This document shows, piece after piece, positions 1 through 64,000 of a DNA stretch of 64,000 nt. A program made the position numbers and the translations under genes. A model generated the notes under the pieces. That model saw only the letters and a program-made list of their open reading frames with translations. It had not been told where the DNA came from and did no database searches. The stretch spans positions 124,001 to 188,000 of the forward strand of contig NZ_SJZI01000046.1 in NCBI RefSeq assembly GCF_004337505.1, written 5' to 3'. Every line of letters begins with the position of its first letter. Position 1 is the stretch's first letter. The DNA is from Flaviaestuariibacter flavus. GTDB lineage: Bacteria > Bacteroidota > Bacteroidia > Chitinophagales > Chitinophagaceae.

Positions 1-110
1 TGCTGTCGGAAGTGAAGAAACTGAATATCAAGCTCGATTTTCGCGCGTATGATTTCGGAGTGCCGGTAAGTTTCCCGTTTGGCATTCCCAAAAATTACAA
101 GCGCAACTAA
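1..110 (+). CDS. C-terminal end of a DUF4292-like lipoprotein (partial)
   Basis: Only the last 35 codons are present, in the frame beginning at base 3 and ending at the TAA at 108-110. The peptide ends with an FPFGIPKNYKRN tail. In many Bacteroidota a DUF4292 outer-membrane-associated protein sits directly upstream of the EnvC-like peptidase, and the position and the short basic end fit that; the family name is an inference from gene order and a short tail, not from a domain I can see. The next gene starts 51 bases downstream, so the two may share a transcript. Confidence 0.45.
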   Translation, partial: LSEVKKLNIKLDFRAYDFGVPVSFPFGIPKNYKRN

Positions 111-161
111 AAATATATCCAGCGCCGGGGGCGTTATAGCCATCCGGCCAAAACAAAAAGG

Positions 162-1460
162 ATGAAACGACATTTGCTACTTTTCCTCTGCCTCGCGCTC
201 TTTGGCGGGGTAGTGCTGGCACAGCAGCCTTCCAGCGACCGTACGCGGATGGAGAACGAGCGCCGCGCGATCCAGAAAGAGCTGCGCGACCTCCAGGAGC
301 AATACAGCAAGATCAAGGGGCGCACCAAGGCGACCCTGGGGCAGCTGGCGGCGATCCAGAACCGGATGGAAGTGCAGCAGCGCCTCCTCCACAGCATCGA
401 CAAGGAAGTACATATCCTTTCCGACGATATTTACCTCAGCACCCTCGAGTTGAACCGCCTGCAGCGGCAGCTCGACTCGCTCAAGCAGCAATACGCCCGC
501 AGCGTGGTGTATGCTTATAAAAGCCGGAGCTCCTACGATTACCTCAGTTTTATTTTTTCGGCCAATTCCTTCAACGACGCCCTGAAGCGGGTACGCTACC
601 TGCGCAGCTACCGCCTCTACCGGCAGTCGCAACTGACCACCATCCGCGAAACGCAGAAGGCGATCGAAGACCGGAAGGTATCGCTGATGGTCAAGCGCAA
701 CGACAAGAACAACGCGCTGAAGAACCAGACGCTCCAGTACAACGAGCTGGAAGACCAGAAGAAAGAAAAGGACCGCGTGGCTGCGCAGCTTAAATCGCAG
801 GAAAAGGAACTGTCGCAGCAGCTGGCGGCGAAGCGCAAGCGCGATAACCAGCTGAAAACCCAGATCGCCGCCATGATCCGCCGCGAGATCGAGGCTGCGA
901 AGCGCGAAGCAGAGCGCCGCGAAGCCGAGCGCCGGGCTGCGGAAGCCGCCGCTGCCCGCAACAACCCGGCAGCCACTCCGAAGGCAAGCACCCCGAAGGC
1001 AACACCGAAGCCGAAAACCGAAAGCGTGCTGATCTTCAACGAAGGCGAGCGCGCCCTGGCCGCCACCTTCGAACGCAACAAGGGCAACCTTCCCTGGCCG
1101 GTGGACCAAGGCAGCGTAAAGATTCCCTATGGTGTGAGCAGGGTGGAAGGACTCGAGTTCGACAACGCGTTCCTTACCCTCAGCACCGGCCTCGGATCAT
1201 CGGTGAAGGCCATCTTCGACGGAGAGGTGACCATGGTTACCGGCACCGGCGACGTGATGACGGTAATGATCCGCCACGGTAAATACTTCACCATCTATAG
1301 CAACCTCGCCAGCGCCAGCGTGAGCAAGGGCCAGCAGGTGAAGCGCGGTCAGTCGATCGGCTCTGCCGGCCGCGACGATGACGGCTCCGGCGGCATGATC
1401 GACTTCGGCATGCAGCAGGAGTACAAGCGGCTGAACCCGAGCCAGTGGCTGCACCGGTAG
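162..1460 (+). CDS. EnvC-type murein hydrolase activator with degenerate M23/LytM domain
   Basis: A 432-residue exported protein. Residues 1-20 form a signal peptide (MKRHLLLFLCLALFGG, cut near AQQ). Residues about 25-260 are a long charged coiled coil rich in Glu, Lys, Arg and Gln, followed by an Ala/Pro/Thr linker and a C-terminal LytM-like domain from about 290 on. That domain keeps the fold signature (VKAIFDGEVTMV, IRHGKYFTIYSNL, QQVKRGQSIG) but the zinc ligands are missing: the first His/Asp site reads LEFDNAFLTLS and the final HxH site reads MIDFGMQ. This matches EnvC, whose non-catalytic LytM domain activates cell-division amidases, and not an active endopeptidase. It likely acts in the periplasm at the septum. 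The gene follows the DUF4292-like gene and ends at a strong hairpin (1501-1531). Confidence 0.88.
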   Translation: MKRHLLLFLCLALFGGVVLAQQPSSDRTRMENERRAIQKELRDLQEQYSKIKGRTKATLGQLAAIQNRMEVQQRLLHSIDKEVHILSDDIYLSTLELNRLQRQLDSLKQQYARSVVYAYKSRSSYDYLSFIFSANSFNDALKRVRYLRSYRLYRQSQLTTIRETQKAIEDRKVSLMVKRNDKNNALKNQTLQYNELEDQKKEKDRVAAQLKSQEKELSQQLAAKRKRDNQLKTQIAAMIRREIEAAKREAERREAERRAAEAAAARNNPAATPKASTPKATPKPKTESVLIFNEGERALAATFERNKGNLPWPVDQGSVKIPYGVSRVEGLEFDNAFLTLSTGLGSSVKAIFDGEVTMVTGTGDVMTVMIRHGKYFTIYSNLASASVSKGQQVKRGQSIGSAGRDDDGSGGMIDFGMQQEYKRLNPSQWLHR

Positions 1461-1655
1461 AATATTGAATAACGATCAAGGAATATCGAATAATGAAATA
1501 GCGAAGCCCCCGCCGATGGCGGGGGCTTCGCGTAAACAATAATCAATATTCAATGATCAATATTCAAGTGGGATAGCTCATAACCTTTAGCACTGATAAT
1601 GAACGTTGAATATTCCCTTCAACTTTCATTATTCCTTGATCGATATTCGATATTC
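1461..1655. repeat. Word-repeat inverted element (AATATCG vocabulary) around a terminator
   Basis: Between the convergent envC-like and bshA genes. The left arm (1461-1500) is built from GAATATTGAATAACGATCAA-type words. The right part (1537-1572 and 1608-1655) carries the reverse complement, with TTTCATTATTC followed by CTTGATCGATATTCGATATT matching the left arm after an 8-base deletion. A GC-rich terminator hairpin lies between the arms. Same vocabulary as 2834-2948, 19757-19820 and 49009-49118. Confidence 0.8.
1501..1531. terminator. Bidirectional hairpin between envC-like gene and bshA
   Basis: A 14-bp perfect stem, GCGAAGCCCCCGCC, a GAT loop and its complement. It lacks a long T-run but sits between two convergent gene ends, so it probably serves both strands. 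Confidence 0.6.
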
Positions 1656-2791
1656 TACACCGCCAGCTCCTTGCTCATCACATCATCATACAACTGCTCA
1701 TAGGTAGGAATGATGTTGTGAATGTCGAAGTGGTTGGCGTGCTCGGCGGCATCTTTCTTGAATTGCTGGAGGCGCTCGTCGTCTTGCAGTATTTCTACGG
1801 CACGGCGGCTCATGGTGTCGATGTCGCCGATAGCGCCCATATACCCGGTCTTGCCGTCGATCATGATCTCACCGAGGCCGCCGGCATTGGTGGAGATCAC
1901 GGGTACACCGGCTGCCATGGCTTCGAGCGCGGCGAGTCCGAAGGACTCATATTCCGAGGTGAGGAGGAAAAGGTCGGCAATGGCGAGGATATCTTCCATC
2001 TGTTCCTGCTTGCCCACGAAGCGGATCTCGTCGCACACCCCAAGCTCGCGGCTGAGGCCTTCTGCGGTGGCGCGTTCCGGCCCGTCGCCCACGAAGAGCA
2101 GCTTGGCGGGGATCTGCTTCAGCACGTTGGCGAAGATGTGCACCACGTCCTGCACGCGCTTCACCTTGCGGAAGTTGGAGGCATGCAGCAGGATGCGCTC
2201 GTTGTTGGGCGCGATCACTTTGCGGAAAGCATCAATGGGCTTGCGCTGGAAGCGGGCCACATCCACGAAGTTGTGAATAACGTGTATCGGCTTGGTGATA
2301 TTGAAGTTGCGGAAGGTCTCGTCGCGCAGGTTTTGCGAAACCGCTGTGATGGCATCGCTCTGGTTGATCGAAAACGTGACCACAGGCGCGTACATTTTAT
2401 CGCGGCCCACAAGCGTGATGTCGGTGCCGTGGAGGGTGGTGATCACCGGCACGTGGATGCCTTCCTGCGCCAGTATCTGCCGGGCCATATAAGCGGCCGA
2501 GGCATGCGGGATGGCATAGTGCACATGGAGCAGCTGCAGGTGGTTGTTCTTGATCACGTCTACCATGGTACTGGCCAGGGCCGTCTCATAAGGCGGGTAG
2601 TCGAAGAGCGGGTAGGTAGGCACCTGCACTTCGTGGTAGAATATGTTGGGGATGAAGCCGGTGAGCCGCACCGGTTGCTGGTAGGTGATAAAGTGCACCT
2701 GGTGTCCTTTCTGCGCCAGCGCCTTGCCCAGCTCGGTGGCCAGCACGCCGGAGCCGCCGAAGGTGGGATAGCAAACAATTCCGATCCGCAT
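1655..2791 (-). CDS. bshA: N-acetyl-alpha-D-glucosaminyl L-malate synthase (bacillithiol pathway)
   Basis: A GT4-family glycosyltransferase of 378 residues that joins GlcNAc from UDP-GlcNAc to L-malate, the first step of bacillithiol synthesis in the cytosol. Visible family marks are the N-terminal MRIGIVCYPTFGGSG, the TTLHGTDITLVG motif, the HASNFRKVKR loop, and the GT4 donor-site segment TSEYESFGLAALEAMAAGVP. The start chosen (2791) is the family-typical MRIGIVC; an ATG five codons upstream (2806) is equally open and lies 7 nt after a TACCTTCG box (2814-2821), so a five-residue longer protein is possible. Bacillithiol use fits the bacillithiol-era redox genes near 41-44 kb. No other bsh gene is in the window. 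Confidence 0.93.
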   Translation of the reverse strand: MRIGIVCYPTFGGSGVLATELGKALAQKGHQVHFITYQQPVRLTGFIPNIFYHEVQVPTYPLFDYPPYETALASTMVDVIKNNHLQLLHVHYAIPHASAAYMARQILAQEGIHVPVITTLHGTDITLVGRDKMYAPVVTFSINQSDAITAVSQNLRDETFRNFNITKPIHVIHNFVDVARFQRKPIDAFRKVIAPNNERILLHASNFRKVKRVQDVVHIFANVLKQIPAKLLFVGDGPERATAEGLSRELGVCDEIRFVGKQEQMEDILAIADLFLLTSEYESFGLAALEAMAAGVPVISTNAGGLGEIMIDGKTGYMGAIGDIDTMSRRAVEILQDDERLQQFKKDAAEHANHFDIHNIIPTYEQLYDDVMSKELAV

Positions 2792-2813
2792 GGGGGCTTT
2801 TTCCATTTGGCTT

Positions 2814-2821
2814 CGAAGGTA
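2814..2821 (-). promoter_or_regulatory. TAnnTTTG-like -7 box of bshA
   Basis: On the minus strand reads TACCTTCG, 7 nt before the ATG at 2806 and 22 nt before the ATG at 2791. Confidence 0.45.
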
Positions 2822-2833
2822 CACCCGGGTGCA

Positions 2834-2948
2834 AGGAATATTGAATATCGATTACATGAATATCGAATATCGGTGGAGAACCGGTATGCAGGTGGCGGGC
2901 TTCCTTTCGCCGATATTCGTTATTCGATATTCGTTATTCGATATTTTT
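2834..2948. repeat. Word-repeat inverted element (AATATCG vocabulary)
   Basis: Lies between the divergent bshA and M28 peptidase genes. The left arm (2834-2872) has GGAATATTGAATATCG and GAATATCGAATATCGG words; the right arm (2910-2947) is CGATATTCGTTATTCGATAT and repeats. The right arm runs straight into the -7 box of the next gene, so it forms part of its promoter region. Confidence 0.78.
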
Positions 2949-2949
2949 A
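2942..2949 (+). promoter_or_regulatory. -7 box of M28 peptidase gene, 4 nt from ATG
   Basis: TATTTTTA, one mismatch to TAnnTTTG, followed by exactly four bases and the ATG at 2954. Implies a leaderless or near-leaderless transcript. Confidence 0.5.
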
Positions 2950-2953
2950 GCTC

Positions 2954-4345
2954 ATGAAGCGTACCCTTTCCTTCCTGGCCGGCCTCCTGATCGCCGGCGC
3001 AGCAGCTGCTCAAAACGTCGACTCTCTTTTCATCCGCCGGCTTGCCGACGAGATCCTCGAGAACAGCCGTGCCTACGAGAACCTGCGGCAACTCACCAAG
3101 GGTGTCGGCGGCCGTCTTGCCGGCTCTCCGGGGATGGTGAAGGCCGAAGCCTGGGGCCAGCGGGCCCTCCAGGAAGCCGGCGCCGGCCGGGTGTGGTTGC
3201 AGGAATGTATGGTGCCGCACTGGGTGCGCGGCGGCTACGACATCTTCCAGGCCGAACGGCTTACGGCCAACGATGGCAAAAACCGCAAGTGGAGCACGCG
3301 CCGCCTCTCCGCGATCGCTTTGGGTAACTCGCTCGCCTCCAACGGCGCGCGCCGGGCGCCGGTGCTGCTGGTGCACGACTTTGCCGAGCTGGAGGCGAAG
3401 AAGGATTCCGTAGCGGGAAAGATTGTTTTCTTCAACTATAAGTTCAACCCCCGTTATGTGCACACCTTCGAGGCCTACCGCGACGCCGGTGCCTACCGCG
3501 GGCAGGGCCCGGTGCGCGCCGCGCGCTATGGCGCCGTAGGGGTGGCCATCCGGAGCCTCTCGGAAGGCACCGATAATTTCCCGCACACCGGCACCACGGC
3601 CTCCGGAGACACCGTGAAAACCGTGCCCTCGGTGGCCCTCGGCCTCCGCGACGCCGACTGGCTCGACAGCGCCATCCGCTCGGGCACGACCGTGTGGGCC
3701 ACGCTCCAGACCTTCGGGCGCTTTCTCCCGGATACGGTCGGTCACAACGTGATCGGCGAGCTGCGGGGCTCCGAGTTTCCCGACCAGATCATCACGATCG
3801 GCGGCCACCTCGATAGCTGGGACCCCGCCGAGGGCGCCCACGACGACGGCGCCGGCGTGGTGCATACCATCGAGGTGCTTCGTGCTTTCAAGGCCCTGGG
3901 CTACCAGCCGAAGCGAACGATCCGCTTCGTGTTGTTTGCCAACGAAGAAAACGGGCTGCGCGGCGGCCGCAAATACGCCGAAGAGGCGAAAGCGAAAGGC
4001 GAGCAGCACATCTTCGCGCTCGAGAGCGACGAAGGCGGCTTTACGCCGCGCGGCTTTGGCCTGAGCGCGCCAGATGCACCGTTCCAGAAGTTTCTTTCCT
4101 GGCAGCCGCTGCTGGCACCCTATGGCGCTTCTGAATTCCTGCGCGGCGGCGGCGGCTCCGACATCGGCCCCCTCGGCCAGCAGCTCAAAACGCCGACCTG
4201 TGGCTTTGTACCCGACTCCCAGCGCTACTTCGACGTACACCACGCAGCCAACGATGTGTTTGAAAACGTCAACAAGCGCGAGCTGGAGCTCGGTGCCGTC
4301 AACATCGCGGCGTTGATCTACCTCGTGGATAAATACGGGCTTTAG
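2954..4345 (+). CDS. Secreted M28-family zinc aminopeptidase/carboxypeptidase
   Basis: 463 residues with a clear signal peptide (MKRTLSFLAGLLIAGAAAAQ). The middle region is a PA-type insert and the C-terminal half is an M28 di-zinc peptidase: His in GGHLDSWD (about residue 284), bridging Asp in AHDDGAG, catalytic Glu pair in NEENG (about 331), Asp/Glu in LESDEGG (about 357), and the last His in DVHHAAND (about 427). All expected ligands are present, so it should be active. The layout resembles carboxypeptidase Q-like dipeptide hydrolases. Likely role is peptide scavenging in the periplasm or outside the cell; the substrate cannot be read from the sequence. It is a single-gene unit flanked by word repeats on both sides. 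Confidence 0.9.
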   Translation: MKRTLSFLAGLLIAGAAAAQNVDSLFIRRLADEILENSRAYENLRQLTKGVGGRLAGSPGMVKAEAWGQRALQEAGAGRVWLQECMVPHWVRGGYDIFQAERLTANDGKNRKWSTRRLSAIALGNSLASNGARRAPVLLVHDFAELEAKKDSVAGKIVFFNYKFNPRYVHTFEAYRDAGAYRGQGPVRAARYGAVGVAIRSLSEGTDNFPHTGTTASGDTVKTVPSVALGLRDADWLDSAIRSGTTVWATLQTFGRFLPDTVGHNVIGELRGSEFPDQIITIGGHLDSWDPAEGAHDDGAGVVHTIEVLRAFKALGYQPKRTIRFVLFANEENGLRGGRKYAEEAKAKGEQHIFALESDEGGFTPRGFGLSAPDAPFQKFLSWQPLLAPYGASEFLRGGGGSDIGPLGQQLKTPTCGFVPDSQRYFDVHHAANDVFENVNKRELELGAVNIAALIYLVDKYGL

Positions 4346-4452
4346 GATCTCAGATATCAGATCTCAGATTTGTAGTATGGCGTCATCGAAGTGAGTCAGC
4401 TCATGGTAAATCGCTTCGATCTGAGATCTGACATCTGAGATCGGAGATTTTG
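4345..4452. repeat. Word-repeat inverted element (ATCTCAGAT vocabulary)
   Basis: Left arm from 4345: GATCTCAGATATCAGATCTC. Right arm 4417-4450: GATCTGAGATCTGACATCTG and on. A 45-base spacer separates them. No gene is encoded. Shares its vocabulary with 12024-12066, 16586-16655, 54950-54998 and others. Confidence 0.78.
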
Positions 4453-4492
4453 GTTTGGTCTGCTTTTTTAGGATGTAAGCTTAAACCGAAAT

Positions 4493-4894
4493 ATGGATCG
4501 GCTTACAGTTTCCGACCGCACCCGCAGCGGCGCCCGCCGCATTATCAGCAGCATCCTGCTGCTGGGCTTGCTGTTGCTGGGCATCTTTGTCTACTGGCAT
4601 TATTTCAACACCTATAGCGAAGGCAACCGCTTCGGGCTCCTGCAGAAATTTTCCAGGAAGGGCAACCTGTTCAAAACCTATGAGGGTGAGTTAATCCTCA
4701 GTAGTGTTACCGGAAATAACAACGTTCCCATCGCTTCCGAAAAGTTCTTCTTTTCCGTGTCCGAAGACAGCGTGGCAACGCGCCTGCTGCAGCTGGAGGG
4801 ACATCGCGTTTCGCTGCACTATACCGAAAAACGCGGGGCGCTCTTCTGGCGCGGCGAATCGAAGTACATCGTGGACGGTGTAAAGGAAGAGTAA
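4493..4894 (+). CDS. Small membrane-anchored protein of unknown function
   Basis: 133 residues. One transmembrane helix at about residues 19-36 (IISSILLLGLLLLGIFVYW), then a soluble domain containing SEGNRFGLLQKFSRKGNLFKTYEGE. Proteins with the same SEG-R-G-L-K-S-KGN-FKTYEGE layout occur widely in Bacteroidota and are sometimes mislabelled as 6-phosphogluconate dehydrogenase; nothing in this sequence supports that enzyme (no Rossmann glycines, far too short). Its C-terminus converges with the methylase gene 4 bases away. Function unknown. Confidence 0.7.
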   Translation: MDRLTVSDRTRSGARRIISSILLLGLLLLGIFVYWHYFNTYSEGNRFGLLQKFSRKGNLFKTYEGELILSSVTGNNNVPIASEKFFFSVSEDSVATRLLQLEGHRVSLHYTEKRGALFWRGESKYIVDGVKEE

Positions 4895-4898
4895 GCTT

Positions 4899-5600
4899 CT
4901 AGCCGGCATGCAGCAGGAAGATCGCCGGCCGCTTATGCAGCTCCGGCAGCGACACCCGCCATTGTGCGGGTGTTTTTGTTTGAATAAACTCGTTGGGGCC
5001 GGTGAGGTCGGCGGCGACGCAGATCCGCGTTTGCGGTCCGCAGGTCTTCAGCAAAACTTCCAGCAGCTGGTTATTGCGATAAGGTGTTTCAATGAAGATC
5101 TCGGTGCAGTCTTTCTGCCGCGACTCTGTCTCAAGGGCCTTGATTGCTTTCTGGCGCTCACCGGCTTCGATGGGCAGGTAACCGTTGAAGCGGAACTGCT
5201 GGCCGTTCATGCCCGATGCCATCAGGGCCAGCAGGATGGATGACGGTCCGACGAGCGGACGTACGGTGGCACCCTGCTCCTGTGCGAGGCTTACCAGCAG
5301 CTGGCCGGGGTCGGCCACGCCGGGACAGCCGGCTTCGCTGAGGATGCCGATTGTCTTTCCCTCCTTCAGGGCCCGTAGAAATGCTGTACGCACCTCCGGT
5401 GTCAGCTCGCGCATATTATGCCACCCGTAATCGTCGATGACCATTTCCTTCCAGAGGGCTTTGAGAAAGCGACGCGCGGTGCGCTCATTTTCCACGAAAA
5501 ACTGGCTGCAGGCCTTGACGGCGTCGAGCACGTAGGCGGGCAGCGGTGCCAGCGCGCCTTCTTCGAGCACGGTCGGGATCAGGTAAACGGTCGCACTCAT
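4899..5600 (-). CDS. RsmI-like tetrapyrrole-methylase-fold SAM methyltransferase
   Basis: 233 residues of the Cys-methylase/tetrapyrrole methylase superfamily. It has the RsmI-type motif GILSEAGCPGVADPGQ, where classical RsmI has a D/E-AGTPGISDPG form, then VRPLVGPSSILLALMASGMNG, and a later FIETPYRNNQLLEVLL stretch. RsmI 2'-O-methylates C1402 of 16S rRNA. This protein is about 50 residues shorter than typical RsmI and begins with YLIPTVLEEG, so it is probably the shorter paralogue common in Bacteroidota; the substrate is not settled. Its ATG overlaps the stop of the EI24 gene (ATGA), so the two are translationally coupled. Confidence 0.8.
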   Translation of the reverse strand: MSATVYLIPTVLEEGALAPLPAYVLDAVKACSQFFVENERTARRFLKALWKEMVIDDYGWHNMRELTPEVRTAFLRALKEGKTIGILSEAGCPGVADPGQLLVSLAQEQGATVRPLVGPSSILLALMASGMNGQQFRFNGYLPIEAGERQKAIKALETESRQKDCTEIFIETPYRNNQLLEVLLKTCGPQTRICVAADLTGPNEFIQTKTPAQWRVSLPELHKRPAIFLLHAG

Positions 5601-6355
5601 GCGTTCTTGATTTTATGGAGGCTCAGGGTGGCGGCAACAACCGCGTAAGCCGGTGCCAGCACCCAGCCCAGCAGGGGCACCAGGTGCATCAGGTAAAAGA
5701 TCATCCCGTTGCCGATGGCCAGTCCCTTGTGCCGCCCGATATAGTCGATGCTTTCGGGCGCGGTCATGCGCGAGCGCTCGAGGCTATAGTCGAGCATGGA
5801 AAAGCCGTAGTAATAGCTTTCTACAAAAAGCGCGATCAGCGGTGTTACCCAGCCAGCGAGCGGGATGAGCGACAGCAGCACCAGCGCGATCATATACACA
5901 GTTTGCCAGAGGCCGTTGCGCAGCGCGATGCGGATGCCACGGCCAATATCCTTCAACAGCTGCGGCAGTGAAAAGGGAAAGTCTTTGCCCTCGAGGATGG
6001 CTTCGGTCTTTTCGCTGAGGTAGGCGAATACCGGTGAGCCGATGATAAGAAACAGGTATTTGAACAGGGAGAAATAAAAGACAAGCAGCAACAGCTGCAG
6101 GAAGATGGTGGCCAGCATGAACAGCACGCTCAGCAGCCCGTTGCGCTCCCGTTGCAGCCAGGCGGTGAGACCGGTCTTCTGGCTGAAGAAGCCGATGGCG
6201 GCCTCCGAGGAATGCCAGAAATACCAGATGCCGGCGGCGAACAGCAGCATGTACAGGATCCCAGGCACCAGAATCCAGCGCCACAGGCGGTGCCGGCTGA
6301 TGAAGGCGTGGGCCTCGAAGTACGACTGGATGGCGATGATGATCTCTTTGAGCAA
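5597..6355 (-). CDS. EI24/CysZ-like integral membrane protein
   Basis: 252 residues with four or more hydrophobic helices (WILVPGILYMLLFAAGIWYF, LLSVLFMLATIFLQLLLL, VYMIALVLLSLIPLAGW, and a C-terminal LVPLLGWVLAPAYAVVAA). The SPVFAYLSEKTEAILEG segment is typical of the EI24 domain. Known relatives include the CysZ sulfate transporter, but many Bacteroidota members have no assigned substrate. The start is a TTG codon at 6355: no in-frame ATG is available and a TATCTTGC box lies 15 nt upstream. It is first in a two-gene unit with the methylase. Confidence 0.8.
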   Translation of the reverse strand: MLKEIIIAIQSYFEAHAFISRHRLWRWILVPGILYMLLFAAGIWYFWHSSEAAIGFFSQKTGLTAWLQRERNGLLSVLFMLATIFLQLLLLVFYFSLFKYLFLIIGSPVFAYLSEKTEAILEGKDFPFSLPQLLKDIGRGIRIALRNGLWQTVYMIALVLLSLIPLAGWVTPLIALFVESYYYGFSMLDYSLERSRMTAPESIDYIGRHKGLAIGNGMIFYLMHLVPLLGWVLAPAYAVVAATLSLHKIKNA

Positions 6356-6392
6356 ACGGGAGCGGTTGTGCCGGCAAGATACGCAAACCGGG

Positions 6393-6517
6393 GACGGGAG
6401 AGAAGGAACGCTGATCCCGCAGGGGGGATACGCTGATTGGTTATGATTTAAGCGGATGCTGGTACCGATCCGCGTAAATCATAAGAGATCATAAAGATCT
6501 GCGTTCTTTCTCTCCGC
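6393..6517 (-). repeat. Element C copy 1 (MITE-like, GAGAAAGAACGC ends), inverted orientation
   Basis: Flanked by GAGAGAAGGAACGCTGATC on the left and GATCTGCGTTCTTTCTCTC on the right, which are near-perfect reverse complements. Inside are TTGGTTATGATTTAAGC and AAATCATAAGAGATCATAA, again complementary. The GGGATC marker found at the right end of other copies is on the left here, so this copy is inverted. It fills the gap between the divergent EI24 and glycosylase genes. Confidence 0.72.
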
Positions 6518-6530
6518 TTAACTTGCACGC

Positions 6531-7139
6531 ATGCCCCTGAAGCCGCTCCCGCTTTCTTTTTACGAGCATCCCGACCCGGTGCACCTGGCCTATGCGCTTA
6601 TCGGGAAGGTGCTGGTGACGGAGTTTAAGGGCGAGCGCACGTCGGGGCGGATTATCGAAACGGAGGCCTACCACGGCAGCCAGGACCGCGCCTCGCATGC
6701 CTACAAGGGCCGCACGAAGCGCACCGAGGTGATGTTCGGGCCGGGCGGGCGGGCCTACGTGTACCTCTGTTACGGCCTCCACCAGATGTTCAATATCGTC
6801 ACCAACGTGGAAGGAGTGGCGCATGCCATCCTGGTGCGGGCCCTGGAGCCGCTGGAGGGCATCGACGTGATGCTGCGGCGCACGGGCAAGGCAAAGGCCG
6901 ACGCCACGCTCACCCGCGGCCCGGGTAATGTGGGCAAGGCGCTCGGTTTTCATACGAGCCAGTGCGGGCTTGCCCTGGAGGGGCCGGAGCTGCTGATCGC
7001 CGACGACGGATTCCGCTATCCCGCCGGCGCCATCGCCGTTTCCCCGCGGATCGGGGTGGCTTATGCCGGCGAAGACGCGCTTTTGCCTTACCGTTTCTAT
7101 GTGCAGGGCCATCCTTCGGTGAGTGGGAGGCCGCGCTAG
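6531..7139 (+). CDS. DNA-3-methyladenine glycosylase (AAG/Mpg family)
   Basis: 202 residues covering the full alkyladenine glycosylase domain. Marks are the catalytic GRIIETEAYHG (Glu of the base-excision centre), the ASHAYKGRTKRTEVMFGPGGRAYVYL DNA-intercalating region with the following CYGLHQMFNIV, the RALEPLEG helix, and the TRGPGNVGKALGF segment. It removes alkylated purines such as 3-methyladenine and hypoxanthine from DNA in base-excision repair. It sits alone, with element C copy 1 ending 13 bases before its ATG. Confidence 0.92.
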   Translation: MPLKPLPLSFYEHPDPVHLAYALIGKVLVTEFKGERTSGRIIETEAYHGSQDRASHAYKGRTKRTEVMFGPGGRAYVYLCYGLHQMFNIVTNVEGVAHAILVRALEPLEGIDVMLRRTGKAKADATLTRGPGNVGKALGFHTSQCGLALEGPELLIADDGFRYPAGAIAVSPRIGVAYAGEDALLPYRFYVQGHPSVSGRPR

Positions 7140-7278
7140 GCGGGCATTTGGGGCCGTTGGACGGGAATTTTGCAAAAAGTTGGCGAAAAGAGCCGGAGTC
7201 ATTTGTTCAAATCCGGACCAGTGCGTAGATTTGTAGCCCAAATTTTATTTCTTCACCGCATTTAAATTTCTATTTAAA

Positions 7279-7746
7279 ATGCCAGTTAAAATCCGACTGC
7301 AGAGACACGGGTCTAAGAAGCGCCCCTTCTATTTCATCGTCGTTGCAGATGCCCGCGCACCCCGCGATGGTAAGTTCATTCAGAAATTAGGTACCTACAA
7401 CCCCCAGACTTCGCCCGCAACGGTGCAGCTGGATCGTCAGCGCTCACTGGAGTGGCTGAACAAAGGTGCCCAACCTACCGACACCGTACGTAAGATCCTG
7501 TCGAACAAAGGTGTTCTGTACCTGAAGCACTTGCTCCGTGGTGTATCCCTGGGCCTGTTCGACGAGGCTACGGCCATGGAAAAATTCCAGCAGTGGCATA
7601 CTGAGCACGAAGCTCAGTTCCGCAAAAAGCAGGAAGACGCCATGAGAGCGCGCCGCGCCCAGCGCAACCCGCCCTACCAGCGTCGTGAGCAGCAGCGCCC
7701 CGCGCCTGCAGCCCCCGCAGCTGAAGAAGCAGGTTCTGAAGGTTAA
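7279..7746 (+). CDS. rpsP: 30S ribosomal protein S16
   Basis: 155 residues. The N-terminal 80 residues are a standard S16 ([67 protein letters not shown]). The remaining residues form the Ala/Glu/Arg-rich tail (residues about 110-155, [10 protein letters not shown] and [12 protein letters not shown]) usual in Bacteroidota and absent from the short E. coli protein. It is followed by a terminator hairpin at 7770 and then by rimM, the classical rpsP-rimM order, although trmD is 7 kb away here and not in the same cluster. Confidence 0.97.
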
Positions 7747-7769
7747 GCACCCAAAACCTCAACACATTC

Positions 7770-7798
7770 AAGGTCCCGCTTTGCCGGGACCTTTGTTT
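7770..7798 (+). terminator. Intrinsic terminator after rpsP
   Basis: Stem AAGGTCCCG / CGGGACCTT with a six-base loop and a T-rich tail, 23 bases after the rpsP stop. Confidence 0.7.
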
Positions 7799-7926
7799 AT
7801 TTGTCTATTGGTTAATTGGTCTATTGGTAAAGCGTTTGACGCCAACGTGATCTTCGCAACCCCTCGGACGGACGGAGCAGAAGCGACCTGTACCACTAGA
7901 CCACTAGACTAATAGACCACTAGATT
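7797..7926. repeat. Word-repeat inverted element (TCTATTGGT vocabulary)
   Basis: Left arm 7802-7832 is TCTATTGGTTAATTGGTCTA with further copies; right arm 7890-7926 is CCACTAGACCACTAGACTAA and on, its approximate reverse complement. It separates the rpsP terminator from rimM. The only locus with this vocabulary in the window. Confidence 0.72.
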
Positions 7927-7928
7927 TT

Positions 7929-8447
7929 ATGACGGAATACTTTAAAATCGGAAAGCTCGTAGCCGTATTCGGACTCAAGGGTGAGCTCATCCTGAAGCAC
8001 AGCCTGGGAAAGAAGACCGCCTTAAAAGGGCTCGTGGCGCTTTTCGTGGAAGAAGGCGGAAGCCGCTTTCTTCCCTGGTTCGTGGCCGGTGCCCGTATCA
8101 AGGGCGAGGACGAGATCTATATCCAGCTCCAGGACGTGGACAGCCGCGAGAAGGCCATGAAGCTGGTGCAAAAAGAAGTGTGGCTGCCCGAGGCCGACTT
8201 CAAGAAATTCTCCGGCGCCTCGGCCCCCATCAGCCTGCTGGGCTATATGCTGGTGGAAGACGGCAAGGAACTCGGCGCTATACTCGAGGTGATCGAGCAG
8301 CCGCACCAGGTGCTTTGCCGCATAGAAGTGCAGGGCAAGGAAGCCCTCATCCCCCTCAATGAGCAAACCATCCGCGCGGTAGACCGCAAAAAAAAGCAGG
8401 TCCATGTGGAACTGCCGGAAGGATTGCTGGAGATCTACCTGGGGTAA
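7929..8447 (+). CDS. rimM: 16S rRNA processing protein RimM
   Basis: 172 residues: N-terminal RimM beta-barrel (YFKIGKLVAVFGLKGELIL, matching the usual G-GLKGE motif) and C-terminal PRC-barrel (LLGYMLVEDGKELGAILEV, then IPLNEQTIRAVDRKKKQVHVELPEGLLEIY). It binds S19 and helps mature the 30S head. It follows rpsP, separated by a terminator and a word-repeat element, so it is probably transcribed on its own. It converges with the DinB-fold gene. Confidence 0.95.
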   Translation: MTEYFKIGKLVAVFGLKGELILKHSLGKKTALKGLVALFVEEGGSRFLPWFVAGARIKGEDEIYIQLQDVDSREKAMKLVQKEVWLPEADFKKFSGASAPISLLGYMLVEDGKELGAILEVIEQPHQVLCRIEVQGKEALIPLNEQTIRAVDRKKKQVHVELPEGLLEIYLG

Positions 8448-8452
8448 GAGCG

Positions 8453-8560
8453 AACAAGAACGCAGATCTTTTATGATTAATAGGTTTTTCGCTGCTCATC
8501 GTATCGGCAAACGATCCTAAAACATCATAACAGATCTGCGTCATCTGCGTTCGTTGTCTT
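8453..8560 (+). repeat. Element C copy 2 (divergent)
   Basis: Begins GAACAAGAACGCAGATC and TTTTATGATTAATAGG, ends CATCATAACAGATCTGCG and ATCTGCGTTCGTTGTC. Same vocabulary and arm order as the other element C copies but lacks the GGGATC hairpin near the right end. Lies between the convergent rimM and DinB-fold genes. Confidence 0.62.
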
Positions 8561-9201
8561 TACGCCAGCGAGGCCGCCTGCTGTTGCCCCTGCGTCCGGT
8601 TCACCTCCACGATCACCGGGAAGCGGTCGGTAGCTACGCCGGTCGACTTCAGCATATTGCGGGCCTGAAGCATGTGGCGCTGCTCGTGCGCCACCAGGAA
8701 GCGGAGGGCATCGCCCAGCTTCAGCTTAATGAGCTTGCTGATGGTGATGGGTACGCGCACTTCTTCCATATTCACATGCTGCGACAGGTCGATGAGGCGC
8801 AGGAGTTCGTCCTGCTGCTGCGCGAACTCGTTGAGCACCGTCTCCACGTTGAGGCTGTTGGGGAAGGTGTACGTCTTCATCGCCTTCATCTTATTCTTCA
8901 CCTCGTATACATTTACGGGCTTCATGGATTTCGTGAAATAATCGCCCCAGAAGCCGGACGAGAACCAGGCCGACTTGCTGGTAGGTCGCTCGGTCATGGC
9001 CTTCTCTATGGCCGGCAGGTAAAAGCGCCCATAGGCATTGAGGTGCTCCAGGATCTGGACGACGCTCCACTGCTGGGCCGCATTGGGCGTGTAGGCCATC
9101 TTATGCTTGTCAGCATCTTTAAAAAATTGCGCGGCGGCACGGATGCGTTCAACGTCGGTGCGCAGTTGCTGCAACAGGTCTTCGGTCTTGTATTTAGCCA
9201 T
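8560..9201 (-). CDS. DinB-superfamily (four-helix metal-binding) protein
   Basis: 213 residues. The fold is indicated by the three histidines that bind a metal in DinB/YfiT proteins: QILEHLNAYGRFYLP in the first part and LVAHEQRHMLQARNM near the C-terminus. In other bacteria the superfamily includes bacillithiol- and mycothiol-dependent S-transferases, which would fit the bshA gene here, but this is an inference. The open frame continues 72 codons further upstream through the AAGAGAACAAG repeats; the ATG at 9201 (MAKYKTEDLLQQLRTD) is preferred because a perfect TAGCTTTG box lies 17 nt before it. Confidence 0.8.
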   Translation of the reverse strand: MAKYKTEDLLQQLRTDVERIRAAAQFFKDADKHKMAYTPNAAQQWSVVQILEHLNAYGRFYLPAIEKAMTERPTSKSAWFSSGFWGDYFTKSMKPVNVYEVKNKMKAMKTYTFPNSLNVETVLNEFAQQQDELLRLIDLSQHVNMEEVRVPITISKLIKLKLGDALRFLVAHEQRHMLQARNMLKSTGVATDRFPVIVEVNRTQGQQQAASLA

Positions 9202-9218
9202 AACAGTGGGTTTTTTAG

Positions 9219-9226
9219 CAAAGCTA
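9219..9226 (-). promoter_or_regulatory. TAnnTTTG -7 box of DinB-fold gene
   Basis: Minus-strand TAGCTTTG, a perfect match, 17 nt before the ATG at 9201. It excludes the longer open frame. Confidence 0.6.
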
Positions 9227-9275
9227 CCCGGGGCTATAGAGCAAAATCTTTGCCTGCGCCAAGGTTTGGGAAGGA

Positions 9276-9435
9276 AAAACCACAAGAGAACAAGAGAGCG
9301 AGAGAACAAGAGAAAAGGAGAACAAGTGAGCAAGAGAACGCGGGAACAAGAAAACGAGAGCTGGGAGTGATCAATTGTAGCTGAGCTTCGACTTGGCAGC
9401 TCTTCTCGTTCTTTCATCTCACGTTCTTTCGTTCT
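9276..9435. repeat. Word-repeat inverted element (AGAGAACAAG vocabulary)
   Basis: Left arm 9282-9362 is a tandem of AAGAGAACAAGAGAGCGAGA-like words, about eight units of 9-10 bases. Right arm 9400-9438 is CTTCTCGTTCTTTCATCTCA and CGTTCTTTCGTTCTCT, the reverse complement. It lies between the DinB-fold promoter and the 3' end of the Crp-family gene. The repeat has no stops in one minus-strand frame, which creates a false N-terminal extension. Confidence 0.78.
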
Positions 9436-10014
9436 CTACAGCCGCACCGAGCCAAGCAGCTTTGAAAACGTCGTGGCGTCCAGCCCCAGGTAGCTCGCGA
9501 GGTATTTGTGCGGGATCAGGTTGAGGAGGTGCGGGCTGCGTTGGAGGAAGCTGCGGAACTTTTCCCCGGCCGATGCCGTCTGCTGTTCCGCCATCCGTTC
9601 GAGCACGCCCTTCAGCACCAGCGATGTGATCCGCAGCACAAAGCCCTGGATCGCCGGCCGCTCCTTCATCAGGGCTTCCAGCTGCCCATGGCTGGTGCGC
9701 AGAAAACAGGAATCCGTCAGCGTTTCGAAATAAAATTGCGAGGGCTGCTGTGTGAGAAAAGAATCCGCCACGCCCGAAAAGGAAGGCGGGTAGGTGAACA
9801 CGATCGTGGCTTCTTTTTCCTGCGGGTTGACGTAGTAACTGCGCTGAATGCCTTCGAGCACGAAATACAGGTAGCGCTCGGTGTCGCCGGCCGCCGTCAG
9901 CAGCGTCTTCCGCCGGCACGTGAAGGGCTGCCATATGGCGCTGAAAGCGGTCCAGTCTTCCTCCGGCAGCGGCTGGATATTGTCGACGAAAAAACGAAGC
10001 AGGTCGAGGGGCAT
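9436..10014 (-). CDS. Crp/Fnr-family transcriptional regulator
   Basis: 192 residues: an N-terminal cyclic-nucleotide-binding fold (about residues 10-120, with ERYLYFVLEGIQRSYYV and the YPPSFSGVADSFL segment) and a short C-terminal winged-helix part ending IPHKYLASYLGLDATTFSKLL. The usual cAMP-contacting arginine/serine pair is not evident, as in many Bacteroidota members of the family, so the ligand is unknown. The ATG at 10014 is chosen over the one at 10050 because a TATTTTG box ends six bases before it. Confidence 0.85.
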   Translation of the reverse strand: MPLDLLRFFVDNIQPLPEEDWTAFSAIWQPFTCRRKTLLTAAGDTERYLYFVLEGIQRSYYVNPQEKEATIVFTYPPSFSGVADSFLTQQPSQFYFETLTDSCFLRTSHGQLEALMKERPAIQGFVLRITSLVLKGVLERMAEQQTASAGEKFRSFLQRSPHLLNLIPHKYLASYLGLDATTFSKLLGSVRL

Positions 10015-10048
10015 GAAGCTCAAAATAGCCGACTTGTCAACACCTTCC

Positions 10049-10105
10049 AAAAGTTCCCTAAAACCTCAGAACCTTAGAGCCCCAAAACCCTAAAACCTTC
10101 TATTC
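10049..10105. repeat. One-sided word array (CCTAAAACC vocabulary)
   Basis: Tandem imperfect words CCCTAAAACCTCAGAACCTT, AGAGCCCC and AAAACCCTAAAACCTTC between the Crp-family promoter and dinB. I see no reverse-complement partner arm. Confidence 0.5.
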
Positions 10106-10110
10106 TGGGT

Positions 10111-10118
10111 TACCTTTG
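10111..10118 (+). promoter_or_regulatory. TAnnTTTG -7 box at the start of dinB
   Basis: TACCTTTG, perfect match, ending three bases before the GTG at 10122. It overlaps the alternative TTG start at 10116, which favours GTG. Confidence 0.55.
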
Positions 10119-10121
10119 TCT

Positions 10122-11285
10122 GTGCCCGCCCCCCTCCGTCATATTGCTCATTTCGACCTCGATGCCTTCTTCGTTTCGGTGGAACTGCTGAAGCGGCCGC
10201 ACCTGCGCGGCAAGCCGCTGATCGTGGGCGGGGACGGGCAGCGCGGCATCGTGGCGGCCTGCTCCTACGAGGCGCGCAAATTCGGCATCCAGAGCGCCAT
10301 GCCCTCGATGCAGGCCAAAAAGCTTTGCCCTGAAGCCATCTTCATTTCGGGCTCGCACGGCGAATACAGCAAATACTCCCGCATGGTCACGCAGATCATC
10401 GCCGACTCGGTGCCGCAATACGAAAAGGCCTCGATCGATGAATTTTACGTGGACCTTACCGGCATGGACAAGTTCTTCGGCGTTTCGCAATACACCCGCG
10501 AGCTCCGCGAGAAGATCATCCGCGAAACGGGCCTGCCGATCTCCTACGGGCTTTCCGCCAACAAGCTGGTGAGCAAGATGGCCACCAACGAAGCAAAGCC
10601 CAACGGCTTCCTGGAGGTGCCCCACGGACGGGAAACGGCTTTCCTGTGGCCGCTTACGGTGGACAAGATTCCCGGCGTGGGCGGCGCCACCCAGCAGCAG
10701 CTTTATTCGCTCGGCATCCGCAGCATCGAGCAGCTGGCGCATACGCCCGTGGCGCAGCTCGAGGCCTGGTTTGGCAAATGGGGCAGCAAGCTCTGGGAAA
10801 AAGCAAACGGAATTTCCGACTCGCCGGTGGAAGCCTACAGCGAGCAAAAGTCGCTTTCGCACGAGACCACCTTCGGCGAAGACAGCAACGACCCCGAATT
10901 CCTCCACCGCCAGCTGGTGCAGCTCACGGAGGAAACCGCCTACGACCTGCGCCAGGAGCAGAAGATCACGGGCTGCGTAACGGTGAAGCTGCGCTATTCG
11001 GACTTCACCACGGTGTCGCGGCAGGAGGTGATCGACTACACGGCATTCGACCCGGTGCTGCTGGCACGGGTGAAGGATCTCTTCAACAAGCTCTGGAAGA
11101 AAGGGGAGAAGGTGCGCCTGCTGGGTGTGCGCTTTTCGCACCTCGTGCCGATGACCCTGCAGATGAACCTTTTTGACGACACGCTGGAAAAACTCGAACT
11201 CTTCAAGGCGGTGGACGATATAAAGAATAAATTTGGCAGCGCCCTGGTGCAAAAAGCCACCACGCTGAAAAAGAAAGACCCCTGA
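10122..11285 (+). CDS. dinB: DNA polymerase IV (Y-family translesion polymerase)
   Basis: 387 residues. Y-family catalytic marks are HFDLDAFFVSVE (first metal Asp), ACSYEARKFGIQSAMPS, and KASIDEFYVDLTG (Asp-Glu pair), followed by the helix-hairpin-helix part (KIPGVGGATQQQLYSLGI) and the little-finger domain. A clamp-binding sequence QMNLFDD lies near residue 350. There is no ATG in the open frame: the choices are TTG at 10116 or GTG at 10122, and GTG is preferred because the TACCTTTG promoter box covers the TTG. Role: low-fidelity bypass of DNA lesions. The next gene starts on the last base of its stop (TGATG), so they are co-transcribed. Confidence 0.93.
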   Translation: MPAPLRHIAHFDLDAFFVSVELLKRPHLRGKPLIVGGDGQRGIVAACSYEARKFGIQSAMPSMQAKKLCPEAIFISGSHGEYSKYSRMVTQIIADSVPQYEKASIDEFYVDLTGMDKFFGVSQYTRELREKIIRETGLPISYGLSANKLVSKMATNEAKPNGFLEVPHGRETAFLWPLTVDKIPGVGGATQQQLYSLGIRSIEQLAHTPVAQLEAWFGKWGSKLWEKANGISDSPVEAYSEQKSLSHETTFGEDSNDPEFLHRQLVQLTEETAYDLRQEQKITGCVTVKLRYSDFTTVSRQEVIDYTAFDPVLLARVKDLFNKLWKKGEKVRLLGVRFSHLVPMTLQMNLFDDTLEKLELFKAVDDIKNKFGSALVQKATTLKKKDP

Positions 11286-12025
11286 TGAATGAGCGCTCCC
11301 TGCTTCTGAAAGATTTAGTGAAGAAAATGCTTGGCCTCCTGCCTTTTGCGGTGACGCAGAACCAGCGCTACGACCGGCAGACCAACGCGATCATCCGCCG
11401 CGTGTGCCGCCGCGCCTCCAATTGCGTGGACGTGGGCACCCACCGTGGCGAGATCCTCGACACCATGCGCCAGGCAGCGCCGGAAGGCACGCATTTCGGC
11501 TTTGAGCCGCTCCCGCATTTCTACGATAAGCTGCAACAGCGCTATGCCGGCGTCGCCGGCATCGAGGTGTTTCCCTATGCGCTTTCGGAAGCACCCGGCG
11601 AAGCTTCCTTCAATCATGTCAAGACCAATCCCGCCTATAGCGGCCTGCAGAAGCGCCGCTACGACCGGCCGCACGAAGAAGATGAAACCATCACCGTGGA
11701 AATGCGCACCCTCGACGAGGTAGTGGGCACCCGCGGCGTACCGATCGCATTGATCAAGATCGACGTGGAGGGCGGCGAGATGGGTGTGCTCCGCGGTGCC
11801 CGCGGCCTGCTGGCCCGCGACAAGCCCGTGGTCATCTTCGAAGCCGGCATCGGCGGCAGCGATGTGTACGGCACCACTCCCGGGATGCTCTTCGACTACC
11901 TGTCCGGCTTCGGGTACCGGGTATCCCTGATGGGTCGCTACCTGAAGGGGCAGCCCCCCTTCTCGCGCCAAGACTTCGCCGCCAGCTTCAACGGTGGCCA
12001 CGATTACTACTTCATCGCATACTGA
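11285..12025 (+). CDS. FkbM-family SAM-dependent methyltransferase
   Basis: 246 residues. The SAM site reads CVDVGTHRGEILDTM, then HFGFEPLPHFYDKL, a mid-domain VFPYALSEAPGEASF, and the FkbM-type ALIKIDVEGGEMGVLRGA followed by KPVVIFEAG. FkbM enzymes methylate hydroxyl groups of sugars, polyketides or other small molecules; the acceptor here cannot be deduced. It overlaps the dinB stop by one base, an odd partnership with a polymerase, probably a chance operon. Confidence 0.85.
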   Translation: MNERSLLLKDLVKKMLGLLPFAVTQNQRYDRQTNAIIRRVCRRASNCVDVGTHRGEILDTMRQAAPEGTHFGFEPLPHFYDKLQQRYAGVAGIEVFPYALSEAPGEASFNHVKTNPAYSGLQKRRYDRPHEEDETITVEMRTLDEVVGTRGVPIALIKIDVEGGEMGVLRGARGLLARDKPVVIFEAGIGGSDVYGTTPGMLFDYLSGFGYRVSLMGRYLKGQPPFSRQDFAASFNGGHDYYFIAY

Positions 12026-12066
12026 TCTCAGAGGTCAGATGTCAGATCCGAGATCCGAGATCGAAA
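12024..12066. repeat. Word array (GATCTCAG/GATCCGAG vocabulary)
   Basis: TGATCTCAGAGGTCAGATGT and CAGATCCGAGATCCGAGATC between the FkbM gene and the M20 peptidase promoter. One-sided, although the words themselves are partly self-complementary. Confidence 0.6.
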
Positions 12067-12078
12067 GATCTTCTCCCT

Positions 12079-12086
12079 TACCTTTA
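12079..12086 (+). promoter_or_regulatory. -7 box of M20 dipeptidase gene
   Basis: TACCTTTA, one mismatch to TAnnTTTG, 21 nt before the ATG at 12108. Confidence 0.45.
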
Positions 12087-12107
12087 GCGCCAACAATCAA
12101 AGTCAAC

Positions 12108-13484
12108 ATGGAACATACCCACACAGCCTGGACCGAATACCAGAAGCAGCACCAGCAGCGCTTTCTCGACGAGATGCTCGAACTGCTGCGCATTCCTTCC
12201 ATTTCCGCTAAAAGCGAGCACAAGGACGATATGCGCAAGTGCGCCGGACTCGTGCGCCAGCGCCTGCTCGACTCGGGCTGCGACCGCGCCGAAGTGATGG
12301 AGACCGCCGGCCACCCGGTGGTGTATGGCGAAAAGATCGTTGACCCCGGAAAGCCCACGGTGCTGGTTTACGGCCACTATGATGTGCAGCCGGCCGACCC
12401 GCTGGAGCTCTGGCACAGCGGGCCTTTCGACCCGGTGATCAAGGAAGGAAAGGTATTTGCCCGCGGCTCCGCCGACGACAAAGGGCAGTTTTATATGCAC
12501 GTAAAGGCACTCGAGACAATGGTGAAGACCGGCTCCCTCGAGTCGAACGTGAAGTTCCTCATCGAGGGTGAGGAAGAAGTGGGCTCACCTAACCTCGGCA
12601 CCTTCGTCGCGGCCAACAAAGAGCTCCTCAAAGCCGACGTTATCCTGATCTCCGACTCTTCGATGATCTCGATGGAAACGCCCTCGCTGGATATCGGCGT
12701 ACGCGGGCTTTCGTATATCCAGGTAGAGGTGACCGGCCCCAACCGCGACCTGCACAGCGGCACCTACGGCGGCGCGGTTGCCAATCCCATCACCATGCTG
12801 TGCAAGATGATCGCTTCCCTGCACGACGAGAACAACCACATCACCATCCCCGGCTTTTACGACGACGTGGTGGAAGCTTCCGCCGAAGAGCGTGAGCTGA
12901 TGGCGCGCGCGCCTTTCAATGAAAAAGAATATAAGGAAGACCTCGGGGTGAAAGAAGTCTGGGGCGAGAAAGGTTATACCGTGAACGAGCGTACCGGTAT
13001 CCGGCCCACAATGGAAGTGAACGGCATCTGGGGCGGCTACACCGGCGAAGGCGCCAAGACGGTACTTCCCTCGAAGGCCTATGCGAAGATCTCGGCGCGC
13101 CTTGTGCCCAACCAGAACTCGCGCAAGCTCACCGACATCCTGCTGGAGCATTTCCGCAAGATCGCACCCGCGGGTGTAACGGTTCATGCCGAAGAGCACC
13201 ACGGCGGCGAGCCCTACATGACGCCCATCGACAGCAAGGGCTACAAAGCGGCGGCCAAGGCCATCCAGACCACCTTCGGCAAAGAGCCGATCCCGGTGCG
13301 CGGCGGCGGCTCCATTCCCATCTGCTCCATCCTCGAGCGTGAGCTGGGCACCAAGATCATCTTCATGGGCTTCGGTCTCGACAACGACAACCTGCACTCC
13401 CCCAACGAGAAATACAACCTGGAGAACTACTATAAGGGCATCGAGACGATCCCGTATTTCCACAGGTTCTTTGCGCAGGGGTGA
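12108..13484 (+). CDS. M20-family metallodipeptidase
   Basis: 458 residues, cytosolic (no signal peptide). The M20 di-zinc centre is complete: VYGHYDVQPADP (His and the following Asp), RGSADDKGQ (bridging Asp), GEEEVGSPN (catalytic Glu and ligand Glu), an Asp in ISDSSMIS, and a late His near LDNDNLHSPNEKY. The lid/dimerisation domain lies between about residues 200 and 330. It hydrolyses short peptides. The start at 12108 (MEHTHTAWTEYQ) is chosen over an upstream ATG inside the FkbM gene because the -7 box lies between them. It ends at a bidirectional hairpin. Confidence 0.92.
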   Translation: MEHTHTAWTEYQKQHQQRFLDEMLELLRIPSISAKSEHKDDMRKCAGLVRQRLLDSGCDRAEVMETAGHPVVYGEKIVDPGKPTVLVYGHYDVQPADPLELWHSGPFDPVIKEGKVFARGSADDKGQFYMHVKALETMVKTGSLESNVKFLIEGEEEVGSPNLGTFVAANKELLKADVILISDSSMISMETPSLDIGVRGLSYIQVEVTGPNRDLHSGTYGGAVANPITMLCKMIASLHDENNHITIPGFYDDVVEASAEERELMARAPFNEKEYKEDLGVKEVWGEKGYTVNERTGIRPTMEVNGIWGGYTGEGAKTVLPSKAYAKISARLVPNQNSRKLTDILLEHFRKIAPAGVTVHAEEHHGGEPYMTPIDSKGYKAAAKAIQTTFGKEPIPVRGGGSIPICSILERELGTKIIFMGFGLDNDNLHSPNEKYNLENYYKGIETIPYFHRFFAQG

Positions 13485-13485
13485 T

Positions 13486-13608
13486 CGTGACCCGTCAATC
13501 GTGAGCCGTGAGCGGCTGACGCACCTTTATAAAAGAAAGGATGCCTTTGGCATCCTTTCTTTTTGCCGCGCAATGCGGGCTCACGGTTGACGGCTCACGA
13601 TATCACTT
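13486..13608. repeat. Word-repeat inverted element (CGTGAGCCGTGAGC vocabulary) around a terminator
   Basis: Left arm 13487-13515: GTGACCCGTCAATCGTGAGC and CGTGAGCGG. Right arm 13578-13605: GGGCTCACGGTTGACGGCTC and ACGATATCAC, the reverse complement. A 15-bp terminator hairpin (13531-13564) sits between them. Confidence 0.78.
13531..13564. terminator. Bidirectional intrinsic terminator between convergent genes
   Basis: AAAAGAAAGGATGCC / GGCATCCTTTCTTTT with A-run on one side and T-run on the other, serving the M20 peptidase gene and the opposing secreted-protein gene. Confidence 0.8.
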
Positions 13609-13983
13609 TCCCTCCGCCGACAGCAGCGCCTTATCCAGCGGGTTGGGTATCCGGTTGCCTTCGGTAAAGGGCACCTTGGGGTTGGGCCAGGCATTGGGCA
13701 TTTTCGCAACAGCGGCCGTGTCGGGCACCACGCAGGGCATCCCATCGACCGGCAGGTTGTAAACTCCCGGTTCCGAAGGCGGCAGCAAGCCGGGCTGGCT
13801 GCCTTTATTTGTCCGGCTGAACCGGTAGGAGTAGGGCATATTGCGTTCCCGGGCGTTGGGCATCCGCCGGTATTTGGAAACGAGCCGTTCGCGCAGGGCG
13901 CGCTCGAGCAAATCAGGTTTTTGGTTTTGTGCGTGGGCGCCGGTAACAGCCACAAGGCCCAGCAGCAGCAGGACGGGTTTCAT
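13603..13983 (-). CDS. Secreted protein of unknown function
   Basis: 126 residues. Signal peptide MKPVLLLLGLVAVTGAHAQ, then a proline-rich chain with no recognisable domain, including RMPNARERNMPYSYRF, a single Cys in GMPCVVPD, and repeated MPNAWPNPKVP. I do not recognise a family. It is a single-gene unit that converges with the M20 peptidase gene at a shared terminator. Confidence 0.6.
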   Translation of the reverse strand: MKPVLLLLGLVAVTGAHAQNQKPDLLERALRERLVSKYRRMPNARERNMPYSYRFSRTNKGSQPGLLPPSEPGVYNLPVDGMPCVVPDTAAVAKMPNAWPNPKVPFTEGNRIPNPLDKALLSAEGK

Positions 13984-14169
13984 AAAAAGCAGTTGCGTTT
14001 ATCAATATTAGGAAAAAACCACCTGCGTTTGCCGGCGAATAGTCCAACGGACACGGGGGAGCGACAAAGCGGGTGAAGGTGGCTGCCGGTGAGGGCAACG
14101 AAATGGCGCCTGTTTGATCGCCTCCGGGCAGGCCGGGGATTTGCTATATTGTTGAACTAAAACAGGATT

Positions 14170-15291
14170 ATGGGGAAAGTCGAGCTTCCTTTTTACGCCA
14201 AGGTCTCCGTCATTTTATTGGGCCTGGTACTTTTTACGTACATCCTGAAGGGGCTGGGCGATATTCTGACCCCACTCGCCTTTGCCGTGATCATCGCCAT
14301 ACTGCTCAACCCGCTGGTGAACAAACTCAGCTCGTTCAAGCTCGGCAAGATCCCGTCCATCCTTCTGGCAATGCTGGTGGCCCTTATCGTGTTTACAGGG
14401 GTCTTTTACTTCCTGTCGTCCCAGATCATGGGCTTTGGAGAAAACCTGCCGGCATTGAAGTCGAAGTTCAATACGCTCCTCTCCAGCCTGCAGCTCTGGA
14501 TGCAGCAGAAGTTCGGACTGTCAATCAAAAAGCAGATGCAGCTGATCGACGAGGCTGCTAACAACAGCAAAGCACTTATCGGCGGCACCCTCACCGGCGT
14601 CATCGGTACCCTGGGCGTGTTGCTGTTGCTGCCGGTGTACGTGTTCCTGTTTCTTTTCTACAAAACCCTGATCCTGAATTTCCTGTTCAAGGTTTTCGCC
14701 GAACACGAAGCCGGCAAGGTGGCGGAGATCCTTGGCGAGACCAAGCTGGCGATCCAGAGCTATATGGTGGGGCTATTGCTCGAGGCGGCCATCGTGGCCG
14801 CCATGAACTCAACCGCGCTGCTCATCATTGGCGTACGTTACGCCTTGCTGCTGGGTGTTCTTGGCGCCTTGCTGAATATGCTGCCCTATATCGGCGGCAT
14901 CATTGCCATTGCCCTTCCGGTGCTGATGGCAACGGTAACCAGCGAAGGCTTCAGCAAGCAACTGTGGATCGTGGTCGCGTACCTGATCATCCAGTTTATC
15001 GACAATAATATTCTGGTGCCCCGGATCGTATCCTCCAAGGTGAACATCAATGCCCTCATTTCGGTGGTGGTGGTATTGCTGGGAGGTGCCCTGTGGGGTG
15101 TGGCAGGCATGTTTCTCTCCATTCCCTTTGTAGGTATTCTCAAGATCGTTTTCGACCGCGTAGATGGCCTCAAGCCCTGGGGGGAGCTCCTGGGCGTAGA
15201 GGTGCCGACCAGCTATACCCGGTTTTCCTTCCGCAAAAAGAAAGAGAACTCGGTGGCTGAAAAAGTGGTGCAGAAGTCGACTGAGAAGTGA
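14170..15291 (+). CDS. AI-2E-type (YdiK/PerM) membrane permease
   Basis: 373 residues with about seven to eight membrane helices and a large loop between helices three and four, the usual layout of the AI-2E transporter family. Marks are the N-terminal PLAFAVIIAILLNPLVNKL, the GVRYALLLGVLGALLNMLPYIGGIIA region near residue 220-245, and the later FIDNNILVPRIVSSKVNINALI. Members export diverse small compounds or sodium; the name reflects TqsA and not proof of autoinducer transport. The next gene begins 77 bases downstream. Confidence 0.85.
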   Translation: MGKVELPFYAKVSVILLGLVLFTYILKGLGDILTPLAFAVIIAILLNPLVNKLSSFKLGKIPSILLAMLVALIVFTGVFYFLSSQIMGFGENLPALKSKFNTLLSSLQLWMQQKFGLSIKKQMQLIDEAANNSKALIGGTLTGVIGTLGVLLLLPVYVFLFLFYKTLILNFLFKVFAEHEAGKVAEILGETKLAIQSYMVGLLLEAAIVAAMNSTALLIIGVRYALLLGVLGALLNMLPYIGGIIAIALPVLMATVTSEGFSKQLWIVVAYLIIQFIDNNILVPRIVSSKVNINALISVVVVLLGGALWGVAGMFLSIPFVGILKIVFDRVDGLKPWGELLGVEVPTSYTRFSFRKKKENSVAEKVVQKSTEK

Positions 15292-15368
15292 ACGGTTGCG
15301 GTACTTTATTCGGTCGATATTAAGAATAAATGTGCTATGTTGCGGTCTTATTTCTAAAGGTCGCAAGC

Positions 15369-15779
15369 GTGAAGACAGAAGCAAAAGAAAAGGTCCGCCT
15401 CGATAAGTACCTGTGGTCGATCCGCCTGTTCAAAACCCGCTCGGAGGCCGCCGCCGCGTGTGAGTCGGGTAAGGTGCGCCTCGCCGGCAGCACCGTCAAG
15501 GCCGCCCGTACCGTGGGTGTCGGCGACGAGTACGAGGTACGCGCCGAGGGCCGCAAATGGGTGATCCGCGTTACCGCGCTCCTGCAGACCCGCGTGGCCT
15601 ATCCCGAAGCCATCAAGCACTATATCGACATCACTCCCGAAGACCAGGTGGATGTGAACAAGTTCCAGGCGGCCTCCTTTCATACCGGCAAGCGTCCGAG
15701 CAAGATCGGGCGGCCCACCAAAAAGCAGCGCCGCGACATCGAAGGCTTCATGGGTGAAGGTGAAGGCGACGAAGAATAA
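15369..15779 (+). CDS. S4-domain RNA-binding protein (Hsp15-like)
   Basis: About 136 residues. The S4 domain occupies the N-terminal half ([28 protein letters not shown] with the following [13 protein letters not shown]), followed by a basic tail [15 protein letters not shown]. Hsp15/HslR binds stalled 50S subunits carrying peptidyl-tRNA. The GTG at 15369 is chosen because it places the S4 domain at residue 10, as in relatives; an ATG 13 codons upstream (15330) is also open. Confidence 0.85.
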
Positions 15780-15909
15780 AATCGAAATTCGATATTCAGA
15801 AGCGCAGTCGGCACCGACTTCCCGTTCTTTGCACCTCCATCGGGGCGGCTGTACTGTGTCTCTTCCGAAGTCCCGCTTTTGAATTTTTACTTTTGAATTT
15901 TGAATTGAT
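15779..15909. repeat. Word-repeat inverted element (TTTGAATTTT/AATTCGATATTC vocabulary)
   Basis: Left arm 15779-15803 is AAATCGAAATTCGATATTCA; right arm 15876-15908 is CTTTTGAATTTTTACTTTTG and AATTTTGAATTG. The match between arms is weaker than elsewhere. It ends at the trmD start. Confidence 0.5.
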
Positions 15910-15910
15910 C

Positions 15911-16585
15911 ATGCACATCGATATTCTGACAGTTCTGCCCGAATTATTGGAGAGCCCCCTTGGCCACTCCATCATGAAGCGCGCCCAGGACAAGGGCCAC
16001 CTCACCGTGCAGGTGCACCAGCTGCGCAAGTGGGCGGTGAACGCCTATGGCCAGGTGGACGACTACCAATACGGTGGCGGCGCCGGCATGGTAATGATGT
16101 GCGAGCCCCTGGTGGCCGCCATCGAGGAGCTCCAGAAAGAGCGGACCTACGATGCCGTTATTTATATGACGCCCGACGGCGAACGCCTTGAGCAGCGTAC
16201 CGCCAACCGGCTTTCGCTGAAAGAAAACCTGCTCATTATCTGCGGTCACTACAAGGGCATCGACCAGCGGGTGCGCGATCACTTCGTCACCCACGAGATC
16301 TCGATCGGCGACTATGTGCTGAGCGGCGGCGAGCTGGCCGCGGCGGTGCTGGTGGACGCCATCGGCCGCCTGTTGCCGGGCGTGCTCAACGACGAGACCT
16401 CCGCCCTCACCGACTCTTTCCAGGACAACCTGCTGGCGCCTCCCGTTTACACCCGCCCCGCGGAGTTCCGCGACTGGAAAGTACCCGACATCCTGCTGAG
16501 CGGAGATCCCAAAAAGGTAGAAGACTGGCGCCATGAGCAGGCCCTGAAGCGCACCCAGGAACGCCGCCCCGACCTGCTTCAATAA
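15911..16585 (+). CDS. trmD: tRNA (guanine-N1-)-methyltransferase
   Basis: 224 residues, SPOUT-fold enzyme making m1G37 in tRNAs, essential for reading-frame maintenance. Visible marks are [18 protein letters not shown], the [14 protein letters not shown] segment, [14 protein letters not shown], and the trefoil-knot motif [16 protein letters not shown], followed by the C-terminal DNA/tRNA-gripping part PEFRD-like [20 protein letters not shown]. Start at the ATG at 15911; an ATG six codons earlier lies in the repeat. Unusually for many bacteria, trmD is not next to rimM and rplS here. Confidence 0.95.
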
Positions 16586-16655
16586 TGTTTGATGTCAGAT
16601 GTTAGATCTCAGAGCTGCGGCACCGCCTCGCGCCAGATCCGACATCCGAGATCGT
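16586..16655. repeat. Word-repeat inverted element (GATGTCAGATG vocabulary)
   Basis: Left arm TGATGTCAGATGTTAGATCT and CAGAG; right arm CAGATCCGACATCCGAGATC, its reverse complement, with a short spacer. Followed at once by the terminator at 16661. Confidence 0.7.
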
Positions 16656-16660
16656 AAAAT

Positions 16661-16686
16661 AAAAAAGCCCCGCAAGGGGCTTTTTC
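16661..16686. terminator. Bidirectional intrinsic terminator between trmD and the PorP/SprF gene
   Basis: AAAAAGCCCC gcaa GGGGCTTTTT, with A-run and T-run, between convergent genes. Confidence 0.88.
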
Positions 16687-16759
16687 TAAGCAGGCAGTTC
16701 GACACGAAGGCGTGTGTTGTTTGGAATCTTGTTTCGAAGGTTATCGGGTATCGGTCGGT

Positions 16760-17770
16760 TTAAAACTTAGGGCAATTCAGTTTCGGCAGACGATCGGCCG
16801 GGCGGTGGATGTAGATGAGCGAAATCTCGGCACCGCCGCGCATGTTGGAGGCGGGCTTCAGTTTCGAAATGTTCACATCATAAGATGCGCCGACACGGAA
16901 GGCACCGAACTCAAGCCCGATGTAAGGGATCACCGCGTCCTGGAGGCGGTACCAGGAGCCTACATAGAGGCTGGTGGGGCGCTCCGACTCCGCGTTGAGG
17001 TTCAGCTCGTAGGCACCGCCGATCATTGTGTTGGTGGCGTTGGCCTGGCGGCTGTAGTTGGCGCTGAAGTGAACGGCGTTGAATTCACCAACCGGGAGGC
17101 GGGCGCCGCCATGGACGGTAAAGCGCGGCTGGAGGAAATACTCACCCTTGTTGAAGGTTTCCTTGTGGCGGTTGATGTGGTACATCGAAACACCGAAGAA
17201 GATATTATTGTCGCCGTTGGTGGTGCCGCTGTAAAAAGCGCCGGCGTTTACATCCATGTACGATACCGAAAGGCGGTCTTTGGAGGAAAAGTCTTCTGTA
17301 GTCACACCCGTAAAGCCGTCGGAGCGGAGCATGTCCTCGAAGTTGAGGCCCACCGTGTTCAGGCGCTTGCTTACGTAAGTGCCCTGGAAGCCGAGGCCGA
17401 TGGAATGCATGCCGTCGTCGTCGAGCGACTTATGGTAGGAGGTGGAAAGCGCGATGAAGTTGTTCTGGAGCACCCCGTTGCCGCTTTTGTCGGAGAAGGC
17501 CATTACACCGACACCAAAGACGTCGTTCTCCGAAATGCGGTCCTTCAGGATGCCTGCGTCGGCCGAAACGGTGTACGTAGTAAAGGCGTTGTTGATCGTC
17601 GGCCACTGGTTGCGATAATTGCCGGCAATACGCATCGTTCCGTCAAACTTTCCGGTAAGAGCCGGGTTGAGCGTCAGCGGGGAAACGAAGAATTGTGAAA
17701 AGTTGGGATCCTGGGCTTGCGATCGTAAAAACCCCATGCTCAAGAGTATGATAACGTACAGTCGGCTCAT
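16760..17770 (-). CDS. PorP/SprF family type IX secretion outer-membrane protein
   Basis: 336 residues. Signal peptide (MSRLYVIILLSMGFLRSQAQ), then the family N-terminus DPNFSQFFVSPLTLNPALTGKFDG, alternating beta strands (YRNQWPTINNAFTTYTVSADAGI), and a C-terminal GAEISLIYIHR strand. PorP/SprF proteins work with PorE-like partners that anchor T9SS-secreted proteins at the outer membrane. This copy stands alone, with no neighbouring large adhesin or PorE, so its secreted partner must be elsewhere. A perfect TAACTTTG box ends six bases before the ATG. Confidence 0.92.
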   Translation of the reverse strand: MSRLYVIILLSMGFLRSQAQDPNFSQFFVSPLTLNPALTGKFDGTMRIAGNYRNQWPTINNAFTTYTVSADAGILKDRISENDVFGVGVMAFSDKSGNGVLQNNFIALSTSYHKSLDDDGMHSIGLGFQGTYVSKRLNTVGLNFEDMLRSDGFTGVTTEDFSSKDRLSVSYMDVNAGAFYSGTTNGDNNIFFGVSMYHINRHKETFNKGEYFLQPRFTVHGGARLPVGEFNAVHFSANYSRQANATNTMIGGAYELNLNAESERPTSLYVGSWYRLQDAVIPYIGLEFGAFRVGASYDVNISKLKPASNMRGGAEISLIYIHRPADRLPKLNCPKF

Positions 17771-17776
17771 TTCTCA

Positions 17777-17784
17777 CAAAGTTA
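17777..17784 (-). promoter_or_regulatory. TAnnTTTG -7 box of PorP/SprF gene
   Basis: Minus-strand TAACTTTG, perfect match, with 6 nt to the ATG at 17770. Confidence 0.6.
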
Positions 17785-17832
17785 GAGTGGGAAAATTACG
17801 ATTAAATTATATGCAACACTAATATTTTCGGC

Positions 17833-18495
17833 CTAGTTCTGGATTTTGGGGCCGAAAGCAAGGTCCCCTGCGTCGCCGAGGCCGGGGACAATGTATCCCT
17901 TTGCGGTCAGCTCGTCGTCGATGGTGCCGCACCAGATCACCGCTTCGGGGATATGACGTTGCACATGTTCGATGCCCACCGAGCAGGCGATGGCAGCCAC
18001 GATGTGGATGTTCTTGGGCTCGCCTTCCTCGCGCAGGTATTGCACGGTCTTCACCAGCGAGGCGCCGGTGGCCAGCATCGGGTCGGAGAGGATGAGGATG
18101 CGGTTTTCGATATCGGGCGAGGAATAGTACTCGAGTGCAATTTCAAAAGTGCCGTCGGTGTTGTGCTTGCGGTAGGCCGAAACAAAAGCGCAGTCGGCCT
18201 TGTCGAAGTAGTTGAGCAGGCCCTGGTGCAGGGGCAGGCCGGCACGCAGGATGGTGGTGAGCACGGGTTGCTCCGACAGAACGGTAGCCGAAGCGGTGCC
18301 GAGTGAAGTGGTCACCTCGATGTCGCGGGTGGGAAGGATCTTCGAAATCTCGTAGGCTGCGATCTCGCCGATGCGCTCCAGGTTGCGCCGGAAGCGCATC
18401 CGGTCTTTCTGAATCTCCGTGTCGCGCAGCTCCGCAACCCAATTGCTGACCAGCGAATGCTCCTGGCTTAAGTTAATTACCATTTCCGTTGACAT
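17833..18495 (-). CDS. upp: Uracil phosphoribosyltransferase
   Basis: 220 residues. It converts uracil plus PRPP to UMP in pyrimidine salvage. The PRPP-binding loop is ILSDPMLATGASLVKTV, the flexible loop TILRAGLPLHQGL, and the uracil-binding C-terminus YIVPGLGDAGDLAFG. The ATG at 18495 is chosen over 18504 because the latter falls inside a perfect TAGTTTTG promoter box (18502-18509), which leaves six bases to the chosen start. Confidence 0.96.
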   Translation of the reverse strand: MSTEMVINLSQEHSLVSNWVAELRDTEIQKDRMRFRRNLERIGEIAAYEISKILPTRDIEVTTSLGTASATVLSEQPVLTTILRAGLPLHQGLLNYFDKADCAFVSAYRKHNTDGTFEIALEYYSSPDIENRILILSDPMLATGASLVKTVQYLREEGEPKNIHIVAAIACSVGIEHVQRHIPEAVIWCGTIDDELTAKGYIVPGLGDAGDLAFGPKIQN

Positions 18496-18501
18496 AGCCG
18501 C

Positions 18502-18509
18502 CAAAACTA
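18502..18509 (-). promoter_or_regulatory. TAnnTTTG -7 box of upp
   Basis: Minus-strand TAGTTTTG, perfect match, 6 nt before the ATG at 18495; decides the start. Confidence 0.6.
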
Positions 18510-18518
18510 AGGAAGAAT

Positions 18519-18640
18519 GCGGTAATGTGGTAATGCGGTAATGTGGTAAACCGATTACATGGCATCCCGGGAGTCGAGCCGTCGGGTAGCGGCTGTTGTA
18601 TCACCGCATTATCACATTACCGCATTACCACATTACTTTA
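18519..18640. repeat. Word-repeat inverted element (GGTAATGTGGTAATGC vocabulary)
   Basis: Left arm 18519-18551: GCGGTAATGTGGTAATGCGG and TAATGTGGTAAA. Right arm 18600-18636: ATCACCGCATTATCACATTA and CCGCATTACCACATTAC. Near-perfect complement, between the divergent upp and anmK genes. Confidence 0.82.
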
Positions 18641-18665
18641 GCGCCTTCATCCCACTTCGTAACTT

Positions 18666-19757
18666 ATGCTTTACCGCGCCATTGGCCTCATGAGCGGCTC
18701 TTCGCTCGACGGGCTCGACATCGTCTTTGCCGAATTCCACGAAAACGCCGGGCACTGGTCCTGGGAGATCAAGGCCGCCGACTGCTATCCTTATGACGGC
18801 GACTGGACAGCGCGTCTCCGCGGAGCCACGGAGCTGACGGCGCGCGACTACCTGCTGCTGCATGCCGAATACGGGCATTACCTCGGCGCTGCCGTCAACC
18901 GCTTCATCGAAGAGCAGGGCCTGCACTACCAGGTAGCGCTCGTTTCCTCGCACGGGCATACCTCTTTTCACCTGCCGGCGCAAAAGATGACCGGGCAGCT
19001 CGGCGACGGTGCCGCCATTGCCGCCGCTACCGGCCTGCCGGTGGTGAGCGACCTGCGGGCGCTGGATGTTGCCCTCGGCGGCCAGGGAGCCCCCATCGTG
19101 CCGATGGGAGAGGCCCTGCTGTTTACCGACTTCCGGATCTTCCTCAACCTGGGCGGCATCGCCAATATCGCCATCCACAACGGCCCGCCCACGGCTTTCG
19201 ACGTATGCCCCGCCAACCGGGTGCTCAACGCGCTGGCACAAAAAGAAGGAAAAGACTATGACGCGGACGGTTCACTTGCCGCGTCCGGAAAGGTCAATGA
19301 GGCATTGCTGCAGCAGCTCGACGCCCTCGATTTCTACGGGCAGCCTGCCCCGAAATCGCTGGCCAACGACTTCGGCACAGGTACCGTGCTGCCGCTGATT
19401 GAGGCGGCCGGCCTTTCCACCGCCGACGCGCTGCGCACCTATGTGGAGCATATCGCCGGCCAGGTGGCACGTGCCCTTACCGGTAACCTGCCCGAAGGCC
19501 TTCTTTCGCGCCGTATGCTGGTGACGGGTGGTGGCGCCTTCAACGGCTTCCTTGTAGAGCGGCTCAAGGCGCATCTCGAAAAGGCGGGTATTGAACTGGT
19601 GGTTCCCGACGAAAAGCTGGTCGCTTATAAAGAGGCCCTCATCATGGCCCTGCTCGGCGTGCTGCGCTGGCGCGAAGAAAGCACGGTGCGGGCTGCGGCT
19701 ACCGGTGCACGGCGTGACAGTGTGGGTGGTGCGATGTGGATGGGGCAGGAAGCATAG
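18666..19757 (+). CDS. anmK: Anhydro-N-acetylmuramic acid kinase
   Basis: 363 residues, ASKHA-fold kinase that opens and phosphorylates anhydroMurNAc from recycled peptidoglycan to give MurNAc-6-phosphate. Marks are the N-terminal GLMSGSSLDGLDIVFAEF, the SSHGHTSFHLPAQ segment, FLNLGGIANIAI, CPANRVLNALA, and the C-terminal phosphate-binding LVTGGGAFNGFLVERL. It is complete. It converges with the DUF2382 genes at a long hairpin. Confidence 0.95.
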   Translation: MLYRAIGLMSGSSLDGLDIVFAEFHENAGHWSWEIKAADCYPYDGDWTARLRGATELTARDYLLLHAEYGHYLGAAVNRFIEEQGLHYQVALVSSHGHTSFHLPAQKMTGQLGDGAAIAAATGLPVVSDLRALDVALGGQGAPIVPMGEALLFTDFRIFLNLGGIANIAIHNGPPTAFDVCPANRVLNALAQKEGKDYDADGSLAASGKVNEALLQQLDALDFYGQPAPKSLANDFGTGTVLPLIEAAGLSTADALRTYVEHIAGQVARALTGNLPEGLLSRRMLVTGGGAFNGFLVERLKAHLEKAGIELVVPDEKLVAYKEALIMALLGVLRWREESTVRAAATGARRDSVGGAMWMGQEA

Positions 19758-19820
19758 GGAATATCGAATATCGAATATCGAATATCGAATATCGAATAAC
19801 GAATATTGAATATCGGGTAT
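19757..19820. repeat. Tandem word array (GAATATCGAATATC), one-sided
   Basis: Five tandem AATATCG units followed by AATAACGAATATTGAATATC, directly after the anmK stop. No reverse-complement arm follows; a separate 17-bp hairpin lies 30 bases further. Confidence 0.75.
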
Positions 19821-19850
19821 GGAGCCGGATGTTATTGATGACTGATGGTA

Positions 19851-19888
19851 ATGACAGATGCCCCTGCTTGCGCAGGGGCATCTGTCAT
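19851..19888. terminator. Bidirectional hairpin between anmK and DUF2382 gene
   Basis: Perfect 17-bp stem ATGACAGATGCCCCTGC with a four-base loop TTGC and its complement; T-runs are weak. Confidence 0.6.
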
Positions 19889-19900
19889 AAGCGCCGGAGC

Positions 19901-20740
19901 CTAAAGGCCGCGGCTGCTGGTATCGTTCCTCAGGTCGCGGTCCGTATTACTACGGCTCGTGTCATCGGTCCTGTCTACGTCGATATCTGTGCGGCGCACC
20001 GAGTCGTGGATCGTTTCGTTGCGCTCGGTAACGTCTTTGCGCACGCGCACTTCTTCTACCACGCGGGCTTCCTTGTTCACCACAGGGACTTCCGATCGCT
20101 CGGTGAGCTCGATGTTGCGCTCGCGGAAGGCATGCTCCCGGTCGCTCTCGCTGAGCGGCCGGTTCACGGCTTCACGCTCTACGGTCACATGCTCTTCACG
20201 CAGGCGTATCTGCTCTTCCACCGGCTTCTCGATGATGCGGCTGCGTACCCGTACGCCTCCACCTTCCACTTCCCGCTTGCCCACCTGGAGCTCTTCTTCC
20301 ACACGCGGAATGGTCGTGCCACGTTCGTCTGCAACACGCTGCGGACCGCCGGGAGCACTGTCACGCACGCCGAGGCCGTATTGGCTGGCGCGCTCGTCCA
20401 CGTCTACCGCGCCGCAGCGATCCAGGATGCCTGCCGCTACTTCTGCTTCTTCGCGCGATGAAGCATGCACGGTCACAATCGAGTTGCTGCGCTCCGCCAC
20501 GCGGCTGTAGCGCTCCGCATGCCCGTGGGCGTCATTGCCGAAAAGCGAGTTGAAGAAATCCGTGATCTTATTGGTGTTGCGGCCCTTGTCATCCACCGTT
20601 CGTTCCGCGCTTACATCCGCGTTGCCGCCGCCGCGCGACAGGTCAATACGATCGCGGCTGATCCCACTGGCCACCAGCTCACTGATGGCTTTCTGTGCTT
20701 CACTGGATTGGTCGAAAATTCCGACTACGGTCTGTGCCAT
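19901..20740 (-). CDS. YflT-domain plus DUF2382 stress-related protein
   Basis: 279 residues, cytosolic. The N-terminus MAQTVVGIFDQSSEAQKAISELVASG is the general-stress YflT/YdaS-like domain; after a linker comes a DUF2382 domain of charged beta repeats (RVEEELQVGKREVEGGGVRVRS, then EEQIRLREEHVTVEREAVNRPL, then EVPVVNKEARVVEEVRVRKDV). Relatives (YsnF/AvaK group) are linked to general stress and photosynthetic-membrane or PRC-barrel proteins; no biochemical function is established. The C-terminus is a run of Asp, Arg, Thr and Ser. It follows another DUF2382 gene by 38 bases, probably one operon. Confidence 0.85.
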   Translation of the reverse strand: MAQTVVGIFDQSSEAQKAISELVASGISRDRIDLSRGGGNADVSAERTVDDKGRNTNKITDFFNSLFGNDAHGHAERYSRVAERSNSIVTVHASSREEAEVAAGILDRCGAVDVDERASQYGLGVRDSAPGGPQRVADERGTTIPRVEEELQVGKREVEGGGVRVRSRIIEKPVEEQIRLREEHVTVEREAVNRPLSESDREHAFRERNIELTERSEVPVVNKEARVVEEVRVRKDVTERNETIHDSVRRTDIDVDRTDDTSRSNTDRDLRNDTSSRGL

Positions 20741-20778
20741 AATACGTCCTCCGTTGCGATTTATAGATTGAATGAAAA

Positions 20779-21321
20779 TTAAAGACGCTTTTTATTGCCG
20801 TCGGTGTCGGTGCGCACCACTTCCACCTGTTCTTTGAGCAGTACGATCTGTTGAATGTGGGGCGTGGATGTGGTTTTGCGTATGAGGTGCACTTCCTCGG
20901 TCACTTCATAGCGTTTCTCAATGACGAGGATTTCTTTTACCACCGGCACAATGATGACGTCGCCTTCCTGGCGCGGCACCGGTGCTTTAGCGTATACGTC
21001 TTTCTTGGGTACCCGCTGTACGTCATAATATTCAGACAACAAAGGGATGTTGATCGTTTCTTCTTTTTCATGCACCGTTGTGCGGATGTTGATCCGGCCG
21101 GTCTCCACCACTTCCTTGTCAACGGTCATGAATTCCTGCACGACGGGAATTACCAGCTCGTCGGTGTCCGACGGTGTGTTTTGTGCTGCTGTTGTGCCGG
21201 GAGTGACCGGCTCTTCCGTATTCTTCACCAGGGGCGCCTGCTGGACGGCGCTTGCCGGCTGGGAGTGAACCGGCTTGCCATCGGGGCCCAGAATGATCCG
21301 CTGATTTTCCTGATTCATCAT
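20779..21321 (-). CDS. DUF2382-domain protein
   Basis: 180 residues. N-terminal 60 residues are low-complexity Gln/Pro/Thr, followed by two DUF2382-like beta units (VVQEFMTVDKEVVETGRINIRT and IIVPVVKEILVIEKRYEVTEEV). First gene of the pair with the YflT-DUF2382 gene; the shared domain suggests they act together in the same stress response. There is no signal peptide. Confidence 0.8.
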   Translation of the reverse strand: MMNQENQRIILGPDGKPVHSQPASAVQQAPLVKNTEEPVTPGTTAAQNTPSDTDELVIPVVQEFMTVDKEVVETGRINIRTTVHEKEETINIPLLSEYYDVQRVPKKDVYAKAPVPRQEGDVIIVPVVKEILVIEKRYEVTEEVHLIRKTTSTPHIQQIVLLKEQVEVVRTDTDGNKKRL

Positions 21322-21463
21322 GTGGAATGCGCTGCCAATACCATGCCTTTACCCAGAAGCCTTGCTGTTAAGTTTTTTTGAAAACGGAGGGAGCACGGCT
21401 GTAGAAACATTTGGACGGCAGGACCGCTGATACCAACTTCGTGGAATATAGATTGAGGCGTTC

Positions 21464-22438
21464 ATGAAGTATTTGCTGGCAATTTGCTTTTTTCTTTCCG
21501 GCGTTTCCGTGGCCGCGCAACCTGGGGTTTACCGTTGGCACTGGCACCGTTCGGGAGATAGCCTGTTAATCAGCGGCATGAAGGCGGACGGCAGCCGGGA
21601 ATCAGTGTTGGTGCCTTTTGAAAGCACTGTACGTCGCTTTGGACGCCTTTACCGGATCGCGGACCTTTTAGAATACGAGCGTACCGCAACTTTCTTCGAA
21701 ACGATTGATTCATTAAGCCATACGCTGGTGCAACCGTTTGCGCCGGAGCTGAGGCAGGCACAACGCCTGGAGATTGTTCTGGATTCAAACCTGGTGTCCT
21801 TACCAATAGAGTTTTTGAAAATTAATGCTGAACTGCTGGCCTTGCATTGCCCTTTGGTGTTTCGTATTTCTACGGGTTCGGGAAGTGGACCTGATAAGGT
21901 ACGGCTGACACAGGGTGCTTTGTTGCGCGACACGTCGGCGGATCCTGAGAATGCCTGTCGCTTCGTGCAGCGGATGTTTCCGGGTTCGGTATTAAAACCA
22001 GCCCATACGCTCCGGTCATTCCGGATCAACGGCCAGGCCGACTTTGCGGTACTCAGCACGCACGGTGTGGTGGATAGTGCCTCGGGGAAGGGCATTCTTT
22101 TCCTGAACGAAAAGCCACTCGACCCGGACCTGTTGTTTGGCGGGAAGCCATTGAAGCTGTTGTATATCGATGCGTGTCAGCAGGGAGTCAGTCAAACGCT
22201 GATTGGCCGTTTGGCAAGGCAGAAGGCACGCTGGCTCCTTGCGCCGATCATCTCCAACGATTCGGGAGAATCCTCTACCCGAACGATGACCGGTTTCTTT
22301 TCCCACCTCAAGCGGAATGACGACCCGGCAAAGGCGCTGTGGGAGACTCGCAAAGAGCTTTATCGTCACTATGGGGTGGGCTGGTCTCCCCTGGACCGGG
22401 TCAATAAGTCGCTTATTTTCCGGGCCTACTTATTCTGA
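21464..22438 (+). CDS. Secreted stand-alone CHAT-domain cysteine protease
   Basis: 324 residues. Signal peptide MKYLLAICFFLSGVSVAAQP, then one CHAT domain filling the rest. The caspase-like dyad is visible: His200 in FAVLSTHGVVDS and Cys238 in LLYIDACQQGVS; the N-terminal family helix SLPIEFLKI (about 112-120) and a late AKALWETRKELYRHYG also fit. CHAT domains normally carry TPR repeats or partner proteins; none is fused here and neither neighbour is an obvious partner. The sequence looks less GC-rich than its neighbours, which may indicate transfer. The 3' end overlaps the adenine deaminase gene by nine bases on the other strand. Confidence 0.78.
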   Translation: MKYLLAICFFLSGVSVAAQPGVYRWHWHRSGDSLLISGMKADGSRESVLVPFESTVRRFGRLYRIADLLEYERTATFFETIDSLSHTLVQPFAPELRQAQRLEIVLDSNLVSLPIEFLKINAELLALHCPLVFRISTGSGSGPDKVRLTQGALLRDTSADPENACRFVQRMFPGSVLKPAHTLRSFRINGQADFAVLSTHGVVDSASGKGILFLNEKPLDPDLLFGGKPLKLLYIDACQQGVSQTLIGRLARQKARWLLAPIISNDSGESSTRTMTGFFSHLKRNDDPAKALWETRKELYRHYGVGWSPLDRVNKSLIFRAYLF

Positions 22439-24079
22439 TTTCCCGGACCGGTTTACAAAAGAAAAGCTGTCGCCGTCGAACAGCCCGAGGTCGCTCAGCT
22501 TGAGGTGCGGGATCACCAGCAGTGCCATAAAGGAAAGTGTCATAAAGGGCGCGGCGAGCGGCGAGCCGAGCGCTTTTGCCGCCGCGTCGATGGCGGAATA
22601 TTTTTCCGCTACGCTGTAGCCGTCTTCGGCACTCATGAGGCCGGCTACCGGCAGGGGCAAAACGAATTCGCTTTGGCCGTCCACGCAGCTTACGCCGCCT
22701 TTCGCCGCGATCACGGCATTCACCGCACGGGCAAGGCTTTCGTCGTCGGCGCCCACGGCTACGATGTTATGACTGTCATGCGCCACCGAAGAGGCGATGG
22801 CACCGCGGCGCAACCCGAAGTTGCGGATAAAGGCAGTGGCTACCGGGGCATCTTTGTAGCGGTTTACCACGGTGATCTTCAGCACATCTTTTTCCGTGTC
22901 GGAAACAACGTGCCCGTCTACGACGGTCGGCTCCAGCTCGAGCCGGTTGGTGATGAGCTGCCCGTCGAGCGCCTCGATAACCGGTATGGTGGCCGCCCCG
23001 TTGTGCGGCACCGCGAAGGAGGAAGCGGCTTTATGCGTACAGTCAAACTGGTTGATGACAGTTGCTTTTTTCGCGGTGATGAGGCTCTTGCCGTCACGGG
23101 CCACCAGCTGCCCGTCGATCCAGGTCTGCAGCACCTCGAAGCGCTCCAGGTCGCGCACCAGGATGAGGTCGGCAGGATCGGCCAGCTGGAGCTGTCCCAC
23201 CTTCATGCCATAATGGTGAACCGGGTTGAGGCAGGCCGCCTTCAGCACCTTGAACACATCGATGCCTTTGGCTACCGCCCGGGCGCAGAGCTCGTTGATA
23301 TGGCCCGCCACGAGCGAGTCGGGGTGCTTGTCGTCGCTGCAGAACATGATACGGTCCTCGTGATCGTGGAGCAGGCCGATCAGCGCTTCGAAATTGCGGG
23401 CAGCGCTACCTTCCCGGATGAGGATTTTCATGCCGTAGCCGAGCTTGTCGAGGGCTTCTTCGGCGGTGAAGCATTCGTGATCCGTAGAAATACCAGCGTC
23501 GATATATTGACGGGCCGCCGCGCCGCGCAGACCCGGTGCGTGGCCGTCGATCACTTTGCCATATTTCTTCGCCAGGGCGATCTTCCGCATCACTTCGGGG
23601 TCGCCGTGCAGCACACCGGGGAAGTTCATCATTTCGGTGAGGTATACGATCTCCTTGCGTTGCAGCAGGGCGTCGATATCATCGCTGTCGATGACGGCGC
23701 CGGCTGTTTCAAACGTGGTGGCGGGCACGCAGCTCGGCGCGCCGAAATAAAACTTGAACGGCACGGTGGCACCATTGGCGATCATATAATCCACTCCGGC
23801 CACGCCGCATACATTGGCGATCTCGTGGGGATCGGAGATCGTTGCCACGGTGCCGTGCACCACGGCAAGACGCGCAAACTCCGACGGTACCAGCATCGAG
23901 CTCTCCACGTGCACATGCGCATCCACGAAGCCCGGGAGCAGGAAAGGGAGGCTGGATGCATCGCCGGTGAAGGGCGTCAAAGCGCTGATGCGCCCGTGCT
24001 CGATGGTGAGGGTGGTCGGCTCTACAGTTTTTTGCGCGATGCGTACAAGGCGTCCGGAAACGGTGATGGGCGTGCTCAT
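22430..24079 (-). CDS. ade: Adenine deaminase
   Basis: 549 residues, amidohydrolase that converts adenine to hypoxanthine in purine salvage. Marks are the metal-binding FVDAHVHVESSMLVPSEFA, the GTVATISDPHEIANVCG segment, DGHAPGLRG, the catalytic FCSDDKHPD, and the C-terminal VAHDSHNIVAVGADD. It is complete, at normal family length. A TAGCTTCG box ends exactly four bases before the ATG, so it is probably leaderless. Confidence 0.95.
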   Translation of the reverse strand: MSTPITVSGRLVRIAQKTVEPTTLTIEHGRISALTPFTGDASSLPFLLPGFVDAHVHVESSMLVPSEFARLAVVHGTVATISDPHEIANVCGVAGVDYMIANGATVPFKFYFGAPSCVPATTFETAGAVIDSDDIDALLQRKEIVYLTEMMNFPGVLHGDPEVMRKIALAKKYGKVIDGHAPGLRGAAARQYIDAGISTDHECFTAEEALDKLGYGMKILIREGSAARNFEALIGLLHDHEDRIMFCSDDKHPDSLVAGHINELCARAVAKGIDVFKVLKAACLNPVHHYGMKVGQLQLADPADLILVRDLERFEVLQTWIDGQLVARDGKSLITAKKATVINQFDCTHKAASSFAVPHNGAATIPVIEALDGQLITNRLELEPTVVDGHVVSDTEKDVLKITVVNRYKDAPVATAFIRNFGLRRGAIASSVAHDSHNIVAVGADDESLARAVNAVIAAKGGVSCVDGQSEFVLPLPVAGLMSAEDGYSVAEKYSAIDAAAKALGSPLAAPFMTLSFMALLVIPHLKLSDLGLFDGDSFSFVNRSGKSE

Positions 24080-24083
24080 ACAG

Positions 24084-24091
24084 CGAAGCTA
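24084..24091 (-). promoter_or_regulatory. -7 box of adenine deaminase, 4 nt from ATG
   Basis: Minus-strand TAGCTTCG, one mismatch to TAnnTTTG, then four bases and the ATG at 24079. Confidence 0.5.
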
Positions 24092-24259
24092 GCCAAAGAT
24101 GAGCAACGGAAACCAGGTCGGTAGTTGTTCTCCGAAATCCGTAAATTGATGTAGGAACCGGTCCCGGCTATGCGCCCCGCCGGATGCCTTTTACACCCGT
24201 CCCCTTTGAAGCTACCGATCTGTTGCCCTTCTTTTCTTCATCTTAAAAAAACGTGTTCC

Positions 24260-25105
24260 ATGAACGAAACAGCAACAATCCCACAGGCGGCTTCGAACCC
24301 CAACCAGGCGCTCTGGGAGAAGGGCGACTTTACGCGACTCGCGGAAACGATGCGTGAGAGCGGCTCCGGGCTGGTGGCATCCCTGGGCATCACCAAAGAC
24401 ATGAACGTGCTTGATGTTGGCTGCGGCGACGGCACCACGGCGCTGCCCGCTGCGCGGCTGGGCGCACGTGTGCTCGGTGTCGACATTGCACGCAACCTGG
24501 TGGCGGCGGCCACGGCGCGCGCCGAAGCCGAAGGGTTGACCAACTGCCGGTTTCAGCAGGGCGACGCCACCAACCTGGAAGGGATCGGCGACAGCAGTTT
24601 CGACCTCGTAGTGAGCATCTTCGGCGCCATGTTCGCCCCGCGTCCCTTCGACGTTGCCCGCGAGCTGGTGCGGGTAACGCGGCCGGGCGGCCGCATAATG
24701 ATGGGCAACTGGATCCCGGGCGATCCGACCCTGGTGGCGCAGATCCTGCGGATTGCATCGGCCTACACCCCGCCACCACCGGAAGGCTTCATTAGCCCGA
24801 TGCTCTGGGGCGTGGAGCAGCACGTTACCGAGCGCTTCGCCGCTGCCGGGATCGCTCCCGAAAACATCTCCTTCCAGCGTGATACGTACACCTTCCGGGC
24901 CCCGTTCCCGGTCACGGAATTTCTCCAGCGCTTCCGGTATTTCTACGGCCCGACGATGAACGCCTTTGAGGCCGCCGCAAAAGACGGCCGCGACGGCGCC
25001 CTGCAGGAGGAACTGTCGGCGCTGTTTGCAGCCCAGAACCGCAGCGGCAACCCGGGCACGACCGAGATCCCGGCAACTTTCCTGCGTGTGACGGTTTCGC
25101 GCTGA
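24260..25105 (+). CDS. SAM-dependent methyltransferase (class I)
   Basis: 281 residues. Motif I MNVLDVGCGDGTTALPAARLG, acidic residue in LGVDIARNLV, motif for D/N in CRFQQGDATN, and FDLVVSIFGAMFAPRPFD. The RVTRPGGRIMMGNWIPGDPT segment resembles small-molecule methylases of the UbiE/Coq5 type. The acceptor is unknown. The longer open frame begins in a segment without protein-like composition; the ATG at 24260 (MNETATIPQA) is preferred. Confidence 0.85.
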   Translation: MNETATIPQAASNPNQALWEKGDFTRLAETMRESGSGLVASLGITKDMNVLDVGCGDGTTALPAARLGARVLGVDIARNLVAAATARAEAEGLTNCRFQQGDATNLEGIGDSSFDLVVSIFGAMFAPRPFDVARELVRVTRPGGRIMMGNWIPGDPTLVAQILRIASAYTPPPPEGFISPMLWGVEQHVTERFAAAGIAPENISFQRDTYTFRAPFPVTEFLQRFRYFYGPTMNAFEAAAKDGRDGALQEELSALFAAQNRSGNPGTTEIPATFLRVTVSR

Positions 25106-25211
25106 TTGGGCTATTGACAACCGGAAGTCAAAGGGAGCCTGCGCTCCCTTTTTTACTAGCCCTCACTACCGGTATTTGAAGAGCGGTCCCCGCGGCCTTC
25201 ATCGCGCCGGG

Positions 25212-25219
25212 TATCTTTG
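25212..25219 (+). promoter_or_regulatory. TAnnTTTG -7 box of GNAT gene, 4 nt from ATG
   Basis: TATCTTTG, perfect match, four bases before the ATG at 25224. It decides this start over the ATG at 25176. Confidence 0.6.
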
Positions 25220-25223
25220 CCGC

Positions 25224-25904
25224 ATGAACCCGTTGCTCGACAATCCTGTTTACAATGCGCTTTGTACCCGCGATGCTCACCTTGGAACGCGGCAGGGCAG
25301 TGTTGCCTGGTTCGATGCGGAAGTGTCGCCGTTTGCGGGCTTCCCCGTTGGGTATGCGCCGGGGCTGGCCGAGCTGCTCGGGCTCCTGCCGGCGGGCCGC
25401 CGCATCCTGCATGCAAGCCGGACGCCGGTGCACGCTTTCGGTGGCTGGAAACCCGTTGCAAGTATCAGCGGCCTGCAGTTTGTATACGGGGGCGTTACGC
25501 CTGTGGACGATGCAGACGAAAGGCTTGTTCCCCTCAGCGCGCAACACGCAACCGAAATGGTAGCGCTGGCGGCGCTCACCCGGCCGGGTCCTTTTGCTAT
25601 CCGCACCATCGATTTCGGGAACTACTTCGGTGTTATCGACGGCGGCAAGCTGGTGGCGATGGCCGGGCAGCGGCTGCATCTTCCCGGGTACTCGGAGATC
25701 AGCGCCGTGTGCACCCACCCGGAGCACCTGGGCAAGGGCTACGCGGCGGCGCTCATCCAAAGGCAGCTGTCCCTGATCTGCGCCACCGGCAACACGCCCT
25801 TCCTGCACGTACGGGACGATAATAAACGCGCCATCGCCCTTTATGAGCGACTCGGCTTCCGCGTGAGCGGTCCCATGCATTTTTATTTCCTGGAAAAAGA
25901 ATAG
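25224..25904 (+). CDS. GNAT-family N-acetyltransferase
   Basis: 226 residues. The C-terminal half is the GNAT fold, with acetyl-CoA-binding VCTHPEHLGKGYAAALIQRQL and the late ALYERLGFRVSGPMHFYF. The N-terminal half resembles the FR47-type extension found in amino-acid-acylating GNATs. The substrate is not predictable. Its start is fixed by the TATCTTTG box four bases upstream. It converges with the CAT-like gene 33 bases away. Confidence 0.86.
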   Translation: MNPLLDNPVYNALCTRDAHLGTRQGSVAWFDAEVSPFAGFPVGYAPGLAELLGLLPAGRRILHASRTPVHAFGGWKPVASISGLQFVYGGVTPVDDADERLVPLSAQHATEMVALAALTRPGPFAIRTIDFGNYFGVIDGGKLVAMAGQRLHLPGYSEISAVCTHPEHLGKGYAAALIQRQLSLICATGNTPFLHVRDDNKRAIALYERLGFRVSGPMHFYFLEKE

Positions 25905-25937
25905 CCCACCATTGTGACCCGTTCAGCTGCATAGCGG

Positions 25938-26564
25938 CTACTGGTTCAGCAGCTCCTGGAAGCGCTTGAAATACTGGCCGATGTGCAGGCCGTCCATCAG
26001 CCCGTGGTGCGCTTCCACCGAAACCGGCATCCACTTGCGGCCGTCCTGCTCGCGGAACTTACCAAAAGTGATCTTCGGAATGGATTCCTGCTGATCGAGG
26101 TTGGTGGGATGAAGAATGGCCGTAAACGACAGCCAGGGCACGGTGGAATGGCGGATAAAATCCTTGCGGCCATTTTCTACGTGACGACGAAGCCCCGTTG
26201 AATTTTTTACTTCCGCGATCTCCTGCTGCATGCTTTCCAGGAATTCGCTGAAACGGGGTGAGTAGGTGATCATCGAAAAGGCAAAGGTACCGTCTTCGCG
26301 ACCGATGGTGGTGCCCGCATGGATGGTGTCGGTCTCATACACGGCGCCATCGAAAAGGCGCAGCCGGAAGGCGGGGACGTCATTGACGGCAACCATGGAG
26401 CGGTGCAGGTAGGTAGCGAAGAAAGAGTGGCCTTCGGCGCGGCACCAGGCATAGGCATTGGTGCAGTCCACTTCGGCGGTGATGCCGAAGAAGGGGCTCT
26501 TCAGCGAGGAAAAAAAATCGAAGTGCTCTTTGCGGTTCCAGCTTTCAAGATCGATCTGCTTCAT
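25938..26564 (-). CDS. Chloramphenicol acetyltransferase-like protein
   Basis: 208 residues of the CAT family. The catalytic His motif reads SVEAHHGLMDGLHIGQYF (CAT: HHAVCDGYH), and the N-terminus has the family layout WNRKEHFDFFSSLKSPFFGI. The family Asp beside the active site is kept. Relatives outside resistance plasmids often acetylate unknown substrates, so chloramphenicol resistance should not be assumed. A TAAATTTG box lies 18 nt before the ATG at 26564, which rules out the 52-codon longer frame. Confidence 0.85.
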   Translation of the reverse strand: MKQIDLESWNRKEHFDFFSSLKSPFFGITAEVDCTNAYAWCRAEGHSFFATYLHRSMVAVNDVPAFRLRLFDGAVYETDTIHAGTTIGREDGTFAFSMITYSPRFSEFLESMQQEIAEVKNSTGLRRHVENGRKDFIRHSTVPWLSFTAILHPTNLDQQESIPKITFGKFREQDGRKWMPVSVEAHHGLMDGLHIGQYFKRFQELLNQ

Positions 26565-26582
26565 GGTTCGCGGCTTGCACGG

Positions 26583-26590
26583 CAAATTTA
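26583..26590 (-). promoter_or_regulatory. TAnnTTTG -7 box of CAT-like gene
   Basis: Minus-strand TAAATTTG, perfect match, 18 nt before the ATG at 26564; overlaps the 3' end of the upstream gene. Confidence 0.55.
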
Positions 26591-27040
26591 GCGACGGGCC
26601 ACTGCGTCGCGGATTTCCGGAAAGGCACCGGTCCGCGTTTCGGTGCACACCGGGATGCCGTCTCTTTTTTCCCAGCGTTCGTAAACACGCACGGTGCGTG
26701 CTTCTTCCGACCCAAGCCACCAGGCTATTGCCGCCGCGGCCCCGCTCCAGTCCGCGCTATGATCGCGGAAGCGGTACAGGAAGCCGCGTTTGAAATCCGC
26801 GAGCCCGACGAGCTCATCGGGGAACACCGGGATATTCCATTTGAGCCGGTACTTCTGGAAAATGGTGCGCCCGTCGAAGCCCGCGCACTGGTCGCGGATA
26901 AAGCTGGCCCGTGACTTAAAGTCGTGGCGGCCCGAGCGCTCCAGCTCGCGCGCTACCGCCAGGTACAGCGTGTCCGGCTCCGAACCATCGGGGCGCAGGC
27001 CGGCCAGCAGCTCGTTGAATGCGGGGATCTTTTCAAACAT
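26588..27040 (-). CDS. Protein of unknown function
   Basis: About 150 residues, soluble, no signal peptide. Contains HDFKSRASFIRDQCAGFDGRTIF and a C-terminal YERWEKRDGIPVCTETRTG. I do not recognise a family. The start at 27040 (MFEKIPAFNELLAGLRPDG) is preferred to 27067. The promoter of the CAT-like gene overlaps its last codons, so the two are probably separate transcripts. Confidence 0.6.
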   Translation of the reverse strand: MFEKIPAFNELLAGLRPDGSEPDTLYLAVARELERSGRHDFKSRASFIRDQCAGFDGRTIFQKYRLKWNIPVFPDELVGLADFKRGFLYRFRDHSADWSGAAAAIAWWLGSEEARTVRVYERWEKRDGIPVCTETRTGAFPEIRDAVARR

Positions 27041-27070
27041 AGACGAAAGAGGCGCGCAGGTCAACATGTA

Positions 27071-27184
27071 CTACCCATGCGCACGCGGCCGCTGCAGCAG
27101 CCTGCGCGCGCCGTTCACCACCACCACCAGCACCAGCAGAGCCAGCATCGGGTTCAGGTCCATCAGGGAGTAAAAGATGTTCAT
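27071..27184 (-). CDS. 37-residue single-pass membrane peptide
   Basis: An open frame with an ATG at 27184: MNIFYSLMDLNPMLALLVLV, a run of valines, then NGARRLLQRPRAHG and a TAG stop. It has one hydrophobic segment of about 15 residues and a basic C-terminus, the shape of a small inner-membrane protein with an inside-positive tail. A TAAATTTA box lies upstream on the same strand at about 27203-27210. Function unknown; chance cannot be excluded at this length. Confidence 0.42.
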   Translation of the reverse strand: MNIFYSLMDLNPMLALLVLVVVVNGARRLLQRPRAHG

Positions 27185-27348
27185 GTATGGGGCGCTTTGA
27201 TACCTAAATTTAGACCGGTTCCGCCGGCTTTTGTTTACGACACCGGTTTATTTCACAGGAATTTGGATGAAACGGCAGTTTCGGCGTGCGAAGGTGGCGG
27301 GGCGATGCCCCGGGCGGCAATATTCATCGTTCACGCTCCATATTTCCC

Positions 27349-27356
27349 TAGCTTTC
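27349..27356 (+). promoter_or_regulatory. -7 box of GH31 gene, 4 nt from ATG
   Basis: TAGCTTTC, one mismatch to TAnnTTTG, then four bases and the ATG at 27361. Confidence 0.5.
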
Positions 27357-27360
27357 CGCC

Positions 27361-29763
27361 ATGAGAACCGCATTCTTTTTTCTTTGCCTGCTGTCGCTGA
27401 CCGTATCGGCGCAGAAACCCAAAGCGCCGGTGCCCGTGCGTGCCGCGACGGCTCCTGCGTTGGCGGGCCCCATCCAGACACTGCCCTTCAGCTTTGGCGA
27501 AATCCGGGTGTATGCCTATGCGCCCAACATATACAAGATCGTGGTGAAGGCCAACGGCGACCAGATGAACGATGCCTTCTCGGATGCGGTCACCGCCCGT
27601 CCGCTGGCCTCGGGCGCCGCGCCCCTCACCGCTGCAGGCCGTGATTCTTTTTCTGTACTCGGCGGCCGCCTGCTTTTCACCACCTATATCGAGAACTACT
27701 ACAAAGGCTTTCGGGTATACCTGCGCGAGGGAGAAAAGATCTTCGGCGCCGGCGAGCGGGCCCTGCCCCTCAACCGCCGCGGCTACCGGCTTGCCCTCAA
27801 CAACAATCCCCGGTACGGTTACGGCGAGGGTGCCGACAACCTCAATTACAGCGTGCCCTTCGTTACTTCCTCGGCCGGCTACGGCCTCTTTTTCGATAAC
27901 CCCGCCCGCAGCTTTGTCGACATCGGCAAGCAGGAGCCCAACGCCCTCGTCTATGGCACACCGGCCGGAGAATGGAGCATGTACCTGCTGCTCGGCAACC
28001 CCGCCGAAGTGCTCGCGGCCTACCACAAGCTCACCGGCACACAGCCCATCCCGCCGCGCTGGGCCTTCGGCAACCTCATGAGCCGCTTTGGCTACACCAG
28101 CCAGGCGCAGGTAACAGAGATCCTGGGCCGCATGAAGCAGGAAGGCATCCCGGTGGAAGCCGTCATCTTCGACCTTTTCTGGTTCGGCGATTCCATCAAG
28201 GGAACGCTCGGTAACCTCGACTGGGTCAACAAGAAGAAGTGGCCCGACCCCGCCGGCATGATCGCCGGCTTCAAAAAGCAGGGCGTCAAAACGATCCTCA
28301 TCACCGAGCCTTTCTTCGTGGAGACCTCGAAAAACTACAAGGCTTCAAAACCTTACCTGGCGGTAGACAGTGCCGGGCGTCCCTATTACTTCACCGACTT
28401 CTACTTCGGCCACGGCGGGCTCATCGACATTTTCCGCAAAGACGCCCAGGCCTGGTTCTGGAGCTTCTACCGCAGGCAGATGCAGCTGGGTGTGGAAGGC
28501 TGGTGGGGCGACCTCGGCGAGCCCGAGCGGCACCCGGATAATATGTACCATAACCTCCGCGACCTGGGCCTGTCGAAGCGCCTGTACCGCGCCGAGGAAG
28601 TACACAACCTGTACGGCCACACCTGGACGAAGATGCTCTATGACTTTTATGCGAAGGAGTATCCCAACAAGCGGCTCTTCAGCCTCAACCGCAGCGGCTT
28701 CGCCGGCTCGCAGCGTTATGGCATCTTTCCCTGGACCGGCGACGTGGGCCGCAACTGGAGCGGCCTGCGCGCGCAGCTGCCCGTGCTGCTCGGCATGACC
28801 ATGAGCGGCGTGCCTTACGTGCACAGCGATGCCGGCGGCTTTGCCGGCGGCGAGGGCGACGGTGAGCTGTACACGCGCTGGCTGCAGTTCGCGGCCTTTA
28901 CGCCCATCTTCCGCCCGCACGGCACCGCGCTGTACGAGGTGGACAAAGCCGCTTTCTCCTTTCCCAGCGAGGCGGCGCTGATCGACACGCCCTGGCGCAA
29001 CTATGCCAAAGAGGCCATCCGCACCCGCTACGAGCTGATGCCGTATAACTACAGTCTTGCCTATCTCCAGGCGAAAGAAGGGAAGCCGCTTATGGCGCCC
29101 CTGTATTTCTACAATCCAACGGACACCGCGGCGCAGCGCGTGGAAGATGAATACTACTGGGGCCCTTCGATCCTGGTGGCACCGGTGCTGGAAAAAGGCG
29201 CAAGAAGCCGAAGCGTTTACCTGCCCGCGGGCCAGTGGCTCGATGCCAACGCGCGGCTCCTGGAAGGCGGCCGGCGTATCGAGGTGCCGCTCACCCTGGA
29301 TCGCATCCCGGTGTTTGTCAAAGCCGGTTCCATCGTGCCTGGGCGGGAGTCGGTACAGGGCGAAAAGCTGGGACCGAAAGGCATGGAGAAGACGGATGAC
29401 CTGGCAGGTGGCAGCCATACCCTGCTTTATGTTCCGGGCCCCGCCGGCACCTTCGACTGGTACCTCGACGACGGCGAGTCGAAGAACGCGTTGTCGGCCG
29501 GTAAGCACACCCTTGTTCGCTGCAATGCGCAGGCCGAAGGCAACCGCATCCGCCTTTCCATCTCGCCTTCCAACAGCCTTTTCAGCGTCAGCAACCTGCA
29601 GGTGATGATACCCACGCTGAAGCAGCAACCGGCGCGCCTCCAGGTAAACGGGCAGGCAGTTGAGATCGGCAGCTCCTCCGCCCAGTGGGTGGCCGACAAA
29701 AACCTCCTGGTGCTTACCATCGCCGGGGGCACCCGCAAGGCCACGGTGATTGAAATTGAATAG
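27361..29763 (+). CDS. Secreted glycoside hydrolase family 31 (alpha-glucosidase/alpha-xylosidase type)
   Basis: 800 residues. Signal peptide MRTAFFFLCLLSLTVSAQ. An N-terminal beta-sandwich is followed by the catalytic barrel; the nucleophile Asp is in GVEGWWGDLGEPERHPD (about residue 384), where most GH31 enzymes read WxDMNE, and the acid/base is in YVHSDAGGFAGG (about 489). The DxGEPE form of the nucleophile motif occurs in several bacterial GH31 subfamilies, so activity is expected, but substrate (maltose-type, isoprimeverose or other) is open. Residues 620-800 are C-terminal beta domains. Probably periplasmic or outer-membrane, for oligosaccharide use. No SusC/SusD pair is nearby. Confidence 0.9.
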   Translation: MRTAFFFLCLLSLTVSAQKPKAPVPVRAATAPALAGPIQTLPFSFGEIRVYAYAPNIYKIVVKANGDQMNDAFSDAVTARPLASGAAPLTAAGRDSFSVLGGRLLFTTYIENYYKGFRVYLREGEKIFGAGERALPLNRRGYRLALNNNPRYGYGEGADNLNYSVPFVTSSAGYGLFFDNPARSFVDIGKQEPNALVYGTPAGEWSMYLLLGNPAEVLAAYHKLTGTQPIPPRWAFGNLMSRFGYTSQAQVTEILGRMKQEGIPVEAVIFDLFWFGDSIKGTLGNLDWVNKKKWPDPAGMIAGFKKQGVKTILITEPFFVETSKNYKASKPYLAVDSAGRPYYFTDFYFGHGGLIDIFRKDAQAWFWSFYRRQMQLGVEGWWGDLGEPERHPDNMYHNLRDLGLSKRLYRAEEVHNLYGHTWTKMLYDFYAKEYPNKRLFSLNRSGFAGSQRYGIFPWTGDVGRNWSGLRAQLPVLLGMTMSGVPYVHSDAGGFAGGEGDGELYTRWLQFAAFTPIFRPHGTALYEVDKAAFSFPSEAALIDTPWRNYAKEAIRTRYELMPYNYSLAYLQAKEGKPLMAPLYFYNPTDTAAQRVEDEYYWGPSILVAPVLEKGARSRSVYLPAGQWLDANARLLEGGRRIEVPLTLDRIPVFVKAGSIVPGRESVQGEKLGPKGMEKTDDLAGGSHTLLYVPGPAGTFDWYLDDGESKNALSAGKHTLVRCNAQAEGNRIRLSISPSNSLFSVSNLQVMIPTLKQQPARLQVNGQAVEIGSSSAQWVADKNLLVLTIAGGTRKATVIEIE

Positions 29764-29784
29764 GCCCGGCGCATTAAACCAGCC

Positions 29785-29811
29785 AGCCCCCTCCAAAAAG
29801 GGGGCTTTTTT
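29785..29811 (+). terminator. Intrinsic terminator after the GH31 gene
   Basis: AGCCCCCT ccaaaa AGGGGGCT followed by TTTTT, 22 bases after the stop codon. Confidence 0.88.
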
Positions 29812-29943
29812 GTCATCCTGAGCTTGCCGAAGGATGCCCCCGTGTAGCGCCGGTGTCGCCGTTGGCATTCGGGTCGGGGACCCTGAACCGCCGTTGGCGG
29901 GGCAGCCTTCGCCTGGTTCAGGGCCCTCCCGGGAGCGGGAGGT
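29812..29943. repeat. Intergenic hairpins downstream of the GH31 gene
   Basis: Contains CATCCTGAGCTTGCCGAAGG followed by ATG (an imperfect palindrome with CATCCT/AGGATG ends, of a kind repeated in many genomes), then a larger nested hairpin with CCCTGAACC and GGTTCAGGG arms at about 29880-29930. No open frame of note. Confidence 0.5.
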
Positions 29944-30475
29944 AAGAGCAAATGATCACAGAGCAAATGAATACATGATCAAATGAACAAATCCACATCA
30001 TGTAATCATTTGCTCATGTATTCTGTGATCATTTGCTCTTCGATCCCTTCCGTGAAACGGCGCCCGGCCATTCGGACGCGGGAGAATGCAGAATACATGA
30101 TCACAGAGCAAATGAATACATGATCAAATGAACAAATCCACATCATGTAATCATTTGCTCCTGTATTCTGTGATCATGTAATCCGCGATCCGAACCGCGA
30201 AATGTCGCCCGGCCATACGGACGTGGGGAATGCAGAATACATGATCACAGAGCAAATGAATACATGATCAAATGAACAAATCCACATCATGTAATCATTT
30301 GCTCATGTATTCTGTGATCATTTGCTCTTCGATCCCTTCCGCGAAATGTCGCCCGGCCATACGGACGTGGGGAATGCAGAATACATGATCACAGAGCAAA
30401 TGAATACATGATCAAATGATCAAATCCACATCATGTAATCATTTGCTCCTGTATTCTGTGATCATGTAATCTTCG
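29944..30475. repeat. Four tandem copies of a ~144-bp inverted-repeat unit (CAAATGATCA vocabulary)
   Basis: The marker ATGATCACAGAGCAAATGAA begins at 29952, 30097, 30241 and 30385, giving periods of 145, 144 and 144 bases. Each unit has a left arm (ATGATCACAGAGCAAATGAA, TACATGATCAAATGAACAAA), a short turn around CCACATCATG, and a right arm (TAATCATTTGCTC, TGTATTCTGTGATCAT) that is its reverse complement, then a constant GC-rich spacer with CGCCCGGCCATACGGACG. No protein-coding frame makes sense. The last unit loses its spacer and leads into the next repeat. Confidence 0.88.
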
Positions 30476-30497
30476 ATCGCGCTTCTGGTGATGTTCC

Positions 30498-30790
30498 GCC
30501 CCGGCAATGGCGTCGCCACCGGTCGCCGGTGGCCGGCGATAACGAAAACGCCCATTTTTGATCTTCCCGGTGGCCGGCAATAACGAAAACGCCCGTTTTT
30601 GATCTTCCCGGTGGCCGGCAATAACGAAAACGCCCGTTTTTGATCTTCCCGGTGGCCGGCGATAACGAAAACGCCCGTTTTTGATCTTCCCGGCAGCCGG
30701 CGACACCAAAAACGCCCGTTTCCAGCCTTGCGGGAATTCCGCGGCCCTGAAAACGGGCGTTTTCGGGTTCCCGGGATTTCCGCGCCCCCG
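30498..30790. repeat. Tandem 41-bp GC-rich repeat with an inverted end (AACGCCCGTTTTTGATC)
   Basis: AACGAAAACGCCC starts at 30541, 30582, 30623 and 30663 (periods 41, 41, 40), each followed by TTTTTGATCTTCCCGG and TGGCCGGCAATAACG. A degenerate fifth copy is at about 30704. After it, GAAAACGGGCGTTTTCGGG (about 30748) runs in the opposite sense. Open frames across it are only repeat translations. Confidence 0.85.
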
Positions 30791-30867
30791 GCAACGGGGA
30801 ATCGCTCCCCGCTCCCACAGGGAGAGGGGCGGGGGGGAGGTCGCCCGCCCGCCACCCGATAACCCCC

Positions 30868-30900
30868 AACCAAATCAGACATCCGACATCGGACATCATC
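30868..30900. repeat. Short word array (CAGACATCCGACATC)
   Basis: AATCAGACATCCGACATCGG and ACATCATC, the same vocabulary as 16586-16655, directly upstream of the VPS10-repeat gene promoter. Confidence 0.5.
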
Positions 30901-30941
30901 ACATTCCCTTGCGTATCTTACCCGCACAAACGTTATTGCAT

Positions 30942-33900
30942 ATGCGCCTGCCCTTGATCCTGCTTACCCTGCTTTGTTCGGCCGCTGCCTTTTCGCAAAA
31001 GCGGAAAGCCGCGCCGGCCGCCGATCCCGACTCCGCCCTTTTTGCTAAAATGAAATACCGCCTCGCCGGGCCCTTCCGCGGCGGGCGCGTGGCGGCCGTG
31101 GGCGGCTCCGCCCGCAACAAAAACACGTTTTATTTCGGCTCCGTCGGCGGCGGCGTCTGGAAGACGACCGACGGCGGCTCCAACTGGAAATGCGTGTCGG
31201 ACAAATACTACGGCGGCTCCATCGGTGCCGTGGCCGTAGCGCCCTCCGACGACAACATCGTGTATGTAGGTGAAGGCGAGAACACGCTCCGCGGCAACGA
31301 AAGCGAGGGCCTCAACGGTATGTGGCGCTCCGACGACGGCGGCCGCACCTGGCACAATATCGGCCTCCGCGATGCCCGCCACGTGAGCCGCATCCTGGTG
31401 CATCCCCGCGATCCCAACACCGCCTGGGCGGCCGTGATCGGTCACTCCTTCGGGCCAAACGCCGAGCGTGGTGTATATAAGACCACCGACGGTGGCAAGA
31501 CCTGGCGCAAAACGCTTTTTGTAAACAACCTGGCCGGCGCCGCCGAGCTGGCGATGGAGCCGGGCAACCCCTCGGTGCTGTGGGCCGGCACCTGGCGCGT
31601 GCTGCGCACTCCCTGGAGCATGGAAAGCGGCGGCGAAGGCAGCGGCCTCTGGAAAAGCACCGACGGCGGCGAAACCTGGACCGATATGTCGGCCCGCAAA
31701 GGACTCCCGAAAGGCACCTGGGGCATCGTGAGCGTGGCGGTAGCCGCCACCAATCCCGACAAGGTGTACGCCATCATCGAGAATGAAAAAGGCGGTCTCT
31801 TCGCATCCAACGACGGCGGCGATACCTGGACGCTCGTGTCCAGCGACAACAATATCCGCCAGCGCGCCTGGTACTACAGCAAGGTGTTCGTGGATCCGAA
31901 AAATGAAAACCTGGTATACGCGCCCAATGTGGGCTTCATGCGGAGCCGCGACGGTGGCCGCACCTTCCAGGCGGTGCCCGTTGGCCATGGCGATTGCCAC
32001 GACCTGTGGATCGACCCCGAAGACGGCAACCGCATGATCCTCGGCGACGACGGCGGCGCGGAAGTTTCCTTCGATGGCGGGCAGAACTGGAGCTCCATCC
32101 GCAACCAGCCCACCGCGCAGATCTACCGGGTTACTACGGATAACAGCTTTCCCTACCGCATCCTCGGTGCGCAGCAGGATAACTCCACCATCCGGATGCG
32201 CAGCCGCGGCCGCACGCGCGCCGGCATCACCGACAACGACTGGGAACCCACGGCAGGCGCCGAAAGTGGCTACGTGGTGGCCGACCCGCTGAACCCCGAT
32301 ATTGTGTATGGCGGCAACTACGGCGGCTACCTCTCGCGCCTCGATCACAAGACCGGGGAGAACCGCGCCGTATCGCCCTGGCCCAACAACCCGATGGGCG
32401 CCGGCGCCGACGTGCAGAAATTCCGCTTCCAGTGGAACTTCCCCATCTTCTTTTCGCCCAACAACCCGAAGCGCCTCTATTGCGCGGCCAACGTTCTTTT
32501 TGCTACTGAAGATGAAGGAGCCAACTGGGAGCAGGTGTCGCCCGACCTCACCACCAACGACAAGAGCAAGCAGGGCCCGAGCGGCGGCCCCATCACCAAG
32601 GACAACACCTCGGTGGAATACTATTGCACCATCTTCACCGCGGCCGAGTCGCCACTGGAGCCCGGCGTGCTGTGGACCGGATCCGACGATGGCGTCATTT
32701 CCGTAACCCGCGACGGCGGCAAGAACTGGAAAAATGTTACGCCCGCCGGCGCGCCGAAGTGGATCATGTGGAACTGCGTGGAGGTGGATCCCTTCAAGCC
32801 GGGCGCGGCCTACTTCGTGGGTACCCGCTACAAGCTCGACGACTTCGCACCGTATATCTACAAGACCGAGGATTATGGCGCTACCTGGCGCCGCATCACC
32901 AACGGCATCCCGGCGCAGCATTTCACCCGTGCCCTGCGTGCCGACAAAAAGCGTCCCGGGCTGCTTTACGCCGGCACCGAGTACGGCATGTACCTGTCGT
33001 ACGATGATGGCGCCACGTGGAAGCCCTTCCAGCTGAACCTGCCGGTGACGCCCGTCACCGATATGACCATCAAGGAGAACGACCTTATCGTGGCTACGCA
33101 GGGCCGTGCCTTCTGGGTGCTTGACGACCTGGGCCCGGTGCAGCAGTGGAGCACCGCGGTGCCTGCCAGGCGCCTGCAGCTGTTCACGCCGGCCGCGGCG
33201 TACCGCATGCCCGATGCCGGTGGCCGTGGTGCCCAGCAGGCGCCGCGCAATGTGGGTGCCAACCCGCCGGCGGGTGTGGTGGTACCCTTCTGGCTCTCCG
33301 GCATCAACGACTCCACCAGGGTGCGGGTGACGGTACTTGATGAAGCCCGCAAGCCGATCCGGACCTTCAGCACCGATGCCAAGGAAGAGAACGCGAAACT
33401 GGACGTCAGCAACGGCATCAACCGCTTTGCCTGGAACGGCCTCTATGCCGAATCGGAGCGCGCGCCCGAAGGCATGATCCTCTGGAACGGCGTGCCCGCC
33501 GGCATCCTGGCGCCTCCCGGCAATTACTTCGTGCGTGTGGTGGTGGATGGCAAGGATTCGTCGGAAGTGCCCGCCCGCATTCTCGCCGACCCGAACTACA
33601 AAACCACGCCGGCCGAATACACCGCGCAGTTCAACTTCCTCCGCGGCGTGCAGGATAAGTTCAATGAAACACAGAAGGCGATCCGCGACATCCGCACGCT
33701 CCGCAGCCGCATCGAGGGCTTCATGACCCTGCAGGGCAAAGACGTTCCGAAGGACGTGAAGGAACTTTCCGACAGTATCCAGCGCCGCCTCACCCGCATT
33801 GAGGAAGTGCTGTACCAAACGAAGGCGAAGAGCGGACAGGACGTGCTGAATTATCCCATCCGCCTCAACGACAAGCTCTCGGGGCTTTTCGATGTGGCCA

Positions 33901-34067
33901 ACAGCGGCAACTTCGCGCCCAGCCGCCAGGCACAGGAAGTGTACGCGGAGCTCGCCGGCGCCATCGACGCGCAGCTGGCGGCGCTGAAGCGGGTGCAGGA
34001 GGTGGATGTGAAGGCGCTCAACGAAGCCATCCGGCAGAAGGCCCTGCCCGTGATTGGTGTCCGGTAG
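30942..34067 (+). CDS. Secreted VPS10/sortilin-like protein with BNR (Asp-box) repeats
   Basis: 1041 residues. Signal peptide MRLPLILLTLLCSAAAFSQ, then a beta-propeller pair with at least nine Asp-box repeats: KTTDGGSNW, RSDDGGRTW, KTTDGGKTW, KSTDGGETW, ASNDGGDTW, RSRDGGRTF, VTRDGGKNW, KTEDYGATW, LSYDDGATW. A conserved C-terminal region (about 780-1041) includes a short helical part. Related proteins in Bacteroidota are annotated as glycosyl hydrolases or VPS10-domain proteins; no catalytic residues can be assigned, and the true role is unknown. The start at 30942 is fixed by the signal peptide; the frame runs 87 codons further up through repeat DNA. A TATCTTAC box lies at 30914-30921. Confidence 0.86.
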   Translation: MRLPLILLTLLCSAAAFSQKRKAAPAADPDSALFAKMKYRLAGPFRGGRVAAVGGSARNKNTFYFGSVGGGVWKTTDGGSNWKCVSDKYYGGSIGAVAVAPSDDNIVYVGEGENTLRGNESEGLNGMWRSDDGGRTWHNIGLRDARHVSRILVHPRDPNTAWAAVIGHSFGPNAERGVYKTTDGGKTWRKTLFVNNLAGAAELAMEPGNPSVLWAGTWRVLRTPWSMESGGEGSGLWKSTDGGETWTDMSARKGLPKGTWGIVSVAVAATNPDKVYAIIENEKGGLFASNDGGDTWTLVSSDNNIRQRAWYYSKVFVDPKNENLVYAPNVGFMRSRDGGRTFQAVPVGHGDCHDLWIDPEDGNRMILGDDGGAEVSFDGGQNWSSIRNQPTAQIYRVTTDNSFPYRILGAQQDNSTIRMRSRGRTRAGITDNDWEPTAGAESGYVVADPLNPDIVYGGNYGGYLSRLDHKTGENRAVSPWPNNPMGAGADVQKFRFQWNFPIFFSPNNPKRLYCAANVLFATEDEGANWEQVSPDLTTNDKSKQGPSGGPITKDNTSVEYYCTIFTAAESPLEPGVLWTGSDDGVISVTRDGGKNWKNVTPAGAPKWIMWNCVEVDPFKPGAAYFVGTRYKLDDFAPYIYKTEDYGATWRRITNGIPAQHFTRALRADKKRPGLLYAGTEYGMYLSYDDGATWKPFQLNLPVTPVTDMTIKENDLIVATQGRAFWVLDDLGPVQQWSTAVPARRLQLFTPAAAYRMPDAGGRGAQQAPRNVGANPPAGVVVPFWLSGINDSTRVRVTVLDEARKPIRTFSTDAKEENAKLDVSNGINRFAWNGLYAESERAPEGMILWNGVPAGILAPPGNYFVRVVVDGKDSSEVPARILADPNYKTTPAEYTAQFNFLRGVQDKFNETQKAIRDIRTLRSRIEGFMTLQGKDVPKDVKELSDSIQRRLTRIEEVLYQTKAKSGQDVLNYPIRLNDKLSGLFDVANSGNFAPSRQAQEVYAELAGAIDAQLAALKRVQEVDVKALNEAIRQKALPVIGVR

Positions 34068-34134
34068 TTGGAATCTCTTTATCTTTCGCCTTACTTTTCA
34101 AGAACAGACCCCTGATCATACGTAACACACCAAC

Positions 34135-34830
34135 ATGAAGTGCTTAATCGTAGACGATAACAAGATGGCCCGGATGGCCATGAAGCAGCTGGTAGGGCAG
34201 GTGAAGGACCTTGAGCTCGTAGACGAGTGCGAGGACGCCATGGCAGCATACCATATCATCAACAAGCAACCCATCGACCTCCTGTTTCTCGACATCGAGA
34301 TGCCCGGGATGACCGGCCTCGAGCTGACCAAGAACCTCGGGCACAAATCGCCGCTGATCATCTTCACCACGGCCAAGAAAGATTACGCCGTGGAGGCCTT
34401 CGAACTCAACGTGGTGGATTACCTGGTGAAACCCGTTTCGCCCGCCCGCTTCCTGCAGGCCGTGGAGCGCGCCCAGGAAACCATCGCCGCCGACAAGGAA
34501 GAAGTGAAGGTCGAGGCCCAGGAGTTCGTGTTTGTAAAAGACAATGGCATCCTGAAGCGGATCAATGTAGACGAGATCCTCTACCTCGAGGCCATGGGCG
34601 ACTACGTGAAGGTGCATACCCCGCAGAAATTCCATGTGCTGCATGCCACCCTGAAGTCGATCGAGGAAAAGCTGTCGCCGCAGAAGTTCATCCGCGTGCA
34701 CCGCAGCTATATCGTTTCCATGAGCAAGATCGACTTCATCCAGGAAGGCGTGATCTCGATCGGGAAGGCTTCGGTGCCCGTGGCCGACACCTATCGCACC
34801 GCGCTCAACAAGCGCCTCAACCTCCTTTAA
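34135..34830 (+). CDS. LytTR-family response regulator
   Basis: 231 residues. Receiver domain with KCLIVDDNK, phosphorylation site Asp53 in LLFLDIEMPGMTG, Thr in IIFTTAKK and Lys in DYLVKPVSP. C-terminal LytTR DNA-binding domain (about 127-231), with EILYLEAMGDYVKVHT and FIRVHRSYIVSMSKI. In Bacteroidota these pair with LytS-type sensor kinases, usually adjacent; here none is adjacent and the nearest kinase is a hybrid enzyme with its own receiver. It ends at a strong terminator. Confidence 0.92.
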   Translation: MKCLIVDDNKMARMAMKQLVGQVKDLELVDECEDAMAAYHIINKQPIDLLFLDIEMPGMTGLELTKNLGHKSPLIIFTTAKKDYAVEAFELNVVDYLVKPVSPARFLQAVERAQETIAADKEEVKVEAQEFVFVKDNGILKRINVDEILYLEAMGDYVKVHTPQKFHVLHATLKSIEEKLSPQKFIRVHRSYIVSMSKIDFIQEGVISIGKASVPVADTYRTALNKRLNLL

Positions 34831-34881
34831 TTTCGACTATGCATCGGTGCGGTTGGCCGAGCATATTACCGCTATCACCTA

Positions 34882-34915
34882 ATTCGGGGAGCCCCACGGC
34901 TCCCCGAATCTATTT
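34882..34915 (+). terminator. Intrinsic terminator after the LytTR regulator
   Basis: ATTCGGGGAGCC ccac GGCTCCCCGAAT then CTATTTTT. The T-rich tail overlaps a TATTTTTG promoter-like box at 34911-34918. Confidence 0.8.
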
Positions 34916-34993
34916 TTGAAACAGCCTTAGCCGCGGCTCTGTCCCGGAATACTGCTTATCCACCAAAACGACCAGCGCCACCGGCCTGATATT

Positions 34994-35191
34994 ATGAAAC
35001 TTCGCTACCTGATACCCTTCCTCACCTGCATCCTCCTGCTCATTGCATCGGAGTACTTCCTGCTGAGCGAAGTGTGGAGCGGGCGCCGCCTCCCCGTGAT
35101 CCTGGGTTCTTCGGCCATTCTTTTGGGGAGCATCGTCTACTTCTGGCGCTCCTACCGCCGCTTTCGCCAGGCGGAACCTGTCCAAGCCTGA
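34994..35191 (+). CDS. Small two-helix membrane protein
   Basis: 65 residues: YLIPFLTCILLLIASEYFLL and VILGSSAILLGSIVYFWRSY are membrane helices joined by SEVWSGRRLP, with a basic end. It lies 24 bases before the hybrid kinase gene and may be co-transcribed. No family is recognised; it could be an accessory of the kinase, but only position suggests this. Confidence 0.6.
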   Translation: MKLRYLIPFLTCILLLIASEYFLLSEVWSGRRLPVILGSSAILLGSIVYFWRSYRRFRQAEPVQA

Positions 35192-35215
35192 TTTTTCGTA
35201 TTTTAGACCCTCAGC

Positions 35216-37384
35216 ATGGGGGACGGTCGCATGAAATACCTGGCGTTGTGGTTTTTTATTATTGGCGTATTGCTGATCGTCTTTATACAGTTCATTACGT
35301 CCCATAATGTCCGCGACCTTACCGAAGGCAACCGCCGACTGCTCAGCGAGGTCAATATCCAGAACAATCTCCGCAGCCTCGAAGCCGACGTTCTTTCGGT
35401 GGAAAGCGATATCCGTGGTGCCATCATCACCAACGACCGGCGGCACATCCGCGACGTCAACAACAAGATCAGCAATATCCGCAGCGAGCTGGGGCCGATC
35501 CGCAAGCGCCTGCAGGGCACGGAGACGAACGGTCTCGTGCGGGAGCTCGACGGCCTCGTGGACCGGAAGATCCGTTTCAGCTACGACATCCTGAACGCCT
35601 ATGAGCGCGGCGGCAAGGACGCGGGTGAGGCCGTTATCAATACCGGCCGCGGCCGCCTGCTCCGCGATTCCATCAACTCGGTGATCTACCGCCTCGACAG
35701 CATCCGGCAGGCGCACCTTACCTCCATCATGGGCGGCATCGAGCGCAACGGCGACCGGGCCCGCTTTACCGGCGTGGGCATGGCTATCATCGCCTGCCTG
35801 GCCTGCATCCTGGCCTTTATATATGTGGTCAACAAGGGCCGCCAGCAGGAGCGCATGATCCTGATGCTCAACGAGTCGGAAAAACGCATCAAGGAAGGCG
35901 CCCTCATCAAGGAGCAGTTCCTGGCCAATATGAGCCACGAGATCCGCACCCCGATGAACGCTATCCTCGGCTTCACCAACCTGCTGCGGCGCTCCTCGCT
36001 CACGAGCCAGCAGCAGCAGTATGTCGACTACATCTATTCCTCGAGCCAGAACCTGCTTACGCTGATCAACGACATTCTCGACCTCTCCAAGATCGAGGCG
36101 GGAATGATGCACATCGAGCAGACGCCCTTCTCCCTCAACGGGCTTGTGGGCTCGGTGCAGGTGATGTTTGAAGACAAGGCCAGGCAGAAAGGCCTTCAGT
36201 TCACTATCAACGTCGATCCTTCGATCCACGACACGCTCTCCGGCGACCCGGTGCGCCTGACGCAGGTGCTGATCAACCTGCTCAGCAATGCCATTAAGTT
36301 TACCGAGCGCGGCTTCGTGCATTTCGAGGTGACGACGATCAGCCAGAATGAGGAGCTGGTGCACCTGCAATTCCGCATCAAGGATTCCGGCGTGGGCATC
36401 GCCCCCGAAAAGAAGAACACCATCTTCGACCGCTTCCAGCAGGCGGAGGCGGAAACCACGCGCAAATTCGGCGGCACGGGTCTCGGGCTTGCCATCGTGA
36501 AGCAGCTGATCGACCTGCAGGGCGGCTCTATCCAGATGGAAAGCGAGGTGGGGCGCGGCTCGGAGTTCCTGGTGCGTATGCCCTTCCGGCCCCTGCACAA
36601 TCATACCGAAAGCTTTGCCCGTCCCGCCGACGAGGTGCACCATGCGCTCCAGGGCATGCGGATCCTGGTGGCCGAAGACAACGCCATGAACCAGCAGCTG
36701 ATCCGGCACCTGATGCAGCAGTGGCACCTCGACTACCACCTGGTAAACAACGGTCTCGAGGCGGTGAACGCACTCCGCGAAGGCAACTACGCCGCCGTGC
36801 TGATGGACATCCAGATGCCGCTCATGGATGGTTATGACGCCACCCAGGTGATCCGCGGCGAGCTGAAACTCGACCTGCCCATCATCGCCATGACGGCCCA
36901 CGCCATGACCGGCGAGAAAGAACGCTGCCTCTCTTTCGGCATGAACGACTACATTTCTAAACCAATCAAGGAAGGTGAGTTATACGCTATCCTGCAACAC
37001 TATTGTCAACAAATGGAAACCGATCGTACCCCAGTGCCGGTGGTGAACCTTGCCTACCTGCACGAGCTGTCGCTGGGCGACACCGAGTTTGAGAACGCCA
37101 TTATCCGCCAGTTCATCGTTCAGGTGCCCGAAGAGCTCAACCTGCTGCAGGAGGCCGTGGAAGCCGGCAACCGCACCCAGATAAAAAGCATCGCCCATGG
37201 CATGAAAAGCTCCGTGGCCTATCTCGGCCTGACCGAGCGCCTCTCGCCCTACCTGCACCGTATGGAAGTGGAAGCAGTGGGGCAAACAGACGAAAATCAT
37301 TTCCTGGAAGACTACCTCGAGGTGCGAAAAGTTTGCGAGCAGGCAGTTGCCGAAGCGCGGGGCTTATTGAGTAGCGTCGGCTAA
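35216..37384 (+). CDS. Hybrid sensor histidine kinase with receiver and HPt domains
   Basis: 722 residues. A membrane helix at the N-terminus (LALWFFIIGVLLIVFIQF), a periplasmic helical sensor like CHASE3 (about 30-180), a second helix (GMAIIACLACILAFIYV), then HisKA with H240 in FLANMSHEIRTPMNAILGF, HATPase with N-box LINLLSNAIKFT, G boxes DSGVGIAPEKK and GGTGLGLAIVKQL, a receiver with Asp about 529 in AVLMDIQMPLMDGYDAT, and an HPt with His about 660 in IKSIAHGMKSSVAYLG. All phosphorelay residues are present. An alternative ATG is at 35231 (MKYLALWFF). A TATTTTAG box ends nine bases before the first ATG. The output partner is unknown; the LytTR regulator upstream is a candidate. Confidence 0.9.
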   Translation: MGDGRMKYLALWFFIIGVLLIVFIQFITSHNVRDLTEGNRRLLSEVNIQNNLRSLEADVLSVESDIRGAIITNDRRHIRDVNNKISNIRSELGPIRKRLQGTETNGLVRELDGLVDRKIRFSYDILNAYERGGKDAGEAVINTGRGRLLRDSINSVIYRLDSIRQAHLTSIMGGIERNGDRARFTGVGMAIIACLACILAFIYVVNKGRQQERMILMLNESEKRIKEGALIKEQFLANMSHEIRTPMNAILGFTNLLRRSSLTSQQQQYVDYIYSSSQNLLTLINDILDLSKIEAGMMHIEQTPFSLNGLVGSVQVMFEDKARQKGLQFTINVDPSIHDTLSGDPVRLTQVLINLLSNAIKFTERGFVHFEVTTISQNEELVHLQFRIKDSGVGIAPEKKNTIFDRFQQAEAETTRKFGGTGLGLAIVKQLIDLQGGSIQMESEVGRGSEFLVRMPFRPLHNHTESFARPADEVHHALQGMRILVAEDNAMNQQLIRHLMQQWHLDYHLVNNGLEAVNALREGNYAAVLMDIQMPLMDGYDATQVIRGELKLDLPIIAMTAHAMTGEKERCLSFGMNDYISKPIKEGELYAILQHYCQQMETDRTPVPVVNLAYLHELSLGDTEFENAIIRQFIVQVPEELNLLQEAVEAGNRTQIKSIAHGMKSSVAYLGLTERLSPYLHRMEVEAVGQTDENHFLEDYLEVRKVCEQAVAEARGLLSSVG

Positions 37385-37457
37385 GGGTAGATGCTTATCC
37401 GCTCATCCTGTCAATGGATGAATTTGACCGGCATTTTTGCCCGGTTGAACGATTGGA

Positions 37458-37490
37458 TTTGGATTGTGGCCTCCCGGCGAACTACTTTTA
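37458..37490 (+). promoter_or_regulatory. Promoter (-33 TTTG, 21 nt, -7 TACTTTTA) without a downstream gene
   Basis: TTTG at 37458-37461 and TACTTTTA at 37483-37490 match the Bacteroidetes promoter pattern with 21-base spacing. The transcript would start near 37496 and meet a terminator at 37583-37612. Confidence 0.5.
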
Positions 37491-37495
37491 CCATG

Positions 37496-37612
37496 TAATC
37501 GGAACACAGTATCCCGGTTACTCAAAAAGAAGATTATTCTACGCTGAATATAAGATCTTGGTTTCGTATGGTTAAGGGTGAAGCCCTGTCATTCTTGACG
37601 GGGCATTTTTTT
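37496..37612 (+). ncRNA. Candidate small RNA (~115 nt), unknown class
   Basis: A promoter and an intrinsic terminator define a transcript of about 115 nt with no open frame. Its 5' end can form a stem GTAATCGG / CCGGTTAC (37496-37503 and 37519-37526 approximately), then an A/T-rich unpaired stretch, then the terminator hairpin GCCCTGTCA / TTGACGGGGC with a 7-T tail. No known RNA family is recognised (not 6S, tmRNA, RNase P or SRP RNA). It lies 110 nt after the hybrid kinase stop. Confidence 0.42.
37583..37612 (+). terminator. Intrinsic terminator of the candidate small RNA
   Basis: GCCCTGTCA ttc TTGACGGGGC with one G-T pair, followed by A then seven Ts. It could also end read-through from the kinase gene. 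Confidence 0.82.
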
Positions 37613-37732
37613 GCAACCGCGAACACATTATTCAAAATTGCCATAACAAAGGGATGCAAGTCCTGATAAGCCGCTCGTTTCTACGAATGGCTTTTATTTT
37701 CAATGGCCTGCGGCCAGGCATTGCCCTGAAAA

Positions 37733-37893
37733 GAAAGAACGCAGATTTATTATGATTCTTATGATTTACGCAGCCTTCGACCTCGCACAGGCTGACAACG
37801 TCATGGCGAGCTTGTCGCATCATACCGGCGCCGGCCTATCATAAAAAAATCATAACCAATCTGCGTATCCCGCTTGCGGAATCAGCGTTGTGT
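37733..37893 (+). repeat. Element C copy 3
   Basis: Starts AAGAAAGAACGCAGATTTAT and TATGATTCTTATGATTTACG, ends AATCATAACCAATCTGCGTA and TCCCGCTTGCGGAATCAGCG. The interior (about 37780-37850) is unlike other copies. It fills the rest of the 37385-37916 gap after the small RNA. No gene is seen in it. Confidence 0.7.
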
Positions 37894-37916
37894 TGCTCCC
37901 GTTGCCTGCGGTGCGG

Positions 37917-38084
37917 CTATCTCCGTCCGCGGCCTACCAGCCAAAGGATGAGTCCCACCACCAGTACGATCAGGATAATGGCCGTCCAGAATCCCGCTTT
38001 AAAGATGCCGCCAACGACCTGGCAGGAAGCAAAGGTGCTTGCCAGGAAAAACAAAGCCATCCAAAGTGTTGCATGCCGTTTCAT
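37917..38084 (-). CDS. Small membrane lipoprotein (55 residues)
   Basis: Short frame below the usual size cut-off. MKRHATLWMALFFLASTFAS followed by Cys21 gives a lipoprotein signal with the Cys in FASCQVVGG, then GIFKAGFWTAIILIVLVVGL and a WLVGRGRR end. Small proteins with the same GIFKAGxWTxII core are widespread in Bacteroidota and are often labelled phosphatidate cytidylyltransferase, without support. One membrane helix and a basic tail are visible. Function unknown. It converges with element C copy 3. Confidence 0.75.
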   Translation of the reverse strand: MKRHATLWMALFFLASTFASCQVVGGIFKAGFWTAIILIVLVVGLILWLVGRGRR

Positions 38085-38221
38085 AGTCTGCCTTTTTCAT
38101 AATGCTTTGCAAATGCGTTGCCACAGCCTGCCTAACGTCATTTAACCTTATTTAACCGGAAGGGCTTAAACCTATCTTTCCGGTGGCCGTCTATGATAAA
38201 ACCGTTTACAAAACACAAATA

Positions 38222-38899
38222 ATGAATATGAAAAGAATGATTACCAGTGCTTTGGCCATCCTGTTGCTGGCCGGCGCCGCCCAGGCCCAGGGTCGTGGCA
38301 AGGAAGCAAAGCAAGAACGTCGCAACGACATGAAGGAGCTCAACCTGAGCAACGACCAGAAAACAAAGCTCAAGGATATCCACACCCGCGAAAAGGCCGA
38401 AATGGATGCCCTGCGCAACAACACCGCCCTTACCGATGAGCAGCGCAAGACCCAGCGCAGGCAGATCCACGAAAAATATGTGGCCGAGCGCAAGAGCCTG
38501 CTGACGCCCGAGCAGCAGAAGAAGGCCGCTGATTTCCGCGAAGAGTGGAAAGACCGCCGCGGTGCCGGTGGTCCCGGTGACCGCGACACCATCCGCCGTC
38601 ATGGCGGCCCCGGTGGCGAGTACGGCAAGCATGGCGAAGGTTTTGGCAAAATGCAGCAGGAGCTCAACCTGACCGCGGCCCAGCAGGAAAAGATGAAGAG
38701 CATCCGCCAGGACTATAAAGGTCGCCTGGATGCCCTGCGCAACAATACGGCCATCAGCCAGGAAGAAAAGCGCAAGCAACAGCACGAGCTGATGAAGGCC
38801 CAGATGGAGCAGATGAAGTCTGTACTCACCCCCGAGCAGCAGCAAAAGATGCAGCAGCTCCGCAAGGGTGGCCGCAAGAAGAATGCTAACGTGAAGTAA
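38222..38899 (+). CDS. Secreted Spy/CpxP-like helical protein with two repeats
   Basis: About 225 residues. Signal peptide MKRMITSALAILLLAGAAQAQ after a two-residue lead (ATG at 38222 or 38228). Then two similar helical units: KELNLSNDQKTKLKDI with LLTPEQQKK, and QELNLTAAQQEKMKSI with VLTPEQQQK, each with the LTxxQ-type motif of the Spy/CpxP fold, separated by an Asp/Arg/Gly-rich linker. These proteins act as periplasmic ATP-independent chaperones. It ends at a terminator that abuts the next promoter. Confidence 0.85.
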   Translation: MNMKRMITSALAILLLAGAAQAQGRGKEAKQERRNDMKELNLSNDQKTKLKDIHTREKAEMDALRNNTALTDEQRKTQRRQIHEKYVAERKSLLTPEQQKKAADFREEWKDRRGAGGPGDRDTIRRHGGPGGEYGKHGEGFGKMQQELNLTAAQQEKMKSIRQDYKGRLDALRNNTAISQEEKRKQQHELMKAQMEQMKSVLTPEQQQKMQQLRKGGRKKNANVK

Positions 38900-38921
38900 C
38901 CCGTTTTTAGTTGGGTTCAAT

Positions 38922-38950
38922 AAAAAGACCCCCGCATTGCGGGGGTCTTT
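38922..38950 (+). terminator. Intrinsic terminator between the Spy-like gene and rluB-like gene
   Basis: AAAAGACCCCCGC att GCGGGGGTCTTTT. Two bases later comes the TACTTTTG box of the next gene, a very compact junction. Confidence 0.88.
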
Positions 38951-38952
38951 TC

Positions 38953-38960
38953 TACTTTTG
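38953..38960 (+). promoter_or_regulatory. TAnnTTTG -7 box of rluB-like gene, 4 nt from ATG
   Basis: TACTTTTG, perfect match, then CCGG and the ATG at 38965. It excludes the longer frame beginning at 38911. Confidence 0.62.
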
Positions 38961-38964
38961 CCGG

Positions 38965-40179
38965 ATGAACAAGAAATCAGGGTTTGAGAAATTCCACAAG
39001 GGCGGCCCCAAAAAAGGCGCGGCCCTGAAGGAACAGTTTCGGCAGGAAAAGAAGGAAGAAACCCGCAAGCGTAAAGCTTTTTTTGAGCAGCAGCGTGCCG
39101 ATAAGGCCGCGGCGCGGAATTCCGGATTTGGCAGCGAAGCACCCGCCCCGCGTGGTGCGCGCACCCCGAAAGCGGGCAATGACCGCCCCGCTAAGCCCGC
39201 ACGCGAAGAGGGACGCCCGTCGAAGTTCTCGAAGGAAGAACCGCGCGGTGCCCGTCCTGCCGCCCGCCCGGCCAAAGGCCCCGGCAAGGAGCCTGCCGCG
39301 CCGAAGCGCACTGGAACCCCCAACGATAAAGACGCCCCGAAAGGCTCATTCCGGGTGCGCCGCGCCATTGGCGACACGGCGCATGAGGCCCGGCCCACGG
39401 CCGCTCCCGATGCCGCGCCCGACCGGAAGCCGGTTACCCGCGCGCGCAAGGAAGCACAGATGCCCCTGAATAAATACCTCGCCCACGGCGGCATCTGCTC
39501 GCGTCGCGAGGCCGCCGACGTAGTCAAAAGCGGCAAGGTGCAGGTGAACGGCGCCGTAGTGACCGAGCCCGGTTACAAGGTGCAGGCCGACGACAAAGTG
39601 ACCTTCAACGGTAAGAAAGTGACGCCTACCGGCAATCTCGTGTACATCCTGCTTAACAAGCCGAAAGATTACCTCACCACTACCGACGACCCGCAACAGC
39701 GCAAGACGGTGCTCGACCTCATCGCCCGTGCCACCGAGGAACGCGTGTACCCGGTGGGCCGCCTCGACCGCAATACCTCGGGCGTGCTGCTGCTCACCAA
39801 CGACGGCGAACTGGCGCAGACGCTGACCCATCCCAGCAACGAAGTGCGGAAGGTGTACGCCGTAACGCTCGACAAGCCGCTCACCAAAGCGCACTTCGAT
39901 GAAATCCTCAAGGGCGTGCCGCTCGAGGACGGGCTTGCCACGGTTGACTCGCTGGCCTATGCCGATTCGTCGAACAAAAAAGAGGTCGGCATCGAGATCC
40001 ACAGCGGCCGCAACCGCATCGTTCGCCGCATCTTCGAGCACTTTGGCTACGACGTTAAAGGCCTCGACCGCGTCATCTTCGCCGGACTCACCAAGAAGAA
40101 CGTACCCCGCGGCAAATGGCGCCTCCTCAGCGAAAAGGAAGTGCGTGATCTTAAATTTTTCAAGAAAGGAAAAAAATAG
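38965..40179 (+). CDS. RluB/RsuA-family pseudouridine synthase with long basic N-terminal tail
   Basis: 404 residues. The first 165 residues are disordered and rich in Lys, Arg, Ala, Pro and Glu. Then an S4 domain (MPLNKYLAHGGICSRREAADVV) and a catalytic domain with RLDRNTSGVLLLTNDGELAQTL (Asp of the GRLDxxTxGLLLLTNDG motif), VRKVYAVTLDKPL, and HSGRNRIVRRIFEHFG. Normal RluB/RluF proteins have no such tail, though Bacteroidota often do. It would modify a uridine in helix 80-90 of 23S rRNA or in 16S; the site is not predictable. Confidence 0.9.
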   Translation: MNKKSGFEKFHKGGPKKGAALKEQFRQEKKEETRKRKAFFEQQRADKAAARNSGFGSEAPAPRGARTPKAGNDRPAKPAREEGRPSKFSKEEPRGARPAARPAKGPGKEPAAPKRTGTPNDKDAPKGSFRVRRAIGDTAHEARPTAAPDAAPDRKPVTRARKEAQMPLNKYLAHGGICSRREAADVVKSGKVQVNGAVVTEPGYKVQADDKVTFNGKKVTPTGNLVYILLNKPKDYLTTTDDPQQRKTVLDLIARATEERVYPVGRLDRNTSGVLLLTNDGELAQTLTHPSNEVRKVYAVTLDKPLTKAHFDEILKGVPLEDGLATVDSLAYADSSNKKEVGIEIHSGRNRIVRRIFEHFGYDVKGLDRVIFAGLTKKNVPRGKWRLLSEKEVRDLKFFKKGKK

Positions 40180-40320
40180 TGTGCTGGTGGGTTAATGTGC
40201 TGGTGTGCTAACGGAGGCAAGCAGTAAAACAAAACTTTTGGTATAGTTGCGTCCATTGCCGGTTTAGCCAGACCTTTTGACCATTTAGCACATTAGCACA
40301 CCAGCACACCAGCACAATAC
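40180..40320. repeat. Word-repeat inverted element (GTGTGCTGG vocabulary)
   Basis: Left arm GTGTGCTGGTGGGTTAATGT and GCTGGTGTGCTAACGG (40180-40217); right arm 40282-40318: TTTAGCACATTAGCACACCA and GCACACCAGCACAATAC. Spacer holds no terminator. Shares vocabulary with 50520-50638. Confidence 0.82.
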
Positions 40321-40324
40321 GACT

Positions 40325-41035
40325 ATGGCTTTTCGAATTGACGATCTGATAGTTTACGAAGACGAAAACCTGGTGGCGGTGAACAAACCCTCGGGCATGC
40401 TCACCATTCCCGATCGCGAGGGCGTGGCCGGGCTGCGCAACGGGCTGCAGGATAAATACGGCTCTATCTTTACGGTGCACCGCCTCGACCGCGATACGAG
40501 CGGGCTCGTGATCTTTGCCCGCAACGAGGTTGCCCACCGGCATTTTTCGATGCAGTTTGAAGAGCGCAGCACCCGCAAGGTGTACAACGGATTTGTGCTC
40601 GGCACACCGCATATCACCGAGGGCGTGATCGACGAGCCGATTGCCGAGCATCCTACTAAGAAAGGGGTGATGACGGTTTGGCGTAAGGGAAAGGAAAGCG
40701 TTACCGAGTTCACCGTGCTCGAGCAGTTCCGCCTTTATGCCTGGATGGAGTTCCGCATTCTTACCGGCCGCACCCACCAGATCCGCGTGCACATGAAGCA
40801 CCTCGGGCACCCCATTGTGTGCGACCCGATCTACGGCGACGGGCGCCCGGTGCTGCTGTCGGAGTTCCGGAAGAAATTCAACCTCGGCAAGTTCGAGGAG
40901 GAGCGTCCCCTGCTCAACCGGCTTGCCCTGCATGCATCGAAGCTTACCCTTAAGAACCTTGATGGAGATGAGATCACACTCGAGGCGCCGCTGCAAAAGG
41001 ATATGAAGGCGACGCTGCAACAACTAAGAAAGTAA
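40325..41035 (+). CDS. RluA-family pseudouridine synthase
   Basis: 236 residues, no S4 domain. Catalytic motif TVHRLDRDTSGLVIFARNE (Asp), then VYNGFVLGTP, GVMTVWRKGKESVTEF, and the C-terminal GRTHQIRVHMKHLGHPIVCDP. The short length and missing S4 domain fit RluA/RluC-like small members. The target could be 23S rRNA or tRNA. It ends at a 12-bp hairpin without a T-run. Confidence 0.92.
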   Translation: MAFRIDDLIVYEDENLVAVNKPSGMLTIPDREGVAGLRNGLQDKYGSIFTVHRLDRDTSGLVIFARNEVAHRHFSMQFEERSTRKVYNGFVLGTPHITEGVIDEPIAEHPTKKGVMTVWRKGKESVTEFTVLEQFRLYAWMEFRILTGRTHQIRVHMKHLGHPIVCDPIYGDGRPVLLSEFRKKFNLGKFEEERPLLNRLALHASKLTLKNLDGDEITLEAPLQKDMKATLQQLRK

Positions 41036-41037
41036 TA

Positions 41038-41064
41038 CGAAGGCCCCGCGAAGCGGGGCCTTCG
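41038..41064 (+). terminator. GC hairpin after the RluA-family gene
   Basis: Perfect stem CGAAGGCCCCGC gaa GCGGGGCCTTCG immediately after the stop; no T-run follows. Confidence 0.55.
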
Positions 41065-41189
41065 GCGTTATTGCGAGCGCAGCGAAGCAAACTCCACGAT
41101 CTTAAGACTGGTCTTACTCCGAAAGGATTTCAAAATGATATCCCGTTCAAGCGCTTTGCGACTGACCTCCGTAACATGGTACAGGGCAT

Positions 41190-41816
41190 TTAGATTTCCG
41201 TATACCGCAAATAGGGCTTCACGATCTCTACACCCTTCGGGAATTTTTCCTGCGCCTGCTCGGTAGGAACCGACAGCGCTACGATCACCTTCTCACCCGG
41301 ATTCCAGTCGGCGGGAGTGGCCACGCTATGCTTCGCGGTAAGCTGCAGCGAATCCACCACACGCAATACTTCGTTGAAGTTGCGGCCCGTAGAAGCAGGG
41401 TAGGTGAGGGTCAGCTTTACCTTTTTGTCGGGCCCAATCACGAAGAGCGAGCGTACCGTGAAGGTCTCCGAAGCATTCGGGTGGATCATACCGTAAAGGC
41501 CCGCTACTTCCCGGGTCTCATCGGCGATGATGGGGAAATCCACGGTCGTGTTTTGCGTTTCGTTGATGTCGCGTACCCAGCCCTGGTGCCTGTCGAGCGC
41601 GTCGACGCTTACCGCCAGCACTTTCACGTCGCGCTTTGCAAACTCGTCTTTCAGTTGCGCGGTGCGCCCCAGCTCGGTTGTGCACACGGGTGTGTAATCG
41701 GCAGGGTGGGAAAACAAAATGCCCCAGCTGTCGCCGAGGTACTCGTAAAAGTCGATGTCGCCGGCCGTTGTGGTCGCTTTGAAATTGGGGGCGGTGTCGC
41801 CGAGTCGCAGGCTCAT
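41190..41816 (-). CDS. 1-Cys peroxiredoxin (Prx6/AhpC-TSA type)
   Basis: 208 residues. The peroxidatic Cys45 is in FSHPADYTPVCTTELG, a 1-Cys Prx6-type motif, and Arg in the later segment TFTVRSLFVIGPDKKV fits. The C-terminal domain continues past residue 165 (VATPADWNPGEKVI), typical of Prx6-like proteins. No resolving Cys is seen, so an external thiol (possibly bacillithiol) may be needed. A perfect TAGATTTG box lies 22 nt before the ATG. Reduces hydrogen peroxide and organic peroxides. Confidence 0.93.
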   Translation of the reverse strand: MSLRLGDTAPNFKATTTAGDIDFYEYLGDSWGILFSHPADYTPVCTTELGRTAQLKDEFAKRDVKVLAVSVDALDRHQGWVRDINETQNTTVDFPIIADETREVAGLYGMIHPNASETFTVRSLFVIGPDKKVKLTLTYPASTGRNFNEVLRVVDSLQLTAKHSVATPADWNPGEKVIVALSVPTEQAQEKFPKGVEIVKPYLRYTEI

Positions 41817-41838
41817 AGAATGAAGTTTTTTGTGACTA

Positions 41839-41846
41839 CAAATCTA
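41839..41846 (-). promoter_or_regulatory. TAnnTTTG -7 box of peroxiredoxin gene
   Basis: Minus-strand TAGATTTG, perfect match, 22 nt before the ATG at 41816. Confidence 0.55.
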
Positions 41847-41881
41847 AGGGTAAAACATTTTCCTATAAAAATGGTAGACTA

Positions 41882-42005
41882 ATGGTAGAAAGAGAAAGCA
41901 GATTTTTTATGATCTGTCAGGATGAACGCAGATACCGGTACCAACATCCGCGCAAATCATAACCAATCTGCGTATTCCGCTTGCGGGATCAACGTTCTTT
42001 CTCTA
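41882..42005 (+). repeat. Element C copy 4
   Basis: Starts AAAGAGAAAGCAGATTTTTT and ATGATCTGTCAGGATG, then AACGCAGATACC; ends AAATCATAACCAATCTGCGT, ATTCCGCTTGCGGGATCAAC and GTTCTTTCTCT. It lies between the peroxiredoxin promoter and the 3' end of the Rrf2 gene. Confidence 0.75.
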
Positions 42006-42464
42006 CGTGGCTTTCTTTTTTGTGGCTTTCTTCAGGCTCTTCACCAGGTCTTCTTTCCCCGTTTTCAGGTCTTCGATGGTCTTGTTTTCGAGAATGCCCA
42101 GCATGGCGTCGCGCACCTGCTCCATAATGTCATGAAGTCCGCAGTTGCGTTCGTCGCAATTATGGCAACGTTCGTAGAAATACAGGCTCACGCAGGGGAG
42201 GGGCGCGATGGGCCCGTCAACGGTGCGCATGATGGTGGCGATACTGGTATCGGCGGGCTGCCCCTTGATGAAATAGCCGCCGCCCTTTCCCTTCTTGCTG
42301 TCGAGTACGCCGGCTTTTTTCAGCTGCAGCAGGATGTTTTCCAGGAACTTGAGCGGGATCCGCTTTTTTTCGGCGATGTCGGCAATGAGCACCGGGCCGC
42401 TCTCGTATTGGTCGGCGAGGTAGGTGAGTGCCCGGAACGCATAGATGGCTTTCTGCGTCAGCAT
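42003..42464 (-). CDS. Rrf2-family regulator with cysteine cluster
   Basis: 153 residues. N-terminal winged helix (MLTQKAIYAFRALTYLAD, LKKAGVLDSKKGKGGGY). The putative iron-sulfur region has C91, C100, C103 and C108 in PLPCVSLYFYERCHNCDERN followed by CGL, one Cys more than the three of IscR, and a Lys-rich tail. Such proteins respond to iron-sulfur status or nitrosative/oxidative stress. Its start overlaps the OsmC stop by one base (TGATG), so it is in the same operon as OsmC. Confidence 0.85.
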   Translation of the reverse strand: MLTQKAIYAFRALTYLADQYESGPVLIADIAEKKRIPLKFLENILLQLKKAGVLDSKKGKGGGYFIKGQPADTSIATIMRTVDGPIAPLPCVSLYFYERCHNCDERNCGLHDIMEQVRDAMLGILENKTIEDLKTGKEDLVKSLKKATKKKAT

Positions 42465-42865
42465 CAGGCCTCCGGTTTTACCAGCTTCAGCGTGTAGCGG
42501 ATGTCGGAATTCTTGCGCAGCATAGCCGCCACACCGCAATATTTTTCGAGTGACAGCTCGATGGCCTTCACCACCTTTTCGCGGTTCTCCGGGTCGGTGC
42601 CGATCCTGTAGATGATATGGATGCCGGTGAACACGCGCGGGTGACTTTCGGTCTGGTCTGCTTCGGCCTCGATCTCCAGCGAATCGAAAGGCACCCGCAT
42701 CTTTTCGAGGATGTCCACGATGTCAATCCCGGTGCAGCCGGCGAGGCCGCTCAGGAGGAGCGCCTTCGGGCTGAAGCCCGCCGTAGCGTTGATCGCGATC
42801 TTCGCGCCGTTCGGCTGCGTGCTTTCGTAGGCTGAGCCTCCTTTCCAGACAGTAGTCGTTTTCAT
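42464..42865 (-). CDS. OsmC/Ohr-family peroxidase-like protein
   Basis: 133 residues. The two family cysteines are at residue 44 (LAGCTGIDIVDIL) and 110 (LEKYCGVAAML), in the OsmC pattern. OsmC/Ohr proteins reduce organic hydroperoxides with thiol or lipoyl reductants. It is transcribed first and overlaps an Rrf2 regulator by one base. A TATCTTTG box (42892-42899) lies 26 nt before the ATG, so the two form a two-gene unit. Confidence 0.9.
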   Translation of the reverse strand: MKTTTVWKGGSAYESTQPNGAKIAINATAGFSPKALLLSGLAGCTGIDIVDILEKMRVPFDSLEIEAEADQTESHPRVFTGIHIIYRIGTDPENREKVVKAIELSLEKYCGVAAMLRKNSDIRYTLKLVKPEA

Positions 42866-42891
42866 CTTCCGAAGGTGATTGGTGGATGCCG

Positions 42892-42899
42892 CAAAGATA
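42892..42899 (-). promoter_or_regulatory. TAnnTTTG -7 box of the OsmC-Rrf2 operon
   Basis: Minus-strand TATCTTTG, perfect match, 26 nt before the ATG at 42865. Confidence 0.55.
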
Positions 42900-42903
42900 C
42901 CGC

Positions 42904-42996
42904 CTTAGAATCTGATAATCTGGAATCTGAAATCTGGAATGTATGGCTATGAGCGGCCGCAGCAGATTCCAGATTGCGAGATTGGAGATTCAAAGA
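42904..42996. repeat. Word-repeat inverted element (AATCTGGAATCTG vocabulary)
   Basis: Left arm TTAGAATCTGATAATCTGGA and ATCTGAAATCTGGAATG (42904-42940); right arm 42962-42991: AGATTCCAGATTGCGAGATT and GGAGATTCAAAG. It overlaps the last codons of the CDF gene, whose stop lies at 42990. Confidence 0.72.
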
Positions 42997-44066
42997 TCTC
43001 CCGGCCCGTGCTTTTTGTTCTGCAGGATATTGTCCACCGTCCACCGGATCTCCTGGCGGAAGGCGTGTTGCCGCACCGGGCAATCTTTTTTGTCGCAGAT
43101 GGGACACTGGAAATAGAGGCAGCCGTCGGAGTGCACGAACAGCTCGAGCGATTCGCCGAATTCGGTGCGCGCGAGGCTTGCCAGCTGGTCGATCTCCTGG
43201 TGGGCCTGGTGTACGTTGAAATACCAGGGCACCGTGAGGTGACAGTCCATATGCAGGGTATTGCCGTATTTGATCACCCGCAGGTTGTGCAGGTCGATCC
43301 AGCCGTCGCGGCGGTTGCTGTTGAGTACTTCCACCATCCGGCTCAGCAGGTCCATATCGGCTTCGTCCATGATACCTGCCAGCGATTGCCGCAGGATGCG
43401 GTAGCCGGTAAACAGGATCAGGATGCCCATGGCCACCGCCACCACCGAATCGATCCAGAGCCAGCCGGTGATGCGGAGCAGCAGCAGGGCCGCCACGATG
43501 CCCAGCGTCGACCAGGTGTCGGTTTGCAGGTGCCGCCCGCTGGCGATAAGCGCAAGTGAGTTGGACTTCTTCCCCTGGCGCACGGCCGTCATGCCCAGCA
43601 GCCAGTTGACCAGGGCCGTGCCGGCGATGATGTAGATGCCCACATCGAGCGGGTGAAGCTTTTCGGGAATAAAGAAGGTCTTTACCGCTTTAAAGATGAT
43701 GAGGGCGCCGGCCGAAAGCACCAGGGTGCCTTCCACGGCGGCCGAGATGAATTCGGCCTTGCCGTGCCCATAGGGGTGGTCGGTATCACGCGGCTTGGCT
43801 GACACATAAAGCGAGTACAGGCCGATGAAGGCGGCTGCTACGTTGACGATGCTTTCGAGCGCGTCGGTGAGTACCGCTACCGAGTTGGTGCGGAAATACG
43901 CGAAGAATTTCGCCAGCAGCAGCAGGCAGGACGCAACGGCGATCCAGAACTGCAGGCGCAGGTTGGCGTTTGGAGTGTGGGTAGTGGCGGGCAGGATCGT
44001 TGGTTTTTTCGTCAGGAAAGGCTTTGGTGCAGCTGCGTTACATAGTTCCAGTTGACCACTTTCCAC
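42990..44066 (-). CDS. Cation diffusion facilitator (CDF) metal efflux protein
   Basis: About 358 residues, six membrane helices and a cytosolic C-terminal domain. Family marks are FRTNSVAVLTDALESIVNVAA (helix 2 metal site Asp), DHPYGHGKAEFISA, and helix 5 SGRHLQTDTWSTLG. The C-terminal tail ends with CPICDKKDCPVRQHAF, a Cys-rich metal-binding end. The start is uncertain: no ATG lies near the family-typical N-terminus. The nearest usable codons are a GTG at 44066 (taken here, 55 bases inside the SOD gene), a CTG at 44015 overlapping its stop, and an ATG at 44126. Confidence 0.85.
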   Translation of the reverse strand: MESGQLELCNAAAPKPFLTKKPTILPATTHTPNANLRLQFWIAVASCLLLLAKFFAYFRTNSVAVLTDALESIVNVAAAFIGLYSLYVSAKPRDTDHPYGHGKAEFISAAVEGTLVLSAGALIIFKAVKTFFIPEKLHPLDVGIYIIAGTALVNWLLGMTAVRQGKKSNSLALIASGRHLQTDTWSTLGIVAALLLLRITGWLWIDSVVAVAMGILILFTGYRILRQSLAGIMDEADMDLLSRMVEVLNSNRRDGWIDLHNLRVIKYGNTLHMDCHLTVPWYFNVHQAHQEIDQLASLARTEFGESLELFVHSDGCLYFQCPICDKKDCPVRQHAFRQEIRWTVDNILQNKKHGPGDL

Positions 44067-44755
44067 CAGTTGGCGATGTAGTCGGCGCGCTTGTTCTGGT
44101 AGCGCAGGTAATACGCATGCTCCCATACGTCGAGGCCGAGCAGCGGCGTGCCTTTGATGATGGACACATCCATCAGCGGGTTGTCCTGGTTGGGCGTGGA
44201 GCCGATGCGCAGGGTTTTGTCGCCATCGAGATACAGCCAGGCCCAGCCCGAGCCGAAGCGGCCGGTGCCGGCGTCGGCAAACTGCTTCTTAAATGCATCC
44301 AGCGATCCGAAGGAAGCATTGATGGCGGTCAGCAGCGCGCCGGAAGGAGCACCTCCGTCGGGGCTCATCGTCTTCCAGAAAAACTCGTGGTTGAAATGGC
44401 CGCCCGCGTTGTTGCGCATCTTGGCGGAATATTTCGAAATGCGCGTGAGCAGTTCCTCGATCGACCCGTTCGTGGCTACGCCTTCCGCCTTTGCCGCATC
44501 CTGCAGGTTGCTGGCATAGGAAGCCGCGTGCTTGCCATAATGGATCTCCATGGTACGCGCATCGATGGCGGCTTCCAGGGCATTGAAGGCATAGGGGAGC
44601 GGCTTTTGCGTGAAGTCGTTCACCGGGTGAAAGTTGGTGCCCGTAACTGCCTTGCGGGTGCTGTTGTTGCAGGCAGCCAGCAGCGAAGAACCAATGGCCA
44701 GGCCAAGGCCGGCTTTCGTGGTGTTGACGAGAAAGTCGCGTCGGGAGGGTGCCAT
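44012..44755 (-). CDS. Superoxide dismutase (Fe/Mn type) with Tat-lipoprotein signal
   Basis: 247 residues. The mature domain is complete, with ligands H72 (MEIHYGKHAASY), the His in NAGGHFNHEFFW, D209 and H213 (LGLDVWEHAYYL). The first 29 residues are unusual: SRRDFL then a hydrophobic stretch ending LLAAC (Cys29), a twin-arginine signal with a lipobox. It should therefore be folded in the cytosol, exported and lipid-anchored. Fe or Mn cannot be told apart. A perfect TACCTTTG box is 17 nt upstream of the ATG at 44755. Its 3' end overlaps the CDF frame. Confidence 0.9.
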   Translation of the reverse strand: MAPSRRDFLVNTTKAGLGLAIGSSLLAACNNSTRKAVTGTNFHPVNDFTQKPLPYAFNALEAAIDARTMEIHYGKHAASYASNLQDAAKAEGVATNGSIEELLTRISKYSAKMRNNAGGHFNHEFFWKTMSPDGGAPSGALLTAINASFGSLDAFKKQFADAGTGRFGSGWAWLYLDGDKTLRIGSTPNQDNPLMDVSIIKGTPLLGLDVWEHAYYLRYQNKRADYIANWWKVVNWNYVTQLHQSLS

Positions 44756-44772
44756 GGGATAAGAGTTTCGGC

Positions 44773-44780
44773 CAAAGGTA
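44773..44780 (-). promoter_or_regulatory. TAnnTTTG -7 box of the exported SOD gene
   Basis: Minus-strand TACCTTTG, perfect match, 17 nt before the ATG at 44755; it decides against the longer frame. Confidence 0.58.
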
Positions 44781-44787
44781 AACAGGG

Positions 44788-44873
44788 GACAATTTGGAGG
44801 TTCAAGAGGTTCAAAAAGGTTCAAGAGGTTCGTAAATGCGGTAACCAACCTCCTGAGCCTCTTGAACTTTTAT
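44788..44873. repeat. Word-repeat inverted element (GGTTCAAGAGGTTC vocabulary)
   Basis: Left arm 44799-44832: GGAGGTTCAAGAGGTTCAAA and AAGGTTCAAGAGGTTCG. Right arm 44845-44873: AACCAACCTCCTGAGCCTCT and TGAACTTTT. Between the SOD promoter and the 3' end of the permease gene. Confidence 0.75.
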
Positions 44874-46282
44874 TGTGCCTTTTTCCTGCGCAGCTTCCGG
44901 AAAAGCCGGTAATAATACTCGCGGTTGAAGAGCTGCGAGTCGTGGATGGCCTTCCACGTGAGGAGGATACCGATGGGCGTTAGTACGAAGGTGGCGAGCC
45001 ACATGCCGCTGAAGGCGGTCCAGCTGCCTTCTTTCGCGAATTTTTCGCCCGTGTTGGCAATGAAGTAGAAGAGCATGAAAAACGCGATCGACGAAATAAG
45101 CGAGTTGCCGATTCCGCCGCGGCGGATGATGGAGCCGAGCGGCGCGCCGATGAGAAAGAGCACGAGGCAGGCGAGGGAGAGCGAGATCTTGCGGTGCCAT
45201 TCGATCTCGTAGCGGATCTTTTCGCGCTGGTCGGATTCCAGCTGGTTGGCGATGGCTTCGTTGATGCTGCGGACGGTGCCGATGCGGCCCACCACGCGGT
45301 CGTTCACAACAGTCTTTACCGAGTCGGGGATCAGCTTTGCCATGTCGATCGCCGCGGTCGCCGCGGGCACGCTGGCCCAGCTCGTGTCCTGCCAGCGCCC
45401 GATGCCCGAACCGCCGAATGCTTCCTTACGGATGCGGCCGCCTACGCGCGCATGGGTGCGGTTCATCGAGTCGATCACCTTCGCCAGCTGCGGCATGCTC
45501 ATAACGCGGAAGTTGGCCTTCTCCGCGGAGTCGGATGTTGACTTGAACTGGAAGGCGATGAGGTCGAGGCTTTTCTTGTATTCCTTAAAGCCGAGGCGGA
45601 TGAACTCGGTGCCGGGGCCGTTCTGCGCCGCGCGCTCCGAGTAGCGCCAGCCGTTCTTCAGGTTGAACTCCAGGAAGCGCTTGTCGGGCGACACCGTCAT
45701 GATGCCGTCGGATGCCAGCACGAAATTGTCCTGGAGGCCGCCGGCCTGCTCGTAGATGATGATGTCGTGGATGATGGAGTCGTTCTCCTTCTTGCCGATC
45801 TTGATGGCGAGGCCGGAGATCTTATCATAAAAAACGCCCTCCTTGATATCGAATGCCGGTTTCGCCCAAACGATGTCGCTCAGCATGGTGCGCGACTTCA
45901 GCTGGGTGATGGGAATGACGCTGTTGCCGAAATAAAAGGCGACGCCGCAGATGGCGAGCACGAAAAAGAACAGGGGCCGCATGAAGCGGAGCAGCGAGAT
46001 GCCGGAGGCTTTCACGGCTACCAGCTCGTAGGTTTCACCGAGGTTGCCGAAGGTCATCAGCGATGCCAGCAGCACGGCCAGCGGCAGGGCCAGGGGCACC
46101 AGCGTGGCGGCCTGGAAGCCGATGAACTCGAGGATGATGCCGGGTGAAAGGCCTTTCCCCACGAAGTCGTCGATCCAGAGCCAGAAGAACTGCAGCACCA
46201 GCACCACCAGCGTGATGAAGAAGGTGGCGGCAAAGGGACCGAGGAAGGCTTTTAGAATAAGCTTATCTAATTTCTTGATCAC
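44870..46282 (-). CDS. LptF/LptG-family permease (lipopolysaccharide export)
   Basis: 470 residues from a GTG start. Six membrane helices in two groups with a large periplasmic region between (about 110-360). The N-terminus KKLDKLILKAFLGPFAATFFIT and the ASLMTFGNLGETYELVAVKASGIS coupling helix are family marks. LptF and LptG form the inner-membrane part of the LPS bridge with LptB. The GTG at 46282 gives the family-typical start; the frame continues 36 codons further without support. It is divergent from the next gene. Confidence 0.9.
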   Translation of the reverse strand: MIKKLDKLILKAFLGPFAATFFITLVVLVLQFFWLWIDDFVGKGLSPGIILEFIGFQAATLVPLALPLAVLLASLMTFGNLGETYELVAVKASGISLLRFMRPLFFFVLAICGVAFYFGNSVIPITQLKSRTMLSDIVWAKPAFDIKEGVFYDKISGLAIKIGKKENDSIIHDIIIYEQAGGLQDNFVLASDGIMTVSPDKRFLEFNLKNGWRYSERAAQNGPGTEFIRLGFKEYKKSLDLIAFQFKSTSDSAEKANFRVMSMPQLAKVIDSMNRTHARVGGRIRKEAFGGSGIGRWQDTSWASVPAATAAIDMAKLIPDSVKTVVNDRVVGRIGTVRSINEAIANQLESDQREKIRYEIEWHRKISLSLACLVLFLIGAPLGSIIRRGGIGNSLISSIAFFMLFYFIANTGEKFAKEGSWTAFSGMWLATFVLTPIGILLTWKAIHDSQLFNREYYYRLFRKLRRKKAQ

Positions 46283-46346
46283 GTGCGCTGCCCGGTTGGT
46301 AATTTTGAATGTGGAAGAAGCAAAAATACAGTTTTCGGCCCCGGAG

Positions 46347-46946
46347 ATGGAGCTGATGTGTAACGCGGGGTTCATTTTAACGAAAAACAAAATCCTTTAC
46401 GGCATCCGGCGCCTGCTCGAAGGCCTGCAGGCAGAGATGGAACGGGCGGTGTTCCACGCCGATCCCGGCCCGCTGGCGGAGGTGCTCGGCCCTTCGGCCA
46501 AGATCTCGAAGGGCGAGAATTACCTCGGACTGCCGTACCTGGTGCTCGACTTCCCGCGCTCCTTCGACAGCCGCAACATCTTTGCCCTGCGCACCCTGTT
46601 CTGGTGGGGCAATTCCTTCAGCAGCACCCTGCACCTTTCGGGTGTATATAAAGAGATCTTTTCGGCGGATATCGCCGCCAGTCACCACCTACTCGCCAAG
46701 CACAATTATTTCATCGGCATCAACGAGGAAGATCCCTGGCAGCACCATTTCGAGGAAGACAATTACCGCGCGATCGCCCTGATGAACGAAGGCGCCTTCT
46801 CCGAACGCGTGGAGCGCGCCGAGCACCTCAAGATCGCCGTGGAATATTCGCTGCGCGACGTCCACTTCGTAGCCGAGGACCTGCTGGAAAGCTGGAAGCG
46901 ACTGCTGACGATCTGCGGGGCGCGGTTCAGAAACGAGGAATGGTAA
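46347..46946 (+). CDS. Soluble protein of unknown function
   Basis: About 199 residues from the ATG at 46347 (a second ATG is at 46356). No signal peptide or membrane helix. It contains KISKGENYLGLPYLVLDFPRSF, LFWWGNSFSSTLHLSGVYK and a C-terminal helix HFVAEDLLESWKRLLTICG. I do not recognise a family name. It is divergent from the LptF/LptG-type gene with about 65 bases between the starts, and probably monocistronic. Confidence 0.65.
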   Translation: MELMCNAGFILTKNKILYGIRRLLEGLQAEMERAVFHADPGPLAEVLGPSAKISKGENYLGLPYLVLDFPRSFDSRNIFALRTLFWWGNSFSSTLHLSGVYKEIFSADIAASHHLLAKHNYFIGINEEDPWQHHFEEDNYRAIALMNEGAFSERVERAEHLKIAVEYSLRDVHFVAEDLLESWKRLLTICGARFRNEEW

Positions 46947-47453
46947 AAGCAATACTTGAGTAATTGAAGTAGAGGGGCTTCCGATCCCGGATGTCTGATG
47001 TTTGATTTCTGATTTTGCCTGACGGCGGTATTATTTGACGCTAAGGATATTTTTAGGGAGGTGGACTTTGGTTCAGTCATTCCGCTGCTTTGGCAAGAGC
47101 GGTCAGTCTTAAAGTTTGTGGAGGCGGAAGGCGCTAAGCGGGGCCGGGCGCCCGGGGCACCCGGTGTGCACTTTATCTTAAGGCATAACTACCGATGTTG
47201 ATTTCCTCCTCCACCCTTTATTAGTGGAGGCCTGCCGCAGGCGGGCAAAGCTCCCGCAACTCACTGCCGTGAATTATAGGACATTCCCCTGCCAGTAAGA
47301 CTGCTCCAAAACTGTAATCGTAGAAAAAGTCTCCGTGCCCTCTGCGAAACGCTCCGTGTCCTCTGCGAGAAAAAACACCCGCGGTAGAAACATCCGGCAA
47401 ATCCAAAGCTCGAAAGATACCCTGCCCGGCGCTTGTTCCGATCGTTCTTTAAA
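46947..47453. other. Intergenic region, no gene seen
   Basis: About 500 bases between convergent genes. It contains a short word array (GATCCCGGATGTCTGATGTT near 46980), a GC-rich palindromic patch (GGGCCGGGCGCCCGGGGC near 47140), and tandem words CTCCGTGCCCTCTGCGAAAC and GCTCCGTGTCCTCTGCGAGA at about 47329-47371. Open frames here are short and unlike proteins. Confidence 0.5.
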
Positions 47454-47478
47454 CAAAAAGCCCCGCAGAGCGCGGGGC
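47454..47478 (-). terminator. Intrinsic terminator of the START-like gene
   Basis: On the minus strand GCCCCGC / GCGGGGC stem followed by CTTTTTG, 10 bases after the stop. Confidence 0.78.
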
Positions 47479-47488
47479 GTATCATTAA

Positions 47489-47869
47489 TCAGTTACCTAA
47501 CCGGTGAAAAAGGTCTTTCACCTGGTGGTTCCAAAGCTGGCTCTGGTCTTTGATCTCATTTTTGGAAGCGAAATCCTTGATGACGAGAATCGTTTGATTG
47601 CTGACCTCCGACTTCTCGATCCGGAATTCGAAGAATTCGTCTTTGGGCGCATGGCTCCAGTGGAAGCGGATGAATTTGTCTTCTTCCTTTTCCAGCACTT
47701 CGGCCGTGTCTTCCGAACCGTTCCAGGAAAAGGTAAAGACGTTGTCCTGGTCGTCTACCTTATCGGCAAACCACTCCTGCAGACCCGAAGACGTGGAGAG
47801 AAATTCGTACAGGATGGTTGGGGAACAACGGACAGGAAATTCAAGCGTATACAACTGTTTTTTGCTCAT
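47489..47869 (-). CDS. START/AHSA1-like domain protein
   Basis: 126 residues from the ATG at 47869 (two codons upstream is another). A single START-like (SRPBCC) fold: LEFPVRCSPTILYEFLSTSSG, LQEWFADKV, VFTFSWNGSEDTAEVL, and a long C-terminal helix SQLWNHQVKDLFHRLG. Such proteins bind a hydrophobic ligand or act as Hsp90-activator-like modules; no ligand is known for this group. It is divergent from rpoD. Confidence 0.85.
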   Translation of the reverse strand: MSKKQLYTLEFPVRCSPTILYEFLSTSSGLQEWFADKVDDQDNVFTFSWNGSEDTAEVLEKEEDKFIRFHWSHAPKDEFFEFRIEKSEVSNQTILVIKDFASKNEIKDQSQLWNHQVKDLFHRLGN

Positions 47870-48121
47870 CGTCACATTTTAATGCCTCGGGAGGTGTGCA
47901 ATTATAGAAATAATACCGTACGGGCAAAATTTATTTTTTGGCGCCCCCCGGCGGGCCTTTCCCGGTGCGGCGGGCGGGCAGAAAAATTTTTTGCATATGG
48001 ATGGATTTCCTAATTTGGAAGGAGTTAAGCCACTAACTGCTCTGTGACCGAACCGTGCGATGGAAATTCTGGCATAACCAAAACGTTCGCCACCAATCCA
48101 GAAATCCATAATTCCCTTCCT

Positions 48122-48997
48122 ATGAGCATGCGTCAACTCAAGATCTCGCAGTCGATCACGAACCGCGAATCGCCCAGTCTCGAAAAGTATCTCCAGGAAA
48201 TCGCCAAGGTAGAAATGATCACCTCCGAAGAGGAAGTACGCCTCGCAGGCCGCATCCGTGCCGGCGATGCCCGCGCCCTGGAGCGCCTCACCAAGGCCAA
48301 CCTGCGCTTCGTGGTGTCGGTGGCCAAGCAGTACCAGAACCAGGGCCTTTCCCTGCCCGACCTCATCAACGAGGGTAACCTCGGCCTCATCAAGGCCGCC
48401 CAGCGCTTCGACGAAACGAAGGGCTTTAAATTCATCTCCTATGCCGTTTGGTGGATCCGCCAGTCGATCCTCCAGGCCCTGGCCGAGCAGGCCCGCATCG
48501 TGCGCCTGCCCTTGAATAAGGTGGGGCTCACGGCCCGCGTGGCCAAAGCGGTAACGCAGCTGGAGCAGGAATACGAGCGCGAGCCCACCGCCGAGGAGCT
48601 TGCCGAGTTGCTCGATATGGAGATCGATGAGGTACGCGCCAGCCTGAGCATGAACAGCCGCCACCTGAGTGTGGACACCCCGCTGTCGGACGGCGAGGAC
48701 GGCACCCTGCTCGACGTGCTGGAGAATACCAACTGCGAAAGCACCGACCGGGGCGTTGCCTACCGGGAGTCGCTGCGCACCGAAATCAAGCGCACCCTGC
48801 AAACGCTCACCGAGCGCCAGAAGGAGGTCGTGATCTATTTCTTCGGCATCGGGATCGCCGAGCCGCTCAGCCTCGACGACATCGGCGTGCGCTTCAACCT
48901 CACCCGCGAACGCGTACGGCAGATCAAGGACAAAGCCATCGCCAAGCTGCAGTCGACCCATAAAACGGCGCTGCTGCGCGGCTACCTCGGCGCCTGA
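48122..48997 (+). CDS. rpoD: RNA polymerase primary sigma factor (RpoD, Bacteroidetes type)
   Basis: 291 residues, lacking the long region 1.1 of proteobacterial RpoD. Region 1.2/2.1 begins at SPSLEKYLQEIAKVEMITSEEE; 2.3-2.4 FKFISYAVWWIRQSILQALAE; region 3 VGLTARVAKAVTQLEQ; region 4.2 helix-turn-helix SLDDIGVRFNLTRERVRQIK. It would recognise the TTTG/TAnnTTTG promoters seen throughout the window. The start at 48122 gives MSMRQLKISQSITNRES; the ATG six bases later is possible. A 250-base leader separates it from the divergent START-like gene and has no clear regulatory fold. Confidence 0.95.
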   Translation: MSMRQLKISQSITNRESPSLEKYLQEIAKVEMITSEEEVRLAGRIRAGDARALERLTKANLRFVVSVAKQYQNQGLSLPDLINEGNLGLIKAAQRFDETKGFKFISYAVWWIRQSILQALAEQARIVRLPLNKVGLTARVAKAVTQLEQEYEREPTAEELAELLDMEIDEVRASLSMNSRHLSVDTPLSDGEDGTLLDVLENTNCESTDRGVAYRESLRTEIKRTLQTLTERQKEVVIYFFGIGIAEPLSLDDIGVRFNLTRERVRQIKDKAIAKLQSTHKTALLRGYLGA

Positions 48998-49008
48998 TAG
49001 CGCCGGAA

Positions 49009-49118
49009 TATCAAATAACGAATTTCGAATATCGGTTTGCCGGCCTCCATGATGGGGGGCAAGCCTGCCTGTAAGGCCGATATTCGTCATTCAATATTCG
49101 TTATTCGATATTCTTCTA
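49009..49118. repeat. Word-repeat inverted element (AATATCG vocabulary)
   Basis: Left arm 49009-49034: GGAATATCAAATAACGAATT and TCGAATATCGG. Right arm 49078-49115: CCGATATTCGTCATTCAATA and TTCGTTATTCGATATTC. Just upstream of the ffh promoter. Confidence 0.8.
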
Positions 49119-49121
49119 ACG

Positions 49122-49129
49122 TATCTTTG
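49122..49129 (+). promoter_or_regulatory. TAnnTTTG -7 box of ffh
   Basis: TATCTTTG, perfect match, leaving a leader of about 55 nt to the ATG at 49191, longer than at most other genes here. Confidence 0.55.
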
Positions 49130-49190
49130 CCCCCTCATTCTAAGTGAATCCTGTTGATTCACTTTTTCTTTTTAAAAACCTGACCTCAAT

Positions 49191-50519
49191 ATGTTCGAAT
49201 CATTACAGGACCGGCTGGAAGGTGCGTTTAAGAATCTGAAAGGTGAAGGCCGTATCACCGATTTGAATATCGCCTCTACGATCAAGGAGATCCGCCGCGC
49301 CCTTGTGGATGCCGACGTGAACTACAAGATCGCCAAGGAATTTACCGACACGGTGCGCGAGAAGGCACAGGGTGAAAAGGTGCTCAACGCCATTTCTCCC
49401 GGCCAGCTGATGGTGAAGATCGTGAAGGACGAGCTCGTGAGCCTGATGGGCGGCGAGGTGGCCGAATTCAATGCGAAGGGCGCCCCGGCCGTGATCCTGA
49501 TCGCCGGCCTGCAGGGCTCGGGTAAGACCACCTTCTCGGGCAAGCTGGCCAACTTCCTCAAAACACAAAAGAAGCTGAACCCCCTGCTGGTGGCCGCCGA
49601 CGTATACCGCCCCGCGGCCATGGAGCAGCTCCGTGTGCTGGGCGAGCAGATCGGGGTGGACGTGCACATCGAAACCGAAAACAAGAACCCGGTGGAGATC
49701 GCGCAGAACGCCATCCGCGACGCCCGCTCAAAGAATAAGAACGTTGTGATCATCGACACCGCCGGCCGCCTGGCCGTTGACGAGGCGATGATGACCGAGG
49801 TAGCCAATATCAAGAGCGCCGTTAGCCCCAACGAGATCCTCTTCGTGGTGGATTCGATGACCGGCCAGGACGCGGTGAACACCGCCAAGGCCTTCAACGA
49901 CCGTCTCGACTTCTCGGGCGTGGTGCTCACCAAGCTCGACGGCGACACCCGCGGCGGTGCGGCCCTTTCCATCAAGTACACCGTCAACAAGCCGATCAAG
50001 TTCATCTCCTCCGGTGAGAAGATGGATACGCTCGACGTGTTCTACCCCGAGCGGATGGCCCAGCGTATCCTCGGCATGGGCGACATCACCACCCTCGTGG
50101 AGAAGGCCCAGGCCCAGTTTGACGAGGAAGAAGCCAAGCGCCTCGAGAAGAAGATCCGCAAGAACCAGTTTGATTTCGATGATTTCAAAACCCAGCTGGA
50201 GCAGATCAAGCGGATGGGTAACCTGAAAGACCTCATTGGCATGATCCCCGGAGTGGGCAAGGCCATCAAGGACATCAACATCTCCGACGATGCCTTCAAG
50301 GGAATCGAGGCGATGATCAACTCGATGACCAAGCAGGAACGCGCAAACCCCGACGTGATCGATGCCTCCCGCCGTAAGCGCATTGCCAAGGGCGCCGGCA
50401 AGGACATCTCCGACGTCAACAATTTCATGAAGCAATTCGAGCAGATGCGCGAGCTGATGAAGATGATGAACAAAATGCCGATGGGCAAGATGATGCCCGG
50501 CGGCTTCGGTAAGCGATAG
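49191..50519 (+). CDS. ffh: Signal recognition particle protein Ffh
   Basis: 442 residues. N domain, then the SRP GTPase: G1 GLQGSGKTTFSGKLA, DVYRPAAMEQL, G3 IIDTAGRLAVDE, G4 LTKLDGDTRGGAALS. The methionine-rich M domain (about 320-430) has the hydrophobic groove MRELMKMMNKMPMGKMM and binds 4.5S RNA and signal peptides. Delivers ribosome-nascent chains to FtsY and SecYEG. It ends at a terminator inside a word-repeat element. Confidence 0.97.
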   Translation: MFESLQDRLEGAFKNLKGEGRITDLNIASTIKEIRRALVDADVNYKIAKEFTDTVREKAQGEKVLNAISPGQLMVKIVKDELVSLMGGEVAEFNAKGAPAVILIAGLQGSGKTTFSGKLANFLKTQKKLNPLLVAADVYRPAAMEQLRVLGEQIGVDVHIETENKNPVEIAQNAIRDARSKNKNVVIIDTAGRLAVDEAMMTEVANIKSAVSPNEILFVVDSMTGQDAVNTAKAFNDRLDFSGVVLTKLDGDTRGGAALSIKYTVNKPIKFISSGEKMDTLDVFYPERMAQRILGMGDITTLVEKAQAQFDEEEAKRLEKKIRKNQFDFDDFKTQLEQIKRMGNLKDLIGMIPGVGKAIKDINISDDAFKGIEAMINSMTKQERANPDVIDASRRKRIAKGAGKDISDVNNFMKQFEQMRELMKMMNKMPMGKMMPGGFGKR

Positions 50520-50638
50520 TGTGCTAGTGTGCTGGTTTGCTAATGTGCTAAAAGAAAGCCGCTCTGCAGGGGCGGCTTTCTTTTGCTGGTAGGTCAAAGG
50601 TATTAGCACACTAGCACAGGAACCCACTAGCACATTCT
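50520..50638. repeat. Word-repeat inverted element (GTGTGCTAG vocabulary) around a terminator
   Basis: Left arm 50520-50551: GTGTGCTAGTGTGCTGGTTT and GCTAATGTGCTA. Right arm 50601-50636: TTAGCACACTAGCACAGGAA and CCCACTAGCACATT. The ffh terminator (50551-50584) is between the arms. Confidence 0.82.
50551..50584 (+). terminator. Intrinsic terminator of ffh
   Basis: AAAGAAAGCCGC with loop TCTGCAGGG and GCGGCTTTCTTTT; 32 bases after the stop. Confidence 0.82.
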
Positions 50639-50671
50639 CCCGTGGCATGTGTTTTATGCGTAACTTATAAT

Positions 50672-51526
50672 GTGCTGCACCGTTCTACCATACAACTACT
50701 GCGCTTTCCTTTTTCGCTCTTCCTGCTGCCGGTATACCTCTTTGCCATCAGCCAGGTGCCGGAGGTGGATCGCGGTCGGGCGGCACTGATCTTCTTCATC
50801 CTGCACGTGCTGGTATACCCGGCTTCTAATGGTTACAATTCGTATATGGACCGCGACGAGACGCCCATCGGCGGCCTCCGCGCGCCGCTGCAGCCCACAC
50901 GCCAGCTGTTCTGGACCACGGTGCTGCTGGACGGCATTGCCATCCTGCTCTCGCTGCTTTTTGTGAACGCGGTTTTTGCGTTCGGCGTACTTGCTTATAT
51001 CGCTGCATCGCGGGCCTATAGCTGGCGCGGCCTCCGTCTCAAGCGCTTCCCGGTGACCGGCTTTCTGACGGTATTCCTTTTCCAGGGCGCCTGGATCTAC
51101 GCTGCCGTGGCATTGGCTTTTCACGCGGGGGGCGGCTCGCTGCTGCTGCCGGCGCTTGCAGCTTCCTGCCTTGTGGGCGCCCTTTACCCGCTGACGCAGA
51201 TCTACCAGTTTGAGGCCGACCGCGCCGACGGCGTCACCACCATCTCCTACAAATTGGGCAAGCGCGGCTCCTTCCTGTTCAGCATGTTCCTGTTTGCAGC
51301 AGCAGCGGCATTACTTTTCTGCTATTTTTCAGCGGCAGGACAACTCAACCATTTTTACCGCTTTCTCGTTATTACCCTGCCGGTGGTCGGGTTTTTCTTT
51401 TACTGGATGAGGAAGGTGTGGCGCAATGAAGCCGCCGCCGACTTCCGCCACAGCCTGCAGATGAACCTGGTGGCAACAGCCTGCACGACCCTTTATTTTC
51501 TCACCCTCATCTATTCGAACCATTGA
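50672..51526 (+). CDS. UbiA-family prenyltransferase
   Basis: About 284 residues, eight to nine membrane helices. First Asp-rich motif NGYNSYMDRDETPIGG, second YQFEADRADGVTTISYKLG, both needed to bind prenyl diphosphate with Mg. The start is a GTG, at 50672 (family-like MLHRSTIQLLRFPFSLFL) or 50642. It transfers a prenyl chain to an aromatic or other acceptor in the membrane. It is first in a four-gene unit, and its stop overlaps the polyketide synthase TTG start, so the acceptor is probably the polyketide product. It is neither MenA- nor CoxE-context. Confidence 0.85.
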   Translation: MLHRSTIQLLRFPFSLFLLPVYLFAISQVPEVDRGRAALIFFILHVLVYPASNGYNSYMDRDETPIGGLRAPLQPTRQLFWTTVLLDGIAILLSLLFVNAVFAFGVLAYIAASRAYSWRGLRLKRFPVTGFLTVFLFQGAWIYAAVALAFHAGGGSLLLPALAASCLVGALYPLTQIYQFEADRADGVTTISYKLGKRGSFLFSMFLFAAAAALLFCYFSAAGQLNHFYRFLVITLPVVGFFFYWMRKVWRNEAAADFRHSLQMNLVATACTTLYFLTLIYSNH

Positions 51527-52605
51527 GCAAGATCTTGTCCATCGGCACTGCAGTACCCGCCTACGGCCACCGGCAGGAAGACATCCTGCAGTTTATGCAG
51601 GCAGTGTATGCCCCCGACGAGCCTGCGCGCCGCAAGCTGCGTTTTCTCTACGCGCAGAGCGGCATCGCGCAGCGCTACTCGGTGCTTCCCGATTTCAGCC
51701 GGCCGCCAACAGAATGGCGCTTCTTTCCCGCCACCGAAGGCCTCGAGCCTTTTCCGTCGCTGGAGCAGCGGATGGCGGTATACCACAAGCAGGCGCCGCT
51801 GCTTTCGGTTGATGCGGCCCGTGCCTGCCTGAAGCATAGCTGGGAGGCGCACAGCATTACGCACCTCATTACCGTAAGCTGTACGGGCATGAGCGCCCCC
51901 GGCCTCGACCTGCAGGTAATGGAGCTGCTCGACCTGCGTCCCGATGTCTTCCGCACCTCGGTCAACTTCATGGGCTGCTATGCGGCGGTGCACGGGCTGC
52001 GGCTGGCCGACGCACTTTGCAAAACAGACGCGGCGGCGCGGGTGCTGGTGATCTGCACCGAGCTGTGCACGCTGCATTTCCAGCGCGAAGCCACCATGGA
52101 CAATATCGCGTCTTCGCTGCTGTTTGGCGACGGGGCGGCAGCCGTGCTGCTGGCACCCGACGATGCGCCGGAGGAAGGCCTTTTTCTCGATGGATTTCAC
52201 AGCGAAGTGCTGCCGAAAGGCCGCCGCGATATGGCCTGGGAGCTGTCGTCGACGGGGTTCCTGATGACCCTCAGCGGTTATATCCCCGATCTGGTGGAAG
52301 CCGACTTCCGTCCCATCGTGGAGCGCGCACTCGGGCGGCAGGGCGTCGCGCTATCCGAGGTAAGCCATTGGTGCCTGCACCCGGGCGGCAAGCGCATTCT
52401 CGACGCCGTGCACCGGAGCATGGGCTTCAGCGGTGGCGAGCTGGAAGCTTCGAGGAGCGTGCTGCACGATTACGGCAACCTCTCTTCGGCCACCGTGCTT
52501 TTTGTGCTGCAACGCATGCTCGAAACGCGCGCGCCGGTAAGCAGGCTGGTGGGCGCCGCCTTCGGGCCCGGACTTACCGTGGAAACCTTTACCGCACACA
52601 GCTGA
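51523..52605 (+). CDS. Type III polyketide synthase (chalcone/stilbene synthase fold)
   Basis: 360 residues. The catalytic triad is complete: Cys152 (NFMGCYAAVHG), His286 (CLHPGGKR) and Asn319 (HDYGNLSSAT). ITVSCTGMSAPGLDL near 117-130 also fits. Bacterial relatives extend an acyl-CoA with malonyl-CoA to alkylresorcinols, alkylpyrones or similar. It starts at a TTG overlapping the UbiA stop (TTGA), and the methyltransferase starts on its own stop (TGATG), so all are coupled. It is not a flexirubin-type DarB ketosynthase. Confidence 0.92.
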   Translation: MSKILSIGTAVPAYGHRQEDILQFMQAVYAPDEPARRKLRFLYAQSGIAQRYSVLPDFSRPPTEWRFFPATEGLEPFPSLEQRMAVYHKQAPLLSVDAARACLKHSWEAHSITHLITVSCTGMSAPGLDLQVMELLDLRPDVFRTSVNFMGCYAAVHGLRLADALCKTDAAARVLVICTELCTLHFQREATMDNIASSLLFGDGAAAVLLAPDDAPEEGLFLDGFHSEVLPKGRRDMAWELSSTGFLMTLSGYIPDLVEADFRPIVERALGRQGVALSEVSHWCLHPGGKRILDAVHRSMGFSGGELEASRSVLHDYGNLSSATVLFVLQRMLETRAPVSRLVGAAFGPGLTVETFTAHS

Positions 52606-53309
52606 TGCCTTCTTTACGTACACGCACATACGAAAAAGAGCTCCTCGACCGCGACGATATTCCCTTCGCCGACATCGCTCAGAATATGCGCGAGCTGGAT
52701 GTGATCAACACCCGGCTCGGTGGGCACGTTATTACCACATCCGGGCTGCGGACATTGCTCGGGGATGAGCGGCCAACGCGGCCCGTGCGCGTGCTCGAGA
52801 TCGGCTGCGGTGGTGGTGATAACCTGCGCGCCATCGGTCGCTGGGCCCGTCGCGAAGGGGTGGCCGTGGCGCTGACCGGCGTCGACATCAACCCGGAATG
52901 CATCGCTTTTGCCCGGCAGCGGCCCGGATCTGCCGGCATTCATTTTATTGAAAGCGACTACCGCACCCTGCAACCGGAAGCAGCTTACGATATCGTTTTC
53001 TCCTCGCTCTTCTGCCATCATTTTACCGACGCCGAGCTGGTGGAGCAGCTGCGCTGGATGCATGCCCGCGCGGTTCGCGGATTTTTTATCAACGACCTGC
53101 ACCGGCATCCGCTCGCGTATCATGCCATCCGGCTGCTCACCCGGGCTTTTTCGCGGAGTTACCTCGTACGCAACGATGCACCGCTATCGGTTCGCCGGGG
53201 CTTTCAGCGGGTCGAGTGGACAAGTTTGCTGGAAAAAGCCGGGATCCGCAATTACCAATGCCGCTGGCGCTGGGCCTTCCGCTGGCTGATTATCGCACCT
53301 CATGAGTAG
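52605..53309 (+). CDS. SAM-dependent methyltransferase of the type III PKS cluster
   Basis: 234 residues. Motif I is VRVLEIGCGGGDNLRAIGRW, with ALTGVDINPECIAFA and IHFIESDYRTL following; VFSSLFCHHFTDAELVEQL and FINDLHRHPLAYHA are typical of small-molecule methylases. Starts on the last base of the PKS stop (TGATG). Probably O- or C-methylates the polyketide. Analogous enzymes occur beside type III PKSs in actinobacterial phenolic-lipid operons (srsB). Confidence 0.9.
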   Translation: MPSLRTRTYEKELLDRDDIPFADIAQNMRELDVINTRLGGHVITTSGLRTLLGDERPTRPVRVLEIGCGGGDNLRAIGRWARREGVAVALTGVDINPECIAFARQRPGSAGIHFIESDYRTLQPEAAYDIVFSSLFCHHFTDAELVEQLRWMHARAVRGFFINDLHRHPLAYHAIRLLTRAFSRSYLVRNDAPLSVRRGFQRVEWTSLLEKAGIRNYQCRWRWAFRWLIIAPHE

Positions 53310-54453
53310 TGATTCACGATACGATGTCATTATCATTGGCGGCGGCCTGGGCGGGCTGGCCGCGGCCACCTGCCTGGCCCGGGCGGGCCACAGCGTTGTT
53401 GTTTTTGAAAAGGGCAATTATCCGGCGCACAAAGTCTGCGGCGAATATGTGTCGTTGGAAAGCTGGTGCTTTCTGCGCGACCTTGGGATGCGGCTCGAAG
53501 AAATGGACCTGCCGCAGATCGACCGCTTCCGGCTGACGGCGCCCGACGGGCGTGCCTTCGACACGCGCCTGCCGCTCGGCGGCTTTGGTATCAGCCGATT
53601 TGCCCTTGATGCTGGGCTTGCCGCCTGTGCCCGCGGCGCCGGCGCCACCGTGGTGGAGGGCGCGCGCGTGGAAGACGTATCCTTTGATGGTCGTTTTAGA
53701 GTATCCGTAGAAATACGGGGCGCGGGGCGAAGGGAGTTTGAGGCGGCCGCCTGCTGCGGCGCCTGGGGCAAGCGCAGCAATGTAGACCTGCGCTGGAACC
53801 GCGCCTTCCTGCAACGGCAGGACCGGCGGCTCGACAATTTTATCGGGGTGAAATACCACCTGAGCACTCCCTGGCCGCAACATACCATCGGGCTGCACAA
53901 TTTCCAGGGTGGCTATTGCGGCATTTCGCGGGTGGAGGCCGGCCGCTCCAGCGTTTGCTACCTGGCGCGCGCGGAGGCGCTTCGTGCCTGCGGCGGCAAG
54001 CTTGCGCGCCTGGAGCGGGAAGTGCTGTGCCGGAATCCGCACCTCGCACGCATCTTCGACGATGCAGAAGCGGCTGAGCCTTTCCCACTCACCATTTCGC
54101 AGATCACTTTTCAAACAAAAGCACCTGTAGAGCAGGGCGTGCTGCTGCTGGGTGACGCTGCGGGGATGATCTCGCCGCTCTGTGGCAACGGCATGAGCAT
54201 CGCACTGCACTGCGGCAAGCTGGCCGCCGCGGAGATCTCCGCCTTCCTGCAGGGAAAGCAGGGACGCGCCGCCATGGAAGCCGCCTACGCAGGGGCCTGG
54301 CGCCACCAGTTTGCCGCGCGGCTCGCACGCGGCCGCCTGCTCCAGCGCTTCTTCGGCGGGCAACGGGCAACCAATGCTTTTGTCCGGCTTTTCTGCGCTT
54401 TCCCGGCACTCGCCCGCCCGGTGATTCGCAGCACACACGGGGAGATTTTCTGA
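53302..54453 (+). CDS. FAD-dependent oxidoreductase of the type III PKS cluster
   Basis: 383 residues. Dinucleotide site YDVIIIGGGLGGLAAATCLARAG with VVVFEK, and the second FAD site GVLLLGDAAGMISPLCGNGMS. It belongs to the PHBH/geranylgeranyl-reductase-like superfamily, so it might hydroxylate an aromatic ring or reduce an isoprenoid chain. The start overlaps the methyltransferase stop by eight bases. It completes the UbiA-PKS-methyltransferase-FAD unit; downstream a separate promoter begins the next gene. Confidence 0.88.
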   Translation: MSSDSRYDVIIIGGGLGGLAAATCLARAGHSVVVFEKGNYPAHKVCGEYVSLESWCFLRDLGMRLEEMDLPQIDRFRLTAPDGRAFDTRLPLGGFGISRFALDAGLAACARGAGATVVEGARVEDVSFDGRFRVSVEIRGAGRREFEAAACCGAWGKRSNVDLRWNRAFLQRQDRRLDNFIGVKYHLSTPWPQHTIGLHNFQGGYCGISRVEAGRSSVCYLARAEALRACGGKLARLEREVLCRNPHLARIFDDAEAAEPFPLTISQITFQTKAPVEQGVLLLGDAAGMISPLCGNGMSIALHCGKLAAAEISAFLQGKQGRAAMEAAYAGAWRHQFAARLARGRLLQRFFGGQRATNAFVRLFCAFPALARPVIRSTHGEIF

Positions 54454-54562
54454 TTTTGGATTTTGATATTTCCCGCAATGACGGTTGCGCCGTCGCGCAA
54501 AGCGCGGCCGCAATTGGCGCCAGCTTTCATGATTCAAGCTCCCGACACAGGCACACCCTTTG

Positions 54563-54570
54563 TACCTTTA
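54563..54570 (+). promoter_or_regulatory. -7 box of CoA-binding protein gene
   Basis: TACCTTTA, one mismatch to TAnnTTTG, 11 nt before the ATG at 54582. Confidence 0.5.
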
Positions 54571-54581
54571 CGCCCATCGTT

Positions 54582-54950
54582 ATGAGCCAATCGAAAAAAA
54601 CATTGGTGCTGGGTGCCTCGGACAATCCCAGCCGCTACAGTTATCTTGCTATCCGCCGCCTGGCGGCCCACCAGTATCCGGTGGTGGCCATCGGCCGTAA
54701 AACCGGAGAAGTATCGGGTGTGCCCATCGCTACCGAAGCCGCGCCTGTAGAGGGCATCGACACGGTAACGCTTTACCTCAATCCCCAGAATCAGAAACCC
54801 TATTACGAATATATCCTTGGCCTCAAGCCGCGGCGGATCATCTTCAACCCCGGCACCGAAAACGACGAGCTCATCGAGAAAGCGGAAAGCGCGGGTATCG
54901 AGCCCGTCATCGCCTGTACGCTGGTGATGCTCAGCACCGGGCAATATTGA
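54582..54950 (+). CDS. CoA-binding (YccU-like) domain protein
   Basis: 122 residues, one Rossmann-like CoA_binding domain: KKTLVLGASDNPSRYSYLAIRRL, VVAIGRKTGEVSGVPI, IIFNPGTENDELIEKAESAG, then VIACTLVMLSTGQY with the conserved Cys. YccU-type proteins bind CoA; their role is unresolved. The ATG at 54582 is selected over a longer frame by the TACCTTTA box. Not part of the PKS cluster. Confidence 0.9.
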   Translation: MSQSKKTLVLGASDNPSRYSYLAIRRLAAHQYPVVAIGRKTGEVSGVPIATEAAPVEGIDTVTLYLNPQNQKPYYEYILGLKPRRIIFNPGTENDELIEKAESAGIEPVIACTLVMLSTGQY

Positions 54951-54998
54951 TCGCAGATGTCAGATCTGAGATAGTTTGATCCGACATCTGAGAGGTAT
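54950..54998. repeat. Word-repeat inverted element (CAGATGTCAGATC vocabulary)
   Basis: Left arm CGCAGATGTCAGATCTGAGA; right arm GATCCGACATCTGAGAGG. A short copy of the ATCTCAGAT-type element with a 10-base spacer. Confidence 0.65.
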
Positions 54999-55133
54999 TA
55001 GCTCTTCCATAGGATAATTTTACCATATTTTAAAGCCTGTTCCTCCACGGAACGGGCCCATTGGGCGAAAACGCAGCTTCCGGGCTGCTGGGAAAGGGAA
55101 CTTTGCGGGTCAACCTTACCGTAAAGCACCGAC

Positions 55134-55583
55134 ATGAAACCCTTTTTCCTCATCCTTTTCCTGCTGGGCAGCCTTTGCCTGCACGCCCAGGGCCGCGCGC
55201 CGCTTCGCGAGCCCGACCCCCATAAGCCGTTGCTTTTTGCGACCCTGCCTTCTGTGCAGCCGGTGCAGCCCGAAAAGCTGGAGGTGTTGCTGGGTCATGC
55301 CGTCGGCGATACGGTAACCTTCCAGCTGAGCCCGGCCCTTCGGGTGACGGGAGTGGTTACATCGGTATCCGATGGCAGCGATAAGACGCTCAGCAGCGTC
55401 GTTATCCGCAGCCAGGCACTGGGTGGCGCCACCTTCAGCTTTGCCCGCCGTATCGGCGGCGATGATACTGAATACACCGGCCGCCTGCTGAGCTATAACC
55501 ACGGCGATGCCCTGGAGCTCGTGCGCGAAAACGGGAAATACCGCCTCGAGAAGCGCGGCCTCTACGACCTGCTGAGTGAATAA
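55134..55583 (+). CDS. Secreted protein of unknown function
   Basis: 149 residues. Signal peptide MKPFFLILFLLGSLCLHAQ, then a beta-rich domain with VGDTVTFQLSPALRVTGVVTSV and a C-terminal NGKYRLEKRGLYDLLSE. I recognise no family. It precedes the secreted metalloprotease gene by 18 bases on the same strand, so an operon and a role as its partner (for example inhibitor or chaperone) are possible but only positional. Confidence 0.62.
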   Translation: MKPFFLILFLLGSLCLHAQGRAPLREPDPHKPLLFATLPSVQPVQPEKLEVLLGHAVGDTVTFQLSPALRVTGVVTSVSDGSDKTLSSVVIRSQALGGATFSFARRIGGDDTEYTGRLLSYNHGDALELVRENGKYRLEKRGLYDLLSE

Positions 55584-55601
55584 CCTTTAACTGCTTTTGC
55601 C

Positions 55602-57209
55602 ATGCGTGCCCTGCTCTCCTTACTGCTGCTTGTTTTTAACTGTGCCGTATTCGGCCAGACACCCCCGGCCTGGAGCTCGATGCCCGATGTCCGCCCGACG
55701 ATCTTCCTGGATTTTGACGGCCATACTGTTACCGGCACCCAATGGAACACTGCCGGCCCCGTGGTATGCGGTCCTGCGAACATCACCCAGGCGCAGATCG
55801 CCGAGATCTACGAGCGGATTGCCGAAGACTACCGGCCTTTCGCGGTCAACGTTACCACCGACTCCACCAAATACTGGGCAGCGCCGGCCAAGCAGCGGAT
55901 GCGGGTCATCTTCACCATCAGCAACAGCTGGTACAGCAACGGCGTCGGCGGTGTTTCGTATACCAACTCCTTTACCTGGGGCGACAACACACCCAACTTC
56001 GTTTTTACCACGCTGCTGCAATACAATACCAAGTGGCTGGCCGAAGCCGGCGCGCACGAGGTAGGTCATACGCTTGGCCTCCGCCACCAGGCATCCTACA
56101 ACAGCTCCTGCGGCAAGATCACCGACTACTACGCCGGCACCGGATCGGGTGAGATCGGCTGGGCACCCATCATGGGCGTTGGCTATTACCAGAACATGAC
56201 CACCTGGAACCTCGGACCGAATTCGCTTGGCTGCAACAACATGCAGAGCGATGTGGATGTGATTACGCGGACGCTGAACGGCGTGCCGGTGAACGGCATC
56301 GCCTACCGCACCGACGATGTCCCGGAGACGATGGCGGAAGCGGCAAACACCACTTTTGATGCCGACACCTTCCGCATCCAGGGCGTGATTGAGCGGGCTG
56401 CCGACCGCGACCTTTTCAAGTTTCGCCTCGACCGCGGCGCCCGCTTCCGCCTCGATGCCGTACCCTTTAACCTGGGCTCGGGTAATGTGGGCTCCGACCT
56501 CGACATCCAGGTGCTGCTCCTTGATGCCACCGGCACGCAGCTTGGCTCGTACAACCCCGCGCCGCTGCTCAACTCGGTGATCGATACGGCGCTCGCCACG
56601 GGCGACTATTACCTGATGATTGACGGCAAAGGCAACCAGTTTGCGCCCGAATACGGCTCTCTCGGCTCTTACGACCTGAAGGCTTCCGCAACGCCCTTCA
56701 ACGTGCTGCCGCTCTACCAGCTGACCCTGCACGGCAGCAGTGCCGGCGGGCGTCATACCCTGAACTGGAAAGTAGTGGCCGATGAAGTGCTGACGGAGCA
56801 GGTGCTCGAAGCCAGCGACGACGGCCGCAACTTTTACGTGCTGGCCACCCCGCCCCCGGGCACCACCAGCTATACGTATACCGTTGCTGAAGGGGCCCGC
56901 CGCCAATACCGTATTAAAGTCGTTTTCAACAACGGCCGTTATTACTATTCGAAGGCCGTGCTGCTGGCTGCCGCTGCAGGCGCCACGCCGCAACTGCTGC
57001 GCACGGTAGCGCAGGGAGGCTCGCTGGCGGTGCAATCGCCGGTCGCCGGCCGCTACCAGGTGGGCAACGCGCTCGGCCAGGTAATGGCTGCCGGTGTGCT
57101 GCCGCAAGGAAGCAGCAACCTGCCGCTGCCCCGCCTCGCCGCCGGCGCCTACTGGGTGCGCTTTACGGTAGGCGGCTCGGAGACCGTACAGAAGTTTATC
57201 CAGCCCTGA
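55602..57209 (+). CDS. Secreted metzincin-type metalloprotease with T9SS-like C-terminal domain
   Basis: 535 residues. Signal peptide MRALLSLLLLVFNCAVFGQ. The zinc site is HEVGHTLGLRH (about 150-160), with a possible Met-turn in WAPIMGVGYYQN, so it is a reprolysin/matrixin-like metzincin. Residues about 240-370 contain a beta-sandwich (ADRDLFKFRLDRGARFRLDAV), then a region DGRNFYVLATPPPGTTSYTYTV and a last 80-residue domain ending VRFTVGGSETVQKFIQP that resembles a type A sorting tail. It is probably released or anchored by type IX secretion, consistent with porT nearby. Confidence 0.88.
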   Translation: MRALLSLLLLVFNCAVFGQTPPAWSSMPDVRPTIFLDFDGHTVTGTQWNTAGPVVCGPANITQAQIAEIYERIAEDYRPFAVNVTTDSTKYWAAPAKQRMRVIFTISNSWYSNGVGGVSYTNSFTWGDNTPNFVFTTLLQYNTKWLAEAGAHEVGHTLGLRHQASYNSSCGKITDYYAGTGSGEIGWAPIMGVGYYQNMTTWNLGPNSLGCNNMQSDVDVITRTLNGVPVNGIAYRTDDVPETMAEAANTTFDADTFRIQGVIERAADRDLFKFRLDRGARFRLDAVPFNLGSGNVGSDLDIQVLLLDATGTQLGSYNPAPLLNSVIDTALATGDYYLMIDGKGNQFAPEYGSLGSYDLKASATPFNVLPLYQLTLHGSSAGGRHTLNWKVVADEVLTEQVLEASDDGRNFYVLATPPPGTTSYTYTVAEGARRQYRIKVVFNNGRYYYSKAVLLAAAAGATPQLLRTVAQGGSLAVQSPVAGRYQVGNALGQVMAAGVLPQGSSNLPLPRLAAGAYWVRFTVGGSETVQKFIQP

Positions 57210-57261
57210 CCAGTACCGCCTTTTGCACAGATTTCCCACAAACCTGTTCCCTGCAGGAGTG

Positions 57262-57287
57262 AACCGGGCCCTACGGCCCGGTTTTTT
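57262..57287 (+). terminator. Intrinsic terminator after the metalloprotease gene
   Basis: AACCGGGCC ctac GGCCCGGTT followed by TTTTT. Confidence 0.88.
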
Positions 57288-57312
57288 CGTATATTGAGGA
57301 AATATCATACGT

Positions 57313-57786
57313 ATGCGTTGGAGACGTTTTAACGGGGCCACCATCGAGTTGCCGATCTACCAGGCGGTGGAGGAGACCATCCGCCGGGAGACCGAAAACG
57401 GCAGCAAGCTGAAGGTGTGCATCGGCACCGACTCACAGGTAAAAGGGAAAGACACCGAGTTTGCCACGGTGATCGTTTTCCTGCGGGAAGGACACGGCGG
57501 CTTTATGTTCATTCACAACGACAAGACCGTGCAATCGTACACCATCAAGGAGCGGATGCTCGTGGAGGTGGCGAAAAGCATCGAGATTGCCTACGAGTTG
57601 TGCAACCTGTTTACCCAGTATAATGTGGACATGGAGGTGCATGCCGACATCAACACCAACCCCAGCTTCAAGAGCAACGACGCGCTGCGCGAGGCGATGG
57701 GTTATATCCTGGGCATGGGCTTCGCATTCAAGGCGAAGCCGGAAGCCTTTGCTTCGAGCTGTTGCGCCGACAAGATGGTGAACTGA
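57313..57786 (+). CDS. YkuK/DUF458-family RNase H-like protein
   Basis: 157 residues. LKVCIGTDSQVKGKDTEFATVI contains the first acidic residue of the RNase H fold, KERMLVEVAKSIEIAYEL a helix, and MEVHADINTNPSFKSN the second acidic pair; KAKPEAFASSCCADKMVN is the tail. The YkuK family has an RNase H-like fold but no proven substrate. Its gene is monocistronic between two terminators. Confidence 0.85.
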   Translation: MRWRRFNGATIELPIYQAVEETIRRETENGSKLKVCIGTDSQVKGKDTEFATVIVFLREGHGGFMFIHNDKTVQSYTIKERMLVEVAKSIEIAYELCNLFTQYNVDMEVHADINTNPSFKSNDALREAMGYILGMGFAFKAKPEAFASSCCADKMVN

Positions 57787-57861
57787 CCTGCCTGCTTCCG
57801 GTTTTATGCACGCCGGGAGGCGGGCCTGGGCTTCGTCGGCAATAAGATTTGGAAGGGGAAG

Positions 57862-58050
57862 AAGGTTTTTGAACCGCAAAGAGAAAAAGAAAAGAAGCGA
57901 TACGCGAAGATGTTATGTAAAAGGTCCCGCAGGCGGGACCTTTTCAATTGTATTCCTTAGCGCAACGCTTATTCAACTTCTTTTCTTCGCGGTGAAAAAC
58001 TCTTCTTCTCCTTTTCTCCCTTATTTCACTTTTTTCTTTTCTTCTTTCTC
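57862..58050. repeat. Word-repeat inverted element (AAAGAGAAAAAGAAAAG vocabulary) around a terminator
   Basis: Left arm AACCGCAAAGAGAAAAAGAA and AAGAAGCGATACGCGAAG (57869-57908); right arm 57977-58015: CTTCTTTTCTTCGCGGTGAA and ACTCTTCTTCTCCTTTTCTC. A hairpin AAAAGGTCCCGC / GCGGGACCTTTT (57919-57944) is between. The last codons of engB lie inside the right arm. Confidence 0.68.
57919..57944. terminator. Bidirectional intrinsic terminator between YkuK and engB genes
   Basis: AAAAGGTCCCGC ag GCGGGACCTTTT, with A and T runs, between convergent genes. Confidence 0.8.
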
Positions 58051-58656
58051 GTACCGCTCATTCAGTTCATGGATGAACGAAAGTATCTGCCGCACACCGG
58101 TGCGTTTTTCTGCGGAGGTAACGAAATACGGCGGCGGCTCCTCCCATTTTTCCAGCAGGGTATCGATAAAGCGGCGCACGTTGGCGGCCACCTCGCGCTG
58201 CGTGGTTTTGTCCGACTTGGTAAAGGCCAGTGCAAAAGGCACCTGCCATTCACCCAGCTGGTTGATGAATTCGAGGTCGAGGTCCTGCGGCTCATGGCGC
58301 GAGTCGATCAGCACAAAGAGAAACACGAGGCTTTCGCGCTTACGGATATAGTTCTCGATCATCTTCGACCATTCCTTGCGGAGGGCTTGCGAGCGCTTGG
58401 CGAAGCCATAGCCGGGAAGATCCACGAGGTACCAGGGGCGACCGTCGCGGGGCGTGATGGTAAAGTGGTTGATCAGCTGGGTCTTGCCCGGTGTACGCGA
58501 CACCTTGGCCAGCTCTTTTTTGCCCGTCAGCGCGTTGATCAGCGAGCTCTTGCCCACGTTCGATCGCCCGATGAAGGCATACTCCGGGCGGTCGCCTTTG
58601 GGACACAGGTCGATGGACGGCGAGCTAATGAGGTATTCGGCTTTGACGATCTCCAT
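58021..58656 (-). CDS. engB: Ribosome biogenesis GTP-binding protein YsxC/EngB
   Basis: 211 residues, small essential GTPase acting in 50S assembly. Motifs are G1 FIGRSNVGKSSLINAL, G2 SRTPGKTQLINHF, G3 LVDLPGYGFAK and G4 ALAFTKSDK. A basic tail (EKEEKKKVK) ends it. The start at 58656 is chosen over longer frames because a perfect TATCTTTG box lies exactly four bases before the ATG. The 3' end runs into repeat DNA. Confidence 0.95.
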   Translation of the reverse strand: MEIVKAEYLISSPSIDLCPKGDRPEYAFIGRSNVGKSSLINALTGKKELAKVSRTPGKTQLINHFTITPRDGRPWYLVDLPGYGFAKRSQALRKEWSKMIENYIRKRESLVFLFVLIDSRHEPQDLDLEFINQLGEWQVPFALAFTKSDKTTQREVAANVRRFIDTLLEKWEEPPPYFVTSAEKRTGVRQILSFIHELNERYEKEEKKKVK

Positions 58657-58660
58657 GCCG

Positions 58661-58668
58661 CAAAGATA
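58661..58668 (-). promoter_or_regulatory. TAnnTTTG -7 box of engB, 4 nt from ATG
   Basis: Minus-strand TATCTTTG, perfect match, then GCGG-side four bases and the ATG at 58656. Confidence 0.62.
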
Positions 58669-58681
58669 GCCGCCCGCGGCG

Positions 58682-58857
58682 GGTAAGAGAAAGAACGCAG
58701 ATTTGTTATGATTTCTAGGATGAGGGCAGCCTTCGATTCCGTTCTTGCTGACAAGTGTCCGGGTGCGTTTGTTGAACCGTGACCCTTGTCCGCAAATCAT
58801 AACCAATCATAATAAATCGGCGTATCCGGCTTGCGGGATCTGCGTTCTTTCTCTCCA
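58682..58857 (+). repeat. Element C copy 5
   Basis: Starts GGTAAGAGAAAGAACGCAGA and TTTGTTATGATTTCTAGGAT, ends AAATCATAACCAATCATAAT, TCCGGCTTGCGGGATC and TGCGTTCTTTCTCTCC. It sits between the divergent promoters of engB and ubiE, so it could influence both. Confidence 0.75.
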
Positions 58858-58862
58858 CGGCG

Positions 58863-58870
58863 TACCTTCG
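58863..58870 (+). promoter_or_regulatory. -7 box of ubiE
   Basis: TACCTTCG, one mismatch to TAnnTTTG, 7 nt before the ATG at 58878. Confidence 0.48.
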
Positions 58871-58877
58871 CGGCGCC

Positions 58878-59627
58878 ATGGCGCGCTACGCACACGATAA
58901 TATCAAGCCTTTCGCGGAGGAAGGCAACAAAAAGGAGCAGGTGGCCGGTATGTTCGACGAGATCGCCGGTCGCTATGATTTCATGAACCGCGTGCTGAGC
59001 GCGCGCATCGACGTATTGTGGCGTAAAGCCGCCATGCGGGCGCTGGCGCCCTACAAGCCGCAGCTGCTGCTCGACGTGGCTACCGGCACCGGCGACATGG
59101 CACTGATGGCGGCCCGCATCCTGCGCCCGGCGCGGATCGTGGGCATCGATATCTCCGAAGGCATGCTCGCCGTCGGCCGCGAAAAAGTGTGCAAGGCAAA
59201 TGTTGGAACGCAAATTGAGTTGGTGAGCGGCGACAGTGAGACAATAAACGCGGCCGACAATTCGTTTGATGCAGGCATGGTGGCCTTCGGGGTGCGCAAC
59301 TTTGAGCACCTCGAGAAAGGCCTGGGAGAAATCCTGCGGGTGCTCAAGCCGGGTGCGCCGCTGGTGATACTGGAGTTCAGCCGCCCACGGCTGCCGGTGA
59401 TCCGCCAGCTGTACGGGTGGTATATGGGATGGCTGGCTCCGCAGATGGCAAAGTGGTTTAACCAGAACAAAAAAGCCTATCAATACCTCAACGCCTCAGC
59501 GAACGCTTTTCCCGACCGGCAGGATTTTGTCGCTATCTTGAAAAACGTGGGTTATATCGATACCTCGTTCAAACCCCTAAGCTTAGGAATATGTTGTTTA
59601 TACGCCGGACGCAAAAGGCAGCCCTGA
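58878..59627 (+). CDS. ubiE: Demethylmenaquinone methyltransferase (UbiE/MenG)
   Basis: 249 residues. Class I methyltransferase with the family N-terminus MFDEIAGRYDFMNRVLSAR, motif I LLDVATGTGDMALMA, GIDISEGMLAVG and the C-terminal GAPLVILEFSRPRLPV. It makes menaquinone by C-methylation, the last step. Full length. It overlaps porT by 37 bases, and the ubiE-porT order is common in Bacteroidota. Confidence 0.95.
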   Translation: MARYAHDNIKPFAEEGNKKEQVAGMFDEIAGRYDFMNRVLSARIDVLWRKAAMRALAPYKPQLLLDVATGTGDMALMAARILRPARIVGIDISEGMLAVGREKVCKANVGTQIELVSGDSETINAADNSFDAGMVAFGVRNFEHLEKGLGEILRVLKPGAPLVILEFSRPRLPVIRQLYGWYMGWLAPQMAKWFNQNKKAYQYLNASANAFPDRQDFVAILKNVGYIDTSFKPLSLGICCLYAGRKRQP

Positions 59628-60322
59628 TTGGAATACTACTACTGTGCGGATTTGCAATGGGTGCAAAGGCCCAGTTCATGAAGGAGATCAATATGGTGGA
59701 GCACGAAGCAAAGCCGTATTACTTCGGTATCACCCTGGCGGGCAATACGGCCCGCTTCCACATCGAGCAGCACGAGTCTTTCCTCGCGCAGGATTCCATC
59801 CTCGTGGCGGAGCCCACCAATTCGGGCGGCTTCGGTCTCGGACTCCTGGCCACCCTGCGTCTCAATCACCGCTTTGAGCTGCGCTTTAATCCCACACTCG
59901 TATTCATGGAGCGCAACCTGGTGTACCAGCAACGTTTCCGCGACTTCGACCAGGGCTTCGAGGTGACCAAAAAAGTGGAGTCGGTGATCACCTCCTTTCC
60001 GCTGCAGGTCAAGTTCCGCTCCGACCGGATCCAGAATTTTCGCGTCTACATGCTCGCCGGCGGCAAGCTCGATTACGACCTCGCCTCCAACGCCAAGGCC
60101 CGCCAGGCCGACGACATGGTGCGCATCAACAAGGTCGACTACGGCATCGAAGCCGGCCTCGGTTTCAACTTCTACATGAAAAGCTTCATCTTTTCACCCG
60201 AGATCAAGATCTCCAACGGACTCCGCAACATGCACGACCGCAACGAGAACCTCCGCTACTCCAGCGTACTCGACCGCATCCAGAGCCGGATGATCGTTTT
60301 CTCAATCCACCTCGAAGGCTAG
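59591..60322 (+). CDS. porT: PorT-family protein (type IX secretion)
   Basis: 243 residues. Signal peptide ends at KAQ (about 28), then beta strands of an outer-membrane beta-barrel (YYFGITLAGNTARFHIEQHE, GLGLLATLRLNHRFELRFNP, GIEAGLGFNFYMKSFIFSPEI). PorT is required for assembly of the type IX secretion machinery and the surface export of CTD proteins such as the metalloprotease at 55602. The start overlaps the ubiE end. Confidence 0.9.
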   Translation: MLFIRRTQKAALIGILLLCGFAMGAKAQFMKEINMVEHEAKPYYFGITLAGNTARFHIEQHESFLAQDSILVAEPTNSGGFGLGLLATLRLNHRFELRFNPTLVFMERNLVYQQRFRDFDQGFEVTKKVESVITSFPLQVKFRSDRIQNFRVYMLAGGKLDYDLASNAKARQADDMVRINKVDYGIEAGLGFNFYMKSFIFSPEIKISNGLRNMHDRNENLRYSSVLDRIQSRMIVFSIHLEG

Positions 60323-60406
60323 GCTACGCGAAAACCGTGGAAAGAATGATATGGAAAAAGCCGCGCACGCGCACCTTTTATATTTCGTTTTCGCAATTCC
60401 GCGTTC

Positions 60407-60658
60407 CTAATTCAGCATGCTCGAATGCTCCTTCAGGAGCTGCTTTTCTTTCTCGCTCAGCGAGCCATAGCCTTTTCGTGCGATCTTGTCGAGGAGGCGG
60501 TCAACGGTCTCCTGGCGGTCGCGGCGCTCGAGGTTGTATTTTTCATCGATGGTGAGTCCGCTCTGCGTGTCGCCGAGCACATGGGTGCGCTGCGCTTTGC
60601 GTGCAAAAAAGTAAAGCAGTAAGCCGATGGCCACGAGTCCCAATATTCCCGGAAACAT
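60407..60658 (-). CDS. Small membrane-anchored protein with DUF6576-like C-terminus
   Basis: 83 residues. One membrane helix at the N-terminus (GILGLVAIGLLLYFF), a linker, and a helical end VDRLLDKIARKGYGSLSEKEKQLLKEHS. This last segment is like the DUF6576 tail found at the end of rhomboid-family membrane proteases in Bacteroidota, here without the protease. Function unknown. Confidence 0.72.
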   Translation of the reverse strand: MFPGILGLVAIGLLLYFFARKAQRTHVLGDTQSGLTIDEKYNLERRDRQETVDRLLDKIARKGYGSLSEKEKQLLKEHSSMLN

Positions 60659-60727
60659 AAAGTAGCTTGTTTGAATGCCTTTTGGCTGCGATAAAAATAC
60701 CGCAAAAAGCGCTTCACAGCTGTTAAA

Positions 60728-61519
60728 TCAGGGCCGGGTCAGTATCCACAGGCGCCACTGGCCGATAAGCTGCGGCTCATCGAGGCCGGTAAGCCGGAGG
60801 GCCTCCGCCCGGGTGGTGCAGGCAAGCAGGCGGCGCAGCAGCGACCGCCCGTAGCGGGCATCCAGCCAGGCCACTACCGAGCCCGCGAGCGCATAACGCT
60901 CCCGCCCCTTCCAGAAACCGTCGAGGCTTTCCGGCGCGCGTCCCGACGCGACGAGGCGGCCCACCTGCCCGCGGCGGGTGCTGTCCCACTGCCCGGAGGC
61001 ATAGGTGGCCATTCCTTCCACCAGCCAGTCGAGACCGGTCACAGCGCTGAAGTCGCCCGAAGGATTGCGCTGGCCGTGGTAGACATGCACCAGCTCGTGG
61101 GTGATCACCTGCTGTGTTGCTGGCCGGTCTTCGGCCCGGTGCTCGCAGGCTTCGTCCTTCCACCGGCGCCTTGCCAGCAGGTCGAGGCGGTGGGCCACGC
61201 CGCTGGCCACCATCCAGCACTCGCTGCGGAATGAGGTGTCGCCCCACTCGCGGCGCCAGGTGCTGTCGAGCGAGGCCCGCGACGGATGCACATACACTCC
61301 GAACGGCTTCCGGAAAGCGCTGTCGAAGAAGCGGCTTACGGCTTTCCTACCGCTACCCACGGTTTTGCGGTAATAGCCGAGGTCGGGCCGGTCCGCAGCC
61401 GTATACAAAAGCACGTATCCTTTTTCAACCGAGCGGTTCCATCCCGGCGGCTGGCGGTGGCCGGTAAGCAGGAGGAGGAGGAGCAAGAGCAGGGGCGGTC
61501 GTTTCAGGCAATAGGGCAT
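60728..61519 (-). CDS. Exported HExxH metallopeptidase-like protein
   Basis: 263 residues. N-terminal poly-Leu signal peptide (MPYCLKRPPLLLLLLLLLTG). The zinc motif is VITHELVHVYHGQ and the third ligand Glu in LDWLVEGMATYASGQW, in the spacing of gluzincin (peptidase MA) families. The active-site set is complete. The substrate is unknown. Start at 61519 is the first with a signal peptide; upstream codons are not protein-like. Confidence 0.78.
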   Translation of the reverse strand: MPYCLKRPPLLLLLLLLLTGHRQPPGWNRSVEKGYVLLYTAADRPDLGYYRKTVGSGRKAVSRFFDSAFRKPFGVYVHPSRASLDSTWRREWGDTSFRSECWMVASGVAHRLDLLARRRWKDEACEHRAEDRPATQQVITHELVHVYHGQRNPSGDFSAVTGLDWLVEGMATYASGQWDSTRRGQVGRLVASGRAPESLDGFWKGRERYALAGSVVAWLDARYGRSLLRRLLACTTRAEALRLTGLDEPQLIGQWRLWILTRP

Positions 61520-61620
61520 AGCAGGCGTATTTGGGTTGAAGTTGCCTGTCACTCCGAAGGTACCGATCGCCTCCTGTTCATCCGCCGCCTTGTGATGAAT
61601 GGCCCGGATAATGACACAAA

Positions 61621-61651
61621 GGAAAAGCACAGCGGGAGGCTGTGCTTTTCC
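61621..61651. terminator. Intrinsic terminator after the glycine-zipper gene
   Basis: Perfect 13-bp stem GGAAAAGCACAGC / GCTGTGCTTTTCC with a GGGAG loop; T-runs on both sides. Downstream of the minus-strand gene at 61659. Confidence 0.7.
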
Positions 61652-61658
61652 AGGGTTA

Positions 61659-61937
61659 TCAGTCAGCGTTTTTGACCTTGACAATTTTGCCTTTTTTCTT
61701 GTCCCGGTGCTTGCCATAGATGTAGCCTGCGCCGGCACCGACCACACCGCCGATCACGGCGCCCTTGCCTTTTTTATGGCTGACCACGGCACCCGTGGCG
61801 GCGCCTGCTGCAGCACCAATAGCCGTGTTTTTGCGCGCCCGGCTATGGGTTACCACTTTTGTCTGCGCGGAAGCGTCACCGGCTGCGAGGCATACCATCG
61901 TGAGTGCCAGGAAGCCACTATACAGGAGCTTTTTCAT
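61659..61937 (-). CDS. Secreted glycine-zipper (YMGG-like) protein
   Basis: 92 residues. Signal peptide to about residue 25 (LAAGDASAQ), then TAIGAAAGAATGAVVSHKKG and GAVIGGVVGAGAGYIYGKHRD, two glycine-zipper helices like those of outer-membrane-associated lipoproteins, and a basic tail. Possibly inserts into the envelope; function unknown. Confidence 0.82.
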   Translation of the reverse strand: MKKLLYSGFLALTMVCLAAGDASAQTKVVTHSRARKNTAIGAAAGAATGAVVSHKKGKGAVIGGVVGAGAGYIYGKHRDKKKGKIVKVKNAD

Positions 61938-62019
61938 AATGCTGCTTTTTATAAGCTAAACCGGTGCAAAAGCATGCCAAAACCTGGTGGAGACTCAGCA
62001 CTGGCAATTGCAACACCTG

Positions 62020-62370
62020 TTAAATCAATTCGTCCGCCCACTCGTAGCGTGCATACCAGAAGAAATATTTCCCGAGACTGAGCAGGTCTTCATCGCTGAA
62101 AGGGCGCGACAAAAAACGGTCGCGGATCTCCTGAAGCACGCGGTCTTTTTCGGTGTAGCGCCCAGTGCTCATAAACGTTTCGCAAAGCAGGATCTTGTGG
62201 CCGCGTCTGCCCTGAATTGGATGCCGAAAAGCACTTCGCGGGGACGGCTTTCAATGAGCGCACGCTGCTGGCGCACATCGTAGCTGTTGGAAAAAGGCGA
62301 TCCCCAAAGGCGCTTGGTTGAATGCTTGGTTTGTGGCAAATACCAGGAGCAGCAGCAGCGGTGTTCGCAT
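62020..62370 (-). pseudogene. Frame-broken small secreted protein gene
   Basis: Read on the minus strand, three segments look like one protein cut by two compensating frameshifts. Frame 1 begins at 62370 with a signal-peptide start MRTPLLLLLVFATNQAFNQA; a switch near 62310 to frame 2 gives NSYDVRQQRALIESRPREVL; a switch back near 62210 gives GHKILLCETFMSTGRYTEKD and a run ending WYARYEWADELI at a TAA at 62020. Frame 1 has an internal stop between the shifts. A CATCTTTA box lies four bases before the ATG. The rebuilt chain would be about 116 residues. Sequencing error in the T-run near 62310 is an alternative. Confidence 0.5.
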
Positions 62371-62427
62371 ATTCTAAAGATGCGGAAAGTTTCCAAATCC
62401 CATAAAAGGATACACCTTGCTTGCTGC

Positions 62428-64000
<1,573 letters not shown>

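Follow-up and report, generated by a model that had tools for sequence, protein, structure and literature searches.

The stretch analysed here (the window) comprises 64,000 nucleotides of the Flaviaestuariibacter flavus genome (NZ_SJZI01000046.1, positions 124,001 to 188,000), and many of its gaps between genes carry arrays of short tandem words, often set against an inverted second arm. Genes were called with a simple coding model of our own, curated annotation not being used. The window test set consisted of 43 gaps of 40-700 bp, and an inverted pair was accepted when its interior exceeded 25 bp and its score, at least 15, was higher than in any of 40 dinucleotide shuffles of that gap. Below, left arms and single arrays are on the plus strand and right arms on the minus strand. 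Paired values in brackets are the inverted-pair score and the maximum shuffle score, and right arms come from the same search unless another basis is given.

GAATATC words form the left arms of a divergent gap (2837-2873, facing 2910-2945; 22, 11), of a convergent gap where they are mixed with GAATAAC (1461-1497; 23, 17) and whose right arm (1618-1654) abuts the stop of a minus-strand gene, and of the gap upstream of ffh (49006-49046, facing 49074-49113; 20, 11), where a promoter-like TATCTTTG lies just downstream of the right arm. An array of eight GAATATC copies at 19759-19815 (TRF, 92%) is a single arm. GATCTCA words begin immediately 3' of a stop codon (4346-4369, facing 4419-4442; 22, 12), and direct reading places GATNTC words in both abutting orientations 3' of another stop codon (12026-12063) and GATGTCA words at 16590-16613 (TRF 16585-16613), facing 16635-16653, and at 54951-54972, facing 54979-54994. 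The remaining pairs are built from TATTGGTC (7798-7832 and 7888-7922; 19, 11), CGTGAGC/CGTCAAT (13485-13507 and 13578-13600; 19, 12), TGTGCTGG/TGTGCTAA (40180-40211 and 40285-40316; 20, 14), AATCTGG (42909-42929 and 42963-42983; 15, 10), GAGGTTCAA (44797-44831, found by TRF, and 44847-44867; 13, 11, under the cut-off of 15) and TGTGCTAG, which starts immediately 3' of the ffh stop (50520-50551 and 50603-50634; 20, 12). Direct reading also shows a terminator-like hairpin between the arms of the 13485 gap. The TAATGTGG/TAATGCGG arms of a divergent gap (18522-18549 and 18609-18636) are 96% complementary, and a period-8 array of 9.9 AGAACAAG copies (9282-9360, TRF) faces GTTCTTT words at 9401-9435 (direct reading). 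At 29937-30478 a whole ATGATCAC/ATGAATAC hairpin has been amplified as a 144-bp unit in 3.7 copies (TRF score 912; sequence read).

On inspection, the words described by the sequence-only reading were present where it had placed them. The 19759 array has one arm only, and the locus given as 57862 is a member of a longer ACCGCGAAG-type family that is not a pure word array (57853-57909 and 57956-58013; 28, 13). Three more window gaps, at 6397, 8448 and 58686, hold a separate ACGCAGAT..TTATGATT family that is likewise not made of pure word arrays; the 58686 element, spelled ACGCAGATT..TTATGATT, has its ends at 58686-58702 and 58838-58854 (both from the inverted-pair search).

Inverted pairs were found in 14 of the 43 window gaps and significant tandem arrays in 14, both together in 8 and at least one of the two in 20. 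The score is blind to abutting arms such as those at 12026, where the interior is nearly absent, and the arrays at 12026, 16586 and 54951, evident by eye, fall under the inverted-pair and tandem cut-offs. The sample of this genome (G000) was then the window plus 800 kb, 864 kb in total. In it, 114 of 484 gaps held inverted arms that beat all 40 shuffles, against a chance expectation of at most about 1 in 41 gaps (12), and the earlier observation is confirmed. Tandem words occurred in 113 of the 484 gaps, with a period of 7 in 52 of the 113 and of 8 in 28, and either signal was present in 170. Like GGGNATC-type heptamer repeats, the arrays are intergenic: only 3 of 90 arrays of three or more words lay inside called genes. 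Arrays lie a median of 11 bp from gene 3' ends, and inverted arms were present in 26 of 81 convergent, 17 of 96 divergent and 71 of 307 tandem gaps, which bears out the earlier claim that they are not only terminators. Pairing of arrays far exceeded chance for the GATNTC (14 against 1.6) and TAATG (7 against 0.3) vocabularies.

The polarity of the arms is fixed. Among 57 vocabulary-gap cases with both orientations, words read inward from the gene edges in 53, outward in one and in a complex arrangement in three; the reading directions were picked after left arms had been seen, and one gap may enter this count twice because GAATA and CAATATT overlap. Held-out 10-mers gave 92% polarity agreement. 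The inverted pairs thus stand in one, convergent, orientation, as GGGNATC-type repeats do. Single arrays keep the same rule, 53 of 64 forward arrays but only 13 of 76 reverse arrays lying in the left half of their gap.

The vocabularies had been described as locus-specific, and this proved wrong. About ten vocabularies recur across the genome, the GAATATC pattern with 152 overlapping matches (0 for the reversed control) and TAATGNG with 113 (1 for the reversed control). Each of the three species compared, G000 and its relatives G147 and G151, has its own dialect. TAATGNG is spelled mostly CGG/TGG/TGA in G000 and GGG/TGC/TGG in G151 (42 overlapping matches), and CGTGA and AGTTT words likewise differ between genomes. 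With samples of equal size, an array found its best match in its own genome rather than the other in 81 against 31 cases for G000 (10 ties, n = 122) and in 57 against 9 for G151 (2 ties, n = 68). The larger homogenisation is genome-wide, and it was missed by the earlier reading.

Orthologous gaps in these relatives are not unrelated random DNA. Arrays were present in both members of 19 of 50 gap pairs for G000-G151 (13.9 expected, a weak effect), 10 of 43 for G147-G151 (4.3 expected) and 5 of 33 for G000-G147 (4.2 expected, no effect). Retention in the same gene context, known from GGGNATC-type repeats, thus holds here too, weakly for G000-G151 and not for G000-G147. In 16 of 34 shared pairs the orthologue was among the top 10% of matches between genomes, some slots entering in more than one species pair; the best own-genome match exceeded the orthologue in 31 of 34, a comparison of a maximum with a single value. 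When orthologous gaps were compared, as had been proposed, some slots proved to keep their word skeleton spelled in a different dialect, as at 18522 in both G147 and G151, and others were empty. Neither relative has an array at the 4346 gap or at the 19758 gap, which in G000 holds the array at 19759, and the 58657 gap, site of the 58686 element, is 34 bp long and empty in G147. The 8448 gap carries three unrelated families in the three species.

Similar structures occur in Planctomycetota. In one metagenome-assembled genome (G162) near-identical arms were read at 20 places, and its 14 distinct interiors of at least 25 bp showed no match to one another; a manual count over 100 of 211 places listed gave 22 inward, 0 outward and 8 unpaired clusters. 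Here, as at orthologous gaps of the species compared above, arms are kept while interiors lose visible similarity. One secretion operon of G162 carries brackets at four sites that were read; at two of these its relative G165 has overlapping genes. G165 in turn carries one at a junction whose genes overlap in G162.

Within a locus the arms remain alike while words drift, as had been noted, and the further suggestion that one arm is copied or corrected from the other finds partial support, in one of the four vocabularies tested. The two arms of GATNTC gaps share a sub-dialect (14 pairs, 0.75 against a null of -0.22, 0 of 2000 permutations), but neither a shared sub-dialect nor matched word order was seen for TAATG (7 pairs, p = 0.41), TGTGCT (3 pairs, p = 0.34) or CAATATT (3 pairs, p = 1.0). 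In one Planctomycetota gap the arms are each uniform yet different (GAGCTAC and GAGCTGC), which speaks against arm copying there. Arms of one locus were modestly closer than arms of other loci with the same vocabulary (mean 0.65 against 0.54), and in 33 of 136 cases they outscored every other locus, despite the loci having been selected for matching arms. Like words tend to sit near each other in TAATG arrays (p = 0.027 at a distance of one word, 0.008 at two words) and in GATNTC arrays (0 of 1000 permutations at a distance of one word, p = 0.073 at two words), with no such excess in GAATA arrays (p = 0.94).

The arrays are dispersed gap brackets, in which tandem runs of 7- or 8-bp words stand in pairs with fixed inward polarity, and they are of the broad heptamer-repeat kind. 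At some slots, within one genus, old positions persist while the spelling follows the genome, and presence and absence show that brackets are gained or lost at gaps. Similar brackets in distant bacteria, together with the dialects of relatives, suggest that some unexplained process writes or maintains them. Our best guess, quite possible though tentative, is DNA-level slippage combined with word copying from arm to arm and across the genome. Slippage of one or two words would lengthen and alter arrays, as suggested by the periods of 7/8 and 14/16 and by the clustering of like words in two of three vocabularies. In a hairpin formed by the pair, facing arms may exchange words through fold-back copying, consistent with the one vocabulary named above. 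Words would also spread between loci through a hypothetical copying agent, and the genome as a whole would thereby drift into its own dialect, the pattern that is seen. Slippage and fold-back alone leave shared vocabularies and fixed polarity unexplained. We know of no enzyme or intermediate that copies 8-bp words between distant loci, and the arms seem too short for ordinary homologous recombination.

The main rival, somewhat unlikely in our judgement, is that a DNA-binding protein or small protein family binds words on either side of a gap and may loop it. A genome's dialect would then follow the binding preference of its protein, much as DNA uptake words follow their receptor. Such recognition sites would suit a polarity that is fixed for paired and single arrays alike, arms that outlast their interiors, and slots that persist under a new dialect. 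However, some ten vocabularies per genome would require some ten factors, and the 8448 gap with its unrelated families and the 4346 gap with nothing in relatives indicate that no given gap needs brackets. The secretion-operon brackets sit at different junctions in the two Planctomycetota relatives, three successive GATGTCN words occur in 4 of 148 genomes of the phylum sample, and letters within TAATG words are linked (p = 6e-4), which independent degenerate positions would not yield.

Also unlikely, slightly more so, is that the arrays are the ends of non-autonomous mobile elements (MITE- or REPIN-like) moved in trans by a hypothetical transposase, the dialects being species-specific subfamilies. 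Empty sites, as expected of MITEs, exist at 4346, 19758 and 58657 and at the operon junctions bracketed in G162 or G165 and overlapping in the other; pairing far above chance and a polarity like that of terminal repeats agree with this, and true element families are also present in G000. Against it, near-identical arms surround the unrelated G162 interiors, and 39 of 58 word-family interiors of at least 35 bp in G000 have no second match in 864 kb (19 do), so the conserved interior of a MITE is missing. Array-bearing orthologous gaps exceed array-free ones by a median of 63 bp, which is near the length of the arms (73) and not of the whole unit (144); the excess was closer to the arms in 16 of 23 comparisons, some gaps being set against two relatives. 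Paired arrays are no longer than single ones (2.73 against 2.96 words, p = 0.77), length serving here, in place of identity, as a proxy for the stronger conservation of doublets over singlets that marks REPs and REPINs. A link to RAYT transposases had also been suggested. By eye, over 330 bp on each side of 21 RAYT loci, mostly short palindromes were seen, with word arrays beside three (L115, L118, L130) and beside none of the four in G000, and the link was not supported.

We regard as a long shot the reading that an enzyme bearing a short, changeable template, telomerase-like or otherwise reverse-transcriptase-like, adds words to the two 3' ends that face each other across a broken or nicked gap, ahead of its closure. 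Words added at both 3' ends would always read inward, hence the fixed polarity; the interior would be whatever lay between or was filled in, and a change of template would change the dialect of the whole genome. No better are the prospects of RNA hairpins or bidirectional terminators under RNA-level selection, with the arms as terminator or stability stems. The short distance to gene 3' ends and, by eye, a G+C-rich hairpin with a T-run inside the interiors at 1505, 13535, 50560 and 57920 suit this, but the inverted arms in divergent gaps do not, terminators being expected at 3' ends only. Arm mismatches in tandem gaps show no G-U over A-C asymmetry (96 against 102) and so give no hint of an RNA stem being preserved, Rfam covariance models gave 0 matches in the window at gathering scores, and RNA pairing alone predicts neither shared vocabulary nor fixed polarity. 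Least credible are G-quadruplex elements, proposed for GGGAATC repeats in a paper that describes the same unit length, pairing and polarity (PMC4692102), since GAATATC, GATNTC, AGTTTGT, CGTGAGC, TGTGCTAG and TAATGCGG arrays have, by eye, no GGG on either strand and a reading that most vocabularies cannot support does not carry over. Words that could form quadruplexes are TAATGGGG (main in G151, minor in G000) and GGGTCCG of G162. Overall, RAYT transposases and plain terminators account poorly for the arrays, as do selection on RNA stems and MITEs with conserved interiors. If the preferred copying process, or a writing one, is real, concerted evolution in bacterial genomes has a source that has gone unrecognised; the template-bearing enzyme would amount to a genome-wide sequence-writing system common to several phyla, and a binding factor would mean that gene gaps are marked in several phyla.

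Among known systems, cyanobacterial STRR resemble the arrays in being dispersed and dominated by 7-nt units. The same holds for long simple sequence repeats of 5-11 nt (Mrazek 2007, via PMC4679880 and PMC4692102); inverted pairing, polarity and dialects do not figure in the available descriptions of either. The BrickBuilt MITE of Porphyromonas gingivalis, also Bacteroidota, is an intergenic element with a minisatellite of tandem units, but these are 23 bp long, lie between a leader and a tail and form one family (PMC4596501). REPINs and their RAYTs (Bertels and Rainey 2011, PMC3116915) and GTAG/CGTC REPs (Di Nocera 2013, PMC3733652) share extragenic inverted doublets, several families per genome and tandem amplification of whole doublets. 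REPs are, however, 20-40 bp palindromes, REPINs being tied to RAYT genes, whereas the arms here are tandem words without a palindrome, and the RAYT flanks, read by eye, mostly hold other repeats. The TAACTGA heptamer repeats of Beggiatoaceae, Cyanobacteria and Bacteroidetes (MacGregor 2015, PMC4679880) are similarly intergenic, patchy and cross-phylum; they differ in being direct repeats mostly near start codons, with one indirect repeat mentioned, and were proposed as translational sites. Closest of all are the GGGNATC heptamer repeats of Xanthomonas and Nostoc (Rehm et al. 2015, PMC4692102), mostly intergenic tandem arrays of two or more 7-bp units with 70 and 75 inverted pairs in convergent orientation and with 83% retention of gene context between two species. 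The earlier statement that no named family fits is half right, since convergent heptamer pairs are in print for one vocabulary. That system has one G-rich type per genome, discussed as quadruplexes, whereas here there are about ten vocabularies of 7 and 8 bp, by eye mostly without G-runs, with dialects at orthologous gaps. Published descriptions of bacterial heptamer repeats agree on no explanation, the best-studied case we found being read as quadruplex (PMC4692102). With its many vocabularies and dialects, its fixed polarity and its unrelated interiors, the present case shows that quadruplexes are not the general reading, and it makes sharp predictions.

The sequence-only reading had described gaps built of short repeated words followed, after an interior, by their reverse complement, and direct reading of the gaps it named bore this out. 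In order to quantify the pattern in the F. flavus assembly (G000; 3.96 Mb, 52 contigs, 86% complete), in which the window is C46:124001-188000, genes were called with a simple coding model and each gap was given a score counting inverted arms with an interior of more than 25 bp; the cut-off was a score of at least 15 that also exceeded all 40 dinucleotide shuffles. By this measure inverted arms were present in 14 of the 43 window gaps and in 114 of the 484 gaps of 864 kb of the genome (the window and 800 kb more). A significant tandem array was present in 14 window gaps, eight of the 43 having both features; over the 864 kb, 113 gaps carried a tandem array and 170 carried either. Inverted arms were also found in the related genomes sampled (G147, 14/98 gaps; G151, 39/253; G149, 5/71). 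The word period in the 113 tandem gaps was 7 bp in 52, 8 in 28, 16 in 13 and 14 in 8, and 87 of 90 arrays of at least three words lay outside called genes. At 29937-30478 of the window, an inverted unit of ATGATCAC/ATGAATAC words and interior is itself repeated in tandem (3.7 copies of 144 bp), directly followed at 30526-30743 by 4.8 copies of a 41-bp unit (CCGGTGGCCGGCGATAACGAAAACGCCCG..) adjoining a large gene.

The claim that each locus has a vocabulary (word family) of its own did not hold. With up to three mismatches, GAATATCGAATATCGAATATCG gave 152 overlapping matches in G000 and its reversed pattern none, while TAATGNGNTAATGNGNTAATG gave 113 and its reversed pattern one, so that these words recur genome-wide. 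Further recurrent words were GATNTCN, TGTGCTNN, GGTTCTNN, CGTNANN, ATGANTAC and TATTGGTC. True element families are also present, namely a ACGCAGATT..TTATGATT family and a CGTC-type REP, whose homologous interiors measure 75-79 bp in 13 of 17. Pairs of the latter (GTCATTGCGAGCGGAGCGAAGCAAACTCC) lie in contig C42 (e.g. L006, 6813-7126), with a half copy at window 41036-41189, and behave as a normal element family alongside the word arrays. In contig C8, at 40021-40259, 47780-47978 and 289719-290002 (L067, L079), a family of nested palindromes, CCTCACCCCCGGCCCCTCTCC, encloses a repeated hairpin, GCAAAGAGCGGATGCC..GGCATCCGCTCTTT.

The two arms of a bracket, as we call paired inverted arrays at the gap edges, have a fixed polarity. 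When every vocabulary was read in a single direction, 53 cases in which a vocabulary occurred in both orientations within a gap of G000, G151 or G147 had the left arm forward and the right arm reverse (FR), one had the opposite order (RF) and three were complex, the direction having been picked after the left arms were seen and two of the vocabularies overlapping. For these two reasons polarity was also learnt from one half of the gaps and checked against the other, using k-mers that include the element families; agreement was 92% for 10-mers (~980 occurrences) and 76% for 8-mers (~3250) in G000, and 79% for 8-mers (~148) and 78% for 10-mers (~10) in G151. Single arrays had the same polarity as pairs: the left half of the gap contained 53 of 64 forward arrays and 13 of 76 reverse ones. 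Arrays lay closer to gene 3' ends (median distance, 11 bp) than to 5' ends (43 bp).

Each of the three species compared spells its words in its own dialect. Among 18 genomes of the genus, the TAATGNG pattern was abundant in G000 and G151, with 0-5 matches in each other genome; its words were mostly TAATGCGG, TAATGTGG and TAATGTGA in G000, and TAATGGGG, TAATGTGC and TAATGTGG in G151. CGTGA words were led by CGTCAAT/CGTGAAT in G000, CGTGAGC/CGTCAGC in G151 and CGTGAGG/CGTGAAG/CGTCAGG in G147, and AGTTT words by AGTTTGT in G147 and AGTTTAC in G151, with none in the G000 sample. With array numbers equalised, the best match of 122 G000 arrays was in their own genome for 81, in the other for 31 and tied for 10; for 68 G151 arrays the figures were 57, 9 and 2.

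Orthologous gaps were compared, as the sequence-only reading had proposed. Arrays occupied both orthologous adjacent gaps in 19/50 cases for G000-G151 (13.9 expected, a weak excess), in 10/43 for G147-G151 (4.3 expected) and in 5/33 for G000-G147 (4.2 expected, no excess), and such slots recurred between species pairs. A slot often keeps its vocabulary, since the orthologue fell within the top tenth of cross-genome matches in 16 of 34 pairs; for 31 of the 34, an own-genome match was better than the orthologue, although this comparison is biased because it sets a maximum against one value. The clearest slot, 18484-18665, has conserved flanks and reads TAATGCGG/TAATGTGG in G000, TAATGTGC/TAATCTGC in G147 and TAATGGGG/TAATGTGC in G151. 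Among the comparisons listed, gap 8448-8559 contained three unrelated families in three species, and gaps 4346, 19758 and 58657 were empty in one relative or more. The ffh-adjoining gaps of G147, G151, G149 and G155, read by eye, contained inverted words of other vocabularies.

An exact scan of named genomes for four GATGTCN words gave at least 116 stretches, those listed coming from Bacteroidota, Planctomycetota, Acidobacteria, Verrucomicrobia, Patescibacteria, Proteobacteria and others. Clusters at the 80 loci listed were FR in 15 cases, RF in 2, complex in 2 and single in 74; other vocabularies were scarce there (GAAGTC, 5 arrays vs 1 reversed; GAATA, 1 vs 1; others, 0-1). Three GATGTCN words occurred in 4 of 148 genomes of a phylum sample, and the reversed pattern in 1. 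Five of the 15 FR clusters listed came from one Planctomycetota MAG (G162, MGR_bin356), which gave 211 matches to three words with at most one mismatch. The reversed heptamer CTGTAGN was itself frequent there, with 77 matches, which suggests at least one more vocabulary in this genome. In view of this background and of the few matching genomes in the phylum sample, we do not claim a universal lexicon or a special status for GATGTC. At the 20 distinct places read in G162, the arms were near-identical, with interiors of 0 to ~120 bp; by rough gene calls, most arms were no more than ~50 bp from the edge of a gene, and a few fell within one.

One secretion operon of G162 carries brackets at four places in three vocabularies (GGGTCCG twice, GAGCTAC, GATGTCC). 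In G165, a relative with 68-70% DNA identity, the genes overlap at two of these places, and an AGTGCGG bracket stands at a junction where the G162 genes overlap. Brackets thus come and go inside operons and, as the two genomes carry theirs at different junctions of this one, an orthologous dialect shift between them was rejected in favour of turnover. Between two secretion genes (L275, G162:C4), one arm is uniformly GAGCTAC and the other uniformly GAGCTGC, as if each arm had expanded by itself. The GGGTCCG arrays of G162 match another genome, G167, exactly over ~30 bases.

A link to REP-associated tyrosine transposases (RAYT, PF01797), which the sequence-only reading had suggested looking for, did not emerge. 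The domain was found in 14 of 18 genus genomes, with four matches in G000, and 330 bp on each side of 21 of the matches, read by eye, contained mostly ordinary short palindromes; a word array lay within this distance of three (L115 in G151, L118 in G147, L130 in G160), whereas the four in G000 had none. By this inspection, we do not regard three cases among 21 as evidence of RAYT as the mover. At 3.4 kb beyond the window (G000:C46:191443-191787, L112) lies a gene for a RAYT-like Y1 transposase, with short GTCCCGTGGGGAC-type palindromes nearby. Loss of the hairpin nuclease SbcCD was considered as a possible permissive cause. None of 18 genus genomes had an SbcD (TIGR00619) match over the cut-off; a further set of 22 genomes, three of them already in the first, had two, and one of these two, G167, has many array matches.

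Like words tend to be neighbours in two vocabularies out of three, and letters within words are linked, which suggests that words are copied as units. Correction of one arm from the other, proposed from the sequence, is supported for GATNTC, where the arms of a gap share a sub-dialect; the three other vocabularies examined, of which two offered only 3 pairs, gave no such sign. Given these signs and the evidence against an element or an RNA, we tentatively favour, at somewhat less than even confidence, a process in which slippage and exchange between arms would be combined with a putative genome-wide spread of words. A putative binding factor co-evolving with the words is rather unlikely, and we lowered its standing slightly because the supposed Planctomycetota dialect shift turned out to be turnover. 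That a putative mobile system moves the brackets is unlikely: within the operon, bracket and interior are present where the relative has no gap, but the interiors are mutually unrelated (no matches among 14 distinct G162 interiors of at least 25 bp), which argues against an element with a fixed body. The lengths of gaps point in the same direction, but weakly, because some supposedly array-free gaps seem to contain decayed arrays and certain gaps were counted against two relatives; the median excess of array-bearing gaps was 63 bp, compared with 73 for the arms and 144 for the whole unit (23 cases; 41 control gaps, median 7), and the arms gave the better fit in 16 of 23, which speaks weakly against whole-unit insertion as the rule. 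Captured filler as the source of interiors is not supported, as 2 of 58 G000 interiors had a match in called coding sequence within the 864 kb searched (about one-fifth of the genome) and the one G162 interior searched, of the 14, had no second copy in its own genome. RNA-level selection on the arms was rejected, since inverted arms also occur in divergent gaps and G-U and A-C mismatches showed no bias (tandem, 96 vs 102; convergent, 34 vs 27; divergent, 32 vs 34).

In the open-licence literature, covered mostly at the level of listings, which is the basis of any claim to novelty here, no description of multi-vocabulary inverted word arrays was found. The present arrays are a variant of the GGGNATC heptamer kind reported by Rehm et al. 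2015 (PMC4692102), from which they differ in having many vocabularies, words of both 7 and 8 bp, mostly no G-runs, and species dialects.
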